Shown: positions 1-64,000 of the stretch, piece by piece
Position numbering within the stretch: the first letter of the stretch is position 1
Layout: each line of letters opens with the position of its first letter
Assembly (NCBI RefSeq): GCF_000172155.1
Contig: NZ_ABIZ01000001.1
Span: forward strand, 3,443,105-3,507,104
Origin: Verrucomicrobium spinosum DSM 4136 = JCM 18804
Lineage (GTDB): Bacteria > Verrucomicrobiota > Verrucomicrobiia > Verrucomicrobiales > Verrucomicrobiaceae
Reading direction: 5' to 3'
DNA length: 64,000 nt
The notes under the pieces: model-generated
Databases searched by the model: none
The model's input: the letters and a program-made list of their open reading frames with translations, nothing else
What the model was told of the DNA's origin: nothing
Made by a program: the position numbers and the translations under genes

Positions 1-2
1 AG

Positions 3-1337
3 GTGCTTGCTCATTTTCAGAAGTTAGAGCCGAGGTTGAGGGTTGTCCGTCCGCGCCGTCGGCTGGGTCAGGCCACTCACTGGGAGTTTGCCCTTGGCCA
101 TGCCCAACCCGGCTTCGTGATGGTGCTGGGGGCGGACGATGCCCTGTTGCCGCATTGCATGGAGCGCGCGAGGAAAGCGCTGGAACGATTCCCTGACGCG
201 AAGGTCCTCTCCAGTACCGCAGGCATCCTCTACTTCTACCCCAATGCGGGTGGCAAAGAGTCCGGACAGCTCAACTTAATTGATCAAGGGGAGCGCATGG
301 AAGTCAGGAGTTCTCGAGAAGGGCTCTCGAAGCTCCTCAATGCGGACTGCCGGGTGACGGATCTGCCTTATCCCTATGGCTGTGCCTGGATGCACACCAG
401 CCTTCTGGATCGAGTGCGCTCCCAAACCGGGCGTCTGATACCGTGTCGGACGCCACCTGTCTTCCTCACACTAGCCTGCCTTGCCTACACGGATGACTAC
501 GTGCATGTGGATCCGGGCTTCGCCTGTCCCGGTGTGTCAGCCAAGAGCATTGGGTACAGCGCCCAACATGCTCACGGGGATCGGGAGCGTGACAAGGAGT
601 TCTTTGAAGAGAGCAATATTGAGGAGAAAGACATCGCCTTTCATCCCCTGGTGGGCGACTCGCGTGCAGAACACATCCACGTTGCAGAGACCCTCCTGAT
701 GGCCCAGGAAGCAGGGGTGCTTCCCCGTGAGCCAGCCATTCCCTGGACCAAGTTTATTGCGCTTGCCTACCGGGATTTTCAACGTGGAGAGTGGAGTGAA
801 AGGGATCAGAAGTCGAATCTGGAATCACTGCAACGGGTCAGCAAGAACATGGGGTGTGGCGACATCATTGAGAGGGCTCTGGAACTAGGCGACATCTCTC
901 GTTGGAAGCAGACCTTGGGATTTACCCTGCTGGAGTTCACCATTGACGGGGCGAGCGTCCAGATGGATACCACTCCCATGAAATTGGAGGGCGTGCATGA
1001 AGCCGCTCACCTGGCGGACACACTTCTCCAGGCGCGGGTAGAGAGTATCAACGGACGGGCGATTTCTACCATGAATCTTCCTGCTGAATACTTCCTCCGC
1101 TGGCTTCTCAGTTCACTGGATGGGAACCGAACACTACGGGCTCAGTACAATACGCGGTGTGTCGAATCAGACCGGCGCGCCGCAGAAAGGGAGCGTGCAA
1201 AGGCGCTGCTGGCGGAGGCGAAATCACAGATCCGTGAATTGAGGACCTCCAGGCCGGTCCGGGCAAAGAGCTTGGCAAGCCGTCTCTTTCGCAGATTCAG
1301 GATGCGCAAACCGTCGAGTGAGGGGGACGCCATTTAA
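3..1337 (+). CDS. Family-2-like glycosyltransferase, 5' end cut by window edge
   Basis: The reading frame is already open at the first base, and the visible protein (about 444 residues) begins inside the GT-A fold. Aligned with the next gene, roughly 75 N-terminal residues including the nucleotide-binding strand lie outside the window, so the GTG at position 3 is not a real start. Visible matches to the neighbour are THWEFALGH, FVMVLGADDALLP (a DXD-like metal and sugar-nucleotide motif) and the basic C-terminus. The C-terminal 60 residues are rich in Arg, Ala and Glu and could form a short coiled coil. It probably transfers a sugar during surface polysaccharide assembly in the cytoplasm. It is a diverged tandem paralogue of the gene at 1368. 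Donor and acceptor cannot be told from sequence. Confidence 0.8.
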   Translation: MLAHFQKLEPRLRVVRPRRRLGQATHWEFALGHAQPGFVMVLGADDALLPHCMERARKALERFPDAKVLSSTAGILYFYPNAGGKESGQLNLIDQGERMEVRSSREGLSKLLNADCRVTDLPYPYGCAWMHTSLLDRVRSQTGRLIPCRTPPVFLTLACLAYTDDYVHVDPGFACPGVSAKSIGYSAQHAHGDRERDKEFFEESNIEEKDIAFHPLVGDSRAEHIHVAETLLMAQEAGVLPREPAIPWTKFIALAYRDFQRGEWSERDQKSNLESLQRVSKNMGCGDIIERALELGDISRWKQTLGFTLLEFTIDGASVQMDTTPMKLEGVHEAAHLADTLLQARVESINGRAISTMNLPAEYFLRWLLSSLDGNRTLRAQYNTRCVESDRRAAERERAKALLAEAKSQIRELRTSRPVRAKSLASRLFRRFRMRKPSSEGDAI

Positions 1338-1367
1338 AGGGGCCCCGGCTGCATCTGCCTGAATACC

Positions 1368-2858
1368 ATGACCAGCTTCGACGAGAAACCTGAGCAGGTG
1401 GAGAGATCTGCCTTTCTCTTCACGGTGGTCATTCCCACCTTGAACAGGTGCGAGACGCTAAAGGACACCTTGGAGTCATGCGTTCGTGAGGCGGATCAAG
1501 GACTACGCATCCTGGTGAGCGACAATTTAAGTGATGACCGGACGCAGGAGCTCGTCCGCGAATTCGCACAGAGGGATCCACGAGTGAGCTGTGTCCAACC
1601 GCCTTCACGTCTGGGGGTGTCGCGGCATTGGGAGTTCGCCATCACCCAGGTTCAAGAGGGTTTCGTGATGGTGCTGGGCTCGGACGACGCGTTGTTGCCC
1701 AGCGCCGTATCTCGCGCGCGCAAGCTGTTGGAGGATCATCCCGGAGTGCTCGTTCTTCACGGTGAGCCAGCGGGCGTCTATGTTTATCCCAGTTTTGAAA
1801 ACGGAATGGGCGACCGCCTGGTCGTTACTTTGGACTCAGTGGGTGCCGGGAGGCTGCGCCGCTCGGAAGAGTGGCTGCGTAGAGCGGCCCGCGCAGAGTG
1901 CGATGTGGTGGACCTTCCTGTCGTCTATCAGCACTCTTTCGTGCATGTGAGCGTGCTCCAGAAGATCATCGCCGTCTCCGGTGGCTTGATCCATTCCGTG
2001 TTTCCAGATTATTTCCTGGCGGTTGCCGTCGCCACGCAGGTGGATTCCTATCTGCACTGTGCCCCCGGCTTTTCGTTGCCGGGAACTTCCGGTTTGAGTT
2101 TGGGTGCAGCGGGATTTCATCCCGGTGGCAATCGGGAACTGGAAAGAGCTTTTAAGGCTGATGCAGAGATTCCATACCATCCTGCGGTAGGGGAAGTCAG
2201 GTCCGTGCATATTGCGATGGGAGAGACCCTGCTCCGGATCAGTGAATGTGGTCTCCTGAAAGATGCCCCGCCCATTGCCTGGGACCGAATGGTGGCCAAG
2301 GCGATGATGCAGTTTCACACGGAAGGCTGGGGCGATGCCGAGAAGGAGCACAACGTGAAGACCCTTCAAGACCTCGCCCACAGTCTAGGTTGTGCTCACA
2401 TCCTCCCTCAGGACGATTCGAGTGCTGGACTGGTGGCATGGTCGAAGCAGTTGGGCTTCGCCTTGAGCCCACCAGTCGCCACCACAGGTTGTGAACTCAA
2501 TGGTCAGTCACTGGGGATCAAGGGCGTGGATCAAGCCGCCATGGTTGCGGAAGAAATGATGATGCTTTGTCAGGATCCCGCCTCCAAAGAGGGAAGCACC
2601 TGCCAGAATGTGCTGGCGCATTCATTGCTCACCCAGGTGCAGGGTTTGCGAAAGCTTGCCGGGGGACTTGCCATAGAAGTGCAGAGCTTGCGCGATGAAT
2701 CCCGACGGCGGGGCCAGGAACGGGATCGTGCCAAACTGGAACTGGCCCGGTTGAAGGAAAAAACTAAAAATCGCCAAGGTGCAAAAGTAAAGCGCCAGCC
2801 GGAGGTGAGGTCCAGAGTGCAGAGTTTTTTTCACCTCATCCTCGCAAAGTTCAGATGA
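1368..2858 (+). CDS. Family-2 glycosyltransferase
   Basis: This 496-residue protein starts 30 bp after the preceding gene. The GT-A domain spans about residues 15-250: a first beta strand FTVVIPTLNRCETL, LVSDNLSDD, and the DXD-like FVMVLGSDDALLP. The same order of motifs in the upstream gene marks the pair as a tandem duplication. The last 80 residues are charged and heptad-like (LARLKEKTKNRQ), suggesting a coiled coil or membrane-surface association. There is no signal peptide or transmembrane segment, so it should act in the cytoplasm on a lipid-linked or nucleotide-activated intermediate. The cluster context points to exopolysaccharide, O-antigen or protein glycosylation. The exact sugar is unknown. 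Confidence 0.85.
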   Translation: MTSFDEKPEQVERSAFLFTVVIPTLNRCETLKDTLESCVREADQGLRILVSDNLSDDRTQELVREFAQRDPRVSCVQPPSRLGVSRHWEFAITQVQEGFVMVLGSDDALLPSAVSRARKLLEDHPGVLVLHGEPAGVYVYPSFENGMGDRLVVTLDSVGAGRLRRSEEWLRRAARAECDVVDLPVVYQHSFVHVSVLQKIIAVSGGLIHSVFPDYFLAVAVATQVDSYLHCAPGFSLPGTSGLSLGAAGFHPGGNRELERAFKADAEIPYHPAVGEVRSVHIAMGETLLRISECGLLKDAPPIAWDRMVAKAMMQFHTEGWGDAEKEHNVKTLQDLAHSLGCAHILPQDDSSAGLVAWSKQLGFALSPPVATTGCELNGQSLGIKGVDQAAMVAEEMMMLCQDPASKEGSTCQNVLAHSLLTQVQGLRKLAGGLAIEVQSLRDESRRRGQERDRAKLELARLKEKTKNRQGAKVKRQPEVRSRVQSFFHLILAKFR

Positions 2859-2950
2859 CTCCTTCATAAGAATGCCCCATCTCAGAGTAAAGACACGGTG
2901 ATTGCCGCAGACTCATCAAATCCACCCCCCACCCTCCCATCCCTCCCTCA

Positions 2951-5491
2951 ATGCCAAGTTGCGAAGACCTGACCGTACTGATTTTGGCACATGATCGCCC
3001 GCATTATCTGCGTTCGGCGCTGGAATCTGTGCGCGGCCAGGTTCTGGCGGGCCGCTTACGCGAAGTTTTGGTCTCTGACAATGGGGCCAAGGGGTTGGCC
3101 GCTGAGGTGGTCGGTGAGTTTTCCGATTTGCCGATACGCTACCTTGCGGCTCCCCAAGACACCGACTTTTGCCGCCACGCACACTTTGCCATCTCGCAAG
3201 TGGCCTCACCGTTGCTGGCGTTCCTGCACGACGACGATTGGTGGCATCCAGGACACGTTTCCTGCTCGATCCGGGCGCTGGAAGCAAATCCGGAGGCAGC
3301 ATATGTCGCGTCTGCGAGCTTGTGGCTCGAAGGTGAGAGGAGTGTCGGACCGCCCTTCTACTTCAACTTTCCCATCCTGACGGAGCTGGCAGGCAGTGAT
3401 GGAGTCAAACCCGTGCTGCTGGACTGGAAACAGGTGTTGATGTTGTCTTGGATCTACACGCCCTACCACCTCTCAAGTCTGGTCGGAAAGACCCAGTGTT
3501 TCCTCAATTCTCTGGAGGTATGGCAGGAGACCAACTACCTGGTGGATCGCGCCTTTTTTGGTATCGTTGCCACCAAGGAAAAAATGCCTGTGGTCTTCCT
3601 GCCCTATCCGTCAGTTCATGTGAGGCTGCATGAATCGCAGGTGACCAGGGAGAAAGCAGAGATCCAGAAGGCAGGGGCGGTGCTCACCGTCAAGCGGCTA
3701 CGAGAGCAGTCTGAGAGAGAGGGGATCAATCTCAACGAACTTTGGAGCCGTCATCGTGCCAAGCTGAAGCCAGCTACCAAGTCCCTTTTTGATACTTTGG
3801 CGCGCGAATGCCTGACCACCGCGGATCTGGTGGCGATGGGGTGTGACCTTCACGCAGAGGCACGTCCTTGGGAATCTCCTGCCGCTGACGGGGCGAGAAA
3901 ACAGGGCGATGAGCTCAAGACACGTCTTCAAGCGACGCGTAGGGAGCTCGAAAAGAGCCAGAAGACGTTGGCATCGGTCGTGGGTGCAGTCCAGACGTAC
4001 GTGCAGAGACTGCTCGGGGCGGCGGACCGGTCTGCCAAACATCCTTCCCGTGCGGCGATCGAGCTCATCGGAGCATCGGGTGCCACCGCTTTGGCCGAGG
4101 CCAATCACGAGAAGGCAAACGCCCTTCACTTGGACGCCGCCGAGAAAGGGGCGCATTTGCTTCAGCGCATTTCCCCCCGGTGGTACAGGAACTGGAGAAC
4201 CTCCAGTGAGACAGTGCCTGGGCTCGTGCAATTGATCGGCAAGGTTCGCAAGGCTGTAGGGCACAGCAAGAAGCCCCCCGTCAAGCGAAGGTTGAAGCCA
4301 GATCTCAAGCACTACTCCAAGGCGGCTGGCCGGGTCTTTGCATCCGCAAGTGACGCGCTGAAGCACTACCAAGAGGAGGGATGGCACAAGGACTGGTCTC
4401 TCCATCCCTTGTTTGATCCCCAACACTTCCGCAAAAAGAACCCCGAGGTGGCTACAGAGACCGAGCCCCCTTGGGCAATCTATGAAATGATGCTGAACGA
4501 AGGGAAGCTTCCTGAGGCGCATCCCCGATTTGGTGGACGATGGCTTCGCGATTACTTCCTGGCTGACTCGGTGCCGCTTCGTCCGCTCCCCATCTCAGTA
4601 CCCAATAGGCTGGCATCCCCGAATGGTGTCAAGGTCTTGGGCTCAACGCAGATTGTCGTCGGGGTCATTCTGTTTCATACGGAGAGAGAGGAGCTGGCTC
4701 ACTTGTTTGCCAGTCTGCGGAAGGCGGTGGAACAGGCGCAAGCAGAAGGGCACCTGCCCCCGCTGGTTGTTCTTACGGACAACTCCCATGAATGGAATTC
4801 GGCGGATGTTGAGGAGCTCGCAGATCGTGCACGATTGAATGTCTTCTTCCATCCCACGCCTTCGAACATCGGTTTTGGCGCGGGACACAACTTCCTCATG
4901 AGGAATGCGTTCCAGTTGCAACACGGCACGCACTATCTGTGCTTGAATCCCGACGGTCATATTCATCCTGAGGCACTGGCGAGTTTCTATCGAACCATTG
5001 CCACGTTGAAAGGCGAGGCTTTGGTAGAGGGGTTGCAGTTTCCTGCAGAGCACCCGAAGGACTACAACGCTGCAAGTCATGACACCAACTGGTGCAGTGC
5101 TGCCTGTCTCTTGATTTCAAAGCATCTCTACGAGGCCACTGGAGGCTTTGACGAGAGGTTCTTCATGTACTGTGAAGACGTGGATCTCTCCTGGCGGGTG
5201 TGGGAGCTGGGCCACCGATGCATCGTAGATCCCGAAGCGCTTTTCTTGCATCATGTGCAAAGCAGGGAACCCAACCCCGCCTCGTTGAGGTGGATGTTTG
5301 AGTCCGGGCGTGTCCTGGCTGCGAAGTGGCAGGCAGGCAGGTTCCAGCTGGATTGCGAGCGTAAGCTCGTCGAGGCCGGTCACTACGCCCACACTGGCGA
5401 TCTGCCCGAACTGGAGGACGTGCCCAAACATACGCCTCATGCCAGAATCGATTTCAAAAACCATTTCACTTTCGCTGCAAGACGATGGTAG
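2951..5491 (+). CDS. Two-domain glycosyltransferase (GT2 + rhamnosyltransferase-like GT2)
   Basis: This 846-residue protein has two GT-A modules. The first (about residues 5-230) has LTVLILAHDRPHYL, LVSDNGAKG and FLHDDDWWHPGH, a strong DXD motif. The second (about 567-800) has VVGVILFHTEREEL, CLNPDGHIHPEAL and the signature GGFDERFFMYCEDVDLSWR, which is typical of rhamnosyltransferase-like GT2 enzymes. Between them (about 447-530) lies a hinge with the pattern HPLFDPQHFRKKNPEV, a motif often found between domains of large polysaccharide glycosyltransferases. A helical stretch around 310-380 may be coiled coil. Two active sites suggest that it adds two residues in sequence or builds a repeating unit. 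The ATG follows the preceding gene by 92 bp. Its stop overlaps the next start by 7 bp, which supports co-translation. Confidence 0.88.
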   Translation: MPSCEDLTVLILAHDRPHYLRSALESVRGQVLAGRLREVLVSDNGAKGLAAEVVGEFSDLPIRYLAAPQDTDFCRHAHFAISQVASPLLAFLHDDDWWHPGHVSCSIRALEANPEAAYVASASLWLEGERSVGPPFYFNFPILTELAGSDGVKPVLLDWKQVLMLSWIYTPYHLSSLVGKTQCFLNSLEVWQETNYLVDRAFFGIVATKEKMPVVFLPYPSVHVRLHESQVTREKAEIQKAGAVLTVKRLREQSEREGINLNELWSRHRAKLKPATKSLFDTLARECLTTADLVAMGCDLHAEARPWESPAADGARKQGDELKTRLQATRRELEKSQKTLASVVGAVQTYVQRLLGAADRSAKHPSRAAIELIGASGATALAEANHEKANALHLDAAEKGAHLLQRISPRWYRNWRTSSETVPGLVQLIGKVRKAVGHSKKPPVKRRLKPDLKHYSKAAGRVFASASDALKHYQEEGWHKDWSLHPLFDPQHFRKKNPEVATETEPPWAIYEMMLNEGKLPEAHPRFGGRWLRDYFLADSVPLRPLPISVPNRLASPNGVKVLGSTQIVVGVILFHTEREELAHLFASLRKAVEQAQAEGHLPPLVVLTDNSHEWNSADVEELADRARLNVFFHPTPSNIGFGAGHNFLMRNAFQLQHGTHYLCLNPDGHIHPEALASFYRTIATLKGEALVEGLQFPAEHPKDYNAASHDTNWCSAACLLISKHLYEATGGFDERFFMYCEDVDLSWRVWELGHRCIVDPEALFLHHVQSREPNPASLRWMFESGRVLAAKWQAGRFQLDCERKLVEAGHYAHTGDLPELEDVPKHTPHARIDFKNHFTFAARRW

Positions 5492-7110
5492 CTAGATCAC
5501 CCCACCACAAGCTTTCCATCGTCGTCTGGCCGGTGTCAGATACCAAAGCGGGCATAAAGCTCCTCGACCGGACTCTGTTTGCTCTCTCTGGCAGCCTGTA
5601 TGATATTGACGAAGTGGTCATTGGTGCTGATGGCTCGTCATTTGAACGCGTAAGAGAGCTCTTCGGGAAGCATTTCCCCGGGGGGGGGACACGCCTGGCA
5701 CTGCATGAATTGACAGCCAGCCTTCAGGACTGCCCTGACGTGAGGGAGATCGCAAGTTGTCGCTTTGTCGCACTGGTTCGTCCCGGGGTCTATCCCTACG
5801 AGCATGCTTTCTCCACGCTGGTGTGCGAGGTGGAACGACGTGGCGTGCCTGGTGTGGCGGGGGGCTTTCACATCGCCGTGCCCGAAGAAGGCGGAGACAA
5901 GATGGCTGCGCGGGTCGAGTCGGTGGCTCCGGGCACGAAGTTTCCAGGAACCACCGTCTTTGACACCAGTCATCCAGAATTCCTCAAGCTTTGGGAGGAA
6001 GGCGGGCGTGGTGTGGAAAGAGGGGCAGCCCATGAGGCCGCTGTGGCTGAAACGTTTCCGGTGCATGCGGAACCCCTTTTTCTCGTTGCCGCGGCCATGG
6101 ATGTGGCCAGGCTTTGCCCTCCCACGGGGGCAGCAAATTCGCCGGCTGGCGCAGTTCAGGAACCTCAAGCGGCACGGACACAGCCGGGTGTGGACATCAT
6201 CACACGCACATTCCAAAGGCCAGTGCTCCTGGAGCGTGCATTGATGAGCATCCTGGATCAGACGTATGAAAATTGGACCTGGGTGATTGTTGATGGCGGG
6301 AAAACGACGGAGGTGCAGGAACTGCTGGAGAAGCACAGGGGCGCCCTTCGCAATCGCGTCACGTACGTTCCCTTCCGCAGCAACCAGGCCCGGATGAGGG
6401 GCATTCCGATCAATGCAGGGATTCGGGCCGGCGCAAGCCCGTTGATCACCTTGTTGGACGATGATGACACTTGGGCTCCTGACTTTCTCTCGAAAATGGT
6501 TGCTGAGCTGGTGGATCACAAGCCGCACCCTTCTGTGCGCGGTGTGGTGTGTCGAACCACCTGCATTGAAGAGACTTCGGTAGAAGACGGGCTTCGAAAG
6601 GTGGGAGAGCGCCCATTGAATGATGACCTTTACAACGTGACCTTGGCCAAACTTTCCATGGTCAACTGTTTCTGCACGCATGCGTTTTTATACGAGCGCG
6701 AGGTGATCGGGGAGATCGGTGGCTATCCAGAGGACTACCCGGTTTTGGAGGACTGGCACTTCAATCTACGTTTTGTCCAGAACTTTGAGATTGTCGTCCT
6801 GCCTGAGGTGCTGACTTTCTACCACTTCCGCCCGCACCATGTGGACGCAACTGAGTCCAACTCACAGGTTGCGGAAATGCGGCACCATAAATTTTATGAA
6901 GGCAGATTGATCAACGAAGCCCTCAGAGAGGACCTTCGCGCGGGCCGACAGGGGCTCGGGCATGTGCTGGCACAGGCGGCGACGATGCGTTGGCTGGGAG
7001 AAAAACAACACAACCTCAACAGCAAGGTCAAAGCCATTGGAGAGAAGATCGGAAAAATTGATGCCCGTACGAAGGCTGTCAAAGACAACCTGACACCGCG
7101 AAAAGGTTAG
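5485..7110 (+). CDS. GT2 glycosyltransferase with degenerate N-terminal GT-like domain
   Basis: This 541-residue protein starts inside the stop codon region of the upstream gene (7 bp overlap). A clear GT2 domain begins near residue 234: VDIITRTFQRPVLLERAL, SILDQTYENWTWVIVDGG, then TLLDDDDTWAPDFL with the metal-binding acidic motif near residue 323, and VLEDWHFNLRF later, where a catalytic-base Asp/Glu is expected. The first 215 residues begin like a glycosyltransferase strand (KLSIVVWPVSDTKAG, EVVIGADGSSFERV) but have no DXD motif. They may be a decayed second GT module or a binding domain. A C-terminal helix is charged. It is the last gene of the visible glycan cluster. Confidence 0.85.
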   Translation: MVARSPHHKLSIVVWPVSDTKAGIKLLDRTLFALSGSLYDIDEVVIGADGSSFERVRELFGKHFPGGGTRLALHELTASLQDCPDVREIASCRFVALVRPGVYPYEHAFSTLVCEVERRGVPGVAGGFHIAVPEEGGDKMAARVESVAPGTKFPGTTVFDTSHPEFLKLWEEGGRGVERGAAHEAAVAETFPVHAEPLFLVAAAMDVARLCPPTGAANSPAGAVQEPQAARTQPGVDIITRTFQRPVLLERALMSILDQTYENWTWVIVDGGKTTEVQELLEKHRGALRNRVTYVPFRSNQARMRGIPINAGIRAGASPLITLLDDDDTWAPDFLSKMVAELVDHKPHPSVRGVVCRTTCIEETSVEDGLRKVGERPLNDDLYNVTLAKLSMVNCFCTHAFLYEREVIGEIGGYPEDYPVLEDWHFNLRFVQNFEIVVLPEVLTFYHFRPHHVDATESNSQVAEMRHHKFYEGRLINEALREDLRAGRQGLGHVLAQAATMRWLGEKQHNLNSKVKAIGEKIGKIDARTKAVKDNLTPRKG

Positions 7111-7175
7111 CCGGACTCTGATAACGTTGATGGAGCCCAATGGCATTCTCCTGCCAAAATTGACGGAGGAGAGCG

Positions 7176-7583
7176 ATGTGTATCCAACTGACCCACCTCA
7201 TGAAAGACCATCTGAAGCATCCGTCCGACATGACGCAGGGCGTCGCAATGGTATGCGAGGTTCTCGAGATCGCAGCCGAGCAGTTGCACTCTCCTGAGAT
7301 CCTGGTGCGATGGTGCAAGTTGTGGGTAGCCGAGACGATCGAGACGGGACGGGTTTTTATCGGCAAATTGGAATTCTATGATCAGGTCCTGCTTTTAGCG
7401 TTCGAAATCCGCGTGAGTGGGGATCGCCAGGCGGAAGCCATCCATTTCCAGTTGATTCCTCCCGCTCCAGCTGGTGAATCCACCGTGGTCCTCCCACTTG
7501 GCGAAGTCTCCATGGATCGGGTGGGAGAGGTGGTGGAGGAGTTACTGGAACTGCTCTTCGGTGCAACAGGATACAAGGGCTAG
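7176..7583 (+). CDS. Hypothetical protein, 135 aa
   Basis: The ATG is preceded 5 bp upstream by GGAGGA, one of the clearest ribosome-binding sites in this window. The product is acidic and probably soluble, with no signal peptide or transmembrane segment. It shows alternating helical and strand character; the second half (FEIRVSGDRQAEAIHFQLIP) looks like beta structure and the end is a Val/Glu/Leu helix. No family was recognised. It lies between the glycosyltransferases and the signalling island on the same strand as both, 65 bp after the last glycosyltransferase, so it could be the last gene of that transcript. Confidence 0.6.
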   Translation: MCIQLTHLMKDHLKHPSDMTQGVAMVCEVLEIAAEQLHSPEILVRWCKLWVAETIETGRVFIGKLEFYDQVLLLAFEIRVSGDRQAEAIHFQLIPPAPAGESTVVLPLGEVSMDRVGEVVEELLELLFGATGYKG

Positions 7584-7740
7584 TGCCGTCGGCTTACCAG
7601 CCAGGCTCACATCTTGTTTGCGGAGTTGATGCTGGGATGATCCACCAACCTTGCCAGCCAGTGAGATGCCCGTAGAACCGCCAGGGTGGAGGTGGTAATG
7701 GCCGCAACAATCGCAGAGAGCCAGAGGTGCCACCCCTTTG

Positions 7741-7893
7741 TTAATCGGTGGGAGTTTTGCTGGCGCGAAATCGGTCAGGTGCGGCGCTCAGTACGAGGAC
7801 TGGTCTCTCCCACAGAGCGTAGAGACCACACACCATCATCAGCAGCAGGCTCCCGGTCAAGGCGGTCAGTAGGAGCCTGCGGGTGTGAATCAT
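7741..7893 (-). CDS. Possible small membrane protein, 50 aa
   Basis: This short minus-strand frame starts with ATG at 7893 and stops with TAA at 7741. It encodes a basic start (MIHTRR), one hydrophobic helix (LLLTALTGSLLLMMVCGLYALW) of transmembrane length, and a short polar tail. In another minus-strand frame immediately downstream (to about 7610) a second hydrophobic stretch (LSAIVAAITTSTLAVL) ends in a stop, so the locus could be a two-helix protein broken by a frameshift. There is no clear ribosome-binding site. It lies in an otherwise empty 560 bp between 7584 and 8145. This is a weak call resting on hydrophobicity only. Confidence 0.22.
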   Translation of the reverse strand: MIHTRRLLLTALTGSLLLMMVCGLYALWERPVLVLSAAPDRFRASKTPTD

Positions 7894-8145
7894 TGTGCTC
7901 AATGTGATCCCGCCAACTGTGTGACCTTACAGAGAAGATGAGCGAACGTGATGGCATAGTTGAAACTTCAACTGAGGCAAGCAGCCGGTCCGTCATTCTG
8001 CCAGGACTCTGCGGAGGAAGGTATGGCGAGCTGACTGCTGATCGTGCGAAGTTGTCCTGCGCCAGGTGTGGAGACTTGATCCGCCATTTGACTAAGGAGC
8101 ATACCTTGCTTACGGAGCAATCTGGCGTGAGAACGTGGTCGCTTC

Positions 8146-8619
8146 GTGAGCCTGAATATGTGCACTCAACCAGAAACCGATGGCTTGCGAATGACCGAAT
8201 CATCGGGATGCGGCGAGCGCGACGGCACCGTGGGCAGTGTGAATGTGAAAACGGACTTGTTGCCCGTGATGGAAGCGATTCAGAAACTCCTGACAGGCCA
8301 GAAAAATCGGGTTGAAATGCGGATTGAGGCTCCTCTGGATCTGAATCCTGTTCTGAGGGATCCGGGCCTTTTGTATGAGCAGTTGATCCAACTGTGCACC
8401 CATGCTCAAGATGCCATGAGAAGCGGTGGCGTTCTCGTGCTGAGGGCAGAGAACGTGACTGTGGATGACAACCCACACACAGCGGCGCGATTGGAGCCGG
8501 GTTCCTATGTTAGATTGCAGCTTGAAGAGTACAGCAGTGAAGGGTTTGGCTCCTGTCTCCAGTTGAACCTGCCTTCAGCATGTGATCAAGCATGGCCTGA
8601 TGGCAAGTTCAGGGAATAA
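8146..8619 (+). CDS. Truncated histidine-kinase ATPase-domain remnant
   Basis: The middle of this 157-residue frame matches the start of an HATPase_c domain as seen in hybrid sensor kinases. The order is a linker strand (VEMRIEAPLDLNPVLRDPG), then LYEQLIQLCTHAQDAMRSGG at the N-box, then VLVLRAENVTVDD and a LEPGSYVRLQL strand. The N-box normally reads N-A-x-D-A; here the essential Asn region is THAQDA. The following D-x-G-x-G box is replaced by EEYSSEGFG. No DHp/His box is present, the G2 box is missing, and the frame ends soon after. It is therefore unlikely to bind ATP or phosphorylate anything. It may be a decaying kinase or a structural remnant. It is followed by about 300 bp without a gene, then a response regulator. 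The start codon is uncertain (GTG 8146 or ATG 8191). Confidence 0.45.
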   Translation: MSLNMCTQPETDGLRMTESSGCGERDGTVGSVNVKTDLLPVMEAIQKLLTGQKNRVEMRIEAPLDLNPVLRDPGLLYEQLIQLCTHAQDAMRSGGVLVLRAENVTVDDNPHTAARLEPGSYVRLQLEEYSSEGFGSCLQLNLPSACDQAWPDGKFRE

Positions 8620-8884
8620 ACGGAGGCTCTGCGCAACGGGGGGCTGGTATCCATGCATTGGTCGTTCAGCGGTGCCGCCGGGTGCTGGTAACTCCCAATG
8701 GAGGCTGGGTCGGGCTTTTGAAAGCCACCTGGGTCACTTCTGCACCCTGACGTGCCGAAGGGAACGGCGTTGCCTTCTAACCCGACACGTGAAAGGAAAA
8801 AAGGTAAGGGTTGCACCTGAATTATGGATCGGGGAGATGGCTTTGGTCGGCATTCTCCTCGAAAAATAAGATGTTCCCGCCAAG

Positions 8885-8898
8885 GAGGGGTACCCCTC
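8885..8898. promoter_or_regulatory. 14-bp perfect palindrome upstream of response regulator
   Basis: The sequence GAGGGGTACCCCTC is a perfect inverted repeat centred 47 bp upstream of the regulator ATG at 8939. It is the only strong palindrome in the gap 8620-8938, which otherwise shows no gene. Position and symmetry fit a dimeric regulator operator, perhaps autoregulatory for the adjacent NarL-type protein. That role is inference only. Confidence 0.35.
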
Positions 8899-8938
8899 TT
8901 GCAACTCCTGATAATAGATCCCTTTGACATCCGCCTCC

Positions 8939-9613
8939 ATGCCTGAACCAGATGCCCGGGCGCGTGTTCTGTTGATCGACAACGACACGGGTTTTCGCAC
9001 AGATCTCGGGCAGCGGATCAATGTCCTGGCTAACGTGAGGGTTTGTGGAGAGGCGGGCGATGCTGCCACCGGACTGGAGGCCGTGCGCAGCCTTACGCCA
9101 GAGCTTGCCATTGTGGAGGTAAATCTTCCGGATCGTAATGGCATCAGTCTCATCCCTGAGATCACTTCTGTTTCGCCCCTGACCGTAGTACTGGTGCTGA
9201 CTGCACATGATGAGGTTTTTTTTGGCCTGGAGGCTCTGAGAGCAGGGGCCTATGGTTATCTGGTAAAGGACGATATCGCGACCTATCTTCAGATGGCGGT
9301 GACGCAGACACTGAGGCGCGAGTATTTCCTGCCTCCCAGGTTGGTCGCTCACCTGCTGCACGGCTTGGAACACCCTGAACGCTTTGCCAGCTTCAATCCC
9401 AATCCACTCTCTACCCTCACTGATCGTGAGATGGAGGTGTTCCAGTGGCTCTCCAGAGGGTATGGCACCAAGCGGATTGCCGAACGACTAGGGCTTGGCA
9501 TCAAGACCATTGAGACCCATCGTGCCAATATCATGGCACGGCTGGACCTCCACACGGCCGAGGAACTTGTGAACTTCGCCGTGGAATGGCGGGAGCGAGT
9601 CTTGACGTCTTGA
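8939..9613 (+). CDS. NarL/FixJ-type response regulator with Asp-to-Glu receiver
   Basis: This 224-residue protein has an N-terminal receiver (about residues 8-125) and a C-terminal LuxR-type HTH (about 155-215). The acidic pocket is present (VLLIDNDTGF), as are the conserved Thr (VLVLTAHD) and Lys (YGYLVKDD). The phospho-acceptor position, however, is Glu: LAIVEVNLPDRNG, against VVVVDVCLPDLNG in the paralogue at 10579. Asp-to-Glu at this site often mimics phosphorylation, so the protein could be active without a kinase. The HTH (LTDREMEVFQWL, GIKTIETHRANIMARL) looks intact and DNA-binding. ATG 8939 is preferred to the TTG at 8924 because it leaves a standard-length receiver start. It neighbours a broken kinase, which fits loss of phospho-control. 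Confidence 0.85.
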   Translation: MPEPDARARVLLIDNDTGFRTDLGQRINVLANVRVCGEAGDAATGLEAVRSLTPELAIVEVNLPDRNGISLIPEITSVSPLTVVLVLTAHDEVFFGLEALRAGAYGYLVKDDIATYLQMAVTQTLRREYFLPPRLVAHLLHGLEHPERFASFNPNPLSTLTDREMEVFQWLSRGYGTKRIAERLGLGIKTIETHRANIMARLDLHTAEELVNFAVEWRERVLTS

Positions 9614-9760
9614 GACCTGTTCAGGTGGAGCTACAGGAGCCGGAGGTCTCCACCCACGCGGTCCACACAGATGTTGCCCAACGACGGATCTGGCGGGGCA
9701 TTTGGTTTGTCAGGCGTCATCTCGTGAGCGCAGTGAATAAAAAGGAACGGTTGGTTTCTT

Positions 9761-10174
9761 TCAAGAGGCAAACGACTTGTGGTGGGCCCAAGCGGCGTCC
9801 AACACCTCGTTGATGTCGTTTGGTGTGAAAGGTTTTGCCAAATGACGATGGAAACCGGCTGCAATGCTTCGCTCTCGATCTGCACCCGAATAGTAACCGC
9901 TCATAGCCACTGCGTAAACTTCTCGGGCTGGGTTGAGTTGGAGGAGCATTTCCCTGCCGTCCCCATCGGGCAGACCAATGTCCGAGATAATGAGATGGCA
10001 ATTGCTGCCGGGCAGAACTTCTAGAGCTTCCTGGATGGTGGTGGCACACTGCACCTGGTGGCCACGCGACCTCAAATAGCGGGAGAGGGCGAGCAGGGTG
10101 CCCTCATGGTTCTCAACCACAACAACACGCAAGCTCCGGGGCGGCGTTGGGGGATCGACTGGAAGACGGGACAT
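9761..10174 (-). CDS. Single-domain response regulator (CheY-like receiver)
   Basis: This 137-residue protein is a receiver domain with no output domain. The phospho-acceptor Asp is in LIISDIGLPDGDG, the switch Ser in YAVAMSGYY, and the Lys-Pro pair in HLAKPFTPND. The acidic pocket is reduced to VVVENHEG, with Glu-Asn in place of the usual Asp-Asp or Glu-Asp, so Mg2+ binding may be weakened. Such proteins act by protein contact, for example in phosphorelays or on kinases. It is oriented towards the NarL-type gene at 8939 (convergent). The Pro-rich leader of about 14 residues may not be translated, since no ribosome-binding site fixes the start. Confidence 0.82.
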   Translation of the reverse strand: MSRLPVDPPTPPRSLRVVVVENHEGTLLALSRYLRSRGHQVQCATTIQEALEVLPGSNCHLIISDIGLPDGDGREMLLQLNPAREVYAVAMSGYYSGADRERSIAAGFHRHLAKPFTPNDINEVLDAAWAHHKSFAS

Positions 10175-10578
10175 GCTACGTGGGTGTGAATGTCAAGGGG
10201 TGACGCTTTAACCACAGATCACGCGTCGAAGACCAAAGCCGTGCTGAAGGGTGACGAACATCCCCAACAAGGAGCGTCAGAGCGGGAAATCAACGACAGA
10301 AAAGATCTTGCCCTATTCGCAATCGATGGAGGTGTAGGATGTAAGCAGAGACCATTGTCCTCATTGTCCGCGGGAGCTGGGGAGGAATGAAGTCAGCTTG
10401 ATCAAGACGGACCACCTCAACTTTGCGCCTTCAGTTCAATGAAATGGGGGAACTGGCATGGGGGCTTCCTGTTGCGATTTCCACATACCTCGACTGCGGA
10501 AGAGCCTCTGCAAGTGCCCGAGATGGAGCATCGACGGTATGGTGGCAGAGGAGACGTGTGCAATGCCCCTGCTAAATT
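10175..10578. other. 404-bp gap without a recognised gene
   Basis: The right flank holds the 3' end of the split regulator and the left flank the start of the single-domain receiver (both minus strand). Short frames inside have no ribosome-binding site and no recognisable product. No strong palindrome or terminator was seen. It probably carries the receiver promoter and trailing sequence of the interrupted regulator. Confidence 0.4.
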
Positions 10579-11263
10579 TTATGCAGGATCTGTGGTAGTG
10601 ACCGGGAGCACGAATCCAAGCTCGTTTTGAGGGTGGGTTTCGACCTGTGTGGATTCCTCAAGCGTGAACCAGTCTTTGGCCAGTCTATTGACTTCTGTCG
10701 AGCTGGGAATATTGAGCTTTTTCTTGATGCTGATGCGATGCGTTTCTACCGTCTTTAGCCCCATGCGAAGTTGCTGGGCTATGTCCTTGGGGGGCAGTCC
10801 CCGTCCCACGCAATAGAAGACCTCTTTCTCTCTGGGGGAGAGGCATTCGAGTAGATTCTCGGGATGTGATTCATTCCTTGCCATGGAGTCCAGGAGCACG
10901 TGGCTTTGGAAGCTCTTGCTAATGTACACCCGGTTCCGGCTCACTCTTCTCAACGCCAGAGCAAGCTCGGCAAGGCCATCATCCTTGCGGAGATAACCGC
11001 GAGCTCCGGCCCGCAGGGCTTTGGCAGCGTAGAGGGGATTTTCATGCTGGGAAAGAATCAGCACCCGTACCTCCGGACGCTCTTGGCACATCTGTCGGGT
11101 CAATTCAATGCCATTGAGGTCAGGCAGGCAAACATCTACCACGACGACGTCTGGTCGGGTGGCGCGGAAAGCGTCCATCGCTTCCCGTGCATTTCCACTC
11201 TGGCCACAAATGATCAGTTCTCCAACTCTCCGCACGATCGCTGCAACACCGCTCCGGAAAGTG
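10579..11263 (-). pseudogene. NarL-type response regulator, 3' part, interrupted by IS3-family element
   Basis: The frame running from the IS edge encodes a receiver starting at TFRSGVAAIVRR, the canonical phospho-acceptor Asp in VVVVDVCLPDLNG, Lys in RGYLRKDDG, and a LuxR HTH (LSPREKEVFYCV, GLKTVETHRISIKKKL). The first beta strand and the Asp-Asp pocket are missing here; they lie across the insertion at 12767-12852. Removing the IS and one copy of the 3-bp duplication gives a continuous 255-residue protein. Any longer minus-strand frame that starts inside the IS only reads antisense of the transposase genes. It was a functional-looking regulator before insertion and has few other defects, so the event is probably recent. 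Confidence 0.88.
11261..11263. repeat. Target-site duplication, left copy (GTG)
   Basis: GTG directly precedes the left inverted repeat, and an identical GTG follows the right one at 12767-12769. Deleting the element and one GTG restores the regulator frame exactly, which confirms these 3 bp as the duplicated target. Confidence 0.8.
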
Positions 11264-11277
11264 TGAGGTGGACCCCG
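11264..11277 (+). repeat. IS left terminal inverted repeat
   Basis: TGAGGTGGACCCCG, continued imperfectly by GAAATCGGACCAGTGCTGAAG. It is the exact reverse complement of 12753-12766. Confidence 0.9.
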
Positions 11278-11352
11278 GAAATCGGACCAGTGCTGAAGTT
11301 GGAGTTTTGGAGTTGGGCAGGGCTGGAGTAAACCAGAACCTGAAACTCGAAA

Positions 11353-11691
11353 ATGAAAGCCAAACGTAGAAGACACGACCCCGAATTCAAGGCCCGAGTG
11401 GCGCTCGAAGCGCTCAAAGGCCTCAAGACCATTGCCGAGATTGCCAAGGAGTACGACATCCATCCTGTGCAGGTCTCTGACTGGAAGAAGACGCTCCAGG
11501 CTGGGATGGCCGGGGTCTTTGGTCAGGACCATGGCCGTGCCGACCAGGAGGAGCACGAGCGCGAACGGGCCCAGTTGCACTCCAAGATCGGGGAGCTGGC
11601 CGTGAAAGTGGACTTTCTGCAAAAAAAGTCCAAACAGCTCGGCATCTGGAACGACCTGCCGGGCTGGTCGAAAAAGAACACCCCGTTTTGA
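11353..11691 (+). CDS. IS3-family transposase OrfA
   Basis: This 112-residue protein begins MKAKRRRHDPEFKARVALEA and has the classic IS3 OrfA helix-turn-helix (TIAEIAKEYDIHPVQVSDWK, about residues 28-50). A heptad-rich segment (ERERAQLHSKIGELAVKVDFL) follows and acts as the dimerising leucine zipper. Alone it binds the terminal repeats and regulates transposition. Its 3' end overlaps orfB, and ribosomes slipping at 11622-11628 fuse residues 1-91 or so to OrfB to give the transposase. It starts 75 bp inside the left repeat. Confidence 0.92.
   Translation: MKAKRRRHDPEFKARVALEALKGLKTIAEIAKEYDIHPVQVSDWKKTLQAGMAGVFGQDHGRADQEEHERERAQLHSKIGELAVKVDFLQKKSKQLGIWNDLPGWSKKNTPF
11622..11628 (+). other. 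Programmed -1 frameshift site (A AAA AAG)
   Basis: In the orfA frame the codons are CAA AAA AAG. A -1 slip gives AAA AAA GTC and then reads without a stop through VQTARHLERPAGLVEKEHP directly into OrfB. The frame arithmetic (orfA frame minus one equals orfB frame) and the absence of stops between 11628 and orfB support the call. Confidence 0.82.
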
Positions 11692-12527
11692 GCATGAGAA
11701 GCCAGTGTGAACTGCTGGGGGTGTGCCGCTCGATGCTAGCCTATGAGGCGGTGCCTGAGAGCGGTGAAGACCGCCGAATCATGAGGTTGCTTGATGAGCT
11801 CTACCTCAAGGATCCGTGCCTGGGGACCCGTCGCCTGGTGAAGGTGCTGGAGCGCGACCACGGCTTCAAGGCCAACCGCAAGCGCTTGCAGCGGCTGCGA
11901 CGTCAGATGGGGCTGGAGGCCATCTACTGTCGTCCGCGCACGAGCCAGCCTGGAGACGGGCACCGCATTTATCCGTACTTGCTGCGGGAGATGGCCGTGG
12001 AGCGTCCCGACCAGGTGTGGTGCGCCGACATCACCTATGTGCCCATGGCGCGAGGCCACGCCTATCTGTGTGCAGTGATGGACTGGCACACGCGCAAAGT
12101 GCTGGGGTGGCAGGTGAGCAACACGATGGATGTGAACCTGTGTCTTGAGGCGCTGGAGATGGCGGTGAGGGAGACAGGGAGCAGGCCGGAGATCTTCAAC
12201 ACCGACCAGGGCAGCCAGTTTACCTGTGAGCAATGGACCGGGCGGATTGAAGAGCTGGGAGCGCGCATCAGCATGGACGGCAAAGGGCGGTGGATGGACA
12301 ACGTGTTCATCGAACGGCTGTGGCGGAGCGTGAAGTACGAGGAAATCTACATACGCGAACATGGCACCATCCTTGAGCTTGAGCGGGGGCTGGCCCGGTG
12401 GTTTGAGCGCTACAACACATGGCGTCCCCACGAGGCCCTGGGCTACCAGACACCTGAGCAAGCCTACAAGGGCATTGCGAAGCTGCCTGCGACAGTGCCG
12501 AGGATGCCCATGGCTCTTGCCGCATGA
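11688..12527 (+). CDS. IS3-family transposase OrfB (DDE integrase core)
   Basis: This 279-residue frame is the catalytic part of the IS3 transposase. It has the HTH_21-like region (DPCLGTRRLVKVLERDHG) and then the rve integrase core. The DDE residues are the Asp in QVWCADITYVPM, the Asp in EIFNTDQGSQFT, and the Glu in MDNVFIERLWRSVKYEE. The C-terminal YNTWRPHEALGYQTPEQAY is typical of the family. The first codon shown (TTG) is probably not an independent start. The normal product is OrfAB, made by the -1 frameshift, because the same frame stays open upstream into orfA. Confidence 0.93.
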   Translation: MSMRSQCELLGVCRSMLAYEAVPESGEDRRIMRLLDELYLKDPCLGTRRLVKVLERDHGFKANRKRLQRLRRQMGLEAIYCRPRTSQPGDGHRIYPYLLREMAVERPDQVWCADITYVPMARGHAYLCAVMDWHTRKVLGWQVSNTMDVNLCLEALEMAVRETGSRPEIFNTDQGSQFTCEQWTGRIEELGARISMDGKGRWMDNVFIERLWRSVKYEEIYIREHGTILELERGLARWFERYNTWRPHEALGYQTPEQAYKGIAKLPATVPRMPMALAA

Positions 12528-12579
12528 ACACACCAAGCGGCCTTCCAGAGCCCGCTTGGATGCCCCCCAGGGGCGGCGG

Positions 12580-12656
12580 TCCGACCGAAGGGGTTGTTGC
12601 ACTTCAGGCTCTCCGCTTCGCTCCGAGCCTTTCGTTACACAACCCCATCGGTCGGA
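12580..12656. repeat. Long inverted repeat in IS tail
   Basis: TCCGACCGAAGGGGTTGT (12580-12597) faces ACAACCCCATCGGTCGGA (12639-12656), 18-bp arms with one mismatch. The intervening loop contains its own smaller hairpin (GGCTC...GAGCC). It lies after orfB and before the right terminal repeat, so it could end transcription of the IS or block read-through from outside. There is no T-tract, so an ordinary intrinsic terminator is not shown. Confidence 0.6.
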
Positions 12657-12752
12657 AGTGCAATGAGGAAGTTGACATCAAGACAGAACCAAACTAACCC
12701 AATGAACAGCCAGCCCACCATAGCTTAACTTCCAGCAACTCTGGCCGAAGAA

Positions 12753-12766
12753 CGGGGTCCACCTCA
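12753..12766 (-). repeat. IS right terminal inverted repeat
   Basis: CGGGGTCCACCTCA, the exact reverse complement of the left end, followed by the second GTG target copy at 12767-12769. Confidence 0.9.
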
Positions 12767-12852
12767 GTGGGATGGTCATCTACGATGAGAAGCTTTTGTG
12801 TTTGAGGAAGGGCACAAAGCGCCTCTTCAGACGCTGGAGTGTTGGAATTCAT
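12767..12852 (-). pseudogene. NarL-type response regulator, 5' part (separated by IS)
   Basis: Read from an ATG at 12852 on the minus strand, the frame encodes MNSNTPASEEALCALPQTQ and then KLLIVDDHPT. This is the first receiver strand with the Asp-Asp pocket that the 3' fragment at 10579-11263 lacks. Joining across the element with one GTG removed gives LLIVDDHPTFRSGVAAI, a textbook NarL receiver start. The 165 bp to the right (12853-13021) should hold the original promoter, which now drives only this stub. Confidence 0.85.
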
Positions 12853-13021
12853 GTAGGAGTCAGGTAGCCGATATTCGATTTTGCATATGTCTATGGCCGG
12901 AAAAAATGAAACTTTTGAAATAATATGCCGTCAAAGGGAGCTTTTAGTCCCCGGTTTTAGTCGGGCAGCGATTTTCCCCTGTGTTTTTCTACACCGTCGC
13001 TCCTGTACGTCAGAGAGGGCT

Positions 13022-13622
13022 GGAAATCGGACCAGTGCTGAAGCCGGATTAACTGTTGTCCGCGCACGAGCCAGTCTGGAGATGGGCACGCATTTACCCG
13101 CACTTGTTGGGGGGCGTCCCCACCCATCGTGTTGCGCCGACATCACCAATGTGCCAATGGCACGAGGCCAGGTTTACCTGAATTCGGTGATGGATTGGCA
13201 CACGCGCAAAGTGTTGGGGCGGTGGGTGAGCAACACGATTGATGTGAACCTGTGTCTTGAGGTGCTGGAGATTGCGGTGAGCGAGACAGCGAGCAGGCCG
13301 GAGTTCTTCAACACCGAACAACACGGCCAATTTACCAGTGAGCAATGGACCGGACGGCAGGAAGAGCCTGCTAGCTCGCATCTGCATGGACGGTAAAGGG
13401 CAGTGAGGTGGACCACACGTTCATCGAGCGCTTGTTGCGGAGCGTGAAGTACGAGGAGATCTACATTCGCGAACATGCCACCCTTCTTAAGCTTGAGCGC
13501 GGACTGACCCGGTGGTTTGAGCGTTACAACACGTGGCACTGCCACGAGGCCTGGTGCCATTCACAGCTGCGAAACTTGGGTAAACTTCCAGCAACGCTGT
13601 CAGGAGAACGGGAGCCACCACG
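13022..13622 (+). mobile_element. Decayed, internally deleted second copy of the same IS
   Basis: 22 bp at 13022-13043 are identical to the left-end sequence of the intact IS (11277-11298), lacking the outer 14-bp repeat. The copy then jumps over about 630 bp and resumes at the orfB part beginning TGTTGTCCGCGCACGAGCC. The translated remainder keeps CADITNVPMARG and TIDVNLCLEVLEIAV. The second catalytic Asp is Glu (NTEQHGQFT), and a frameshift near 13400 separates the DDE Glu part (HTFIERLLRSVKYEE). The right end survives as a mutated ACTTCCAGCAACGCTG...GAACGGGAGCC. It cannot make transposase and is much older than the intact copy. Confidence 0.85.
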
Positions 13623-13676
13623 CAGCTTACAGATGCAAATCATCACATCAAACGCCTCACGCTGAGTGGATTGCCG

Positions 13677-13751
13677 TGGTGCACCCAGCAGGAATCGAAC
13701 CTGCATCGGCGGTTCCGGAAACCGCTGTTCTATCCGTTGAACTATGGGTGC
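13677..13751 (-). tRNA. tRNA-Arg (anticodon CCG)
   Basis: The minus strand folds as a full cloverleaf. The acceptor is GCACCCA paired with TGGGTGC, the D arm GTTC/GAAC, the anticodon arm GCGGT/ACCGC with loop TTCCGGA (U33, anticodon CCG), and the T arm GCAGG-TTCGATT-CCTGC. The discriminator is A (13680) and CCA is encoded (13679-13677). It reads Arg codon CGG. Its 3' end faces the decayed IS copy 55 bp away. Confidence 0.95.
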
Positions 13752-13951
13752 AAATCGTCTCTACCCGCAGAGCGGAGGACAGGGGAGCAATTTGTACGTG
13801 AGAGGCGGCAAGTTTGCAAGCGATGTTTCGTGCGGAGTTCAGTTTGAAGGCGAAAGGGGAGGGCTAGTGGGGTGACCGGCACGGGGTGGGAGGAGAGCGT
13901 TGGTCAATTTCTGGTAACCGTGAGGGGGCCACTGTCGTCATTTGCCGTGCC

Positions 13952-15051
13952 ATGACTTCCCGGATTGCCCGCACCGCCAACCTTTCTCGTCGTTCATTTG
14001 GATTTGTCCTCGGCTGCTTTGCCAGCACGGTCCTCTGGGGATCGGTCGTTTGGGCGGAGTCGCGGGAGGTGGTTGCCTTTGGAGACAGTCTGACAGACAT
14101 GGGAAACCGCATGGTGGAGACCCGGAAGCCGGATCTCAAGTTCAAGCTGGACTGGGTGGCTCAACTTGCCGGACCCAGCATGTTGAATGCTGCGGAGATC
14201 AAGCCCTCCGGCATGTCCTTCTTTTATGGGGGTCCAACTACGCTGTGGGTGGCGCTACCACGGAGTACACGGCGAAGAACAGCAGCGACCGCAACAAGGG
14301 ACAAAACCTCACCCAACGGGTGACGCGGCGGTACCTCAATGCCCAGTTTAATTCCGGAGGACCCAAGACTGAGGCTCTGCACGTGGTGGTGATCGGGGCC
14401 AATGACCTGATGCGGGCCTGCATCTCTCCGGATCAGATTCTCAGCTGATGGGCCCCTCTGGACGCTGTGGGTGAAGAGCTGGCCAAGAGTACCGAAGCGC
14501 AGGTGACCGCCTTGGCCAAGGCGGGGGTAAGACAGGTGCTGTGGGGCAATCTTTTCGATGTCGGCAAGACTCCTTCGCTCGTGGCCAAAGTCACCCTGCT
14601 CGGCGGTGCGGAGGCTCCCACTGTGCTCAGGTCGGTTTCCAAGGCGATCAATGCCCACAATCGTGAGATGGATGCCGCCATTGCCAGACTACAGGTGGCT
14701 TGGCCGGAACTCCAGATCATCCAACTGGATCTCCACGCGAAGTTCTCGGAAGTGGCGGTCGATCCCGGCAAATATGGATTTGCAGACGTGAGCACCGGTG
14801 CCAACGATGACCGCCATCTGTTCTCGGCTGATGGCCTGCACCCCACTGCCAAGGGGCACGAGATGCTGGCCAAGTTCGCGTACGATACGGTGACCCGCCC
14901 AGACGGCAGCGGGACAGTGATGGCCGACGGCAGCACGGCTGGGTTGAGATCACGCCGTCTGCGATTCGGCATGCCGAAGCATCCAGTTTCCGGATTGGCC
15001 CGATCCGGTAATGGGCGGGTGGCCGTGGTCATCGTCTGCCCTTGTCGTTAA
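13952..15051 (+). pseudogene. SGNH/GDSL-type secreted hydrolase, broken by frameshift and stop
   Basis: The start at ATG 13952 gives a signal peptide-like leader (SRRSFGFVLGCFASTVLWGS, cut near VWA-ES). Block I of the GDSL family follows (VVAFGDSLTDMGN). Near 14228 a single missing base in a G-run shifts the frame: YGG-PTTLW should be YGGSNYAVGGATTEY. The new frame carries block III (VVVIGANDLMRA), then meets an in-frame TGA at 14446. It resumes with GEELAKSTEAQVTAL and block V with the catalytic Asp/His pair (LFSADGLHPTAKGHEML). The intact ancestor would be an exported esterase or lipase of about 365 residues. Two lesions make a pseudogene likely, though a base-calling error in the G-run is possible for the first. 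Confidence 0.75.
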
Positions 15052-15071
15052 CCCTTGTCGCTCCGTCCGCC

Positions 15072-15965
15072 ATGCGTGCCATCTGGAAGGGATCCATCAG
15101 CTTCGGACTGGTGAACATTCCCATCGCTCTCTATCCGGCCACTCACCGCGAAGAACTACGATTCCACCTGTTGCGATCGAGGGATTTGAGTCCGGTGAAC
15201 TACAAGCGCGTGGCGCAAACCGACGGCAAAGAGGTGCCTTGGGACCAGATCGTAAAAGGCTATGAGTATGAAAAAGGGAAATATGTGGTCATCAAGGAGG
15301 ATGACTTCAAGCGCGTGGACGTGGAAGCGACCCAGACAGTGGACATCCAGTCCTTCGTGAATCTGGAGGAGGTGAGCCCGCTTTTCTTTCACAAACCGTA
15401 CTACATGGAGCCGCAGAAGGGCGGGGATCGTGCCTATGTGCTGTTGCGGGAGGCCCTGGAGGGTTCTGGCAAGATTGGCATTGCCAAGGTGGTGATCAAG
15501 ACGCGGCAGCATTTGGCGGCAGTGAAGCCGCAGGATGAGGGGTTAATGCTGGAACTCATGCACTTCCCTGATGAACTCAGGGACGTGGATGAGTTCAAAA
15601 AGCCCCGCGAGGCCAAAATCAGCAAAAAAGAGAGCGACATGGCCCGGTCTCTTGTGGACTCGATGACCGAAAAGTGGGATCCGGACAGGATCAAGGACGA
15701 CTATCGGGAAGCTCTGGAGGAGATGATCGAGGACAAGATCGCTCATGGCGGCAAGTCGGTGGGCAAGGCACCGTCGCGAAAGCATCCTCCAAACGTGGTG
15801 GATCTGGTGGCCGTGCTAGAGCAAAGTCTCAGGCCCAAGGGCGGGACCTCCAGCGGTGGCAAACGGAGACCTGCTGCCAAGGCGAAAAAGGCGGCGGGGA
15901 AGAAGCGGACTTCAGGCGGGGCGAGTTCGAGGAAGAAAACCTCCCGTGCGAAGAAAGCCGCCTGA
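15072..15965 (+). CDS. ku: Ku DNA end-binding protein
   Basis: This 297-residue bacterial Ku has the diagnostic start MRAIWKGSISFGLVNIPIAL, the Ku core beta-barrel (YKRVAQTDGKEVPWDQIVKGYEYEKGKYV), FFHKPYYMEPQKGG and KKESDMARSLVDSM. As a homodimer it rings double-strand DNA ends and recruits LigD. The last 45 residues are a Lys/Arg/Ser/Ala tail (AAKAKKAAGKKRTSGG), as in many bacterial Ku proteins, where the tail aids DNA threading and ligase contact. ATG 15072 is preferred over a longer frame because the family begins exactly at MRAIW. It is the first gene of a ku-ligD operon, 44 bp before the ligase gene. Confidence 0.96.
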   Translation: MRAIWKGSISFGLVNIPIALYPATHREELRFHLLRSRDLSPVNYKRVAQTDGKEVPWDQIVKGYEYEKGKYVVIKEDDFKRVDVEATQTVDIQSFVNLEEVSPLFFHKPYYMEPQKGGDRAYVLLREALEGSGKIGIAKVVIKTRQHLAAVKPQDEGLMLELMHFPDELRDVDEFKKPREAKISKKESDMARSLVDSMTEKWDPDRIKDDYREALEEMIEDKIAHGGKSVGKAPSRKHPPNVVDLVAVLEQSLRPKGGTSSGGKRRPAAKAKKAAGKKRTSGGASSRKKTSRAKKAA

Positions 15966-16009
15966 TTTGACTCGACCCGACCTGAACGGAAGAGCCCCCC
16001 CCTACAGCC

Positions 16010-17764
16010 ATGCCACTCAAGGAGTATAAACGGAAACGCAACTTCAATGTGACCGCGGAGCCTTCCGGCAACCTGATGGAATCGGGCGCTCGCAAGCCGC
16101 AGCGGAAAAAGGCTGGGTCGGCGAGAAGATTCGTGATCCAACAGCACGATGCTTCCCGGTTGCACTTTGACTTCCGGCTGGAACTTGGAGGCACGCTGGT
16201 TTCCTGGGCAGTGCCGAAGGGCCTTCCGCTGAAGCATGCTGAGAAACACCTTGCCGTAAAGGTGGAGGATCATCCCTTGTCCTACTTCGACTTTGAAGGC
16301 ACTATTCCAAAAGGGCAGTACGGAGGTGGCACAGTACAGGTGTGGGATGTCGGGACCTATGAGCCGCTCAGCAAGACGCCTGCCAAGGAGTTGAAAGGGG
16401 GCAAGCTTCACTTCATCTTGCATGGTACAAAGCTGAGTGGCGAGTGGTATCTCGTGAGGCTGAGGGATGGTGACAACTGGCTCATTATACGAGGTGGACC
16501 CAATCATGCCAGGATGACCAAAAAAGCGGTCTCCAGTTCAGCCCTCACTGGGCGCACTCTGCCCGAGATCGCGAACGGTGAGAAGCCAGCCCAAGGCAAC
16601 AGTACGGCCTCCGTCATCAGGGACGCAGATGAAAAAGGGAGGGCAGAAGCCGAAGCTCAGGACAGGAGCAGGAAAGCTGGTGGGGTTCCACGCGACCAAG
16701 TGAACGACGGGAGTGAATTCTCGAAGCCGAAGGTTCTGAAAGTTCTGAAGGTTCTGAAGGTTCTGAAGGTGGATGGCGTGAATTTTATAGAACCCATGAA
16801 GGCACGTCTGGTGGATGAGGCACCACAAGGTGCTTGGGAGTACGAGGTCAAGTTCGATGGATTTCGCGCCGTGGCCTATCGTCAGGGCGACGGCATTTGC
16901 CTGCTCTCCAGAACGCGGCATGACCTGACGCAGAAGTTTCCTGAAATCGCCCACGCGCTCATGAATTTGGAGGAAACAAAGTTTGTGCTGGACGGTGAAA
17001 TTGTGGCGCTGGATGCCAAAGGGCGCTCCTCCTTCCAGCTGCTACAGGCCTATGAGTTGGGGCGGGAGAAACCTCTGTTGTGCTATTATATTTTTGACAT
17101 CCTATTTCTGGGCGGCAAGCCTCTGACACACTTGCCCCTCCGGGAGCGGCGGAAGAAGCTCAGGGCTCTGCTGCCCCCTCGTAGCGAGCTCCTGCGCTTT
17201 TCCGCGAGTTTGGGGGAGGATGCAGCACCTGTTTTGAAGGAGGTTCAGAAGCATGGCCTGGAAGGCATCATTGGTAAACGGAAGGGGTCCTCCTACGAGC
17301 CGGGACGCCGAAGCGGAGAGTGGATCAAGCTCAAGGTTCATCAGCAGCAGGAGTTTGTGATCGGCGGCTACACCGAGCCTTCGGGGTCTCGTTCTCATCT
17401 GGGCGCTCTCTTGGTGGGCGTGTGGGAGAGAGGGAAGTTGATCTATTCAGGAAAAGTGGGCACGGGGTTCACCACCGCCACGCTAAAAGAACTGCACCAG
17501 CGAATGGTCAAGCTCAAACGGACCACTTGCCCGTTCTCCGACTTGCCCGAAGAGCGTGAGGGGCGGTACGGTCAGGGCATCACGGCGGCCGTAATGAAAC
17601 GTTGCCACTGGGTGAAACCGATGCTTGTCTGCCAAGTGAAGTTTGGCGAGTGGACGCGTGACGGGCGACTGCGGCAGCCGGTGTATCTTGGCCTGCGTGA
17701 GGACAAGCCAGCTCGTGAAGTCGTTCGTGAACGGACTGACGGAATGAGCAATAGAACTCTTTGA
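16010..17764 (+). CDS. ligD: LigD-like phosphoesterase plus ATP-dependent DNA ligase
   Basis: This 584-residue protein has the 3'-phosphoesterase domain at about residues 35-190 (FVIQQHDASRLHFDFRLEL, SWAVPKGLP, FEGTIPKGQYGGG). A low-complexity linker with (KVL)4 sits near residues 241-253. The nucleotidyltransferase domain follows, with adenylation Lys in YEVKFDGFRAVAY, then FVLDGEIVALD, GLEGIIGKRKGSSYEPGR and WIKLK. The OB-fold runs to the end. It trims 3' ends and seals breaks held by Ku. The polymerase domain, fused in mycobacterial LigD, is a separate gene 4 bp downstream. The domain order PE-LIG with separate POL is found in several bacterial groups. Confidence 0.94.
   Translation: MPLKEYKRKRNFNVTAEPSGNLMESGARKPQRKKAGSARRFVIQQHDASRLHFDFRLELGGTLVSWAVPKGLPLKHAEKHLAVKVEDHPLSYFDFEGTIPKGQYGGGTVQVWDVGTYEPLSKTPAKELKGGKLHFILHGTKLSGEWYLVRLRDGDNWLIIRGGPNHARMTKKAVSSSALTGRTLPEIANGEKPAQGNSTASVIRDADEKGRAEAEAQDRSRKAGGVPRDQVNDGSEFSKPKVLKVLKVLKVLKVDGVNFIEPMKARLVDEAPQGAWEYEVKFDGFRAVAYRQGDGICLLSRTRHDLTQKFPEIAHALMNLEETKFVLDGEIVALDAKGRSSFQLLQAYELGREKPLLCYYIFDILFLGGKPLTHLPLRERRKKLRALLPPRSELLRFSASLGEDAAPVLKEVQKHGLEGIIGKRKGSSYEPGRRSGEWIKLKVHQQQEFVIGGYTEPSGSRSHLGALLVGVWERGKLIYSGKVGTGFTTATLKELHQRMVKLKRTTCPFSDLPEEREGRYGQGITAAVMKRCHWVKPMLVCQVKFGEWTRDGRLRQPVYLGLREDKPAREVVRERTDGMSNRTL
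16732..16767 (+). repeat. 9-bp tandem repeat (x4) in ligD linker
   Basis: Four copies of GGTTCTGAA (the second reads AGTTCTGAA) run head to tail and encode KVLKVLKVLKVL between the phosphoesterase and ligase domains. The unit is a multiple of three, so copy-number change would alter linker length without breaking the frame. Confidence 0.9.
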
Positions 17765-17768
17765 CAAG

Positions 17769-18704
17769 ATGCCTGCTTCTCAACACACACAGGCCAAGAT
17801 CCGGGGCAAGGTGGTCACCTTGTCCAACCTCGACAAGGTCTTCTATCCCGCTACCGGATTTACGAAGGGGGACGTCATCAGTTACTATAGCGCGGTTGCT
17901 CCGGTTCTTTTGCCCCATTTGAAAAACCGCCCCACCACGCTGAAGCGGTATCCTGACGGTGTGGAGGGAAACTTTTTCTATGAGAAGCAGTGCCCTTCCC
18001 ATGCTCCAGAGTGGATCAAGACCACGCCTGTGGCGAAAGGCAACGGGGAGATCATCAACTACTGCCTGATCCAGGACGAGCCTTCCTTGGTGTGGGCGGC
18101 GAATATTGCCAATCTGGAATTGCACCCGTTCCAACACCGGGCCCGGGCGCTTACCCGGCCCACTGCCCTCGTGTTTGACCTCGATCCGGGGCCCCCTGCG
18201 GACGTGCTGGACTGCGCTAGGGTGGCGGTGCGTATTCGCGATGTCTTCGATGGGCTGGGTCTGCGGTCTTTTGTGAAGACATCGGGCTCCAAGGGGTTGC
18301 AGTTGGTGCTGCCGCTGAACACGCCTGTCACCTATGACCGTACCAAGGAGTGGGCTCAGGCCATCGCTCAACTGATGGCGGCGAAACTTCCCAATGAGGT
18401 GGTCTCCAAGATGACGCGCCTTTTGAGGAAGGGGAAGGTGTTCATCGACTGGAGCCAGAATGATGACACGAAAACGACCGTAGCAGTCTATTCCCTGCGT
18501 GCTAAAGACCGCCCCACCGTCTCCACCCCCTTGGAGTGGACAGAACTCGAAAATGCCCTGCGGAGGAAAAAAGCCTACTTGCTGGTCTTCGACACCAAAG
18601 CCGTGTTGAAGCGGGTGAAGGAGAAAGGAGATTTGTTTTCCGAGGTGCTGACACTCAAACAAAAGCTGCCGACATTGGGGCGGGTGGACTGGGCTGAGAG
18701 TTAA
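17769..18704 (+). CDS. LigD-type primase-polymerase (NHEJ polymerase)
   Basis: This 311-residue protein starts 4 bp after the ligase stop. It matches the LigD polymerase domain (archaeo-eukaryotic primase fold): LSNLDKVFYPATGFTKGDVI, RPTTLKRYPDGVEG, the catalytic metal motif LVFDLDPGP, SGSKGLQLVLPL, and KVFIDWSQNDDTKTTVAVYS with the third acidic residue. It fills gaps and adds ribo- or deoxynucleotides at ends bound by Ku before ligation. It stands alone here rather than being fused to LigD. The length fits the isolated domain. Tight spacing argues for co-translation with the ligase. Confidence 0.93.
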   Translation: MPASQHTQAKIRGKVVTLSNLDKVFYPATGFTKGDVISYYSAVAPVLLPHLKNRPTTLKRYPDGVEGNFFYEKQCPSHAPEWIKTTPVAKGNGEIINYCLIQDEPSLVWAANIANLELHPFQHRARALTRPTALVFDLDPGPPADVLDCARVAVRIRDVFDGLGLRSFVKTSGSKGLQLVLPLNTPVTYDRTKEWAQAIAQLMAAKLPNEVVSKMTRLLRKGKVFIDWSQNDDTKTTVAVYSLRAKDRPTVSTPLEWTELENALRRKKAYLLVFDTKAVLKRVKEKGDLFSEVLTLKQKLPTLGRVDWAES

Positions 18705-19432
18705 TGGCAGACAATTGTCTTGTTTGGAAAGGGTTCCGTCAGATTTGAGAAAGGTTGCTCACCTGACAGAAGGTGAGGGGCTCAATTAGGTGTGTGTATG
18801 GATATAAAAGGGTTGAAAATTAAGATTGGATTGGGCTCTACAGCCAAATGCGAACTGATTGTATCTAGACTGACAAACAAAACGAACTGCGGATCAGTAG
18901 AGCAATGTTAAAGCATGCGCCTACTCCATTGCGACAGAAAAATATCAGGGAATCTAAATCAATCCGGTAAGTGCGCGCCGTTTAAACGGTTCATCAAGAG
19001 CGATATATAAATTGGAGATTGGACTTGGGCACCCAACCCGGGGGAACCCGAAAAACACTCGTGCATGGAGCACCTCGTGGTCTTTGACGGTCAGGTGCAT
19101 GGAGTATCTGCGCATTCTGAGTGGTGGATCTAAGCCGTAGCTTGGGTGGTGCTAAGCAAATTCCTTGCGCACATTAGTTGTTTCTGAAACAAATGGACCC
19201 TTCCGCGTATATCAGTGCTGACGTGACTCCATTGTAGGTACAAGCCATCTGTTCCAAGCGATCCTGCGACTCGTTCCCGAGAGGGGTGAGGACTTTCGTG
19301 TTGGTGAAGTTGGCTTTTGCCCCCTTTGGATACCCCTCGGCAAAGCAGGCTCTGTTGATAGGCTCCCACCTTGTCATTGAGCCAAGCACTGCCCGGCATC
19401 TCGAATTGTCCTCCTCACCTCGCTTGTCCCTC
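18705..19432. other. 728-bp AT-richer leader upstream of the giant gene
   Basis: No gene was recognised. The composition is visibly more AT-rich than the surroundings. Features seen are a 7-bp stem hairpin CTCACCT-gacaga-AGGTGAG (18758-18777) without a T-tract, a 12-bp palindrome CCGTTTAAACGG (18978-18989) and a nearby TATATAAAT (about 19003) that could be a -10 region. A frame in phase with the giant gene opens at GTG 19286 but encodes no signal sequence. The region plausibly contains the promoter and a long untranslated leader. Confidence 0.4.
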
Positions 19433-22400
19433 ATGAACTTTTTCACCCGCTGTCGCTCTTCCCTTGCTGGCATCACAGTCGCTATCGCCGTCTGTAGCCA
19501 GCTGGTTCCAGCCCATGTGAGAGCGGCGGACTACTACTGGGACCCTGCGGGTGATCAAACCAACTCAGGCGGTTCAGGCAATTGGGATGTGACCAGTCTC
19601 TTCTGGAACAACGATGATGTGGCGCCTAATTCGGCTTGGTTCAATGCAGGCAGCACGCAGGCGTTTTTTCAAGGGACCGGCGGGCAGGTGACCGTCACGG
19701 GTGGCACCGGCATTAATGCGGATGCCATTGAGTTTCTGGTGGATGGTTATGTCATCCAGTCGGCAGCGCTGGCCGACGTCTTGAATCTGAACGGGGCCTC
19801 AACAATTTCGGTGACTGAGGCGGGCCATACCGCCACCATTCAGTCCGCCATCGCTGGCTCGACGGGGTTGATCAAAACTGGGGCAGGACGCCTCATACTT
19901 TCTGGGGCGAACACCTTCACTGGTGGGACGACAGTGACCTCAGGCGCTTTGCAGGTTGCCGTTGCAACCGGCGTCAATCCTCTGGGCACGGACAGCATCA
20001 CGCTGAGCGGTGGGACGCTGGAACTGATCCCCACGGCAGCCACCACCACACAGGGTGCCTCGTTTCGCATTGGGTCAGGTGGTGGCGGTGTTGTCAGCTC
20101 AGTAAACTTCGGCACGCTCACCAGCGTGGTGACCGGCACCACCGCAAACATGAACCTGCCTTCCATGAGCACCGGGACCGTGCTGGGACCGAATGCTCTA
20201 CCAGGGCAGGTTGCGCTGGTTAACTACGGGGTGGAGTTCCGGGGCAAGATCAACCTTGCGACGGGTGGAACAGTCACCTTTGCGCTCGCCTCGGACGATG
20301 GTTCCAGGCTCTATATTGACGGCGTAGCGGTTGCCAACAACGACAACGGCCAAGGGGTGGGGACGCCCGTGACCGCCACGATCGCGCTGAGTGCCGGGCT
20401 CCATGACATCCGTGTATTGGCCGGTCAGGGTACAGGCGGTGCCGGGGTGACGCTCACCTGGATCCCACCAGGGGGCTCCAGCGAGGCACTCGGTGCCACA
20501 GCAGGCACCTTGTATGCGGCTGAGTCCGTCTCCACGGGAGCCACCAGCAATGCAATTGTCCTCGGGAACAATATGTTCCTGACGGACTCATCTACGATCG
20601 ACTTTGGCACCAACGCCAATTTCACAGAGGTGGCCTATGGATCATTGACCCGGTTCGGTGGAACGACGCTCACGGTCAATGGCCTCGCGGGGAAGCTGCT
20701 ACGGTACACCAGCACCAACCTCAGTGGTGGCGGCACCCATACCTATGACTCAGCCATGGACGTGGCGGTGGGGCAGATCTCTGATGGTGGACTGGCCTCC
20801 ACGATCGTCAAGACGGGGTCCGGGAGGCTGATCTTTGATCAGGTCACCCTGGCCAACAACCTCTCTGCTTCCAGCACTATTCGCATTGATCAAGGCACGG
20901 TGGTGGGCATCGGCAGCACCGCTGCAGGTTCGAACAACCCGTTCGGCTCTGCCGCTCTTCAACTCAATGGTGGCAACCTGCTGATTGATTCCTACGTGGG
21001 AGGACCCACCTTTAACAACGTCATCACCGTCAGTCAGAGCGGTCGCATTTTTGCGCAAACGGTGGCCGCGCAGACCACCACTCTGGGGGGCGCGATTTCC
21101 CTCGCAAATGGCACCACCCTGACCCTCGACCCGGCGGGGAACACCACCACCGGCACCGCTCCTCGCGGCGCGGTGCTGCGGCTCAACGGGGTGATCTCTG
21201 GAAACGGAGCCATCGTGCAGAACAGCAGCTCCTATGGCTTGGTTTCGGGTGCGTACACTCGCGGTGAGGTCGTACTCGCCGGGGCCAATACTTTCACGGG
21301 CGGTTACACGGCACTCAACAACAGCATCATCCGAGTGGGGGTGAACAGTGTGGGCAGCTCTCCAACGATCACCAGCGGTGCCTTTGGCACTGGATTGCTC
21401 ACCTTGGGGAATAGCTCCGGCGGCACCACCACCATCACGGCGCTGGACGGTACCGCGCGTTCTGTTGCCAATGAGATCAAGTTTCTGGACAATCTGGCCG
21501 CCGGGGCCACCGCCACCTTCACAGGCGCGATTACTTTCAGTGGTTCAGCGGATCTCAGCGGTGCGATGCGGACCATCGCCGCCAATGTGCAGACGACGTT
21601 TTCCGGCGTGATCTCCAGTTCCAGCAGCAATGCTACCGCCGGCATTGTGAAGACCGGGGGCAGCATCCTTCAATTGGACGGAAACAACACTTTTGCTGGC
21701 GGTGTGAGTTTCAGCAACGCCAACAATGGAGGTGTCATCCGGGTTGGTCATGACAACGCTCTCGGTACCGGCGCGCTGGTGTTTGACCTCAATACCAACA
21801 ACACCACCATCCGCTTCCGCGCATCCACCGCCACCGCCCGGGTGTTGAACAATGCCGTTTCCTTCACCGGAGCCAATACGAATGCTCCCGTGGTATTTGG
21901 GGAGAGCGGCAGCGGCACCCTGGAGTTCAATGGCAACTGGGATCTGGGCACTGCGGCCCGCATCCTTCAGTTTGACTCGGCGGTGACGGTTGACGGCGTG
22001 ATTTCAAACTCGGCTGCCATCGCCAAACGAGGATTCAGCACCCTGACCCTGACGGCGGCCAACACTTACACGGGGACCACGACGGTGCACGACGGCACGG
22101 TGGTCGTGGCCGGGAACGATGCCAGCATTTCAAGCAGCTCTGGCATCACGGTGCAGAATCGACTTTCCACCAGCGCGGCCAGTCTCGTCGTTGGCAGCAC
22201 GACAGACGTTGTCGCGGGTTCCCTGAACCGTCTGGGCAACTCCTCCACCATCACCTTCAACACGACTAACGGAGGGGGGAACATGGGCAATCTGGCCCTG
22301 ACCTACAACGGACCTGCGTCCGTAGGCTCAGGCGGGTTTGTGGAGACCATCGGCAGTCTCGCTTTCCAGGGGGGTGGCCTGGTGACGCTTACCCTGAATC

Positions 22401-25400
22401 CCGCCGCAGGGCAGGAACTTGCTCTTGTGCAAAACACTGGCACGACCTGGACGACCACCGGCACCACGGTGTTGGTTCGCGGTACCAACCTTGGCTCAGC
22501 CACGGGGCCGGACACCGCCCGGCTGATCCTTGCGAGTGCACCTTTCACCCGCCTGACCGGCGGGGTGCTAGCCTCCGTCATCACCTCCTCCTCCGCCACG
22601 GGGACGGGCACCACCTTCGCGACGTATGATACCGTCAACGGCATCCGGGGGCTGACCAATGGTGAATATGCCTCCACCCTGGTGGCAAATGAAAACATCA
22701 GCATCGGGGGAGACGCGACCCTATCAGGCGATCTCGCCATCAACTCCCTGCGTTTCACGGTGGGCGGTGCAACGCTCAATTTGGGTGGGAATCACCTCTG
22801 GGTGAAATCTGGAAACGTGTTGTTCAACGCAGCCTCGACGATCAGCAATGGCACCCTCGATTTTGGCGTGCAGACGGGCAGTGTTTCGCTCATGGGGGGG
22901 GCCTCCGCTCTGAATCCTGTGAGTCTTGCCGCTGATCTCTACGGGATGCGGGGCTTGAACTTCGCCAGCGATCTCCTGGCGAATCGCGCCATTCTGAGCG
23001 GCGATAATCGAAGACTCCTGGGGCCGGTGACTGTGGCAAATCTCACGCTCACCTTGGGCAGCACCCATGCACTCAACGACTTCCTGCCGCAGGATCTGAA
23101 TATCGGCCAGTCAGGGGCAGTGCTTCAGCTTGGAGGCAACAACACTCTCACCGGGTCACTCAACCGCGGCCTGGTGGATGGGGTCGGCGGTGGGGTCATC
23201 ATCGAGAACGCCAGCGCCAACGCGGCCACGCTCACCATTCAGCAGAGTGCCGCAGGCACCTTTGCCGGCACCATTCGCAACGGAGCCGGGGGCGGGGTTC
23301 TCAGCCTCGTGAAGACCGGGGCGGGCACGCTGGATATGCAAGGAGACAGCAGCCAGACGATCACCAACGCGATTTCTGGCTCGCTCACCGTGAAGCGGGG
23401 GATCTTGCAACTCTTCCGAGCCGGTGACCTTGACCGGATGACCACCCTCAACATCGCGGGTGGTGGCACGCTCCGTCTCGCCAACCGGGCCAGTCCAAAC
23501 AACAACACCGACCGCCTTCTGGACACTGCTGCAGTGAATATGAGCGGGGGCACGTTTGATTTTGACAACGACGCCGCTGGGGGGACGAACTTCGCGGAGA
23601 ACGTCGGAGCTCTCAACATCCTGGCAGGTGCCAACACTGTACGCTCTGACCGTGCCACTACCAACCAGACCACCACGCTAACCTTCGCGCAGCTCAATGG
23701 ACCCGCGACTTCCGCCGGGGCCACTCTGAACTTCACCGGTGACGGCACGGGCATCGGCGACGACACGCGCAACCGCATCGTCTTTACCACTCCACCGACC
23801 ATCCCAGCAGGAAACAACTCACTGATTGGTGGCTGGGCCTTTGTGAACGGATCGGACTTCGCCATCTACAACAGCACGGGTACGATTTCAGTCCGCGCCG
23901 CTCAGGCGGCCGACTACCAGACGGGTTCGGAAACCACCTGGAACTTCAATCAGAACGCGGCACCGGCAGCGGACGTCACCACCACTGCCAGCAGGAACGT
24001 CAATGCACTGAAGCTGGGTGATGGCATCGACATCACCATGGCTCCCACTCACACGCTCAACATCGAGCTTGGCGGAATTGTCAAATCTGGTACCAACGCC
24101 AGCATCTTCCGCGGCGGTTCTCTCACCGCCGGAGACACCAGCGCGCAGAACCTGTACGTCTTTACCAGCACCGGGCTGACGCTGGATACGGACATCGTGA
24201 ACAACGGCGGAGGTGGCGTGGTGGGCCTGGTGAAGAGCGGCGGCAGCACGCTCACTCTCACGGGGGTGAACTCCTATACTGGCGGCACCTTCTTGAATGA
24301 AGGCACCCTGATCATCAACTCGGACGCGCGTCTGGGAGCATCTTCGAGCGCGTTGCACCTGCGCGGCGGTACCTTGCAGGTGGCGGCGGGCACCACTGGG
24401 GTGCCTTCGGTTCGTCCCATCACTCTCGCGCGCAGTGTCACCATCAACGACGCTGGCGGAACTCTGGACGTGGGAACGGCCAATACCGTCATCATTGATG
24501 GCACGCTGAGTGGCAGCGGTGATCGCGGCACGCTCGGTCTGGTGAAGGCCGGCGGTGGCACCTTGGTGCTGGCCGGAAACAACACCTTCACTGCTCCAGT
24601 GACCATCTCCGCAGGAATACTGTCCATCAGTGCAGATGCCAATCTGGGCGTCGCGCCCACCACTGAAGTGGGGGACTGGCTGACGCTGAATGGTGGCACC
24701 CTAAATACCACGGCCAGCTTTACTCTCAATGCCAATCGCGGCGTCAATGTAGCGACCAACAGCACCCTTGATGTGGCCACAGGGACCGTCCTCAACATCG
24801 GCGGGGTGCTTACGGGCACGGCCAACGTGACCAAGACTAGCAACGGCCTGCTCAACTTCCAACAGGGGCTGATGCTTCAGGGCTCGCTCTTCTGGCAGCG
24901 CGGAAACGGCAGCCTGGCAGGCTATCGCAATGACATTCTCGGCAGTCTGCGCGTGGGGGACAACACGGTGAACACCGCCACCGACGTGGGAGCCGCGACG
25001 GTAACGTACAGCACCGCGGGAGGCATCCTCACGGTGGGCAGCGGCACCAGTGACAATCTGGACATTGGCGTGCGTAGCACCAACGTGGCTGGCATTACCC
25101 AGGGCAAACTGGATCTCACGGGCACCGCGATGCTCAATGCCAACGTGGCACGCGTGCGCCTTGGTGTGGAATTGGGGGGGAACGGCAGCGGCGATGTTTT
25201 TGGCAACTTGGTTCTTGGGACCAACGCCACCATCTTGGCTTCCACGGAGGTCTTGATCTCTGACAGCAATGCCGTCGGCATTGTCGCACAGAGTGTGCTC
25301 CAGACCGGTTCGGGCAACACCATAATTCAAACTCCCCTCATCACCGTCGGCGGTCGTAAGGGCTTAGGCCTTTTGACGGTCGGCACCGGGGGCACCTTGA

Positions 25401-28400
25401 CGTTGGACGCTGGCGCACCGGGAGTGACGGATCTGTACCTCGGTCGAAATGCGATCGACACAGCCACGTGGTCCCGGGGTGTGCTGGATGCCTCTGCTGG
25501 CACCCTGGTCGCCAGCTTGGATGAGCTGGTGATGGGCGACAAGAGCAGTGGTGGCAACACCGGTGTGGCCACCGGGGTGCTGATCACGGGCAACAGCGCG
25601 GACAATCAGGTTTCCGCTAACTCAGTGGTTCTGGGGCGCATGGGGGCCTCGGCCTCACGAAACCTCGCGGGCGAGACCTCCGGGACTCTGGTCTGGGGTG
25701 GGGGCAATCTCAATGTGGCGGGGGACATCGCGCTCGGCCAAGACCTGGGAAGCAACGTGGGCGGTTATGTCAGCGGGGTGCTGACGATCAACGGAGGTGT
25801 GGTGACCGTGGGTGGAAACATCAGCTATACCGCCACAGCTTCCAGCCGCGGGCAGGTCAACCTCAACGGCGGTGAGCTGGACATGACGAATGGCAGCATC
25901 TCTGCCACCAGTTTTGTTCACCGTGGGGGGACTCTTGCAAATGTCACCTCAGTGACGGCTGGTTCGGCGCACGATGCCTTCAGCTTTGGTGATGTGAATG
26001 TGAACTATGCCGTGAATCTTACCTCCACGGGTTCGGCGAACTACAGCTATGTGGGCACCGGGGCGGGAGCCACCTATTCGCAGAACATTGATTTTGGAGC
26101 TTACTATCGCGACTTTGTGGTTGCCGATTCAGCCGGTGCTTCCGCTGACCTCACCGTATCTGGTCTGCTTTCGGGCACCGGTGGCTTCAGCAAGTCCGGC
26201 GCAGGCACGATGGTTCTCACGGCCAACAATACGTATGCCGGGCGCACCCAGGTCCTTCACGGCACCCTGGTGGTGGGAGATGGAGGCACGGCGGGCAGCC
26301 TCGGTGGGGCCGCAGCCGCCGTCGTGGTGAACGGTACGCTCGCGTTCAATCGCAGTGACTCCCTGACGCTTGCTAATCAGGTCACAGGGTATGGTTCTCT
26401 CAACCAACGGGGAGGAGGAGGCACCCTCATCCTGACCGGTGCCAACAACTACATGGGCGGCACGGTCATCAGCACCGGGTCGACCTTGCAGGTGGGAGAT
26501 GGCGGCACGGCGGGGACTTTGGGCAGTGGTGCGGTTCAGAATGCAGGCACCCTGGTGTTCAACCGTTCCGATAGTTTCGTGGTTGGGAACGTCATTTCCG
26601 GATCTGGCAGCGTGGTGAAGAACGGTGCGGGTACTCTTACCATTGAGTTGCCCGCATCCTATACGGGCAGCACCAGCATCAACAGCGGCACTCTCGCTCT
26701 CGGGCGTGGGCAGCGATTCCTCAATGGCGCGAACGTGCTGGCCAGCAGCATGATGGCACCGACCGCGGCCGTGACAGTGACCAGTGGGGCTACCTTCTCA
26801 GTGACGGACAGTCGCAACCGTGTGCTTAAGATTGGCTCGCTCTCGGGCTCCGGAAATGTGGTAGTTGGGGGAGCTACTGCGAGCGTCGGGGGATTAATCG
26901 TCGAAACGAACAACCCTACTCCCATCACCTTTGGGGGCGTCATGCAGAACAGCACTGTGGCTGGTTTCTTTATCAAAGCTGGGACCGGGGAAATGATCCT
27001 CACAGGGGGCAATACCTACACCGGCTTCACCCGCGTGGATGACGGCACTCTCACTGTGAACAATGCCACGGGTGCCATCGCGGACGCTTCTGCTCTGGTG
27101 ATGAGCAACCGCAATACCGCGGTGTTTAACGTTGTTCTGTCTGAAACGGTGGGCGCGTTGATTGGCGGTGGCCGCAACTTTGCTTATCAGGGCGTAAACA
27201 CCTTTGCACCCACTCCAAGCTCCACAGCCTCACAGAGCGTGGCTGTCGGGGGCGACGGTGCTTCGCGGATCACCATTGCCAGCGGTCAGACCCTGACGTC
27301 CAGCAGCGCTACGAACTCCACCTTTGGAGGGGTTATTGAAGGGGCGGGTTCGCTCACCATCACGGGTGGCAACCGCAACCTGCTGCTCTACGGTGCCAAC
27401 ACTTTCACCGGTGGACTTCGCATTGGGACCTCTGGCGCAGATGGAGGCACCGTCTATTTGGGCGTTGCAGGACGTGCGACTGGGGTTGGTTCCGTGTATG
27501 GCGCAGACTTTCGCGGAAGCCTGGCGGACAACCTTGTCGTCACCTTTGAGAACCGGGCAAACACGAATTTCAATCTCAACAGTGTTAGCGAAACCATCGG
27601 CACCCTCGCGGGCGGTGGGAGCACCGGTGGCAACGTCAGCCTGGGCACTGGTCTAGCGGTGCTTACTCTCTCCGATGGAAACACCAGCTATGGCGGTGTG
27701 ATCAGCGGGAATGGCAGCGTGGTCAAACAGGGGGCTGGTGTTCTGACCTTGGGAGGTGCGAGTACCTTCACCGGTTCATTCCGAATCAGCGCAGGACGGG
27801 TGGATGCCAACGTCGCCAACGTGTTTGCTGACTCTCTGCGGATGATTGTGGATGCGGGTGCCGAGTACAGATTGCTACAGAACGACACGATCGCCTCCCT
27901 CGAAGGCGCTGGCACGGTGAATCTGAACGCCGGAACGGCCCGCGCTCTGACGTTGGCCAGCCCCAATGGCAGAGTATTCAGTGGCAATATCATCGGAACT
28001 GGCGGGAGCTTGACGATCGGCTCCGCCAACAACTGGGGTGGTGCCATCACACTGACCGGAGCCAATACTTACACCGGAGCCACCACCATCACCAATGCCA
28101 CCCTCATTCTGGATCAGAGCGGGACGGGAGGAAACAACATCCTTGGGGCCACGGCCATGACCTTCAATGGCACCACCATAGACATGAGGGGCTTGCTTGG
28201 CACGGAGACTGCCGGGAACACTACTCTGGGGGCTGGGGCTACCAGCATCTTCCGCTGGGGCACGGCTGGATTTGAGAATCACACCGCCCGGCTGGCACTG
28301 GGGACGATCACCCGGATTGCGGGATCGGCGCTTTACGTGAACAACACGTCCGCAGAGACTATCCAGTCCAATGTGTCTGGGCTGAACATTCTGGGTGGCT

Positions 28401-31400
28401 ATGCCGTTTACGGCGGCAGTACCTGGGCAGTCGCCAATGGTTCAGGAACGGCCATCTCTGGGCTTCTGGGGGTGAGCTACTCCGCTGATGCCTTTGGCAC
28501 CAGCCTGCACACTGATATCACCACCACACAGAGTACTGCGGAAACCCAAACGGGCACGCTGCGATTCAACACGAATGCAGGTGGAGCCATCGATTTGACG
28601 CTCAACTCGAATCTGGACATCTCCAGTGGCGGTATCCTTGTCACGGGCAATGTGGGAGCAAACACGGTTCGCATCCTCAAAGGAGGGGCTGCGACCACTC
28701 TGGGTGCTACGGGGTCAACTGACGTCATCGTTCATCAGCTGAATCCGTATGGGAACTTGGAGATCGACGCCGTGATCATCGGCGGTACTGCCAGCCACTT
28801 TACCAAGAGCGGTAACGGAAATGTCATCCTCACCGGAGCCAACACTTACACTGGGACCACCTTCATCCTCGGGGGCGTGCTCCAGATTGGTAATGGCGTC
28901 TCGGGCTCCATTTTGGGAACGTCCACCATCGACAACCGTGGTGGGCTGGTCTTCAACACCGCAGCCTCCACCGACCATACTGGGGTGATCAGTGGGTATG
29001 GATGGCTGGAAAAGACGGGTTCCAATCTGGTCAACCTCAATGCCGCGAACACCTACACCGGCCGCACGCGGCTTCTGGGAGGAACCTTGCAGACCAACAA
29101 CGTGGCAGGCCTCGGCAGTGCCACCAACAACATCACGACCGTGGCCTCGGGTGCCACGCTATCCTATGCGCTGACCGGGGCCGGAAACGTGGATGAAAAT
29201 ATCCATCTGCTCGGCGGCACGCTTGCCGTCGCCGGCGCGGGCGATGCGACGTTCCGCACCATCCTGGGGCTCACTGCTGACAGTACCATTCAAGTGGCAG
29301 CCGGACGCTCGGCCATCTTCAATACGGCTTCATCCATTATTGCAGGCATGGAAGCAGACGGCACCCTTGCGGATATCACGGTGCAGGGGGGCGGGACAGC
29401 CACCTTCCAATCGGCATCGAACTTTGGCGACCTGCTGATCAAAGGAAACTCGGTCGTCAACATCGGCAATAACACAGCGGGCAACGTCGGCGCGGGCGTT
29501 TACTACAACAACGGTTCCGTGGGCGCGATTTCCATTGAAGCCGGGTCTTCGCTGTTCATGCGCCGGAACTTCGACAGCGCATTCCACCATCAGCTTAGCG
29601 GAGCGGGCAGCCTCACATTCATGCAGAATACCAACTACGTGAGCCAGAACAACTCCGGGTTCAGCGGAGCGGTTGCGATCGGTGTGGCGGGTTCGGGCAA
29701 TGCCGCCGTCCACCTTGGGCTTGAAGGGTTCAGCGGCGATCTGGGAACGGGGACGATCACAATCAGCGCGAATGGTGGTTCGGCTTCCACGCTGCGAGTG
29801 AACCGGATGGACAATGTGGTGTTGACCAACAACTTTGTCCTTAACGGGGCTACGTCCAACGCCCAATTGGTGAAGAACGTTCAGAACGTCGTAGAGTACT
29901 CAGGCTCCATCACGGCGGGTGCTGCCACGACCACAGATGGTCAGACTGCCAGGGTCTTTTCCCAGGCGGGTTATCTCAGACTCACGGGGGACCTGATCGA
30001 CAGCGCCACCAATGCTCTGCGGCTGGAGAACAACTCTGTTATTGATCTTGCTGGCAGCCTGAATCGCGATCTCGCCGCCAATAGCGTGATCTCCGGGGGC
30101 GGATTGCTGCTCCACAACGGTTCCGGCATCACCACGCTCCAGGCGAACAACACCTACACCGGCAGCACTGTGGTTAACCGCGGAACCTTGGTTTTCGACC
30201 GCAGCGGAGGAGCCATCGCAGACAGCAGTGCACTCTATGTGGCGGGACAGGGGACAGTTCAGTTTAACTTTGCGGAGACCCTGGGGTTACTGGGATCGAA
30301 CCGTGGTGGACGGGTGGTGTTGAATAATGGGGCTGCTCTGACCCTCAGTGGTCTCGTCGGCACGACAAACACCTCCAGCTACTACTCTGGCACCATTGCT
30401 GATACAGGAGTGGGCACTGGATCGGTAGTCAAAACCAACACTGCGACAACGCTCAGCCTCTATGGCACTAATAACTCCTTTGGGGGTGGGGTGGATATCC
30501 GTCAGGGCACGGTGGAAGTGATGTCGATTGGACTGGTGGGGGCCAATAGCTCGATCGGCACGAACGGTACGGTGATCCTCGGCAATAGCGGCGATACGGG
30601 CACCCTCCGTTATTTGGGATCAGGAAATACCGCGTCTCGTGTCTTTCAGCTTGCTGGAGCCGCCGGCGGCGGGACTATTGAGGCCAGCGGTAGCGGTGCG
30701 CTTGTTTTCAATGCATCTTCTTCTGTCTCCGCAACCGCAGCCACAGCCAAAACCTTTACCTTGGGTGGGAACACAGGCGTGCTGGTGGCCATTGGGCCTT
30801 ATAGCCCGATCATCAACGTCTTTGGAGGGGTGATCAGCGACGGCTCCGCAGTGGTCAGTCTGACCAAGTCCGGAACGTCCGTGTGGGAGCTTTCCAACTC
30901 CAACACCTACACCGGACTTACGACGATTGGCGGCGGGGGCGGCCTCCGCGTGACTTCCAACAACGCTTTGGGTTCAGCAACCGGGGTCACGACGCTCAAC
31001 AACGCCACCTTGGATCTGGTGAACGTCAACTATACTACGGCGGAAGCTCTGACCATGAACAATTCCGCTGCAGTGCTACGCACTTCCAGCGGCACCAGCA
31101 CCTTCGCGGGGACGGTCACCCTGGCGGTGGCCGGTGCCATGCAGGTGGATGCCGGGGCAAGTTTGCAGCTCAATGGATTGGTTTCTGGAAACTTCGCGCT
31201 TACCAAGAATGGCAACGGATTGCTGATCTTTAACAACGATCTCAACACGCTGAACAGCGGTTTCACCATCAACAGCGGGAGCGTCCGCCTTCTCGCTGGC
31301 AGCAACAACCGGCTCAATGATGGGCTGCTGGTCACGCTCGCAAATACCGCGGGTATGGGGGCGGTGCTGGAATTCCGCAATGCGTCGGAAACCATGGGGC

Positions 31401-34400
31401 GTGTATCCGGTCAGGTGGGTTCAACCATCACCCTGGACGGTACGGCGTTGACTCTCAATGTCACCACGGATACCACCTTTAACGGGGTGATTCAGAATGG
31501 CACCACTGCTGGCAGCATCACCAAGACGGGTGCCAACCGGCAGGATTTCAATGGGCTCAATACCTATACCGGTACCACCACCATCTCTGGTGGTACGCTG
31601 CGCATCTGGCGTCTCGCCAACAATGGGGCTGCCAGTGGGATCGGCATGGGCGGAGCCTCGCCTACGGCAGCGGATCTCGTCATCAATGGTGGCACGTTGG
31701 AGTTCGTGGCGCTCGATCCGTCCACGAATGCCAACTCAGGGTTCACTTCCTTTAGCACAGATCGCCAGTTCACGGTTGGGACGGCAGGGGCCACCATCAG
31801 TAACAGCAGCACCAGCCCGCTGGCCACTTACAGCTTCACCAACGGAACCGGAAGTGTGGACATGTCTGGTGCCGGGGCTCGTACGCTCACCCTTGGCGGT
31901 GCCAATACTGGCGGCACCACAGGCCTCAGCGCAGGTCTCAACAGCAATGACAACGTCTTCGGTCTTTCTATTGGCGACGGTCCCACCTCTGGCAGCGACT
32001 TCACCGCTCTGACGAAAGCCAACGCGGGGACCTGGGTGCTGACCCGCTCCAACAACTACTCCGGACTCACCACCATCTCAGACGGCATCTTGGTGGTCAC
32101 TCAAAACAACGGCCTGGGCAACACGACCGGTGGCACAACGATCAACGGAACCAACGCCACCCTGGAATTCCGCGGCGTAAACTATGCTGCGGCTGAGGCT
32201 GTCACCATCACGACCGGAAACATCCGCGGCTCGGGTGTAAGCACCTTCGCGGGTGGCCTCACTCTCAATGGCTCGAGCCATCAGGTGAACGTGCTCGGTG
32301 CCTCGGATTCCCTGACTCTGACGGGGGTGGTCAGTGGAACGTCCGCCAACGCGAACCCGCTGTTGATCAAGCGAGGCCTCGGCACGCTGGTGCTGGCAGG
32401 GCAGAATACGCTGCTAAACGGCACGGCGGCCAGCGATACGATCCGGGTAGAGGGGGGAACTCTGGCCTTGGACTACACTCTTGGTACGCCCAATACCTCG
32501 CGCATCGCGGATACCGCCATTGTCAGGCTCGGCGGCAGTCGCAGTCCCGGCGCGACGCTAGAGCTCCGTGGAGGCTCGCACGTTGAGACGATAGGGAGCT
32601 TTGCGATGTTTGAGGGTGCCCATCGCATTATCCGTACGGGTGGGGGTGCCACCTCCCGGATCAATCTCAACGCGATCTCCCGCCAGGCGGGCTCTTCTCT
32701 GGACATCCAGAATGGCGACATTGCCACCACGGACAACACCAATACCAATGGCATCATTGGAGGCTGGATCACTGTTAATGGCACCGACTGGGCTCAGAAT
32801 TCGACAAACGCCGCAGATGGCTTGATCACGGCATTTACCAGCTACTCCAATGATGTCTGGGTGCACAACAGCAACGTCAACGTGACCACGAACGCCACGG
32901 AGTCTGGCCAAATCAATACGCTGCGGTTCAACACCGCATCCAACATCACGCTGAATCTCGGCGCGGTGATTCTTGATTCTGGCGGACTCCTGGTGACACC
33001 CGGTGCAGGGGCCAACACCATCCTCCTCAATGGCGGCACTATCGCGGTCAATACAACTGCCTCCAGCGGCAGCAACTTGACGGTCATCCATAACGGCGCG
33101 GGCATCCTGGAGATCAACTCCAGCATCATCAACAATGGTGGTACAGGTCTTGGTCTTCTCAAGTCTGGAACCGGCACTCTCGTGCTTTCAGGAGACAACA
33201 CCTTCTCAGCGCGCTCCTTCATCGCGGCGGGGATGGTGCAGATCGGCAACGGCGGCGCGACCGGTACGCTAGGCAACAGTGCCGTGGCTCTTGACTTGTT
33301 CACCGGGGCAACTCTGCGGTGGAACACCACTACCGATCAAATCTACTCGGGGGCCATCACCAGCTTGGCGACGGTGGATCTGGATGCCAACACGCCCGGC
33401 GGCGGCCTGCTGGTGAAGGATAACACCAACGTTCTTACCTTCAGTGGTGACAACAGTGCCTATTCGGGGGTGATTAGAGTCAACGCCGGCAGGCTGGTGG
33501 TGAACCACAATAGCGCGCTGGGTGCCGCTGGAAGCTTCTACACGAACACAGGTTACACCGAGGTCAACTCTGGTGGAATTGTGGAGATCCTGAACTCTCG
33601 CAGTTCCGGGGAATCGATTCTGATGAACAACGGGGGGCGCCTCCTCATCAGCACTGCGGCCACCGCTGTAAGTGGGACGTTTTCTGGTCCCATCAAGTTC
33701 ACTGGAACGAACAATATTGTCGAGGCGCAGACGAACACGACTCTGACGCTGTCCGGTGCGCTGCTGGGTACGGGTGGGTTCACCAAGTCGGGCAGCGGTG
33801 TACTGGTTCTTAGCGGAAACTTCTTGGATGCGAACACTCTGGGTTCACCGCTCACGGGCAAGATCACTGCCACGGCGGGTATTCTGCGGGCAGGTAGCGT
33901 TCGCGGATTTGGCGCGGGTGGGGTTGGCAATGAAACCGTCATCCAGTCGGGTGCGACCTTTGATCTCAATGATCAGGATCTGAATGTTGCCGATGAAACT
34001 GCCACTTCGCGTGAGATCTTCCAGATCAGCGGGACGGGGGTTTCTTCCAACTACGGTGCCATCACCAACCTGGGGGGAGGCTCCGCATTCATCTCCCATA
34101 TTGAGCTCACGGGAAATGCCAGCATCGGTGGCAGCTATCAAGGCACGACGGATGGCCGGTTCGACGGACGGGCCACCGTTTTGTCGGCATTTGACATCGA
34201 TCCCAATGCCAACTGGCACAACTGGCAGCAAGCCACGCTCAAAGGCAATGGCTTCAACCTCACCAAGATCGGGGCCAATGGCTGGATCTTCCGCAATGTC
34301 GATATCACCAGCATGGGACTGCTCACGATAGCCGAGGGACGCGTCTTCCTGGATGAAATGCGTGTGCTGGACTCCGCTGCGTCTGATGCCCAGCTTTACG

Positions 34401-37400
34401 CACCCACTTTGCTGAGAGCCTCCCAGATCCAACGAGTCGTTGTGGCCTATGGTGGTCCTACGATTGATGCTGTGACGAACACCTTGAACCCCATATTTGG
34501 GGCCAAGCTGGTTTTCAACAACCAGAACAACACCGTCGGCCAGACCAATGACGTGCCTATTACCCTGAACAACGGCTACATCGAAGTACGAGGTGACACG
34601 AACTCCCACTCCGATGTCGCCAGCGGTCGTGCGCCCATCGTCACCCGCCTTTCCGGCGAAATCACGTTGGAGGGGGATGCCACTCTGAATTTCTTCAACA
34701 TTGAAGGTGGTAACGTCACTTCGCCCACCGCTCTCAGCGGCATCTTGAGTGAAGTGCCCAACAAGCTGGTCATCAGTGGCTCACTCACTGGCAACAGCGG
34801 TTTTGCCAAGCTAGGATCGCGTGAGCTGCGCCTGACTGGGAACAGCACCTTCACCGGGGCCACCTATCTCACACGCGGCACCTTCGGCACCTTCCCGTTC
34901 TACGATCTTTCCCAAGGCTATGCCGACTATTGGGGAACCGTGCTCTCTGGACCTGCCGGGGCGCTATCGGGGACCTCCAAGGTCCAGTTTGAGCGCAATG
35001 CACATCTGATGCTGGACAATTCTGATACGTTGGATGCCAGCTCCGGTACCACCACAGTGGGGCCCAATGGCAACCGGATCAACGACTCCGCGAGCCTGGT
35101 GATGAACGGGGGTTATCTTGAGATTCGTCCCTATAATACGGGAGCTTCCAGTGAAAGCATCGCCACCGGAGCGGGCTCCACTCTCAGCATCAATCGTGGT
35201 ACGAACTTCATTGACTTTGATCTCTTTGATCAGGCAGTGGATCTCAACCAGAGCCTGACACTCACGATCGGTAACATCAGCCGCAGCGAGGGGGCCGTGC
35301 TGAAGTTCCGTAGCTTCGATTCCACCTCCACGTTCAGCACCAACAGCATCGGTGACAGTGTGCGTGTGGTGGTGAACAATCCTGCCGGTCTCGCACTCGT
35401 CGGAGCGGGCACGGGGCTGACGGACAAGGCGATTGCCCGGGGCATCTTCGGCGGCATCGCGCCTTATGCGTCGGACTTCCGTGTTTCGGATTATCTCTCC
35501 CAAGAGCGCAACCGTCAGCAGTTCACAGGAACTCACTTTATGACACTGGATGCAGGAAACATCCTGCGTCCCTTGAATTCCAACGAGTACGCGACCTCAC
35601 TGATTGCCGGTCAGAACGTGAATCTGAGTGAGATGTACACCGTGGCCCGGAATTCCATCAGCATCAATGCGCTGCGCCTCGGGAACCTGCAAAACAACAA
35701 TCAGACCGGGGGCTTCGGTCAGGATCAGAGCACGTTGGTGGATCAGGAAAATACCACGGTCACCCTCGCCATCGATAGCGAAGCCACTGTTTCCATTGAG
35801 TCCGGAATGATCATTGCGGCCTCCATGGGGTCCGCCAACAACGGCACTGGCATGGTGATTCAAGGAGGCGGCACACTGGATTTCGGAGCCAATGAGGCCA
35901 TCATTCAGAGCAACGGAGGATTCTTCCGACCCACGGACGGCACCTATCAGGGTTCGAGCCTGGAGATCCGTACCCGAATTGCCGGCACAGGTGGATTGAG
36001 CAAGACCGGCTTCCAGAACCTGTTACTGGAAAGCGCGAACACCTACAGTGGCAACACGTACGTCAGTGAGGGCTCCCTGATTGCCCTCAACAATCAGGCC
36101 TTGGGGAACTCCAAGCAAGTGTACGTGGATGCATTGGGCAACTTCATCATCGCGGGCGGAACCAACCAGGGGGCGGGGTCGAAGATCACCGCCAGGGTGC
36201 TGAGCGGCGATCAGATCGTCCTCCGCAGCTTGAGCGGAAGCGGCCAGGTCAATACTTGGGCCGGGGACGTTGAAATCGACAACGTGGATGCTTTGGGCCA
36301 CGCCTTGTTCCTTCCCCGCCTGCGGGCAGAGAGCAACTCGGTACTCCGGGTGGAAGGAAATATCTTTGGAGGAACCACCGCCATTACCAATGACATCTAC
36401 TTCAGCGACTCCCGCATCGTTTCCACCGCCTCCGATCAAACCAACAACATCTTCTTGCTATACGGACAGGTGCGCGACAAGGCCTCCGGGGCCGTGAGCG
36501 GTACCGTAACCCTCCAGCCCACCGGTGGCGGGCTTGTGAATGAAAACGAGGTGATGCGCTTCCATGTGGGGGGGCGGGATGACACCAACGTCGTGATGTA
36601 CAGCCAGTACAACGCTGCGGGTCGCCTCATTCTGGACCGCGGCTACCTGCGTCTCATGTATGACCCGAACGCGGTCGGTAACGATGGAGCTGGATTCTGG
36701 ACCGACACTGCATTGTCCCGCATCCCCAATGGCAACTCCAATGCCGTCCTTCAGAGTGCTGGCGATCCAACTTCTGGGATGACAGGCTTCATCATGGGGA
36801 CCAATGTGACGGAAGCGGGTGGAACCTCCCGTACCAGCCTCCTCCTGACGCAGGATCAGCAGCGGTTCAACATGGGGCAGTGGCGGGTGAATAACTCCTC
36901 GACGGGTACCTTCCTTATTGGCGGTGAAAACACTTCCGGAACCGTTTACTTTGGCAATGGCTCGGCACTGAGCACCATCGAGCTCAACTCCCGCAGTGTG
37001 AACCTCTACGCTGCCGCTGGCGGCACGGTGGAATTCCAAACGCGCTTCAACCGAGTCGCGGGCAACGGAGGTTACACGAAGGTCGGCCGCGGCAATGTCA
37101 TCCTCTCTGGTAGCCTCGCAGGTGGCAGCAACGCCGATCGTCTGTCTGTGCGTTCAGGTCGTCTGGTATTTGACTACGGCACCGGCTCCACCGGGCTCAA
37201 TACGAATCGCGTGGATGGGGCAACGCTCCTGACCTTGGGCGGCGGCACCCTGCACCTCCTGGGGAATGACCAGGCGGCGACGGCTCAGACGATGACCGGG
37301 GCCATCGCGGTGAGCCGCGGCGGCAGTGAGGTGGCGGTAGAGTCCAGATCGGGCACGGGGGCGTTTAATACTTCCCTTGCCATTGGTGGCAGCGGTTCCG

Positions 37401-40400
37401 CGCTGACCCGGTCGGCTGGTGGTACGGTGAACTTTGTGGAGGTGGATCCGCTGGGCGGTGGCTCTGCAGTGCTCACCTTCCAGACCAACACTGCTGGCAT
37501 TATGGATACCCTCCAGGGATGGGCCACCTATGGTAATGCCCTGGGCCAGGCCAACGACTTCGCCTTCTTTAACACCACCGGCTCGGTTCGCGTTGTTTCC
37601 TTTGCTCGTCCGGCTGGCCAGGAGAAAAATGATGTGTCCACTTGGCTGGCGGGGGAGAACGTCTCTGAGAACAACACGGCAGGTTCCACCGGGTTCACCG
37701 GCACATTGGGCGCGTCTCTGGCGGTGAACTCCATTCACTTCGATGTGGCCGCAGACAGCACCATCAATCTGGGCGCGAACAACCTGACGGTGAGTTCAGG
37801 CGGTATTCTGGTCTCCAGCCAGGTCGGCGGGGCGAACAAGACCATCACCGGCACCGGTAATCTCACGGGTTCCACCACGGAGCTGATTCTTCACCACTAC
37901 GGCACGGGGACGCTCGAGATCGCCACACCGATCTCTGGATCCAGTTACAACCTGGTGATCAATGGGGCCAAGTCCACTTCGGGCGCCCCGGCGGAGGTCA
38001 ATGCAGCAGGTGTGGTTCGCCTGAGCGCAACCAACACGTTCTCTGGCAAGACCTTGCTTAACGGGGCCATCCTCTCGGTGGACAGCATCGTGTCCCGTCT
38101 TGGTGCAGATCCGGGTTCAGTCGTGGGGGATCAACTCTACTTCAATGGTGGTGCATTGAGATTCACCGGGACTACCGCGAATAACTCTATCAACCTGAAC
38201 CGGGGTATCACCTTGGGGAGCAGTGGGGGCGCCCTTGAGGTGTCGGATCCCAGTGGCGTGTTGATCTTGCGCTCAGTGATTGCTCCTGAGAATGCCGGCA
38301 GCCAGGGTGACGGAGATCTCATCATCCGGGCCAATGGGGCGGTTCAGTTTGGTCTGGGCGGCACGGGAACGAATACCGATGGCGTTGCCAATACTTATAG
38401 CGGGATGACCATCGTCGAGTCGGGAACTGTCATCGTGGAGGGTCAGCCTGGTTCCGATGCCACCATTGATCCCTTTGGAACCAATGAGAGCTATCTCGAT
38501 GCGACGTACATGAAGAATGGCACCAGCTTGATAGTCCGGCCCACCGGTTCCAACACCAACCAGGTCCGGATCAACGAGTGGTTTGTCTTCGAAGGAAACA
38601 ACACACTGACGACTGGCGGCATTGACTCAACCGGAAACAACTCCGCCCGGCAGATCCGTCTCAATGGTGTTTTGGACGTGCGCGGCACTCTGATTTTCAA
38701 TGCCATCAGCGAACTCGTGCTGAACTTCGATGGGGCAAACGGCTTCATCACGGGCAATGGCACGATCATCAAGCAGGGCACTGGGACCGTTCAGTTCCGC
38801 GAAAACTCGCCGGATTGGAAGGGGCAGCTCATCATCAATGAAGGTCGCGTGCTGGCCGGCAGCCAGGGCAATCCGCTGGGGACCGGCACCCTTCCCATCC
38901 TGATGGGCAACGACAGCATGCCTGCTGGAGGGACGGCCCAGTTGATGCTGCATCCCGAGAACGGCTGGGGGAACTATGAGATCAACCACGATATCGTGGT
39001 GCGGTACAGCCCGCTGCAGGAAAAGCGCATCGGCGGCATCAGCATTAGTGACAGCGTTCCTTTCGCCAATCTGGCGTTCAACGGGGACATTGAGCTGAAT
39101 GACAACGTGACCTTCATACTGGAGGACGGCACGACCGCCCCTGGAGGAAACTATGTTCACATGTCCTTCAATGGTGACATCAAGGACGGTGCCAGCACTT
39201 CTGGCAATATCCTCTTCCGGGTGTTGGCTTCCGACAGCTCCGTTGGAGAGATGTGGACCTATTTTTATCTGAATGGCAACAACTCGGCCTGGACCGGGGA
39301 CGCCATCATCAGTTCCAACACGAGCTATGATGATGACCAGAACGCCATCGTGCGAGTGGGCAGCACGAATGCCCTGGGCATGGCCAATGATGTGATCATG
39401 AACTTCAACTCCCGTCTGCAAATTGCCGGGTTTGACACCACGATCGGATCGCTCTGGACTCAGGGCGGAACGGGAGTTCAGAGCACAGAAGTCATCGAGA
39501 ACGGTTCCAACACAACCGCCTCTCTGACCATCACTCAATCCACCCCGTCAACGTACGAAGCGCAGTGGGATGCCCTCTTCCAGGATGGGAACCTCGCCAG
39601 TCACTTGGTACGTCCCGATGAGGCTCAGGCGGGCACAGGCAAGTTCAACTTGGTGAAGGCTGGGGACGGCTGGGCCACCATGACGGTCAACAATGGCTAC
39701 ACTGGCACGACAACCGTGGCCGCGGGGGTCCTTCAGGTGGGACGCAATGGCATTGGTGACACGGGAGCAGACAACAACGCGGGAGGCATCATCGTGCAGT
39801 CTGGGGCAACTCTCGCGGGGACGGGCGTCGTCCAAGGCAAGGGAGCTGGGTTCACGCAGCATTTGATTTCCGGGAACCTCAAGCCGGGGGATCTGGCAGG
39901 AGAATCTACGGGAACCCTCACGTTCAATGGCAACACGAAGTTCGAGAACGCCAACGTGTCCCTTCAGATCTTCCGCGCCTCTTTTGTGGACTACGGCCTG
40001 ACTGCCTACGACCTGAACAATGATGGACTGGTCGATTCGACTTATGACAGCCGTGTGGCCGCCTTACCGAGTACCTACAGCAGTCTGCTGGCGGAGCCAG
40101 TCACACCGAACGCCCACGATCACCTGGAGATCAACGGCACCTTGACGGTAACGGGCACGAAGTTCTCGGTCGTGAGCACTGGTTATAGCGCGCAGATCGG
40201 CGATGTGTTCAATCTCATGGATTGGGTGGGGACTCTGGCCGGGTCATTGAACGTGGGAGATCGCCTTCGTGTGGGTGGGGAAAGCGGCACTGATCTGGAT
40301 CTGCCCACCCTGGGCGGTGGCTATCGCTGGGACACCTCATTGTTTGCCTCACAAGGCATCTTGATTGTGACGGCGGTGCCTGAGCCAAGTCGGGCGCTCC

Positions 40401-40450
40401 TGTTGCTAGTCGGATTGGTGATGATTACTCGCCGCCGCCGTCGCCGGTGA
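19433..40450 (+). CDS. Giant exported beta-strand-repeat protein with PEP-CTERM anchor, 7005 aa
   Basis: One uninterrupted frame of 21 kb. ATG 19433 gives a signal peptide (TRCRSSLAGITVAIAVCSQL, cut near VRA-AD), so it is preferred to the GTG at 19286. About residues 209-345 form a PA14-like domain (GVEFRGKINLATGGTVTFAL, SDDGSRLYIDGVAV, GLHDIRVL). The bulk is autotransporter-associated beta-strand repeats of the pattern GTGxLxLxGANTYTGxTTVxxGTLxVG; I count about 27. They predict a long beta-helix. A second module recurs six times. Near residue 6860 a Ca2+-loop-like DLNNDGLVD appears. The end is VPEPS, a hydrophobic helix and a run of six arginines, a PEP-CTERM sorting signal. No C-terminal beta-barrel is present. 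It is probably a surface or matrix adhesin. An exosortase would be needed and is not in this window. Confidence 0.9.
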   Translation: MNFFTRCRSSLAGITVAIAVCSQLVPAHVRAADYYWDPAGDQTNSGGSGNWDVTSLFWNNDDVAPNSAWFNAGSTQAFFQGTGGQVTVTGGTGINADAIEFLVDGYVIQSAALADVLNLNGASTISVTEAGHTATIQSAIAGSTGLIKTGAGRLILSGANTFTGGTTVTSGALQVAVATGVNPLGTDSITLSGGTLELIPTAATTTQGASFRIGSGGGGVVSSVNFGTLTSVVTGTTANMNLPSMSTGTVLGPNALPGQVALVNYGVEFRGKINLATGGTVTFALASDDGSRLYIDGVAVANNDNGQGVGTPVTATIALSAGLHDIRVLAGQGTGGAGVTLTWIPPGGSSEALGATAGTLYAAESVSTGATSNAIVLGNNMFLTDSSTIDFGTNANFTEVAYGSLTRFGGTTLTVNGLAGKLLRYTSTNLSGGGTHTYDSAMDVAVGQISDGGLASTIVKTGSGRLIFDQVTLANNLSASSTIRIDQGTVVGIGSTAAGSNNPFGSAALQLNGGNLLIDSYVGGPTFNNVITVSQSGRIFAQTVAAQTTTLGGAISLANGTTLTLDPAGNTTTGTAPRGAVLRLNGVISGNGAIVQNSSSYGLVSGAYTRGEVVLAGANTFTGGYTALNNSIIRVGVNSVGSSPTITSGAFGTGLLTLGNSSGGTTTITALDGTARSVANEIKFLDNLAAGATATFTGAITFSGSADLSGAMRTIAANVQTTFSGVISSSSSNATAGIVKTGGSILQLDGNNTFAGGVSFSNANNGGVIRVGHDNALGTGALVFDLNTNNTTIRFRASTATARVLNNAVSFTGANTNAPVVFGESGSGTLEFNGNWDLGTAARILQFDSAVTVDGVISNSAAIAKRGFSTLTLTAANTYTGTTTVHDGTVVVAGNDASISSSSGITVQNRLSTSAASLVVGSTTDVVAGSLNRLGNSSTITFNTTNGGGNMGNLALTYNGPASVGSGGFVETIGSLAFQGGGLVTLTLNPAAGQELALVQNTGTTWTTTGTTVLVRGTNLGSATGPDTARLILASAPFTRLTGGVLASVITSSSATGTGTTFATYDTVNGIRGLTNGEYASTLVANENISIGGDATLSGDLAINSLRFTVGGATLNLGGNHLWVKSGNVLFNAASTISNGTLDFGVQTGSVSLMGGASALNPVSLAADLYGMRGLNFASDLLANRAILSGDNRRLLGPVTVANLTLTLGSTHALNDFLPQDLNIGQSGAVLQLGGNNTLTGSLNRGLVDGVGGGVIIENASANAATLTIQQSAAGTFAGTIRNGAGGGVLSLVKTGAGTLDMQGDSSQTITNAISGSLTVKRGILQLFRAGDLDRMTTLNIAGGGTLRLANRASPNNNTDRLLDTAAVNMSGGTFDFDNDAAGGTNFAENVGALNILAGANTVRSDRATTNQTTTLTFAQLNGPATSAGATLNFTGDGTGIGDDTRNRIVFTTPPTIPAGNNSLIGGWAFVNGSDFAIYNSTGTISVRAAQAADYQTGSETTWNFNQNAAPAADVTTTASRNVNALKLGDGIDITMAPTHTLNIELGGIVKSGTNASIFRGGSLTAGDTSAQNLYVFTSTGLTLDTDIVNNGGGGVVGLVKSGGSTLTLTGVNSYTGGTFLNEGTLIINSDARLGASSSALHLRGGTLQVAAGTTGVPSVRPITLARSVTINDAGGTLDVGTANTVIIDGTLSGSGDRGTLGLVKAGGGTLVLAGNNTFTAPVTISAGILSISADANLGVAPTTEVGDWLTLNGGTLNTTASFTLNANRGVNVATNSTLDVATGTVLNIGGVLTGTANVTKTSNGLLNFQQGLMLQGSLFWQRGNGSLAGYRNDILGSLRVGDNTVNTATDVGAATVTYSTAGGILTVGSGTSDNLDIGVRSTNVAGITQGKLDLTGTAMLNANVARVRLGVELGGNGSGDVFGNLVLGTNATILASTEVLISDSNAVGIVAQSVLQTGSGNTIIQTPLITVGGRKGLGLLTVGTGGTLTLDAGAPGVTDLYLGRNAIDTATWSRGVLDASAGTLVASLDELVMGDKSSGGNTGVATGVLITGNSADNQVSANSVVLGRMGASASRNLAGETSGTLVWGGGNLNVAGDIALGQDLGSNVGGYVSGVLTINGGVVTVGGNISYTATASSRGQVNLNGGELDMTNGSISATSFVHRGGTLANVTSVTAGSAHDAFSFGDVNVNYAVNLTSTGSANYSYVGTGAGATYSQNIDFGAYYRDFVVADSAGASADLTVSGLLSGTGGFSKSGAGTMVLTANNTYAGRTQVLHGTLVVGDGGTAGSLGGAAAAVVVNGTLAFNRSDSLTLANQVTGYGSLNQRGGGGTLILTGANNYMGGTVISTGSTLQVGDGGTAGTLGSGAVQNAGTLVFNRSDSFVVGNVISGSGSVVKNGAGTLTIELPASYTGSTSINSGTLALGRGQRFLNGANVLASSMMAPTAAVTVTSGATFSVTDSRNRVLKIGSLSGSGNVVVGGATASVGGLIVETNNPTPITFGGVMQNSTVAGFFIKAGTGEMILTGGNTYTGFTRVDDGTLTVNNATGAIADASALVMSNRNTAVFNVVLSETVGALIGGGRNFAYQGVNTFAPTPSSTASQSVAVGGDGASRITIASGQTLTSSSATNSTFGGVIEGAGSLTITGGNRNLLLYGANTFTGGLRIGTSGADGGTVYLGVAGRATGVGSVYGADFRGSLADNLVVTFENRANTNFNLNSVSETIGTLAGGGSTGGNVSLGTGLAVLTLSDGNTSYGGVISGNGSVVKQGAGVLTLGGASTFTGSFRISAGRVDANVANVFADSLRMIVDAGAEYRLLQNDTIASLEGAGTVNLNAGTARALTLASPNGRVFSGNIIGTGGSLTIGSANNWGGAITLTGANTYTGATTITNATLILDQSGTGGNNILGATAMTFNGTTIDMRGLLGTETAGNTTLGAGATSIFRWGTAGFENHTARLALGTITRIAGSALYVNNTSAETIQSNVSGLNILGGYAVYGGSTWAVANGSGTAISGLLGVSYSADAFGTSLHTDITTTQSTAETQTGTLRFNTNAGGAIDLTLNSNLDISSGGILVTGNVGANTVRILKGGAATTLGATGSTDVIVHQLNPYGNLEIDAVIIGGTASHFTKSGNGNVILTGANTYTGTTFILGGVLQIGNGVSGSILGTSTIDNRGGLVFNTAASTDHTGVISGYGWLEKTGSNLVNLNAANTYTGRTRLLGGTLQTNNVAGLGSATNNITTVASGATLSYALTGAGNVDENIHLLGGTLAVAGAGDATFRTILGLTADSTIQVAAGRSAIFNTASSIIAGMEADGTLADITVQGGGTATFQSASNFGDLLIKGNSVVNIGNNTAGNVGAGVYYNNGSVGAISIEAGSSLFMRRNFDSAFHHQLSGAGSLTFMQNTNYVSQNNSGFSGAVAIGVAGSGNAAVHLGLEGFSGDLGTGTITISANGGSASTLRVNRMDNVVLTNNFVLNGATSNAQLVKNVQNVVEYSGSITAGAATTTDGQTARVFSQAGYLRLTGDLIDSATNALRLENNSVIDLAGSLNRDLAANSVISGGGLLLHNGSGITTLQANNTYTGSTVVNRGTLVFDRSGGAIADSSALYVAGQGTVQFNFAETLGLLGSNRGGRVVLNNGAALTLSGLVGTTNTSSYYSGTIADTGVGTGSVVKTNTATTLSLYGTNNSFGGGVDIRQGTVEVMSIGLVGANSSIGTNGTVILGNSGDTGTLRYLGSGNTASRVFQLAGAAGGGTIEASGSGALVFNASSSVSATAATAKTFTLGGNTGVLVAIGPYSPIINVFGGVISDGSAVVSLTKSGTSVWELSNSNTYTGLTTIGGGGGLRVTSNNALGSATGVTTLNNATLDLVNVNYTTAEALTMNNSAAVLRTSSGTSTFAGTVTLAVAGAMQVDAGASLQLNGLVSGNFALTKNGNGLLIFNNDLNTLNSGFTINSGSVRLLAGSNNRLNDGLLVTLANTAGMGAVLEFRNASETMGRVSGQVGSTITLDGTALTLNVTTDTTFNGVIQNGTTAGSITKTGANRQDFNGLNTYTGTTTISGGTLRIWRLANNGAASGIGMGGASPTAADLVINGGTLEFVALDPSTNANSGFTSFSTDRQFTVGTAGATISNSSTSPLATYSFTNGTGSVDMSGAGARTLTLGGANTGGTTGLSAGLNSNDNVFGLSIGDGPTSGSDFTALTKANAGTWVLTRSNNYSGLTTISDGILVVTQNNGLGNTTGGTTINGTNATLEFRGVNYAAAEAVTITTGNIRGSGVSTFAGGLTLNGSSHQVNVLGASDSLTLTGVVSGTSANANPLLIKRGLGTLVLAGQNTLLNGTAASDTIRVEGGTLALDYTLGTPNTSRIADTAIVRLGGSRSPGATLELRGGSHVETIGSFAMFEGAHRIIRTGGGATSRINLNAISRQAGSSLDIQNGDIATTDNTNTNGIIGGWITVNGTDWAQNSTNAADGLITAFTSYSNDVWVHNSNVNVTTNATESGQINTLRFNTASNITLNLGAVILDSGGLLVTPGAGANTILLNGGTIAVNTTASSGSNLTVIHNGAGILEINSSIINNGGTGLGLLKSGTGTLVLSGDNTFSARSFIAAGMVQIGNGGATGTLGNSAVALDLFTGATLRWNTTTDQIYSGAITSLATVDLDANTPGGGLLVKDNTNVLTFSGDNSAYSGVIRVNAGRLVVNHNSALGAAGSFYTNTGYTEVNSGGIVEILNSRSSGESILMNNGGRLLISTAATAVSGTFSGPIKFTGTNNIVEAQTNTTLTLSGALLGTGGFTKSGSGVLVLSGNFLDANTLGSPLTGKITATAGILRAGSVRGFGAGGVGNETVIQSGATFDLNDQDLNVADETATSREIFQISGTGVSSNYGAITNLGGGSAFISHIELTGNASIGGSYQGTTDGRFDGRATVLSAFDIDPNANWHNWQQATLKGNGFNLTKIGANGWIFRNVDITSMGLLTIAEGRVFLDEMRVLDSAASDAQLYAPTLLRASQIQRVVVAYGGPTIDAVTNTLNPIFGAKLVFNNQNNTVGQTNDVPITLNNGYIEVRGDTNSHSDVASGRAPIVTRLSGEITLEGDATLNFFNIEGGNVTSPTALSGILSEVPNKLVISGSLTGNSGFAKLGSRELRLTGNSTFTGATYLTRGTFGTFPFYDLSQGYADYWGTVLSGPAGALSGTSKVQFERNAHLMLDNSDTLDASSGTTTVGPNGNRINDSASLVMNGGYLEIRPYNTGASSESIATGAGSTLSINRGTNFIDFDLFDQAVDLNQSLTLTIGNISRSEGAVLKFRSFDSTSTFSTNSIGDSVRVVVNNPAGLALVGAGTGLTDKAIARGIFGGIAPYASDFRVSDYLSQERNRQQFTGTHFMTLDAGNILRPLNSNEYATSLIAGQNVNLSEMYTVARNSISINALRLGNLQNNNQTGGFGQDQSTLVDQENTTVTLAIDSEATVSIESGMIIAASMGSANNGTGMVIQGGGTLDFGANEAIIQSNGGFFRPTDGTYQGSSLEIRTRIAGTGGLSKTGFQNLLLESANTYSGNTYVSEGSLIALNNQALGNSKQVYVDALGNFIIAGGTNQGAGSKITARVLSGDQIVLRSLSGSGQVNTWAGDVEIDNVDALGHALFLPRLRAESNSVLRVEGNIFGGTTAITNDIYFSDSRIVSTASDQTNNIFLLYGQVRDKASGAVSGTVTLQPTGGGLVNENEVMRFHVGGRDDTNVVMYSQYNAAGRLILDRGYLRLMYDPNAVGNDGAGFWTDTALSRIPNGNSNAVLQSAGDPTSGMTGFIMGTNVTEAGGTSRTSLLLTQDQQRFNMGQWRVNNSSTGTFLIGGENTSGTVYFGNGSALSTIELNSRSVNLYAAAGGTVEFQTRFNRVAGNGGYTKVGRGNVILSGSLAGGSNADRLSVRSGRLVFDYGTGSTGLNTNRVDGATLLTLGGGTLHLLGNDQAATAQTMTGAIAVSRGGSEVAVESRSGTGAFNTSLAIGGSGSALTRSAGGTVNFVEVDPLGGGSAVLTFQTNTAGIMDTLQGWATYGNALGQANDFAFFNTTGSVRVVSFARPAGQEKNDVSTWLAGENVSENNTAGSTGFTGTLGASLAVNSIHFDVAADSTINLGANNLTVSSGGILVSSQVGGANKTITGTGNLTGSTTELILHHYGTGTLEIATPISGSSYNLVINGAKSTSGAPAEVNAAGVVRLSATNTFSGKTLLNGAILSVDSIVSRLGADPGSVVGDQLYFNGGALRFTGTTANNSINLNRGITLGSSGGALEVSDPSGVLILRSVIAPENAGSQGDGDLIIRANGAVQFGLGGTGTNTDGVANTYSGMTIVESGTVIVEGQPGSDATIDPFGTNESYLDATYMKNGTSLIVRPTGSNTNQVRINEWFVFEGNNTLTTGGIDSTGNNSARQIRLNGVLDVRGTLIFNAISELVLNFDGANGFITGNGTIIKQGTGTVQFRENSPDWKGQLIINEGRVLAGSQGNPLGTGTLPILMGNDSMPAGGTAQLMLHPENGWGNYEINHDIVVRYSPLQEKRIGGISISDSVPFANLAFNGDIELNDNVTFILEDGTTAPGGNYVHMSFNGDIKDGASTSGNILFRVLASDSSVGEMWTYFYLNGNNSAWTGDAIISSNTSYDDDQNAIVRVGSTNALGMANDVIMNFNSRLQIAGFDTTIGSLWTQGGTGVQSTEVIENGSNTTASLTITQSTPSTYEAQWDALFQDGNLASHLVRPDEAQAGTGKFNLVKAGDGWATMTVNNGYTGTTTVAAGVLQVGRNGIGDTGADNNAGGIIVQSGATLAGTGVVQGKGAGFTQHLISGNLKPGDLAGESTGTLTFNGNTKFENANVSLQIFRASFVDYGLTAYDLNNDGLVDSTYDSRVAALPSTYSSLLAEPVTPNAHDHLEINGTLTVTGTKFSVVSTGYSAQIGDVFNLMDWVGTLAGSLNVGDRLRVGGESGTDLDLPTLGGGYRWDTSLFASQGILIVTAVPEPSRALLLLVGLVMITRRRRRR
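19860..39730 (+). repeat. Array of about 27 autotransporter-associated beta-strand repeats
   Basis: Irregularly spaced coding repeats of about 30 residues share G-(A)-N-T-Y/F-T-G-x-T at the core and a following G-T-L strand. Examples occur near 19904, 22060, 24250, 27010, 28060, 28840, 30160, 31560, 36040 and 39700. Copies have diverged at DNA level, so this is an ancient protein repeat and not a recombining DNA array. Confidence 0.85.
22620..37830 (+). repeat. Second, longer module repeated six times in the giant protein
   Basis: A module of about 80-110 residues recurs near 22620-22830, 23826-24100, 28389-28690, 32755-33010, 35540-35830 and 37516-37830. Its pattern is a GGW/Y-A-x-x-N-G-x-D-x-A strand or a variant of it, a variable linker with a T-rich segment, then I/L-x-x-L-R-F and a strand ending SSGGIL. 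Examples are GGWITVNGTDWAQ with LDSGGLLVTPG, and GWAFVNGSDFAIY with LNIELGGIVKSG. Spacing is wide, 1-5 kb. Confidence 0.6.
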
Positions 40451-40506
40451 ACGGGATGCCAACAGGCGAGGCGGCCGGGAGATTTAGCTCACCGCCGACC
40501 CCTCTG

Positions 40507-40911
40507 CTACCTCCCCATCTGCCCCAGCAGAGGCCAGCCCAGCAGGCCGTCGATGGCGACGGCCTGGTACCCAGCGACAATGATCCAAAAGACGGTTTGG
40601 AAGAAGGTTTTGGCCGTCTTGTGCCGATAGCGCTGTTGGGCCAGATAGGCACCCGGCCAGCCACCCAGCAGGGAGAACAAATGAAGACGGGACTCCGGAA
40701 TGCGCCACTTGCCAGCCCGGGCGCGCTGTTTGTCATAGGCAAAAAGTCCGTATGACGCCACGCTCATGGTGAGGAAGTAGCTGGCCGCCACCCATGGGCG
40801 GGGCATGGCCAGGACAATCAGGAGGACGGGAAGAAGGAGCAGCCCTGCGAGCAGGCCCCACTGGCGGTGGGTGAGGGGGCTGGTGGAAAGCGGTTGCATG
40901 AGGCACCGCAT
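40507..40911 (-). CDS. DUF1294 family membrane protein
   Basis: This 134-residue protein has about three hydrophobic helices: LLAGLLLLPVLLIVLAM, ASYFLTMSVASYGLFAY, and a C-terminal FFQTVFWIIVAGYQAVAI. The DUF1294 signature lies between the last two: YDKQRARAGKWRIPESRLH, then LLGGWPGAYLAQQRYRHKT. The function of the family is unknown; members are small inner-membrane proteins, sometimes fused to cold-shock domains. This one has no cold-shock domain. It is convergent with the giant gene, the stops being 56 bp apart. The start at 40911 has AGGA just upstream; ATG 40899 is an alternative. Confidence 0.88.
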   Translation of the reverse strand: MRCLMQPLSTSPLTHRQWGLLAGLLLLPVLLIVLAMPRPWVAASYFLTMSVASYGLFAYDKQRARAGKWRIPESRLHLFSLLGGWPGAYLAQQRYRHKTAKTFFQTVFWIIVAGYQAVAIDGLLGWPLLGQMGR

Positions 40912-40982
40912 AGTCCTGGTTTTTCAAGATGCAAGGCCGTCAGCCTGACGCCCTTCGTTCTGATGGCTTCGCGGAGCTTGCT

Positions 40983-41261
40983 TCAGATTCCCATGTTGCC
41001 CAGAACGGTCGCGATCCGGTTCACCGTCGCGGTAATTTCCGGGTGTGACGCCTCGAGTTCTTCCACGGAGGAGACGAGGCGGTCAATGCCTTGAGGCTCA
41101 TCTGCTGCTTGAGCACTGTCATCAGGTTCTTCCAGGGCGATGTTGGCGTGGCTGGACTCCATCGCCTCCACATGCTGGAGAAGATCGGCACGCGTTTCTT
41201 CGGGAAGGTTGTCAGCGCGCTCCACCTGCTTGCGAAGTTCGGCCAGAAGGTTTTCGATCAT
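40983..41261 (-). CDS. DUF4404 family protein
   Basis: This small acidic protein (92 residues) is probably all helical: MIENLLAELRKQVERADNLP, then EETRADLLQHVEAMES, an acidic linker, and IDRLVSSVEELEASHPEITA. The pattern of two helices around LPEETR and the SHPEITATVNRIA end matches DUF4404, a family of unknown function. It is soluble and cytoplasmic. It lies 71 bp upstream of the DUF1294 gene on the same strand, so the two may be co-transcribed. Confidence 0.72.
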   Translation of the reverse strand: MIENLLAELRKQVERADNLPEETRADLLQHVEAMESSHANIALEEPDDSAQAADEPQGIDRLVSSVEELEASHPEITATVNRIATVLGNMGI

Positions 41262-41361
41262 GAATCCACGTTAACGAGGGGAAGCGGCGGAGACAAGGAA
41301 ATATGGCAGCTCAGTCATGCAAACGATGCGTCACTTCCGCGATGCGTTTCTGAAGGAAACT

Positions 41362-41387
41362 AAAAGGCGGCCCGATGAGGGGCCGCC
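41362..41387 (-). terminator. Rho-independent terminator after the DUF1080 gene
   Basis: On the minus strand GGCGGCCC pairs with GGGCCGCC across a 6-nt loop, followed by TTTTAGTTT. It lies 30 bp after the DUF1080 stop codon and ends that transcript before the DUF4404 gene. Confidence 0.85.
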
Positions 41388-41417
41388 AGAGAGAGTCTGT
41401 CTGCGATGATATGAGGC

Positions 41418-42764
41418 TTACAGCTTTTTGAGGCTGATCTCGCGGAAGCTCACCGGATCGCTGTGACCAGCGAAGCCGAAGAATCCGTTGGTGCGGTCTT
41501 TTCCGGGGTGGGGGGAGTTGGCCATCACGGTGCTCATATCCACCTTGCTCAGGTCGGCGTTGAGGATGACCGTGCCATTCAGTTCGACCGTGATTGTCGA
41601 GCCTTTCACTGTCACTTCTTCAAAGTTCCATTCTCCAGCGGGGCGGGTGTAGCCACGCTGGGCGGCCACCATGCCGTAGGCGCTGCCGTGGAACTGGCGC
41701 ACGTCCAGCTTGGCGTACTTGGGAGCGTCATTGTCCAGCACCTGGAGTTCTGTCATGCCCACATAGGCAGTGTTGCCGTTTCCGGGGTAGCGGATGGCCA
41801 GGCCATTGTTGCCGCCAGGGGGCACGTTGTATTCAAGACGGGCTTGGAAGTCCTTCAGGTCTTCATTGAAGTAAATGGTTCCCCCTTTCTTGTCTTTGCA
41901 GCGGATGGTGCCATCCACCACCTCATAGTTCTCCACCGGGCCTGCCCATCCAGTAAAGTCCTTGCCGTTGAAGGCGGACTTGAAGCCTTCTCCACCCTTG
42001 CTGGAGAGGATCTTGTTGGCTTCTTCTGTGCCGATCTCACGGAGGAAGATGTTGCGCCAGCGGATCTCACCACCGTGAGTCTGGAGTTGGATGGGGCCCT
42101 TGGCAGGCACTGGGCGCTGCTGGTCCGCGGGGAGTTTCTTGTCGTAGTAATTTTCCAGAATGGCATGATCCACCACGAGCTGGTCGTTGAGCCACACACT
42201 CACGCGGCTGCCCACCATCACGATGCGGAACTTGTTCCATTCGCCGAAGGCCTTGTCCGCCTTTACCAGCGGATCCCGTCCGGGAGCCGTCGCGGCGTTG
42301 TTCCAGAGTCCACCGGAGCCCTTGGGCTTGCCCAGTTGCACAGCCTTCTCATCATTCTCGGTCGAGTCCCAGATCTGCACCTGGGGCACGCCGCGCAGGT
42401 AGATTCCGCTGTCTGCCTTGGGAACAGTTTTGTATTCCACCAGCAGTTCAAAGTCACCGAAGTCCTTCTCGGTGGTGGCGTAGTCACCGAATCCATCGTT
42501 TACCAGTTCCTCACCCTCCACATACCAATGGGGTTTGCCAGTCTTGTCGCTCTTCGCCGTCATTGTGGCCGTCCACTTGGCGATTTGGGCCGCGCGCGCA
42601 TCTTCCGGCATTTCCAGCAGTTTGCGATGGTCAAAGGTGCTGCCACCACGCCATCCGGTGAGATCCTTTTCATTGAACAGCGACTTGAATCCAGCCGGAG
42701 GCGCGCCGGCAAAGGCGGTACCGGCGACAAACAGCAGGGTGGTGAGAGCAGGGATCAATTTCAT
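41418..42764 (-). CDS. Exported double DUF1080 (3-keto-disaccharide hydrolase-like) protein
   Basis: This 448-residue protein has a signal peptide (MKLIPALTTLLFVAGTAFAG); the upstream in-frame ATG at 42797 would bury it, so 42764 is chosen. Two DUF1080 jelly-roll domains follow, each opening with the family signature: FKSLFNEKDLTGWRGG (about residues 26-250) and FKSAFNGKDFTGWAGP (about 262-448). Both keep a central FGDFELLVEY/DFQARLEYNV strand, SGIYLRGVPQVQIWD or NNGLAIRYPGNG, and the closing FFGFAGHSDPVSFREI. The Pfam family is named 3-keto-disaccharide hydrolase and is expanded in Verrucomicrobiota and Planctomycetota. It probably acts on sugars in the periplasm. Domain duplication in one chain is common. 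Confidence 0.87.
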   Translation of the reverse strand: MKLIPALTTLLFVAGTAFAGAPPAGFKSLFNEKDLTGWRGGSTFDHRKLLEMPEDARAAQIAKWTATMTAKSDKTGKPHWYVEGEELVNDGFGDYATTEKDFGDFELLVEYKTVPKADSGIYLRGVPQVQIWDSTENDEKAVQLGKPKGSGGLWNNAATAPGRDPLVKADKAFGEWNKFRIVMVGSRVSVWLNDQLVVDHAILENYYDKKLPADQQRPVPAKGPIQLQTHGGEIRWRNIFLREIGTEEANKILSSKGGEGFKSAFNGKDFTGWAGPVENYEVVDGTIRCKDKKGGTIYFNEDLKDFQARLEYNVPPGGNNGLAIRYPGNGNTAYVGMTELQVLDNDAPKYAKLDVRQFHGSAYGMVAAQRGYTRPAGEWNFEEVTVKGSTITVELNGTVILNADLSKVDMSTVMANSPHPGKDRTNGFFGFAGHSDPVSFREISLKKL

Positions 42765-42920
42765 GTTGGGATGATGAAACAAGGGTATCGGGAACAAATA
42801 CGAAGGGTAATAAATGGTGTTTCAGCAATATCGTGCATCACTGATCACAAAAGTATCAGAACACGACAAAGACCAACTGCCAATGTCCCTTCACAACGAT
42901 GCGTGACGCAAAATGTTGAA

Positions 42921-43559
42921 CTATTCTGCCTTGCGGACCGCCTCGATGAAGGCTTGGACCCTGGCCAGATCCTTCAGTCCCGGTGTGCCGCACTCGACGC
43001 CGCTCGCCACATCGACGGCGTAGGGATGAAGGCGGCTCACCGCCGTGGCAACATTTTCTGGAGTGAGGCCGCCCGCCAGGTAAAGCCGGTGGTGGGGATG
43101 GCGATGCTGGAACAGCGTGGCTAGTTCCCATGGGAAAGTGTGGCCCAGTCCGCCCCGTTCCTGCGGGTGGTAGGCATCCAGCAAGATGTCCTTTAGGGGA
43201 TGGAGGGCGATCGGAGCCAACATGGCTTCATCCTGCACCTGAAACGCCTTGATGACAGGCAGCCCCAGCATCTGCGCCTCCGCGCAGAACTCGGGCGTCT
43301 CATCCCCGTGCAACTGTATGGCAGAGAGCACGTTCAAATCCGCTGCCTCCCTGAGATAACTCAAGTCTGGGTTCACAAACACCCCCACGAGCCGGGAGGT
43401 CCGGGGTACATCCGCCAGCCAGCTGGCCGCTGCGAGAGGGAGGTAGCGTTTCGACTTTGGCCAGAAGTTGATGCCGATGAAGTCGGCACCCATGTTGGCT
43501 ATTTTCCGAGCCTGATCTGGCTGGGTGACACCGCAGATTTTGATCAATGTGGAAGGCAC
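42921..43559 (-). CDS. trpF: Phosphoribosylanthranilate isomerase
   Basis: This 212-residue TIM-barrel enzyme catalyses the Amadori rearrangement of phosphoribosylanthranilate in tryptophan synthesis. The family signature is complete: catalytic Cys in LIKICGVTQPDQA, GADFIGINFWPKSKRY, VGVFVN, IQLHGDETPEF, the catalytic Asp in ILLDAYHPQERGGLGHTFPW, and the phosphate-binding end LAGGLTPENV and VDVASGVECGTPGLKD. Start is GTG 43559. No other trp gene is nearby, so it is a stand-alone trpF. The gene lies 34 bp after the receiver-like gene on the same strand. Confidence 0.96.
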   Translation of the reverse strand: MPSTLIKICGVTQPDQARKIANMGADFIGINFWPKSKRYLPLAAASWLADVPRTSRLVGVFVNPDLSYLREAADLNVLSAIQLHGDETPEFCAEAQMLGLPVIKAFQVQDEAMLAPIALHPLKDILLDAYHPQERGGLGHTFPWELATLFQHRHPHHRLYLAGGLTPENVATAVSRLHPYAVDVASGVECGTPGLKDLARVQAFIEAVRKAE

Positions 43560-43593
43560 GGGATGGGAAGGCAGGGTAGGGGGTGTCTTCAGA

Positions 43594-44013
43594 TTAAAGT
43601 GCGGGGCCTTTGGGCGGGAGGAGGGAACCTGCCACTTGCATGAGTACGTCCAGACTCAGGGGCAGGGGTACGGCACCCCGCACCCGGGCATCGCGCTTTA
43701 CGGCATTAAATTCCGCACTCTCGTCCGGCCGGATGAGAAAAATCACGGGTGGCGCCGACAAGATTGTCGGGTGGCAGCGGGAGTACACCCTGGCGATCAT
43801 CCGGTCCAGCAGGGCTCCGTTGATGTCAGGAAGGGTGAAAGCCACCAAAAAGAGAGCGTACTCCCGCTGGGTGATACGCTCAAACGCATGCTCCCCGCTG
43901 GCGGCGTCGTCCACCTCACAGGCGCAGAATGCGGTCAGCAGTTCCCGGATGAGGCGCCGGTTGGGCAGGCTCTCATCTGCTACAAGCACGCGGAGGGGGG
44001 TCGGCTCAGGCAT
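43594..44013 (-). CDS. Receiver-like protein lacking the phospho-acceptor (pseudo-receiver)
   Basis: The 139-residue protein from ATG 44013 folds like a CheY receiver: LRVLVADESLPNRRLIREL (Asp-Glu pocket), CEVDDAASGEHAFERI, then YALFLVAFTLPDINGALLD. The phospho-acceptor Asp of the usual L-M-D-L-x-M-P-D-x-x-G pattern is Ala here (VAF). The Lys-Pro element is also changed (AVPLPLS), so both key phosphorylation residues are gone. It may bind a partner constitutively. It is divergent from the ECF sigma factor gene at 44189 with 175 bp between, so shared regulation is possible. Longer frames upstream are antisense to the sigma gene. Confidence 0.75.
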   Translation of the reverse strand: MPEPTPLRVLVADESLPNRRLIRELLTAFCACEVDDAASGEHAFERITQREYALFLVAFTLPDINGALLDRMIARVYSRCHPTILSAPPVIFLIRPDESAEFNAVKRDARVRGAVPLPLSLDVLMQVAGSLLPPKGPAL

Positions 44014-44188
44014 CGTCGGGATGATGTACGGAGGTTCTGGCAAAATCCAGTGCGGACGGACTCTGTTTGCCAGTTTTGTACGTACCGATAGATGAGGATC
44101 GAATTGACGACCGATTCTGCACAGAGAATGACGCATGGGTCCCATTTTCCTCTTGCGTTCCCCTGTAGCGTTTCCGAAACTGCCTGTC

Positions 44189-44869
44189 ATGGCGCGCAGC
44201 ACCCTTGATTTGAGCAACGCAAGACCCAGCACTGAAGAGCGGAAGCAACGCGCCCTCTGTGAGAAGACTCGTAAGAGCCTGATTGAGAAGCTTGACAATT
44301 GGGAAGATCACAAGGTCTGGGACGAGTTCTATCAGACCTACTGGCGTCTCATTTTCAGCGTCGCGACGAAGTCCGGACTCACGCGTGAGGAGGCCTTTGA
44401 TGTGGTGCAGGAAACCACGCTCGCCATTGCCCGCCAGGTGAAGAAGGGGCAGTACGACCCCCGCGCAGGGTCCTTCAAGGCCTGGCTTTTGCAGATGACC
44501 CGCTGGCGCATTCTGGATGTCTTCCGTGCGCGTAAGCGCCAGCCGTCCTTGGCCGATCAAGGAAATGAGAGCTCCGACAGCGCTGATCTGGCCATGGAGC
44601 GTCTCAGCCACGAGAAGGACAACATTCTGGAAAAGGTCTGGGACAAGGAGTGGCGCGACAACATTACTTCCGCCGCTCTGGAGCGGGTGAAGTCCCGTGT
44701 CTCCCCCCGTCAGTATCAGATTTTTGACTGCTATGTCCTCAAGGGCTGGGGGGTGAAGAAGACCTCTGAGGTTCTGGGCATCAACGCCGCCCAGGTTTAT
44801 CTGGCCAAGCACCGGGTCGGTGCGCTGGTTAAAAAAGAGGTTCAGGCTCTGGAATCCACGATGCTTTAG
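44189..44869 (+). CDS. ECF-like RNA polymerase sigma factor
   Basis: This 226-residue sigma-70 family protein has region 2 at about residues 42-115 (VWDEFYQTYWRLIFSVATKS, EEAFDVVQETTLAIARQV, KAWLLQMTRWRILDVFRARK) and region 4 at about 165-215 (VSPRQYQIFDCYVLKGWGVK, TSEVLGINAAQVYLAKHRV). There is no region 1.1 or 3, as expected of extracytoplasmic-function factors. The Ser/Asp-rich linker is long. It directs transcription of a regulon not identifiable here. The next gene encodes a Ser/Thr kinase, a pairing known for ECF factors in Planctomycetota and Verrucomicrobiota, where kinase phosphorylation is thought to control the factor. ATG 44189 is chosen because the frame upstream shows no conserved residues. 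Confidence 0.88.
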   Translation: MARSTLDLSNARPSTEERKQRALCEKTRKSLIEKLDNWEDHKVWDEFYQTYWRLIFSVATKSGLTREEAFDVVQETTLAIARQVKKGQYDPRAGSFKAWLLQMTRWRILDVFRARKRQPSLADQGNESSDSADLAMERLSHEKDNILEKVWDKEWRDNITSAALERVKSRVSPRQYQIFDCYVLKGWGVKKTSEVLGINAAQVYLAKHRVGALVKKEVQALESTML

Positions 44870-44993
44870 GCATTCATTGGGCTGCCTTGGGATCTTTCTC
44901 AGGGATAGACGGGGTGGTTCGGGTGATGCCGCCGTTTTTCTTGCATCGTTCACTGGATGGCAGGGATCATCCTTGCTAGGTTTGCTGCAATCA

Positions 44994-47486
44994 ATGCCCG
45001 CCCCTGACGAGCCCCAAGCCCCGACCCCCAACGCTGGCGACAAGTCATCGGAGAAAGGTGGTCGTGCTTCGGCTCTGCCTCCGCCACCCGGCGACGTGAA
45101 GCAGGGGGTGAAGATCGAACCTCGCGGTCAGGTGAAGGCGGATACCCGCATCCCGCCCGAGGAGCCCGTCAGCACCCGGGACAACGATATTCCCATACCC
45201 GACTTCAAGCTGATCCGGCGCATTGGGTCTGGAGCCTATGGGGAGGTTTGGCTTGCTCAGGCCATCACTGGGGCTCTCCGTGCCGTGAAGATCGTCTGGC
45301 GGGAGGACTTCGAGTACGAAAAGACTTTCCGGCGTGAGTTTGAGGGCATCCAACAGTTTGAGCCCATCTCCCGAGGTCATCCTGGACTGGTGAATGTGCT
45401 TCATGTGGGATGGAATGACGCCCACGGCTTCTACTATTATGTGATGGAGCTGGCCGACGATGCCCAGAGTGGGCGTGATGTCGATATCACCACGTACGTG
45501 CCCCGCACACTCACCACAGATTTTCGCAACCGGGGGCGCATCGGCCTTCAGGAGTGCAAAGAGACGGGAATCTTCCTCGCAGACGCCCTTGGCTACATGC
45601 ACAGCCACGGCCTGACCCACCGGGACATCAAGCCGTCCAACATCATATATGTAAAGGGAGCCTGGAAGCTCGCCGATATCGGTCTTGTCGCAGTCCACGG
45701 AGAGCGTTCTTACGTCGGCACGGAGGGATTTGTGCCCCCAGAAGGCCCTGGCACATTTGCTTCTGACATCTATAGTCTGGGAAAAGTGCTCTATGAGATC
45801 AGTTCCGGGAAGGATCGCATGGAGTTCCCGGAGGTGCCGGAGGATCTGGGAGCGGCAGAGTGGAACTTGTGGCGGGAGTGGAACACCGTCATCTGCCGGG
45901 CCTGTGCCCCCAGTCTGAAGGAACGCTACGCCAGCTCGGCCGACTTTGCCGCCGCTTTGCGCATGGTGGGAGTGCCTCGCCCTGTGCCTCTTTCCCGCCG
46001 GGTGGTGAACGCTACCTGGCATTTGGCGGTGGGCTCTGTGTTGAGCGGAGCGCTGCTCGCCGTGGTGCAGAGGGAGACAGCGTGGAGCTACCAGATTCAG
46101 GCTCCCGAGGCCAAAAAACTCACCCCGGAGGAGATTGCCCAGGCCAAGCTGCCCAATCCAGGGCGCATGTGGCTCAACAGCTTTGACATGCGCTTCACCT
46201 GGCAGAAGGATCGCCATGTGGCCGACCGGCCCGTTTCTCTGGAGCTGTTCAATCAGTTTCTGGAGTCCACCATGCAGTCCTTTGAAGGCGAGGTGGTGCC
46301 CAGCTTCCAAAAGGGGGGCAAACCGGAATACTCGGTGGTGGTACCTCGGGCAGATGCCACTGGGTTCTGCAACTGGTTGACCGATCAAGACCGCGCGGCG
46401 GGCGCTCTCGGGGTGGACATGGAGTACGGCTGGCGCCCAGACACCACGCTCAAGCGCAGCCCTGGCTCGCAGAAGAACTGGTTTGCCATGCGCCTCACTC
46501 TGGAGAAGCTGCAATTTGGCCAGGTGCTGGTGGAGAGCCTGCCGCCGCATGCTGAGGTCATCAACAATGGCGAGGTGTTGGGCACCACCCCGTTGTCCCT
46601 TTCGCGGATGCGGGTGGGCGAGGCCTCCTTCGTCATGAGCCTGCCGGGCTACAAACGCGAAATTCTCAAAGGCAAGGTGGAAGAGGGTAAGCTGCTCACC
46701 CTGACGGCCAAGATGAAGCCCACGGATGCGGTGGCATTCGGTCGCAAGTGGAAGAACTCTCTCGGCATGGATTTCGTCCCGCTGGGAGCCGTTCTCATGT
46801 CTGCCACAGAGATCCGCAGGGCGGACTACGCCAGCTATCTGAGATCCGTCCCCATCACAAATCCGCCGCCAGTTGACCCGTCAGAGGACAGCACCCTGCC
46901 CATGACCTTTGTCAGCCGGGATGATGCCATGCACTATGCCAGGTGGCTCACCCGCACCGAGCAGGCCAAGGGACTGCTGGAGGAGAATCAGAGCTACCGC
47001 CTGCCGACAGACGATGAGTGGAGCATGGCCGCTGGCCTGCCGCGCGAGCGTGGTGACACGCCGGCGGAGCGCAATCGCCGGATCGAAGGGTTCTACCCTT
47101 GGGGCTTCATTTGGGTTCCGCCAGTGGTGCCAGGTAACCTCTGGGACCAGAGCGCCGCTGATGAAGCAAAACAGAAGAGTGGCATTCCGGGGCTGAATGA
47201 TGGCTTCGTTGGGCTCGCACCTGTAGGTTCCTTTACGCCGGATGCTCGCACCGGCCTCAGAGACCTTTCGGGCAACGTCTGGGAATGGGTGGCAGAGGAT
47301 TTTGGCGGGTCTGAGCCAAAGCAGCAGCGTCTGGGAGTGGTGCGTGGTGGGAGCTGGCGTACTCGCGAGAGGGAGGAGCTGCTTGCTTCATATAGAAGAC
47401 CCATGCCCACTGGCACCCGCAATGATGAAATCGGGTTCCGTCTTGTTCTGGGAGAGAATGGAGTTCTCGCCCGAATGGATGAGTAG
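44994..47486 (+). CDS. Membrane Ser/Thr protein kinase with PEGA and two SUMF1/FGE-like domains
   Basis: This 830-residue protein has a Hanks-type kinase at about residues 70-325: IGSGAYGEVW, the Lys in LRAVKIVW, LTHRDIKPSNIIY, and a DFG replaced by ADIGL that keeps the metal Asp. A membrane helix lies near 337-360 (LAVGSVLSGALLAVV). The extracytoplasmic part holds a FGE-like fragment, a PEGA domain near 506-575 (VESLPPHAEVINNGEVLGTT), and a fuller FGE domain to the end (MTFVSRDDAMHYARWL, SYRLPTDDEWSMAA, RDLSGNVWEWVAEDF, VVRGGSW). The latter lacks the catalytic cysteines of formylglycine-generating enzyme, so it is probably a sensing or binding module. ATG 44994 follows the sigma gene by 124 bp. 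Likely role: signal reception that adjusts the ECF factor. Confidence 0.88.
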   Translation: MPAPDEPQAPTPNAGDKSSEKGGRASALPPPPGDVKQGVKIEPRGQVKADTRIPPEEPVSTRDNDIPIPDFKLIRRIGSGAYGEVWLAQAITGALRAVKIVWREDFEYEKTFRREFEGIQQFEPISRGHPGLVNVLHVGWNDAHGFYYYVMELADDAQSGRDVDITTYVPRTLTTDFRNRGRIGLQECKETGIFLADALGYMHSHGLTHRDIKPSNIIYVKGAWKLADIGLVAVHGERSYVGTEGFVPPEGPGTFASDIYSLGKVLYEISSGKDRMEFPEVPEDLGAAEWNLWREWNTVICRACAPSLKERYASSADFAAALRMVGVPRPVPLSRRVVNATWHLAVGSVLSGALLAVVQRETAWSYQIQAPEAKKLTPEEIAQAKLPNPGRMWLNSFDMRFTWQKDRHVADRPVSLELFNQFLESTMQSFEGEVVPSFQKGGKPEYSVVVPRADATGFCNWLTDQDRAAGALGVDMEYGWRPDTTLKRSPGSQKNWFAMRLTLEKLQFGQVLVESLPPHAEVINNGEVLGTTPLSLSRMRVGEASFVMSLPGYKREILKGKVEEGKLLTLTAKMKPTDAVAFGRKWKNSLGMDFVPLGAVLMSATEIRRADYASYLRSVPITNPPPVDPSEDSTLPMTFVSRDDAMHYARWLTRTEQAKGLLEENQSYRLPTDDEWSMAAGLPRERGDTPAERNRRIEGFYPWGFIWVPPVVPGNLWDQSAADEAKQKSGIPGLNDGFVGLAPVGSFTPDARTGLRDLSGNVWEWVAEDFGGSEPKQQRLGVVRGGSWRTREREELLASYRRPMPTGTRNDEIGFRLVLGENGVLARMDE

Positions 47487-47511
47487 TCTCGCCCACATGG
47501 GCTGTGAGACT
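47485..47511 (+). terminator. Hairpin at the end of the kinase gene
   Basis: AGTCTC and GCCC pair with GGGC and GAGACT around an ACAT loop, starting within the stop codon. There is no T-tract, so it may stabilise the mRNA end instead of terminating. Confidence 0.4.
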
Positions 47512-47997
47512 AGGGGCATCCAACACGTCGTGTCACCCGCCAGAATTGGCTCGGGGTTGGCGGAAGGACGTTTCTATCAGCCCTTAAATTTTTAGACCGC
47601 TCGTAGTTCGAAAGGTGGATGCAATCCTCCTCCAGGGGAGGTGCTCTCAGATGAGAGAAACTAGAACGATGCCTCTTCTTTGTTGTCCAAGTTATCTGGA
47701 GAACCAAATGATTATTCTTACCATTGGAGAAAATTATCCCAATCTCGTCGCTCTTGCATGAGAATTGCGGTTTTGTCACATTCCTCGATCGTATAATGGG
47801 ATCATCTTTGACTCGCAAATTTGAAGTTTAATTCCACTTAACCTTAATTTTCTCACAATTCCGGGTAGTTTCTTCTTGTCATTTTTTTGAACTTATAGTA
47901 ATTGTGTGTCACATCGCTGCTAACCAGAAGCGCAGATTTTCCTGCTCATTCCTACGACACGATTTCTCAATCTTCATCCACCCTTCTCTTGAACACT
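47512..47997. other. AT-rich leader upstream of the HTH-receiver gene
   Basis: About 490 bp, clearly more AT-rich than its neighbours (for example TTAATTCCACTTAACC). No convincing frame was seen. It must hold the promoter of the gene at 47998; an A/T tract with TTTTTTTGAACTTATAGT near 47883 is the most promoter-like stretch, but no -35/-10 pair of good spacing was found. Confidence 0.35.
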
Positions 47998-48561
47998 ATG
48001 GCTGAAACCTCACCCGAATTGATGACGGTCAAGGAAACCGCGGAATATCTGCGGATTCCTCTTCCGACCGTCTATTACCTCGTGCAGCGGGGGCAGCTTC
48101 CTGCTGTGCAGATCGGAGGACGCTGGCGCATCAAGCGCAGCCTGTTGGACCGTGATGTGCTGCGCAAGGAAGATGAGGCTGGTCAGCCTACGGTGATGGT
48201 CGTGGATGATGACCCCGCATTGCAGGCGCTGTTTAAACAGTTCCTCAAGAAGGCTGGGTTCGGTCGTCTTGTAGTGGGATCTGGTGCTGAAGCCATCTCT
48301 CTGGCCAAGAAGCAGAAGTTTGACTTCGTTTTCCTCGATCTCAAACTACCCGATATCCCGGGAGATGAGGTTTACATGCAGTTGAAGGATATTCATCCAG
48401 ACCTGCCTATTGTGGTGATCACCGGTTACCCTGACAGTGAGATTCTCAGTAAGATCCTCTCGACGGGGCCGGTTACCGTGATCAAAAAGCCCATCGAGTT
48501 CGATCAGCTCAACAAGGCGGTGAAGCAGCTTGGCCACAAGGGTGCTGAGATCGGCCTCTGA
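47998..48561 (+). CDS. Excisionase-type HTH fused to response-regulator receiver
   Basis: This 187-residue protein begins with a MerR/excisionase-like winged HTH (about residues 9-55: LMTVKETAEYLRIPLPTVYY, then RWRIKRSLLD). It continues into a receiver domain (about 65-183) with canonical residues: VMVVDDDPAL, phospho-acceptor Asp in FVFLDLKLPDIPG, Thr in VVITGYPDS, Lys in VIKKPIEF. Response regulators usually have the receiver first, so this reversed order is uncommon. The HTH should bind DNA, with the receiver controlling oligomerisation. The gene is monocistronic: an AT-rich leader precedes it and a strong terminator follows 50 bp after the stop. No partner kinase lies nearby. Confidence 0.88.
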   Translation: MAETSPELMTVKETAEYLRIPLPTVYYLVQRGQLPAVQIGGRWRIKRSLLDRDVLRKEDEAGQPTVMVVDDDPALQALFKQFLKKAGFGRLVVGSGAEAISLAKKQKFDFVFLDLKLPDIPGDEVYMQLKDIHPDLPIVVITGYPDSEILSKILSTGPVTVIKKPIEFDQLNKAVKQLGHKGAEIGL

Positions 48562-48610
48562 TCTTATCCCACTGGGGAGCCGGAGCTGTCCCCTGGTCTT
48601 TGACTTTTGC

Positions 48611-48648
48611 AACGGCCAGCCGGCAGTTCCGGCTGGTCGTTGTTTTTT
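48611..48648 (+). terminator. Rho-independent terminator
   Basis: AACGGCCAGCCGG pairs with CCGGCTGGTCGTT over a short loop (12 of 13 positions) and is followed by G then TTTTTT. It lies 50 bp after the HTH-receiver stop codon. Confidence 0.9.
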
Positions 48649-48770
48649 GTGAGGGATCGGAATTTGGATGAGCCTACATCCGATTGCCCCTGGTGCGCGC
48701 GATTGCAGAAGGGGGGGCGTTGAACTGGGCTCCATGTCTGGCACGGCATCCATCTCTACATTGAAGCGCC

Positions 48771-49622
48771 ATGGTTGAATCCTCTCTCCCGATCTCTGTG
48801 GACGATGTGGCGCGGCATTATGATCAACTGGACGGTTTTTATCGCGAGATATGGGGGGAGCATGTTCACCACGGATTGTGGGAGACGGGGAGTGAAAGCT
48901 CTTATGAGGCTGTTCGGGCCATGTCTCATCTGGTGGCGATCAAGGCTGCGCTGGTGCCAGGGGCGGAAGTATGTGATCTGGGGTGCGGCTATGGCGGGAC
49001 TTCCCGTCTTCTGGCGGATGAGTATGGGGCTCGGGTCACGGGATTGACAGTCTCTCCTGCTCAGCAGCGATATGCTGTTGATGTCACCCGTACGCCTGGG
49101 AATCCCTCGTATTTGGTGGAGGATTGGATGTGCAATCAGCGTCCGGATGCGGTCTTTGACGCCTTGGTGGCGATCGAAAGCACGGAGCATATGGCGGACA
49201 AGGCAAGGGTGTTTTCTGAAGTTGCTCGCGTCCTGAAACCTGGGGGGCGCATGGTGGTGTGCGCTTGGCTGGCAGGGGAGGCGCCCAAGCCCTGGCAGGT
49301 GCGGCATCTGGTGGAGCCCGTATGTCGCGAGGGCAGGCTTCCTGCCATGGGGACGGAGGAAGACTATGTGGCCTGGATGGAGCAGGCGGGTCTTGCGTTA
49401 CGGGAGCGACTGGATGTGACACGGAAGGTATCCCGCACTTGGCCCATCTGCGCATGGCGCTTCGTTGTTGGCCTGATCAGGCGACCCGGTTACCTCCGGT
49501 TTATCCTCAATGCCCGCAATGACAATCGCATTTTCGCGATCACCATGCTCAGAATTTGGGTGGCTTATTGCACAAAAGCGATGCGCTACGTGGTGTTCGT
49601 GGCGGAGAAGCCATCTCGCTGA
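48771..49622 (+). CDS. SAM-dependent methyltransferase
   Basis: This 283-residue class I methyltransferase has the N-terminal pattern VARHYDQLDGFYREIWGEHV and HHGLWETG seen in tocopherol, sarcosine and cyclopropane-type methyltransferases. Motif I is VCDLGCGYGGTSRLLA, with the acidic loop TGLTVSPAQQRYA. Motif II is FDALVAIESTEHM and motif III is VLKPGGRMVVCAWL. The C-terminal 90 residues contain hydrophobic helices (FVVGLIRRPGYLRFIL) that may bind a lipid or isoprenoid substrate. It is a single gene between a terminator upstream and a permease gene downstream. A small-molecule or lipid substrate is likely; its identity cannot be read from sequence. Confidence 0.82.
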   Translation: MVESSLPISVDDVARHYDQLDGFYREIWGEHVHHGLWETGSESSYEAVRAMSHLVAIKAALVPGAEVCDLGCGYGGTSRLLADEYGARVTGLTVSPAQQRYAVDVTRTPGNPSYLVEDWMCNQRPDAVFDALVAIESTEHMADKARVFSEVARVLKPGGRMVVCAWLAGEAPKPWQVRHLVEPVCREGRLPAMGTEEDYVAWMEQAGLALRERLDVTRKVSRTWPICAWRFVVGLIRRPGYLRFILNARNDNRIFAITMLRIWVAYCTKAMRYVVFVAEKPSR

Positions 49623-49783
49623 CTCCTTTGTCTCCCTTTGCTCAACATCTTCATGTGTCACCTTTGTCGAGTCGCCACGGACCAAGGGGGCGTATCTGAC
49701 ACAGAGATTAATCGCTTTCGTCTTCGTGCTCTGTATCGTTGCCAATTGTTTTGTCAGAGTAGAATTATTCCAACCTCCAGGAG

Positions 49784-51007
49784 ATGAGAGAACGCGAAGC
49801 TGATCCCCCCATTCCCCGTGCCATGAAGGCCGGACGCGCTTTGCTGACGTTGGGATGCGTCATTGTCGTCATCGCCGGACTGAAGGCGGGGGCGGGTTTT
49901 CTCGTGCCCATTGTTGTCGCGTTCTTTTTGAGCGTGCTCAGCTTTCCGCTCATGCACTGGCTCATGTCCAAGAGATTGCCCCACATGGTGGCGCTTTTTG
50001 TCACGGTGGGGGCCATTGTGCTCACGCTGGGGCTCACCGTGTATGCCGGTGCCAGTCTATTGCGCAAGTTTCAGAGCGAGGTTCCTGGTTACGTCCACAA
50101 ACTCAAGTCGTATGTGGATCAGACGGGAGCCTGGCTGGAGGAGCGAGGTGTGGAGGGGGCCAAGGATACGGCCAATCAAGTCTTTGACGTGCCAACCATC
50201 ATCTCGCTGGCGACCAATCAGGATGTGGTGAAAAATGTTGCCTCCATGGTAGGGACCACTTTCGGAACGGTGGCCACCTGGCTGGGTTCGACGATCATTG
50301 TCCTTGTGGTGATGATGTTCATTCTCATGGAGGCTCCTGGTACGACGAGTCGTGCCTCTGTGGTGGAGCAGGCTGGCGGTCCGAATCTTGCCGTGCTTCT
50401 GCAATCCGCTACCGACATCCAAAAGTATCTAGGAGTCAAAACGCTCATCAGCGCTGCCACCGGTGTGGCAGCTTTCATCCTCTGTTGGAGCTTCAATTTG
50501 AAGTACCCCTTGCTGTGGGGCATCCTGGCGTTCGCCTTCAACTACATCCCGGCTGTAGGCTCCACGGCGGCGGGCATCCCTGCGGTCATTGAGGCGCTCG
50601 TGCAACACGGCGTAGGACCCGCGGTAGGGGTGGCTATTGGCTATGCGGTCATCAACTTCTGCCTGGACAGCCTCTGGCAGCCCATGCTCATGGGGCGGCG
50701 ATTTGGCATTTCCGGGCTGGTCATTGTGCTCAGTGTCATCTTCTGGGGTTGGCTATGGGGGCCCGCAGGCATGTTCCTGGCGGTTCCGCTCACGATGATG
50801 ATGAAGGTCATTCTGGAGAATACGGAGGAGTTTCGCTGGATTTCCGTGGCCATGGCCAAGAAGAAGGTTCGCCATGGGGAAGTGGTGCTGGAGGTCCCGG
50901 AGCTGGAGGACGACGAAGACACCATGGGTGGCGGGGCGGCCACGGAGCCGCCGGCAAATATTCCACGCACTCGTGTGGAGAGCATCAACCGCACTCGCCG
51001 ACCCTGA
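49784..51007 (+). CDS. AI-2E family (PerM-type) membrane transporter
   Basis: This 407-residue protein has about seven transmembrane helices and the family layout. Two N-terminal helices (LLTLGCVIVVIAGLKAGAGF, LVPIVVAFFLSVLSFPLMHW) and a third (MVALFVTVGAIVLTLGLTVY) come first. A long amphipathic cytoplasmic-type segment (FQSEVPGYVHKLKSYVDQTG) follows. The conserved core has LLWGILAFAFNYIPAVGS, INFCLDSLWQPMLMGRRF and GPAGMFLAVPLTMMMKVI. Members export or exchange small solutes; the autoinducer-2 role is shown only for a few. The last 55 residues are acidic then basic and not conserved. AGGAG directly abuts the ATG, so the start is not certain. Confidence 0.9.
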   Translation: MREREADPPIPRAMKAGRALLTLGCVIVVIAGLKAGAGFLVPIVVAFFLSVLSFPLMHWLMSKRLPHMVALFVTVGAIVLTLGLTVYAGASLLRKFQSEVPGYVHKLKSYVDQTGAWLEERGVEGAKDTANQVFDVPTIISLATNQDVVKNVASMVGTTFGTVATWLGSTIIVLVVMMFILMEAPGTTSRASVVEQAGGPNLAVLLQSATDIQKYLGVKTLISAATGVAAFILCWSFNLKYPLLWGILAFAFNYIPAVGSTAAGIPAVIEALVQHGVGPAVGVAIGYAVINFCLDSLWQPMLMGRRFGISGLVIVLSVIFWGWLWGPAGMFLAVPLTMMMKVILENTEEFRWISVAMAKKKVRHGEVVLEVPELEDDEDTMGGGAATEPPANIPRTRVESINRTRRP

Positions 51008-51021
51008 CAGGGCATGAAAAT

Positions 51022-51043
51022 GCCGGCAGAAAGTTCTGCCGGC
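51022..51043. terminator. Hairpin between convergent genes
   Basis: GCCGGCAGA pairs with TCTGCCGGC (9 bp perfect, 4-nt loop) 14 bp after the permease stop and 33 bp before the DJ-1 gene stop. No T-tract is present on either side, so it is a candidate bidirectional terminator only. Confidence 0.5.
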
Positions 51044-51076
51044 TGAAGAGGGGGATGCTGAAGATTGGAGGCCGGA

Positions 51077-51652
51077 CTAGGTGGTCGCTTGGCGACGATT
51101 CCGTTCCTCATCCAACAGCTTCATCCAGGCGCCCATGTAGTGGCCGTGGTCATGGAAGGTGCGACCGCTCACAAGGTTGCCGTCCACCACGCAGGCTTCG
51201 TTGACGAAGATGCCGCCACAGACTTCCAGGTCGAACTGGCACTTGGGTACCGTGGCCATGCGTCGCCCCCGAACGCAATCGGCCCGGGCAGGTATCTCCA
51301 CGCCATGGCAGACGCTTGCGATGGGCAGATTCTTCTCAAAGAAGTACTTGGTGACTTTCAGCAGATCCTGGTCCTCGCGAATATACTCCGGAGCGCGACC
51401 GCCGCTAAAGAAGATGCCAGCATACTCCTCGGCCTTGATTTCGGCGAAGGTCACGTCGGCGTTGATGGTGTAGCCTTCCCATTCCTTGGTGATGGTCCAG
51501 CCAGGCCTCACCTCATGCATCACCATCTGGTAGCGCCGCTTTTCAGGGGCGGCGACGACGGGTTGGTATCCGCCTTCGATCAGGCGGTAGAAGGGGTAGA
51601 GGGTGTCCACCGTCTCGGTGGCATCGCCGACAATGATGAGAACTTTTTCCAT
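51077..51652 (-). CDS. DJ-1/PfpI family protein
   Basis: This 191-residue class I glutamine-amidotransferase-like fold has the nucleophile elbow Cys in PIASVCHGVEIP and the preceding Glu region ADVTFAEIKAEEYAGIFFSG. It begins MEKVLIIVGDATETVDTLYP. The C-terminal CVVDGNLVSGRTFHDHGHYM replaces the usual NLVTS strand. Such proteins act as glyoxalase-, deglycase- or chaperone-like stress proteins, or as inactive regulators. No signal peptide is present. It is divergent from a LacI-family regulator 65 bp away, so that regulator may control it. Confidence 0.86.
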   Translation of the reverse strand: MEKVLIIVGDATETVDTLYPFYRLIEGGYQPVVAAPEKRRYQMVMHEVRPGWTITKEWEGYTINADVTFAEIKAEEYAGIFFSGGRAPEYIREDQDLLKVTKYFFEKNLPIASVCHGVEIPARADCVRGRRMATVPKCQFDLEVCGGIFVNEACVVDGNLVSGRTFHDHGHYMGAWMKLLDEERNRRQATT

Positions 51653-51717
51653 GGTGAGGGGAGCGGAAGGCTAGGTTGTGTTCTTGTGCGCCCATATGAT
51701 GGCAGGGAGGAAAATGC

Positions 51718-52800
51718 GTGACAAATTGTCGGTTGTGCACGTCGTTGCGCACTGTGACTTCAGCCAGTGAAAAGTGTGAACCTGAACGCCCGGTGACCAT
51801 GGAGGAGGTGGCCCGTGCGGCAGGCGTGTCCCGGTCCACGGTCTCGCGTGCCTTGATCAATCATCCCCGGCTTCCCGCAGAGCGATGTGAAGCCATCCAG
51901 AAGTTGGCGGGCGAAATGGGCTATCGTCGCAATGCCATGGTATCAGCCTTGATGGCGGACCTCAAATCCCACCGACAGGCTCGGACGGTCAATACGCTGG
52001 CCTACATTACGGCGCATCCGAGCCGTGAGGGGTGGCGGTACCCCAATCCGAGCTTCGTTGAGTACTATGAAGGCGCGCGTGATCGTGCGGCTGAACAGGG
52101 TTATTTGCTCGAAACCTTCTGGATTCAGGATCCGGCGATGGAGGCCGGGCGCTTCAACAAGATGCTGCATACCCGCCACATCAGGGGGGTATTGATTGCT
52201 CCGCTTCCCGAGCCAAACGGCACGTTGCCGCTATGTTGGGAGAATCATGCGGCCATTGCCATTGGGCACACGCTGCTGGAACCGGCCGTCTCCAGGGTGG
52301 TTCCCAACTTTTACCAGGGAAATCTGGTGACGCTGGAGCATCTGCAGGCTCGTGGTGCCCGGCGTATAGGGTTTGCCACGGATGCTAAAACCCATGAACG
52401 GGTGCAACTTTCATGGCTGGCGGCCTACCTCGTGTTTCAGCAACGGTTGCCGGCGAGCCGTCGGCTGCCGCCCTTTATCTGTCCCGATGCCGAAGGTGCT
52501 GGCATGGCTGAGTGGATGCGGGCTCATCGGCCCGATGCCGTGGTGGGGACTCAAAACCAGATTCTCAGCTGGATGCGAGCTGCTGGCAGGGGTGTTAACT
52601 GTCCTGGTGGACTTGTCTTCGCCAGTCTCAATACCGGGCGCTCTCCGGAGGATCCGCCAGGGATCAATCAACAATCGCGGCTTGTCGGGGCGACCGGGGT
52701 GGATTTGGTGATCGGCCAGATTCATCGAAATGAGCAGGGGATTCCCGGTCAGCCGATGCTCACTCTGGTGCCGGGAGTCTGGCAAGGCACGCTGACTTAG
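51718..52800 (+). CDS. LacI-family transcriptional regulator
   Basis: This 360-residue protein has the LacI HTH at about residues 28-75 (TMEEVARAAGVSRSTVSRAL, then EAIQKLAGEMGYRRN with the hinge helix) and a periplasmic-binding-like effector domain (TLAYITAHPSREGWRY to the end). GTG 51718 is preceded by GGGAGG at good spacing but adds a 27-residue extension before the HTH. GTG 51754 or ATG 51799 are alternatives, and a palindromic region lies between 51720 and 51752. The effector domain has diverged and the ligand cannot be predicted. It probably represses itself and the divergent DJ-1 gene. Confidence 0.88.
   Translation: MTNCRLCTSLRTVTSASEKCEPERPVTMEEVARAAGVSRSTVSRALINHPRLPAERCEAIQKLAGEMGYRRNAMVSALMADLKSHRQARTVNTLAYITAHPSREGWRYPNPSFVEYYEGARDRAAEQGYLLETFWIQDPAMEAGRFNKMLHTRHIRGVLIAPLPEPNGTLPLCWENHAAIAIGHTLLEPAVSRVVPNFYQGNLVTLEHLQARGARRIGFATDAKTHERVQLSWLAAYLVFQQRLPASRRLPPFICPDAEGAGMAEWMRAHRPDAVVGTQNQILSWMRAAGRGVNCPGGLVFASLNTGRSPEDPPGINQQSRLVGATGVDLVIGQIHRNEQGIPGQPMLTLVPGVWQGTLT
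51720..51752. promoter_or_regulatory. Palindromic candidate operator at the LacI-family gene start
   Basis: GACAAATTGTC (51720-51730) is palindromic around a central base, and GTGCACGTCGTTGCGCAC (51735-51752) is an imperfect inverted repeat. They overlap the first codons if GTG 51718 is used, or sit just upstream if the gene starts at GTG 51754. LacI-type proteins bind such dyads. Operator function is inference. Confidence 0.35.
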
Positions 52801-53086
52801 CTGTGGGGATCCAGCGACCTGCCTTGTAAAGAGACGGGTGTTGGCGCGGGTTTGGCGGATGCTGTCGAGAAACCCGGGAACCTGACGTGAAGGTGGTGGC
52901 GGCGGTGGGGAGAAGGCGCCTGCGGTCGGCCTTCACCCCTCATCCTCCTCCGCCGACGCACCCAGGGGTGAATCGCTCAAGGCTTGTTCAACCACAGGGG
53001 GCCGGAAATCCCTTCATTGACAGCGGACTGAGCACGACTTGGCCCTTCGGCGGCCACCTCAAACGCGCGCGGTTGGTCCGTTCTCC

Positions 53087-53947
53087 TCAGGAGAACACCA
53101 CCGTCTTGTTGTGGTACACCAGCACCTTGTCTCTCACGTGCCACCAGAGGGCCTTGGCCAGTACGGTCTTTTCCAGGTCTTTCCCCAGTCTCACCAGGTC
53201 GGCCACGCTGTCCTCATGGGTCACCCGCATCACGTCTTGGTGGATGATGGGTCCCTGATCCAGGGCTGCTGTCACATAGTGGCTGGTGGCCCCGATGATC
53301 TTGACCCCCCTTTCATAAGCTTGATGGTAAGGTTTTGCTCCCACGAATGCTGGCAGGAAGGAGTGGTGAATGTTGAGGATCTGATTGGGAAACTCGCGGA
53401 TGAGATCCTCGCTCAGGATCTGCATGTAGCGGGCCAGCACGACGGTGTCCACCCGGTGCTCCCGCAGCAGATCGATTTGAGCTTTCTCCTGCGCTGCCTT
53501 GGTGCCAGGGGTCATGGGGAAGTGGTGGAACGGGATACCAAATCTCTCCGCCGCTGGCCGGAGGAGTTCGTGGTTGCTCACGATCACCGGGATCTCGACG
53601 GGGAGTTCGCCTGCCTCATGCCGCGAGAGCAGGTCATAGAGACAGTGACTTTCTCTGGAGACGAAAAGCGCGACACGTTTGCGCTCGCTGGAGAAATGCA
53701 GCGTCCAGCCCATACGGTACTTTTCACCCAGGGGGGTGAAGGCGGCCGAGATCTCCTCCTTGGCCAAGGTGAAGTTCTCCACGGCCCATTCCACCCGCAT
53801 GAAGAATAAATTCTCCGGCGGATCGATGTGCTGCTCCAGATCCAGGATGTTTCCTTGATGGGCAAAGATGAAGCCCGTCACGGCATGAACCAAGCCCGGT
53901 TGATCGGGGCAGTGGATGAGGAGAGTGGCTGTGTCTGTTGAGGGCAT
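53087..53947 (-). CDS. purU: Formyltetrahydrofolate deformylase
   Basis: This 286-residue protein hydrolyses 10-formyl-tetrahydrofolate to formate and tetrahydrofolate, balancing one-carbon pools and feeding purT-type purine synthesis. It has an N-terminal ACT domain (LLIHCPDQPGLVHAVTGFIF, QHIDPPENLFFMRVEW) and a formyltransferase domain (KRVALFVSRESHCLYDLL, IPVIVSNHELLRP). The catalytic region is NQILNIHHSFLPAFVGAKPY and GATSHYVTAALDQGPIIHQD, with His and Asp conserved. ATG 53947 is chosen since the family begins with this strand; the longer upstream frame reads into the tRNA gene. tRNA-Leu lies 63 bp upstream in the same orientation. Confidence 0.95.
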   Translation of the reverse strand: MPSTDTATLLIHCPDQPGLVHAVTGFIFAHQGNILDLEQHIDPPENLFFMRVEWAVENFTLAKEEISAAFTPLGEKYRMGWTLHFSSERKRVALFVSRESHCLYDLLSRHEAGELPVEIPVIVSNHELLRPAAERFGIPFHHFPMTPGTKAAQEKAQIDLLREHRVDTVVLARYMQILSEDLIREFPNQILNIHHSFLPAFVGAKPYHQAYERGVKIIGATSHYVTAALDQGPIIHQDVMRVTHEDSVADLVRLGKDLEKTVLAKALWWHVRDKVLVYHNKTVVFS

Positions 53948-54010
53948 GGGCAATGGGGGCGGGAGATCGCCCGGATTGCCGGTCTCAACTCCACATAGTA
54001 AGGGAGAAAG

Positions 54011-54092
54011 TGCGCGGGAAGGGACTCGAACCCTTAAGCCTTTCGGCACAAGATCCTTAGTCTTGCGCGTATACCAATTCCGCCACCCGCGC
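54011..54092 (-). tRNA. tRNA-Leu (anticodon AAG)
   Basis: The minus strand folds as a class II tRNA. The acceptor is GCGCGGG/CCCGCGC with discriminator A, the anticodon stem CAAGA/TCTTG with loop CTAAGGA (U33, anticodon AAG), a long variable arm GCC-GAAA-GGC, and T arm AAGGG-TTCGAGT-CCCTT. CCA is not encoded. Most bacteria use GAG in this Leu box; A34 would need conversion to inosine to read CUC or CUA. Confidence 0.92.
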
Positions 54093-55417
54093 TGGTCGAG
54101 AGGGGCTTTCTATGTACGCCAGACCGGAAAATGTGCAAGCATCTTTTGCAAAGTTTCTGCGAAGTTTTTTGAGAGCCCCAGACGAAGGGCTGGCCGCTCA
54201 AGTGGAAGAGGATGAGTAGGGTGCAACTGGGGGGGCGTGCTCTGCTTCCGCAGACGCATCGGCGGGGCGTGCCAATGCCGGGTGGCGTCTGGGGATTCGA
54301 AAAACGGCAGTCATTGCTATCCGTCGATGAAAGGGGGCGGTCTCACTGCATTGGGCCGCGCGGCTGAAATATCGAGCCGAGTTGCGCGCTTCGCTGCACC
54401 CATTTGGCACTTCACAACACCCCACGGGCAAACATCGCTTCCCTGGAAGCCTGTGCCAGCCTTGTGAACCGGGGTGGTGAAGCGCGGTCTGGCGCACTCT
54501 AAAAGGGCCTGTGCCGCTGAAGGCAGGGCGAAGCATGCATCTTCGGTGCGGTTTCCGGCATCTTGGCAGGAACGTCGATGAGCGTGCGGAGTCGCGCCGT
54601 GCAACCCAACCTTCGAGTGAAGTGGAGGCGTTAAAGAAGTTGCGAGGGAAACCCGAACACGTTCGCTTCTCTCACGGCCACCGATACGTCCATATCGCCC
54701 CCCAGAGTCTTTGGAAGGCACTCGCCAAAGTGTCAGCAGGCTTCGCATTGTCGCCCTTGTCGCCAAGTTGTGACGGGCTCCGGTCCTTCTGGTGCAGAGC
54801 GCGTGAGCATGCCGCTTACACCTCACTGCGCCAATTTCGGCCGGCTATCGACGCTCCAGACAAGTGCCCCGCTTGCGCCACGCCCAGCTCTAAGTTTACA
54901 GAGTGCAATCGCATTGAACCCTCCTCTCGCACCCCTCGCTTTGCTCCCCTAGTTGGTTGGCATACCCAAGTCCAAAGCCATGCTCCAGCCGAGGTAAGTG
55001 CAGAGTTGTAGTAACACGATTGACAATTTATGAGGTGTCATCTGAGAGGTTGTGCTGGCGGAGTCGTACAAAAATTTTGTCATCGTTTTTCGGAATCTGG
55101 ATAGACGCTAATCTAAATATCTGCGAAGATAAGTGCACGTTAGGTTGGTGCGTGCGCATCGCGCGACACGTCTCGTGCTGAGGGCTGGTTGAGGTCCAGG
55201 CAGGGATGGTTGCGCTCTAGATCAGAGTAAGTCATGAGCATGCGTTTTTCCAGAAAGAGGCAGACGGTTATGGTGCAGGAGTCGCGGCGCATATCGTGTG
55301 CTCCTGACGCAAGATGCGTCCGGTGCAATTCACCTGGTGACCTGGCACTCGCTGAAGGCGTGGTGCCATTCAACGAATGGCTGGTGTTTCAGACAGCAAC
55401 TCAATCAGTGGAGGAAT
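54093..55417. other. 1.3-kb region without a convincing gene
   Basis: Several frames of 60-170 codons overlap on both strands, but none has a ribosome-binding site, recognisable motif or plausible protein composition (many Arg/Ser/Pro runs typical of chance frames in GC-rich DNA). Composition is lower in GC towards 55000-55130. No terminal repeats, tRNA or strong hairpin was found. It could be decayed coding DNA or a regulatory or structural RNA region. The last 20 bp hold the ribosome-binding site of the DUF2092 gene. Confidence 0.4.
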
Positions 55418-56311
55418 ATGAAGATCATCCCATGTGTGCCACTCGCATTCGTTACCTGTTTGGTGTCGATGTCGCCGCTCCATTCTCAGGCGGATGCAAC
55501 GAAAGAAACAACCGTTGATCCCCAGGCTTTAGTCATTATCAAGCGGGCTTCTGAACTTCTAGGGGATGCGAAAAGTTCCTCATTCATAGCGGAAATCTGG
55601 GAGGATGTGGCAGTTCCAGACGGGCCCACGGTACAGGTGAGCCGCACCGTGGATATCAAGATGCGCCGCCCGGATCGCCTGGTGATTCAAAAGAGTTCCT
55701 CCGAGCCGGAACGCGCCTTCTACTACAACGGAAAAGAACTGACAGTTCATGACCTCAAGGCAGGATGCTACGGCAGCATCAAGACTCCGGCGACCATTGA
55801 CGCCATGGTGGAGGCCGTGGCGGAAAAGTATGACATCGCGCTGCCGATCGAGGATCTCATCATCAGTAAACCGTTTGGCGATGGTGCTGCGAAAGCGAAG
55901 GCGGGGCAGTACCTCGGGCTGGATCGTGTGCTTGGAGTGACGTGCCATCACGTTGCCTTCCAGAATGACAACGTGGAGTGGCAGGCCTGGGTGGATGCCG
56001 GCTTATTGCCCGTGATGCGCAAGGTCGTCATCACCTTCAAAGGCGGTGAGGATGATGAGGGAAACAACGAGACGAACGACGCCGCTGCCAGGGGGAAAGA
56101 CAAGGAGGACAAGAGGGAAAAGGCGAAAGGACCGAAACAGGAAGAAGTGGCCAATGTGGTGTTGGAAGTCGAGGACGGCAGGGACACGCACCTTGCCGCC
56201 ATCTTTTCCAACTGGGATTTCAATGCCCATCTCCCGGATCTCGTTTTCGAGTTCACCCCACCTCCAGACGCGTTGAACATCGAAGTGCTGGCTGTGAAGA
56301 CTCAGGAGTAA
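55418..56311 (+). CDS. Exported DUF2092 family protein
   Basis: The ATG follows GGAGG with ideal spacing. The 297-residue product has a short signal peptide (MKIIPCVPLAFVTCLVSMSP, cut near HSQA). The DUF2092 pattern follows: DPQALVIIKRASELLGDAKS, a strand VDIKMRRPDRLVIQ, AFYYNGKELTVHDLKAGCYG, TIDAMVEAVAEKYDIALPIE, and CHHVAFQNDNVEWQAWVDAG. The end is FSNWDFNAHLPDLVFEFTPP. The fold resembles LolA/LppX-like lipid-binding half-barrels, so a periplasmic carrier role is plausible. A charged low-complexity insert of about 40 residues (DAAARGKDKEDKREKAKGPK) interrupts the last strands; it is not usual for the family. Confidence 0.85.
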   Translation: MKIIPCVPLAFVTCLVSMSPLHSQADATKETTVDPQALVIIKRASELLGDAKSSSFIAEIWEDVAVPDGPTVQVSRTVDIKMRRPDRLVIQKSSSEPERAFYYNGKELTVHDLKAGCYGSIKTPATIDAMVEAVAEKYDIALPIEDLIISKPFGDGAAKAKAGQYLGLDRVLGVTCHHVAFQNDNVEWQAWVDAGLLPVMRKVVITFKGGEDDEGNNETNDAAARGKDKEDKREKAKGPKQEEVANVVLEVEDGRDTHLAAIFSNWDFNAHLPDLVFEFTPPPDALNIEVLAVKTQE

Positions 56312-56367
56312 GGGCATAAGAAAGCCATGCCGCTGGCACACCATTTCCTGCTTCCCCATTTTATTCC

Positions 56368-56970
56368 ATGAACAACCGGATTCTCCACTTCTACCGTGGC
56401 TCTGCCGTCGCCACTCTGGTGACCGCCCTCGTCATTCCACATGCACTCGATGCAGGTCCCCGGGGTGGCAGTGTCCATCGCAGTGTGAATCGGAGCACGC
56501 ATGTGCACGCCAGCGGTGGCTATAATCGCTCGCATGTGGATGTAAATCGCAATGTCCACCGTGACACACACGTGAACGTGGACCGTCGGCATCAGGATAT
56601 TGATATCCATAGAGACGTGCATCGCGATGTTGATATTGATGTTCACAACCGGTACTATGGTCGCTCCGGCTTTGTCGCGGGTGCTGTGACCGGCCTTGCC
56701 GTGGGGGCCGCTATTGCCACCTTGCCACGTGGCTATCGGACCGTCTATGTAGGCAGCGTCCCCTATGCCTATTCTGGTGGAGTGTACTATCAGTCTGCCG
56801 CCTCGGGCTACGTCGTGGTGGATCCACCGGTGGGGGCAATCATCCCTGAACTGCCTGCGGGTGCGGTGGTGACGGTCAGAAGCGGAGTAAACTACTATGT
56901 GGTGAACCAGGTGTATTACCAGCCCGTGATTGTGAGCGGTGTCACCCAGTACAGGGTCGTGAGGTTCTAG
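56368..56970 (+). CDS. Exported His/Asp-rich protein with DUF6515-like C-terminus
   Basis: This 200-residue protein has a signal peptide (VATLVTALVIPHALDAGPRG region). Residues about 36-95 form an irregular repeat alternating His, Asp, Asn, Arg and Val (VNRNVHRDTHVNVDRRHQDI, then HRDVHRDVDIDVH). A glycine-rich hydrophobic helix follows (FVAGAVTGLAVGAAIATL). The end (VPYAYSGGVYYQSAASGYVV, PPVGAIIPELPAGAVV, GVNYYVVNQVYYQPV) matches the Tyr/Gly-rich DUF6515 pattern. The repeat could bind metal ions. It lies 56 bp after the DUF2092 gene, so the pair may be an operon acting at the envelope. Function unknown. Confidence 0.75.
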   Translation: MNNRILHFYRGSAVATLVTALVIPHALDAGPRGGSVHRSVNRSTHVHASGGYNRSHVDVNRNVHRDTHVNVDRRHQDIDIHRDVHRDVDIDVHNRYYGRSGFVAGAVTGLAVGAAIATLPRGYRTVYVGSVPYAYSGGVYYQSAASGYVVVDPPVGAIIPELPAGAVVTVRSGVNYYVVNQVYYQPVIVSGVTQYRVVRF

Positions 56971-57128
56971 ATATTAGTTGCCTGCTTTGTGAAGCCCAAG
57001 GTGCCACGCATGAAGCCAGTTGCCAGGGCGAGACACGCAAGTGGATGTCATCCCGGGAGTCCATTGATTGGCTTTTCGAGGAACCTAGGTGGAAAAAACA
57101 AGTCAAGTAGATCTGTAGCTTACCTCTC

Positions 57129-57980
57129 ATGAAACTCCCGTTCCCTCCTCCTTTTACCAGGAGTCTTCTGCTTGCCGCCATGGTCTCTGCCAGCGTTCAG
57201 GCGGCTCCTCCATCTCCTTCAGCAGGTGCCACCGTGCTTACACATGCTGAAGGCGCAAACAGTGCAGATGATCTTGCGAAGAAACTGTCCAATCCCGTCT
57301 CGTCACTCATCAGCCTGCCGTTCCAGAGCAACTTCGATTTTGGATATCCCGATGACGGGTTCCGGTATCTGATGAACATCCAGCCGGTGGTGCCCATCGC
57401 CTTGAGTGACGAGTGGAATTTGATCTGGCGCACCATCTTGCCCGTGATCAGCCAAGAGGATGTCATACGCGGTTCTTCTCAATCCGGGTTGGGGGATACG
57501 ACGATGAGCTTCTTCTTTTCCCCGGCGCAGCCCACGGCCTCTGGAGTCACTTGGGGCGTGGGGCCGGCGCTGTTGCTGCCCACGGCGACGGATGACTTGT
57601 TGGGGACGGAGAAATGGGGGGCTGGCCCTACCTTCGTTGTCCTGAGGCAACAGGGGAGTCTTACCTATGGCATGCTGGCAAATCACCTCTGGTCGTACGC
57701 GGGAGAGGATGATCGCAACGATGTCTGCTCAACTTTTCTCCAGCCGTTCATTTCCGTGGGGCTGGGCAAGGGGGCGACTATCACCCTGAACTCAGAAACC
57801 AGCTATGACTGGGAAGGGGAGCAATGGACGGTGCCGATCAACCTGGTTTACAGCAAGGTCCTTAAGATCAGAGGCCAGATGTTACAGTGGCAGATCGGTG
57901 GGCGAGTTTATGCCGAGGCACCGGACGATGGCCCTGAGTGGGGCGTGCGTACGGGTCTGGTCTTCCTGTTTCCGAAGTGA
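57129..57980 (+). CDS. Probable outer-membrane beta-barrel protein
   Basis: This 283-residue protein has a signal peptide (FTRSLLLAAMVSASVQA, cut before APP). A short helical spacer (NSADDLAKKLSNPVSSLISL) leads into alternating strands with aromatic girdle residues: FQSNFDFGYPDDGFRYLMNI, then WNLIWRTILPVIS, GLGDTTMSFFFSP, WGVGPALLLPTATDDLLG, and a final strand ending in a conserved-type Phe (TGLVFLFPK). The NPVSSLISLPFQ start and GLGD motif resemble proteins commonly annotated as outer-membrane transporters of the MetA-pathway-of-phenol-degradation type. Substrate unknown. It is a single gene, about 150 bp from each neighbour. Confidence 0.78.
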   Translation: MKLPFPPPFTRSLLLAAMVSASVQAAPPSPSAGATVLTHAEGANSADDLAKKLSNPVSSLISLPFQSNFDFGYPDDGFRYLMNIQPVVPIALSDEWNLIWRTILPVISQEDVIRGSSQSGLGDTTMSFFFSPAQPTASGVTWGVGPALLLPTATDDLLGTEKWGAGPTFVVLRQQGSLTYGMLANHLWSYAGEDDRNDVCSTFLQPFISVGLGKGATITLNSETSYDWEGEQWTVPINLVYSKVLKIRGQMLQWQIGGRVYAEAPDDGPEWGVRTGLVFLFPK

Positions 57981-58133
57981 GAATCGTTCCATTTTGCGGT
58001 CACCATTCAAACCGGGGATGGCCGGCCTCCTCAGCCCACCCGCAACTCCAATCCCGTCCCCAAACAGAGCAGGCTTTCAGTAGCATGACACACACACATA
58101 CCCAAAGGAAGACGGACTTAAAAGCACGAGCAT

Positions 58134-59672
58134 ATGAAACAACATGTATTCCTTGCCGCTCTATGCGGTCTCCTAACCATGGCCTCGGCAGGCGCGCAGG
58201 CCAAGAAGCCCAACATTCTTGTCATTTGGGGCGACGACATAGGCACCTGGAACATCAGTCATAACAATCGCGGCATGATGGGCTATCAAACGCCGAACAT
58301 TGACCGCATTGCCAAAGAGGGGCTCTCATTTACCGACTACTACGGACAGCAAAGTTGCACGGCAGGTCGGGCGGCATTTATCGGCGGTGGCGTGCCGGTG
58401 CGCACAGGAATGACCAAAGTAGGGGTCCCCGGGGCGAAGGAAGGCTGGCAGAAAACTGATGTCACCATGGCCACAGTGCTGAAAAGCCAGGGCTATGCGA
58501 CGGCGCAGTTCGGCAAAAACCATCAGGGTGATCGGGACGAACACCTCCCCACCCAGCATGGGTTCGATGAGTTCTTCGGCAATCTCTACCATCTAAATGC
58601 GGAGGAGGAGCCTGAGAATCGCGACTATCCGAAGAGCCCGGAGTTCAAGAAGAAGTTCGGGCCGCGGGGCGTCGTCAAGGCAACTGCCGATGGCAAGATT
58701 GAGGACACTGGTCCGCTGACAAAGAAGCGGATGGAGACGATCGATGCGGAAAGCGTCGCGGCAGCCAAGGAATTCATCCAGCGCCAGCACAAGGCCGGAA
58801 AGCCGTTTTTTTGCTGGTGGAATGCGACGCGTATGCACTTCCGGACGCACGTGAAGGAGGAACACAAGGGCCTCTCGGGCCCAAGCGGGGACGAATATCA
58901 CGACGGGATGGTGGAGCACGACCTGCAGGTGGGTGAGCTGCTTAAGCTGATCGACGAGCTAGGTCTTGCGGAGAATACCATTGTACAGTACTCGACCGAC
59001 AATGGACCGCACTTCAACACCTGGCCGGATGCGGGGAATACCCCTTTCCGCAGTGAGAAGAACTCCAACTGGGAAGGGGCCTACCGCGTGCCGTGCTTTG
59101 TGCGGTGGCCTGGCCATTTCCCGGCAGGCATTACTCTGAACGGCATCGTATCCCACGAGGACTGGTTGCCCACGTTTGCTGCTGCTGCCGGAGTGCCGGA
59201 CATTGCGGAGAAACTCAAGGTAGGCGTGGAGCTCAATGGTCGAAAGTATAAAAACTACATCGATGGGACCAACCTACTCGACTATTTGACCGGCAAAACG
59301 AAGGAATCTCCCCGCAGCGAATTCATCTACGTGAACGATGATGGACAGGTGGTGGCCATCCGGTACGACGACTGGAAAGTTGTCTTCCTTGAAAATCGCG
59401 CCCATGCCTTTGAAGTCTGGCGAGAACCATTCACGGAATTGCGGGTGCCGCTCCTGTTCAACCTGCGTCGCGATCCCTTCGAAAAAGCACAACACAGTGC
59501 AAACGTGTACAACGACTGGTTCCTCGAGCGCGCCTTTGTCTGCGTGCCTCTCCAGGCTCTGGCCGCGAGGTTCCTGCAGTCCATGAAGGACTATCCGCCG
59601 AGCCAGACACCCGGCTCCTTCAATCTGGAAAAAATCCAGAAGACCCTTGAAGCCGCAGCCAGTGGTAGTTAG
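58134..59672 (+). CDS. Exported sulfatase (arylsulfatase type)
   Basis: This 512-residue protein has a signal peptide (MKQHVFLAALCGLLTMASAG, cut near AQA-KK) and the alkaline-phosphatase superfamily fold. Metal-binding NILVIWGDDIG is at the start. The formylglycine site is Cys75 in QQSCTAGRAAF (C-x-A-x-R form), followed by GKNHQGDRDEHLPTQHGFDE and the second metal site VQYSTDNGPHFNTWPD, then WEGAYRVPCFVRWPG. Activity needs Cys75 oxidised to formylglycine by an enzyme not seen in this window. It probably removes sulfate from polysaccharides in the periplasm. A terminator separates it from a second sulfatase. Confidence 0.93.
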   Translation: MKQHVFLAALCGLLTMASAGAQAKKPNILVIWGDDIGTWNISHNNRGMMGYQTPNIDRIAKEGLSFTDYYGQQSCTAGRAAFIGGGVPVRTGMTKVGVPGAKEGWQKTDVTMATVLKSQGYATAQFGKNHQGDRDEHLPTQHGFDEFFGNLYHLNAEEEPENRDYPKSPEFKKKFGPRGVVKATADGKIEDTGPLTKKRMETIDAESVAAAKEFIQRQHKAGKPFFCWWNATRMHFRTHVKEEHKGLSGPSGDEYHDGMVEHDLQVGELLKLIDELGLAENTIVQYSTDNGPHFNTWPDAGNTPFRSEKNSNWEGAYRVPCFVRWPGHFPAGITLNGIVSHEDWLPTFAAAAGVPDIAEKLKVGVELNGRKYKNYIDGTNLLDYLTGKTKESPRSEFIYVNDDGQVVAIRYDDWKVVFLENRAHAFEVWREPFTELRVPLLFNLRRDPFEKAQHSANVYNDWFLERAFVCVPLQALAARFLQSMKDYPPSQTPGSFNLEKIQKTLEAAASGS

Positions 59673-59687
59673 TCAAGTGCAGGCAAG

Positions 59688-59718
59688 AGAGTGTCGCCGG
59701 AATGGGCGACGCTCTTTT
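59688..59718 (+). terminator. Rho-independent terminator between the sulfatase genes
   Basis: AGAGTGTCGCC pairs with GGCGACGCTCT (one G-T pair) over a short loop, followed by TTTT. It begins 15 bp after the first sulfatase stop and lies 26 bp before the second sulfatase ATG. Confidence 0.8.
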
Positions 59719-59744
59719 GGGGCTCCCTCCCGCCTCTTCGCACC

Positions 59745-61355
59745 ATGAAGACAATTGTCGCGCACATTCCAACGGTCACCTTTATGACAGGGATCAAAGC
59801 GGCCATGATGCTGGCTCTGACCGTTCCTCCCTGTTTGCATGCCCAGACCTTTGACCGGTCACTGCATGCTAGGGAAAACATGGAGGCCGCAATCCCACGG
59901 CCTGACCAGGACGAGGCCGTGGCGGGAAAGCTGGCCGCACAGGAAAGGAAAACGGGGAGGAAGCCCAATATCCTGTGGATCGTGGTAGATGACATGGGCT
60001 ATGGCGACCCCGGATGCTATGGCGGCGGGGCGATCACGGGAGCGTCCACGCCGAACATCGACCGTCTGGCGGCGGGTGGCTTGAAGCTGACTTCCTGCTA
60101 TGCACAGCACACCTGCACGCCCACACGCTCGGCCATTCTCACAGGCCGGCTGCCGGTGCGCACGGGACTCACCCGCCCCATCCTTGCGGGTGACAAAGTC
60201 ATGAAGAATCCCTGGGATGGTGAAACGAGCCTGCCCAAGTTGCTCAGTGACGCGGGTTACTTCACCATGCTGACTGGCAAGTGGCACGTTGGCGAGAGCA
60301 AGGGCATGCGCCCGCATGACATTGGGTTCGATGAATATTACGGATACTATCCTGCCCAAAAGGAAATCTCCCAGCGTTTCGATGTGCGGAGATACCCCGG
60401 CCTGGTGCTCGATCCTGAGCGGCTGGCAGCGTTTGAGGCTGTGGGGCCGTCGGATTTTCTCACTCATGGCTTCAAAGGGGGCGAGACAAAAGAACTGGCG
60501 CAGATCAAAACCATTGAGGATATGGGGCGGGCAGACAGCGTCCTCATAGAGCACACGCTAAAGCGAATTGGAGAATTGGCGAAGGGCGACAAACCTTTCT
60601 TCATCGAGCATTGCTTCATGAAGGTACACTGCGACAACTTTGCCAATCCTGACTTTGTTGGGGAGAGTGAAGCGAAGTACCCCTACAAGGATGCGGTGCA
60701 TGAGGTGGATCTGCATGTGGGAGCACTCGTGAAGGCTCTGGAGGACGCGGGAGTGCAGGGGAACACCTTTGTGTTCTTTACGTCTGACAACGGGCCGCAG
60801 ATGGATGCCTGGCCTGATGCCGGATACACTCCGTTTCGCGGAGCCAAAGGCACCACCTATGAAGGCGGGGTGCGGGTGCCAGGTATCGCGTATTGGAAAG
60901 GAATGATCGCTCCAGGGCGCATAAGTGATGACGTGTTCGACCTGATGGATCTCTTTGGTGTCGCTTTAAGTCTGGCCGGAGTCTCAATGGACAGGCTGCC
61001 TCCGGATCGATACTATGACTTTGTGGATCAAACGTCATTCCTTCTCCATGATTATGGGCTGACCCGGCGTGAAGCCGTGTATTTTTGGTGGGGCAAGGAA
61101 CTTATGGCCTGCCGGATGAAGGAGTTCAAAGCACATCTAAAGGTCATCATTCCGCAGGCGCCCCATATGTACATCGATTTGTCGCTGATTCAGGACGTTG
61201 GACTCGCACCATGGTACTTCAATCTCTATCTTGACCCCAAGGAGGAGATGACGGTGGGCCATCGGCTTGATCCTTGGATGGCCACAGTTGTGGGCAAGCT
61301 CAAGACTCACGCTGCCACCTTCAGAACGTACCCGCCGAAAAATGTGGGGCTGTGA
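59745..61355 (+). CDS. Exported sulfatase (second, C-x-P-x-R type)
   Basis: This 536-residue protein has a leader (MTGIKAAMMLALTVPPCLHA) and a charged spacer before the sulfatase fold begins at NILWIVVDDMGYGDPGCYGG. The formylglycine site is Cys124 in QHTCTPTRSAILTGR, the classic C-x-P-x-R form. Later come MLTGKWHVGE and HDIGFDEYYGYYP, FVFFTSDNGPQMDAWPDAGY for the second metal site, and EGGVRVPGIAYWKG. It is similar in layout to the gene upstream but diverged, so an old duplication or independent acquisition is possible. The two probably act on different sulfate esters. ATG 59745 places the signal sequence near the start. Confidence 0.93.
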   Translation: MKTIVAHIPTVTFMTGIKAAMMLALTVPPCLHAQTFDRSLHARENMEAAIPRPDQDEAVAGKLAAQERKTGRKPNILWIVVDDMGYGDPGCYGGGAITGASTPNIDRLAAGGLKLTSCYAQHTCTPTRSAILTGRLPVRTGLTRPILAGDKVMKNPWDGETSLPKLLSDAGYFTMLTGKWHVGESKGMRPHDIGFDEYYGYYPAQKEISQRFDVRRYPGLVLDPERLAAFEAVGPSDFLTHGFKGGETKELAQIKTIEDMGRADSVLIEHTLKRIGELAKGDKPFFIEHCFMKVHCDNFANPDFVGESEAKYPYKDAVHEVDLHVGALVKALEDAGVQGNTFVFFTSDNGPQMDAWPDAGYTPFRGAKGTTYEGGVRVPGIAYWKGMIAPGRISDDVFDLMDLFGVALSLAGVSMDRLPPDRYYDFVDQTSFLLHDYGLTRREAVYFWWGKELMACRMKEFKAHLKVIIPQAPHMYIDLSLIQDVGLAPWYFNLYLDPKEEMTVGHRLDPWMATVVGKLKTHAATFRTYPPKNVGL

Positions 61356-61408
61356 GTTCAAGATCATACTATTATCAGCCAAAGCCGCCGCATCCTTTGC
61401 CGAACACC

Positions 61409-62848
61409 ATGAATCTATTACCAGTTACCCTGGCCATCTTGTTGGGATCTTCCTGGACGGCGTCTGCTGCCGACAAACGAACGGCTCCACCCGAGCTTGG
61501 GGATCTGGCGGGGGCTGAAGCCAAGGCATTCTACCTCGGGCTGGATGCGGTGATCTGGGGCTATCCGGCGGTCTTTTTCGAAGATCTGATGCTGGAGCGC
61601 ACCCAGCCGGAGATTGTAAGAAAAGGCAATCCTCAATCGCTCGTGAATCAATTTGGGCACGTGCGTGAGCTGCGGGGGCCGGAGTTTACGCAGATTGCAA
61701 CTCCCAACAACGACACTCTTTATTCCCAGGCCTTTTGCGATGTGTCGCGCGAGCCGCTCATTCTTTCCGTGCCGAAGGTGGACGACAAGAGGTACTACGC
61801 AATGCAATTTTGGGATCCGAATGGCGACACCTTCGGCTATGTCGGCACCCGAACGACGGGGCGCGAGGTGGGTCACTATGGACTCGTGGGGCCCGGCTGG
61901 AAAGGGGAGCTGCCTGCGGGTGTGAAGCGTATTGACTGCCCCTACAACGGCTTCGTCTCATGGGGGCGAACCGGAGTGAATGGACCGGAGGATGTGCCGA
62001 ATGCCCGTGCCATTCAGGACCAGCTCCTGCTAACCCCGCTCAGTCGCTTTGGCAAAGCTGGAGCGCCAGTTGTGCCAGACGAGAGTTTTTCCAGGCAACG
62101 CGTCACCTTCTCCGTGCCGGAGGATCTGCCAGAGGAGCTCCTTTTTTTCTTCAAGCTGGCCCGCGCCTTGAGATTTACACCTCCCAAAGCCGGTCAGGAT
62201 GATGTGATTGCTGCCAGCCTTGCCAAGATTGGTTTCAAAGATGGAAACACGGTTTTTGACTATCACCATCTGACTGCGGGGCAGAAGCGCGGGCTTGCCA
62301 AAGCCTACCAGTTTGGTCAGCACCTCATGGATGTAGAAGCGGAGACCACCGGGCAAACCGTTCGGGGCTGGCGGTGGAGCCCCAAGTCGGGGATTCTTGG
62401 TACTGACTATCTTTTCCGCGCAGCATGGGCCAAGTGGTTCACTGGCGGCAACGCTCCCGAGGAAGCAATTTACATGGATGGGCGAAATGACGACACGGGG
62501 CAGCCGTTTGATGGGAAGAAGCGCTATGTAATGCACTTCGAAAAGGAATCGCTGCCGAAGGTCTCAGCCTTCTGGTCGATTTCTATGTATCACCTGTCGG
62601 ACGGTTCCTTCGTTGAGAACTCCATCAAACGCTATTCCATCGGAGATAGGACTCCGGGGCTGACTGCGAACGAAGATGGTTCGCTAACGCTGTACATTCA
62701 ACACGATCCTCCGGAAAGTGCCACGCAGAAGGCCAATTGGCTCCCAGCACCCAAAGGAGGCTTCTATCTGAACCTCCGACTCTACGGGCCAGATGACAGC
62801 CTGCAGACTGGCGTCTGGGCACCTCCTCCTGTAACGCCCGTCAAGTGA
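61409..62848 (+). CDS. Exported DUF1254/DUF1214 domain protein
   Basis: This 479-residue protein has a signal peptide (MNLLPVTLAILLGSSWTASA). The N-terminal DUF1254 domain (about residues 40-190) has FYLGLDAVIWGYPAVFFEDL, TPNNDTLYSQAFCDVSREPL, VPKVDDKRYYAMQFWDPNGD and WGRTGVNGPEDVPNARAIQD. The C-terminal DUF1214 domain (about 340-470) has YMDGRNDDTGQPFDGKKRYV, SAFWSISMYHLSDGSFVENS and YSIGDRTPGL. These proteins are widespread, exported and of unknown biochemical function. It follows the second sulfatase by 53 bp on the same strand, so it may be co-transcribed. Confidence 0.9.
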   Translation: MNLLPVTLAILLGSSWTASAADKRTAPPELGDLAGAEAKAFYLGLDAVIWGYPAVFFEDLMLERTQPEIVRKGNPQSLVNQFGHVRELRGPEFTQIATPNNDTLYSQAFCDVSREPLILSVPKVDDKRYYAMQFWDPNGDTFGYVGTRTTGREVGHYGLVGPGWKGELPAGVKRIDCPYNGFVSWGRTGVNGPEDVPNARAIQDQLLLTPLSRFGKAGAPVVPDESFSRQRVTFSVPEDLPEELLFFFKLARALRFTPPKAGQDDVIAASLAKIGFKDGNTVFDYHHLTAGQKRGLAKAYQFGQHLMDVEAETTGQTVRGWRWSPKSGILGTDYLFRAAWAKWFTGGNAPEEAIYMDGRNDDTGQPFDGKKRYVMHFEKESLPKVSAFWSISMYHLSDGSFVENSIKRYSIGDRTPGLTANEDGSLTLYIQHDPPESATQKANWLPAPKGGFYLNLRLYGPDDSLQTGVWAPPPVTPVK

Positions 62849-62954
62849 CATCGAGGCCCAAGGTGCCAACTTCAGAAGGTGCCCGCCGAAGAATATAGGG
62901 TGGTTACTTTGCCCGCCCTCCCAATTGCAACACCACCTGAGCCAGTCTCCTTTG

Positions 62955-64000
62955 ATGAACAATCGCTTCTTCTCATGTACAGTGATCGCTCTGGCGACGG
63001 TGGCCCTGGCCGGGTGTAACACCTACTCCATCGCAACCCAAAAGAGGCCGGTCCACCGTTCGAGCACGGTTGCTGGACAATACATTGACCGGGCCGGGAA
63101 ACGTGATGGCTCCGGACCTGAGGCCCAGATTGGGATCTATCTGGATGCCGCTGCCGCCGCGACTAAAGTGCTTGCGAATGCTCCTTCCGAAGTACAGGCA
63201 CGTGCCGACTACAACTTCGCGGTGGCGCGTATCTTTGACATCATTGACGCCGCCGGGCTGAAGCCCTGGTCGGCGCCTTTGCGATGTCCAGGAGCCACGC
63301 ACGAATGGTTTCTCTCGCTGAAGTCAAACTCGCAGCCGGATCAAAGCCCTGCCCACTACCAGCTCGTTCCGGCAGATCGCTATTCATTCAAAGGCAGGCT
63401 GGTGGTGGAGCAGGCTGACAAGGAAGGGGTGGGGGCGGCACTCGTGGCCAAGAGCAAGGTGCCAGATGCCACAAAGATCGATCCCTTCGCGCAAGGAAAA
63501 CACGTTTACTATGGCATCACGGGGCTGGTGGACATCTTGGGGGTAAATGCCACGCTCAGGGTGGTGGACCCACTTGCCCAAGAAACGGTCGTGATGCAGG
63601 GGCGCACGTATCCTCTGGCCGCAAACTTCACCGCTCCCATTGCTCTTGCTCTGGCGGAATTGAAGCCGCGCAAGCGTGAGTTGCGCGGTCTCTTCAAGCC
63701 CGACGAGTTCACTAGCGGCCCGCGGTTGGCAAGACTCCAGCCCTATGACCCGAAGAAGATTCCAATTCTCTGCATCCACGGGCTCGGCGATTCGCAGGCC
63801 ACCTGGGCACCGATGATTGAGTCGCTGCGCGCCGACCCGGTCATCCGGCAGAACTATCAAATTTGGTTTTTCAGCTATGCGTCTGGCTATCCCTATCCCG
63901 CCAGCGCGGCCTTCCTGAGGACGCAGCTTGACCTGATCAATGCCCGCTATCCGGACCACAAACGCATCGTGGTCATTGGACATAGCATGGGCGGCATGAT
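62955..64000 (+). CDS. Lipoprotein alpha/beta hydrolase, 3' end cut by window edge
   Basis: The frame opens at ATG 62955 and runs off the right edge without a stop; 348 residues are visible. The N-terminus is a lipoprotein signal (MNNRFFSCTVIALATVALAG followed by Cys of the lipobox). A large N-terminal region of about 230 residues with unknown fold precedes an alpha/beta hydrolase domain: IPILCIHGLGDSQATWAPMI, QIWFFSYASGYPYPASAAFL, and the nucleophile elbow VVIGHSMGGM with Ser in G-x-S-x-G. The catalytic Asp and His would lie beyond the window. It is probably an envelope-anchored esterase or lipase. Confidence 0.85.
   Translation, partial: MNNRFFSCTVIALATVALAGCNTYSIATQKRPVHRSSTVAGQYIDRAGKRDGSGPEAQIGIYLDAAAAATKVLANAPSEVQARADYNFAVARIFDIIDAAGLKPWSAPLRCPGATHEWFLSLKSNSQPDQSPAHYQLVPADRYSFKGRLVVEQADKEGVGAALVAKSKVPDATKIDPFAQGKHVYYGITGLVDILGVNATLRVVDPLAQETVVMQGRTYPLAANFTAPIALALAELKPRKRELRGLFKPDEFTSGPRLARLQPYDPKKIPILCIHGLGDSQATWAPMIESLRADPVIRQNYQIWFFSYASGYPYPASAAFLRTQLDLINARYPDHKRIVVIGHSMGGM

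Follow-up and report, generated by a model that had tools for sequence, protein, structure and literature searches.

PEP-CTERM proteins were first seen in Verrucomicrobium spinosum, in which Haft et al. counted 65 of them, who proposed that an exosortase delivers such proteins to the surface or to extracellular material (PMC1569441). Two further papers link PEP-CTERM and exosortase genes to floc and biofilm formation in other bacteria (PMC9850573, PMC12188702). For Akkermansia muciniphila, another study records that 9 of 23 PEP-CTERM proteins were detected by mass spectrometry, more so in the intracellular than in the outer-membrane fraction (PMC4960237), a bias that does not favour a surface location. 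Among the papers listed by literature searches on these topics, none deals with the protein described below or on the combination of PATR (autotransporter-associated beta-strand repeat) sequences with a PEP-CTERM tail.

Here we describe a 7,005-residue PATR/PEP-CTERM protein of V. spinosum, encoded on the plus strand at 19433-40450 of the window, by which we mean the 64,000-nucleotide stretch of DNA that was analysed (positions 3,443,105-3,507,104 of a contig of 8,220,857 bases). With a probability of roughly 0.7, we regard the product as an exosortase-processed, very long beta-helical surface fibre, which may serve as an extended adhesin or give structure to the matrix.

An intact 21-kb gene and its orthologue

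Translation of 19433-40450 (+), from ATG 19433 to TGA 40450, yields 7,005 residues with a single stop, at the end, for a precursor of 704 kDa and pI 4.9. The initial annotation had reported a frame of this length without a stop, and that claim stands: first-order Markov modelling of the region predicts 149 chance stops over the 7,005 codons (ln P about -151), and the remaining five frames of the same interval contain between 71 and 427. Third-position G+C lies between 0.676 and 0.746 in all 14 full 1,500-nt blocks. The stop-free frame begins at 19238, and a mechanical list of open reading frames places the start at GTG 19286, for which the orthologue gives no support; ATG 19433 is the better start because the signal-peptide methionine of the orthologue aligns there.

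This syntenic orthologue is found in Verrucomicrobium sp. BvORR034, which, like BvORR106, is a relative within the same genus. The two proteins share 5,702 identical residues over 7,000 aligned positions (81.5%), interrupted by just nine indel runs, one of which is a 29-residue frame lead-in ahead of the orthologue's methionine. The comparison gave a dN of 0.123, a dS of 1.49 and a dN/dS of 0.083, a rough figure since dS is near saturation; these values come from a single species pair. Because the ratio falls between 0.046 and 0.130 in each of fourteen 500-residue blocks, the full length of the protein is, judged from this alignment, under purifying selection. That an open frame of this size must be under strong selection had been asserted from its openness, which by itself is no proof; the selection is borne out by the orthologue, through its low dN/dS and scarce indels. 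A 21-kb single gene that is kept in frame and almost free of indels between species argues that its full length is used. A promoter scan found no sigma-70-type promoter-like site upstream of the gene, as might suit an unexpressed or decaying relic, but constraint of this order over 7,000 codons, present in 14 of 14 blocks and accompanied by no frameshift in either species, leaves that explanation hardly credible.

Tandem Repeats Finder listed no DNA tandem array in the gene, and a repeat search returned one family, consisting of nine diverged 33-nt copies. The repetition of the gene exists at the protein level. Collapse or expansion of repeats during assembly is therefore unlikely, and the independent, intact orthologue makes it unlikely that the published sequence conceals a frameshift; we accordingly rejected an assembly artefact or a DNA-level repeat expansion as the source of the frame.

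Gene order around the locus is the same in BvORR034: a GDSL-type gene, Ku, LigD, LigD polymerase, the giant gene, two reverse-strand frames, a sigma factor, a kinase and a response regulator. The giant protein (81.5%) is conserved less than most of the flanking proteins compared (84.5-99.6%), whose best segments reach 96% for Ku, 84.5% for LigD, 89.6% for the polymerase, 97.7% for the kinase and 99.6% for the sigma factor. Directly upstream, at 15042-18704, Ku, LigD ligase and LigD polymerase are separate adjoining genes, and their order is likewise kept. Downstream, long open frames occur on opposite strands at 41418-42797 (-) and 41463-43124 (+). Since the former is 97% identical in BvORR034 as against 79% for the latter (best segment), the minus-strand frame is probably the real gene rather than the plus frame that overlaps it.

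The upstream DNA contains a patch at 19097-19246 (+) that is 73% identical with the DNA upstream of the orthologue and is possibly a regulatory element. It had no match better than E 0.11 in the upstream DNA of the other PATR frames examined, and an upstream motif common to PATR genes was accordingly dismissed. Three terminator-like sites lie downstream where 0.9 would be expected, one of them on the plus strand 720 nt away. An Rfam search returned nothing except two tRNAs, and no exosortase gene was found among the annotated neighbours in the window.

Anatomy, predicted fold and a possible route to the surface

The protein begins with a signal peptide recognised by eye (residues 1 to about 31; 19433-19525, +), with probable cleavage near VRA/A, which aligns with that of the orthologue. 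Its only two cysteines, residues 7 and 21, both lie in this peptide, and 26 of the 27 PATR frames compared are cysteine-free from residue 120 up to their final 30 residues. The PATR region (19868-39739, +) extends from a first repeat at residues 146-175 to a last at 6740-6769. A local HMM detected 25 repeats of at least 8 bits and none in 20 shuffles, while hmmscan of two overlapping pieces of the protein found 15 and 13 stretches of PF12951 and 16 and 15 of TIGR02601, so that the count across methods is some 25-31. A PA14 domain (PF07691; residues 264-354; 20222-20494, +), scoring 36.7 bits against a cut-off of 24, is probably carbohydrate-binding. At the C-terminus, residues 6982-7005 (40376-40447, +) form a PEP-CTERM sorting tail consisting of VPEP, a hydrophobic stretch and RRRRRR, matched by TIGR02595 at 20.2 and 24.8 bits (cut-off 16). 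The initial annotation had overlooked all three features, that is repeats, PA14 domain and sorting tail, as well as the many paralogues described below.

PATR repeats and a beta-helix are typical of autotransporter passengers, and one might therefore place the protein among the type Va autotransporters or the TPS exoproteins, in which case a barrel of its own or a partner transporter would take it across the outer membrane. The whole protein matches the ShdA adhesin model, if weakly (64 bits, cut-off 2249), and the genome encodes two PF03797 barrels elsewhere, at 3422598 and 8097567. However, PEP-CTERM forms the end of the chain, and a search of both halves at E 1 or better found no PF03797 barrel, no RTX family and no TPS domain (PF05860), the last of which would be expected within residues 1-3600. 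A genome-wide search for PF05860 also gave no match, but it says little because its control matched nowhere either. This anatomy, as read from the sequence, already makes export as an autotransporter or TPS protein unlikely, and membership of the autotransporter, TPS and RTX classes was rejected.

A structure was predicted for the last 1,106 residues with the help of 22 homologues: the AlphaFold model of residues 5900-7005 (37130-40447, +; pLDDT 84.6, pTM 0.74) has strands throughout and a membrane-type C-terminal helix at model residues 1086-1102. Foldseek alone listed 44 PDB entries up to E 10, none of which reached E 0.001; the best was 7jvi, a beta-helix domain of gut-metagenome origin (E 4.4e-3, probability 1.00). 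VIA-align superposed the model on 7jvi over 320 residues at 3.4 A (Z 21.2) and on the EspP passenger over 333 residues at 4.8 A (Z 17.9), and further autotransporter passengers followed EspP in its ranking. These alignments were run on the candidates from Foldseek, so that families absent from that list are not thereby excluded, and they mostly cover model residues 528-1085, the first half of the model being barely tested. Sequence searches with residues 1668-5000 found no solved structure at E 0.01. It is thus credible that the C-terminal part of the fibre is an autotransporter-type beta-helix, and the repeats suggest the same fold for the residues outside the model. The beta-helix proposed in the initial annotation thus gains from the predicted fold of the last 1,106 residues and from PATR repeats between residues 146 and 6769, although the model supports it for residues 5900-7005 alone; the accompanying notion of a fibre of great extension is a plausible conjecture.

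Generally known passenger dimensions would give a beta-helix of very roughly 100-150 nm for 7,000 residues. A length of this order invites comparison with the multiple fimbriae that V. spinosum is reported to bear at the tips of its prosthecae (PMC12283558), of which the protein could conceivably be the material. Such an identity is very unlikely, however; no fewer than 35 further PATR frames are present in the genome.

The route that we favour, drawn from the protein families involved, would start with export from the cytoplasm by Sec via the signal peptide. The PEP-CTERM helix would then keep the protein in the inner membrane until one of the cell's exosortases cut it and handed it on, and it would end attached outside the cell or in the exopolysaccharide matrix. 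The chain is predicted to fold as a long, cysteine-free, right-handed beta-helical rod of diverged PATR-containing rungs, near whose N-terminus the PA14 domain would probably bind carbohydrate. There the rod might work in adhesion or as scaffolding of the matrix, roles commonly supposed for rods of this sort and weakly hinted at by the PA14 domain and the repeats. A passenger of autotransporter type is here paired with a sorting tail for the inner membrane, which raises the question of how a beta-helix of 7,000 residues would get past the outer membrane with no barrel of its own.

The PATR family, exosortases and exchanged tails

A genome search with TIGR02601, in which 150 matches of 503 candidates were listed and assigned to frames by hand, places the protein within a large family. 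Among the matches listed there are at least 36 PATR frames, amounting to 83,829 codons or 3.1% of the genome; the number is a lower bound, as these 36 do not include a 2,556-aa frame that has both PATR repeats and PEP-CTERM. A PEP-CTERM match was present in 34 of the 36. Of the remaining two, a 1,234-aa frame ends in VPEP..RRRR and scores 17.5 bits with PF07589 (cut-off 20.7), and a 1,778-aa frame lacks an end of this type. In the whole genome, 61 PEP-CTERM matches were found at E 0.1 or better, with 150 of 156 candidates scored. Other PATR frames of V. spinosum reach 6,874 and 6,285 aa, and fibre homologues of other genera range from 5,117 to 8,871 aa. Therefore, the description of the protein as one of the longer bacterial proteins is true in general, but its length is ordinary within its lineage.

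Four PF09721 matches over the cut-off identify exosortases in the V. spinosum genome, in a search whose control returned one match among 14, in M. jannaschii. Two of the four are over the TIGR02602 cut-off, one over that of XrtZ and one under it. Two XrtZ-like exosortases lie about 6 kb apart at 7255740-7262149 (594 and 317 bits, cut-off 475), separated by signalling genes (locus L067). Another exosortase, near 703.6 kb, sits among genes that by eye resemble glycosyltransferases, and an EpsI-like gene adjoins it (EpsI 35.4 bits, below the cut-off of 42.8). This setting, the co-occurrence of PEP-CTERM with exopolysaccharide genes and the proposal of Haft et al. that such proteins join extracellular material (PMC1569441) are all in keeping with an alternative to the cell-anchored fibre, namely a protein of the exopolysaccharide matrix that the cell releases. 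The present data do not separate the two; we consider release into the matrix a serious possibility, though the less probable one.

Of 38 relatives, 24 have a match to the last 2,005 residues of the giant protein (23 of the 25 family members and 1 of the 13 others in the order), and an exosortase was present in all 25 family genomes and in 34 of the 38 relatives. Between genera it is mainly the C-terminal part that aligns, from about residue 3985 to 7005 (31385-40447, +), with 31-39% identity in the better chained matches. One relative, G013, carries tandem fibre homologues of 5,976 and 6,359 residues, both ending in PEP-CTERM (contig C51, 562-37621; L021, L022). In G025, a 2.4-Mb relative of the same order, a single open frame of 21,153 residues, three times the length of the V. 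spinosum giant (contig C1, 76-63537, +; L121-L124), starts like a signal peptide and carries an autotransporter barrel at its C-terminus (PF03797, 116 bits).

We compared the tails of 23 fibre homologues, namely the window's gene and those 22 of 46 loci with matches of at least 300 residues to the last 1,106 residues. Nine end in PEP-CTERM, and in the other 14 this tail is replaced by Ig-like domains and a C-terminal domain of about 420 residues, of which one locus (L080) shows just the first 28 residues before its end. Ig-like domains (PF13927, PF07679 or PF05345) were found in all four scanned homologues with the alternative tail. On a fibre tree built without the tail, two tail changes are needed and are forced by well supported branches; none of 500 shuffles required as few, a figure that near-copies inflate. 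The PEP-CTERM and alternative tails thus appear to have been exchanged at least twice among the fibre homologues.

The alternative domain (L060:4950-6209 (-), L091:10483-11745, L092:12553-13986 and others) had no match in Pfam (4 examples, E 0.1) or in NCBIfam (2 examples, E 0.001). An AlphaFold model from 11 sequences (mean pLDDT 58.1) was too weak for naming a fold, and Foldseek with this model gave no match at E 0.001 or better. Matches to its last 300 residues came from 17 of the 38 relatives, with as many as 56 in one genome; none came from the four genomes of this genus, that of V. spinosum among them. Twenty further regions were taken from the highest-ranking matches that lie outside the giants, and in all 20 the domain closes the frame, with 0-18 residues left to the stop; one match with an in-frame stop was passed over, and one region (L137) is itself a fibre homologue. 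One relative (G037, 96% complete) has eight matches to the domain, and no exosortase was found in it. We consider the domain a candidate second sorting or anchoring tail. By a wider and tentative reading, for which we would give somewhat less than even odds, the fibre is a standard surface rod with an interchangeable export tail, which in Prosthecobacter/Brevifollis-type relatives consists of Ig-like domains followed by the all-beta domain of about 420 residues. The latter, which also ends many unrelated secreted proteins, would then be a further signal by which Verrucomicrobiota sort proteins to the outer surface, independently of exosortase. Should the unnamed domain and PEP-CTERM have one and the same task on this rod, their comparison could reveal both the role of PEP-CTERM and a new sorting signal, and the interchangeable tail is the part of these results most worth following.

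Comparison with known systems

The giant protein resembles the PEP-CTERM, exosortase-sorted proteins (TIGR02595, EpsH family; PMC1569441) in its signal peptide (assigned by eye), in its C-terminal tail of VPEP, hydrophobic helix and arginines, and in the presence of exosortases in the genome. Unlike the usual members of that class, it is very long and its chain is mostly predicted PATR beta-helix. With the passengers of type Va autotransporters (Ag43, EspP, IcsA and others) it shares PATR repeats in a cysteine-free passenger that is predicted to form a right-handed beta-helix, whereas the C-terminal translocator barrel of the PATR-bearing autotransporters is lacking and PEP-CTERM stands at the end instead. 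Similarly, it is like the giant bacterial surface proteins of the 'huge proteins' survey (PMC11573180) and Giant1-5 of Apilactobacillus kunkeei (PMC12863079) in being the product of a single gene, several thousand residues long, with a presumed surface role, but the repeats and anchors of those proteins differ from those of the V. spinosum protein. On the best reading, the protein belongs to an already known kind, with about three dozen related proteins in its own genome, to which, going by its sequence, it would be a large addition.
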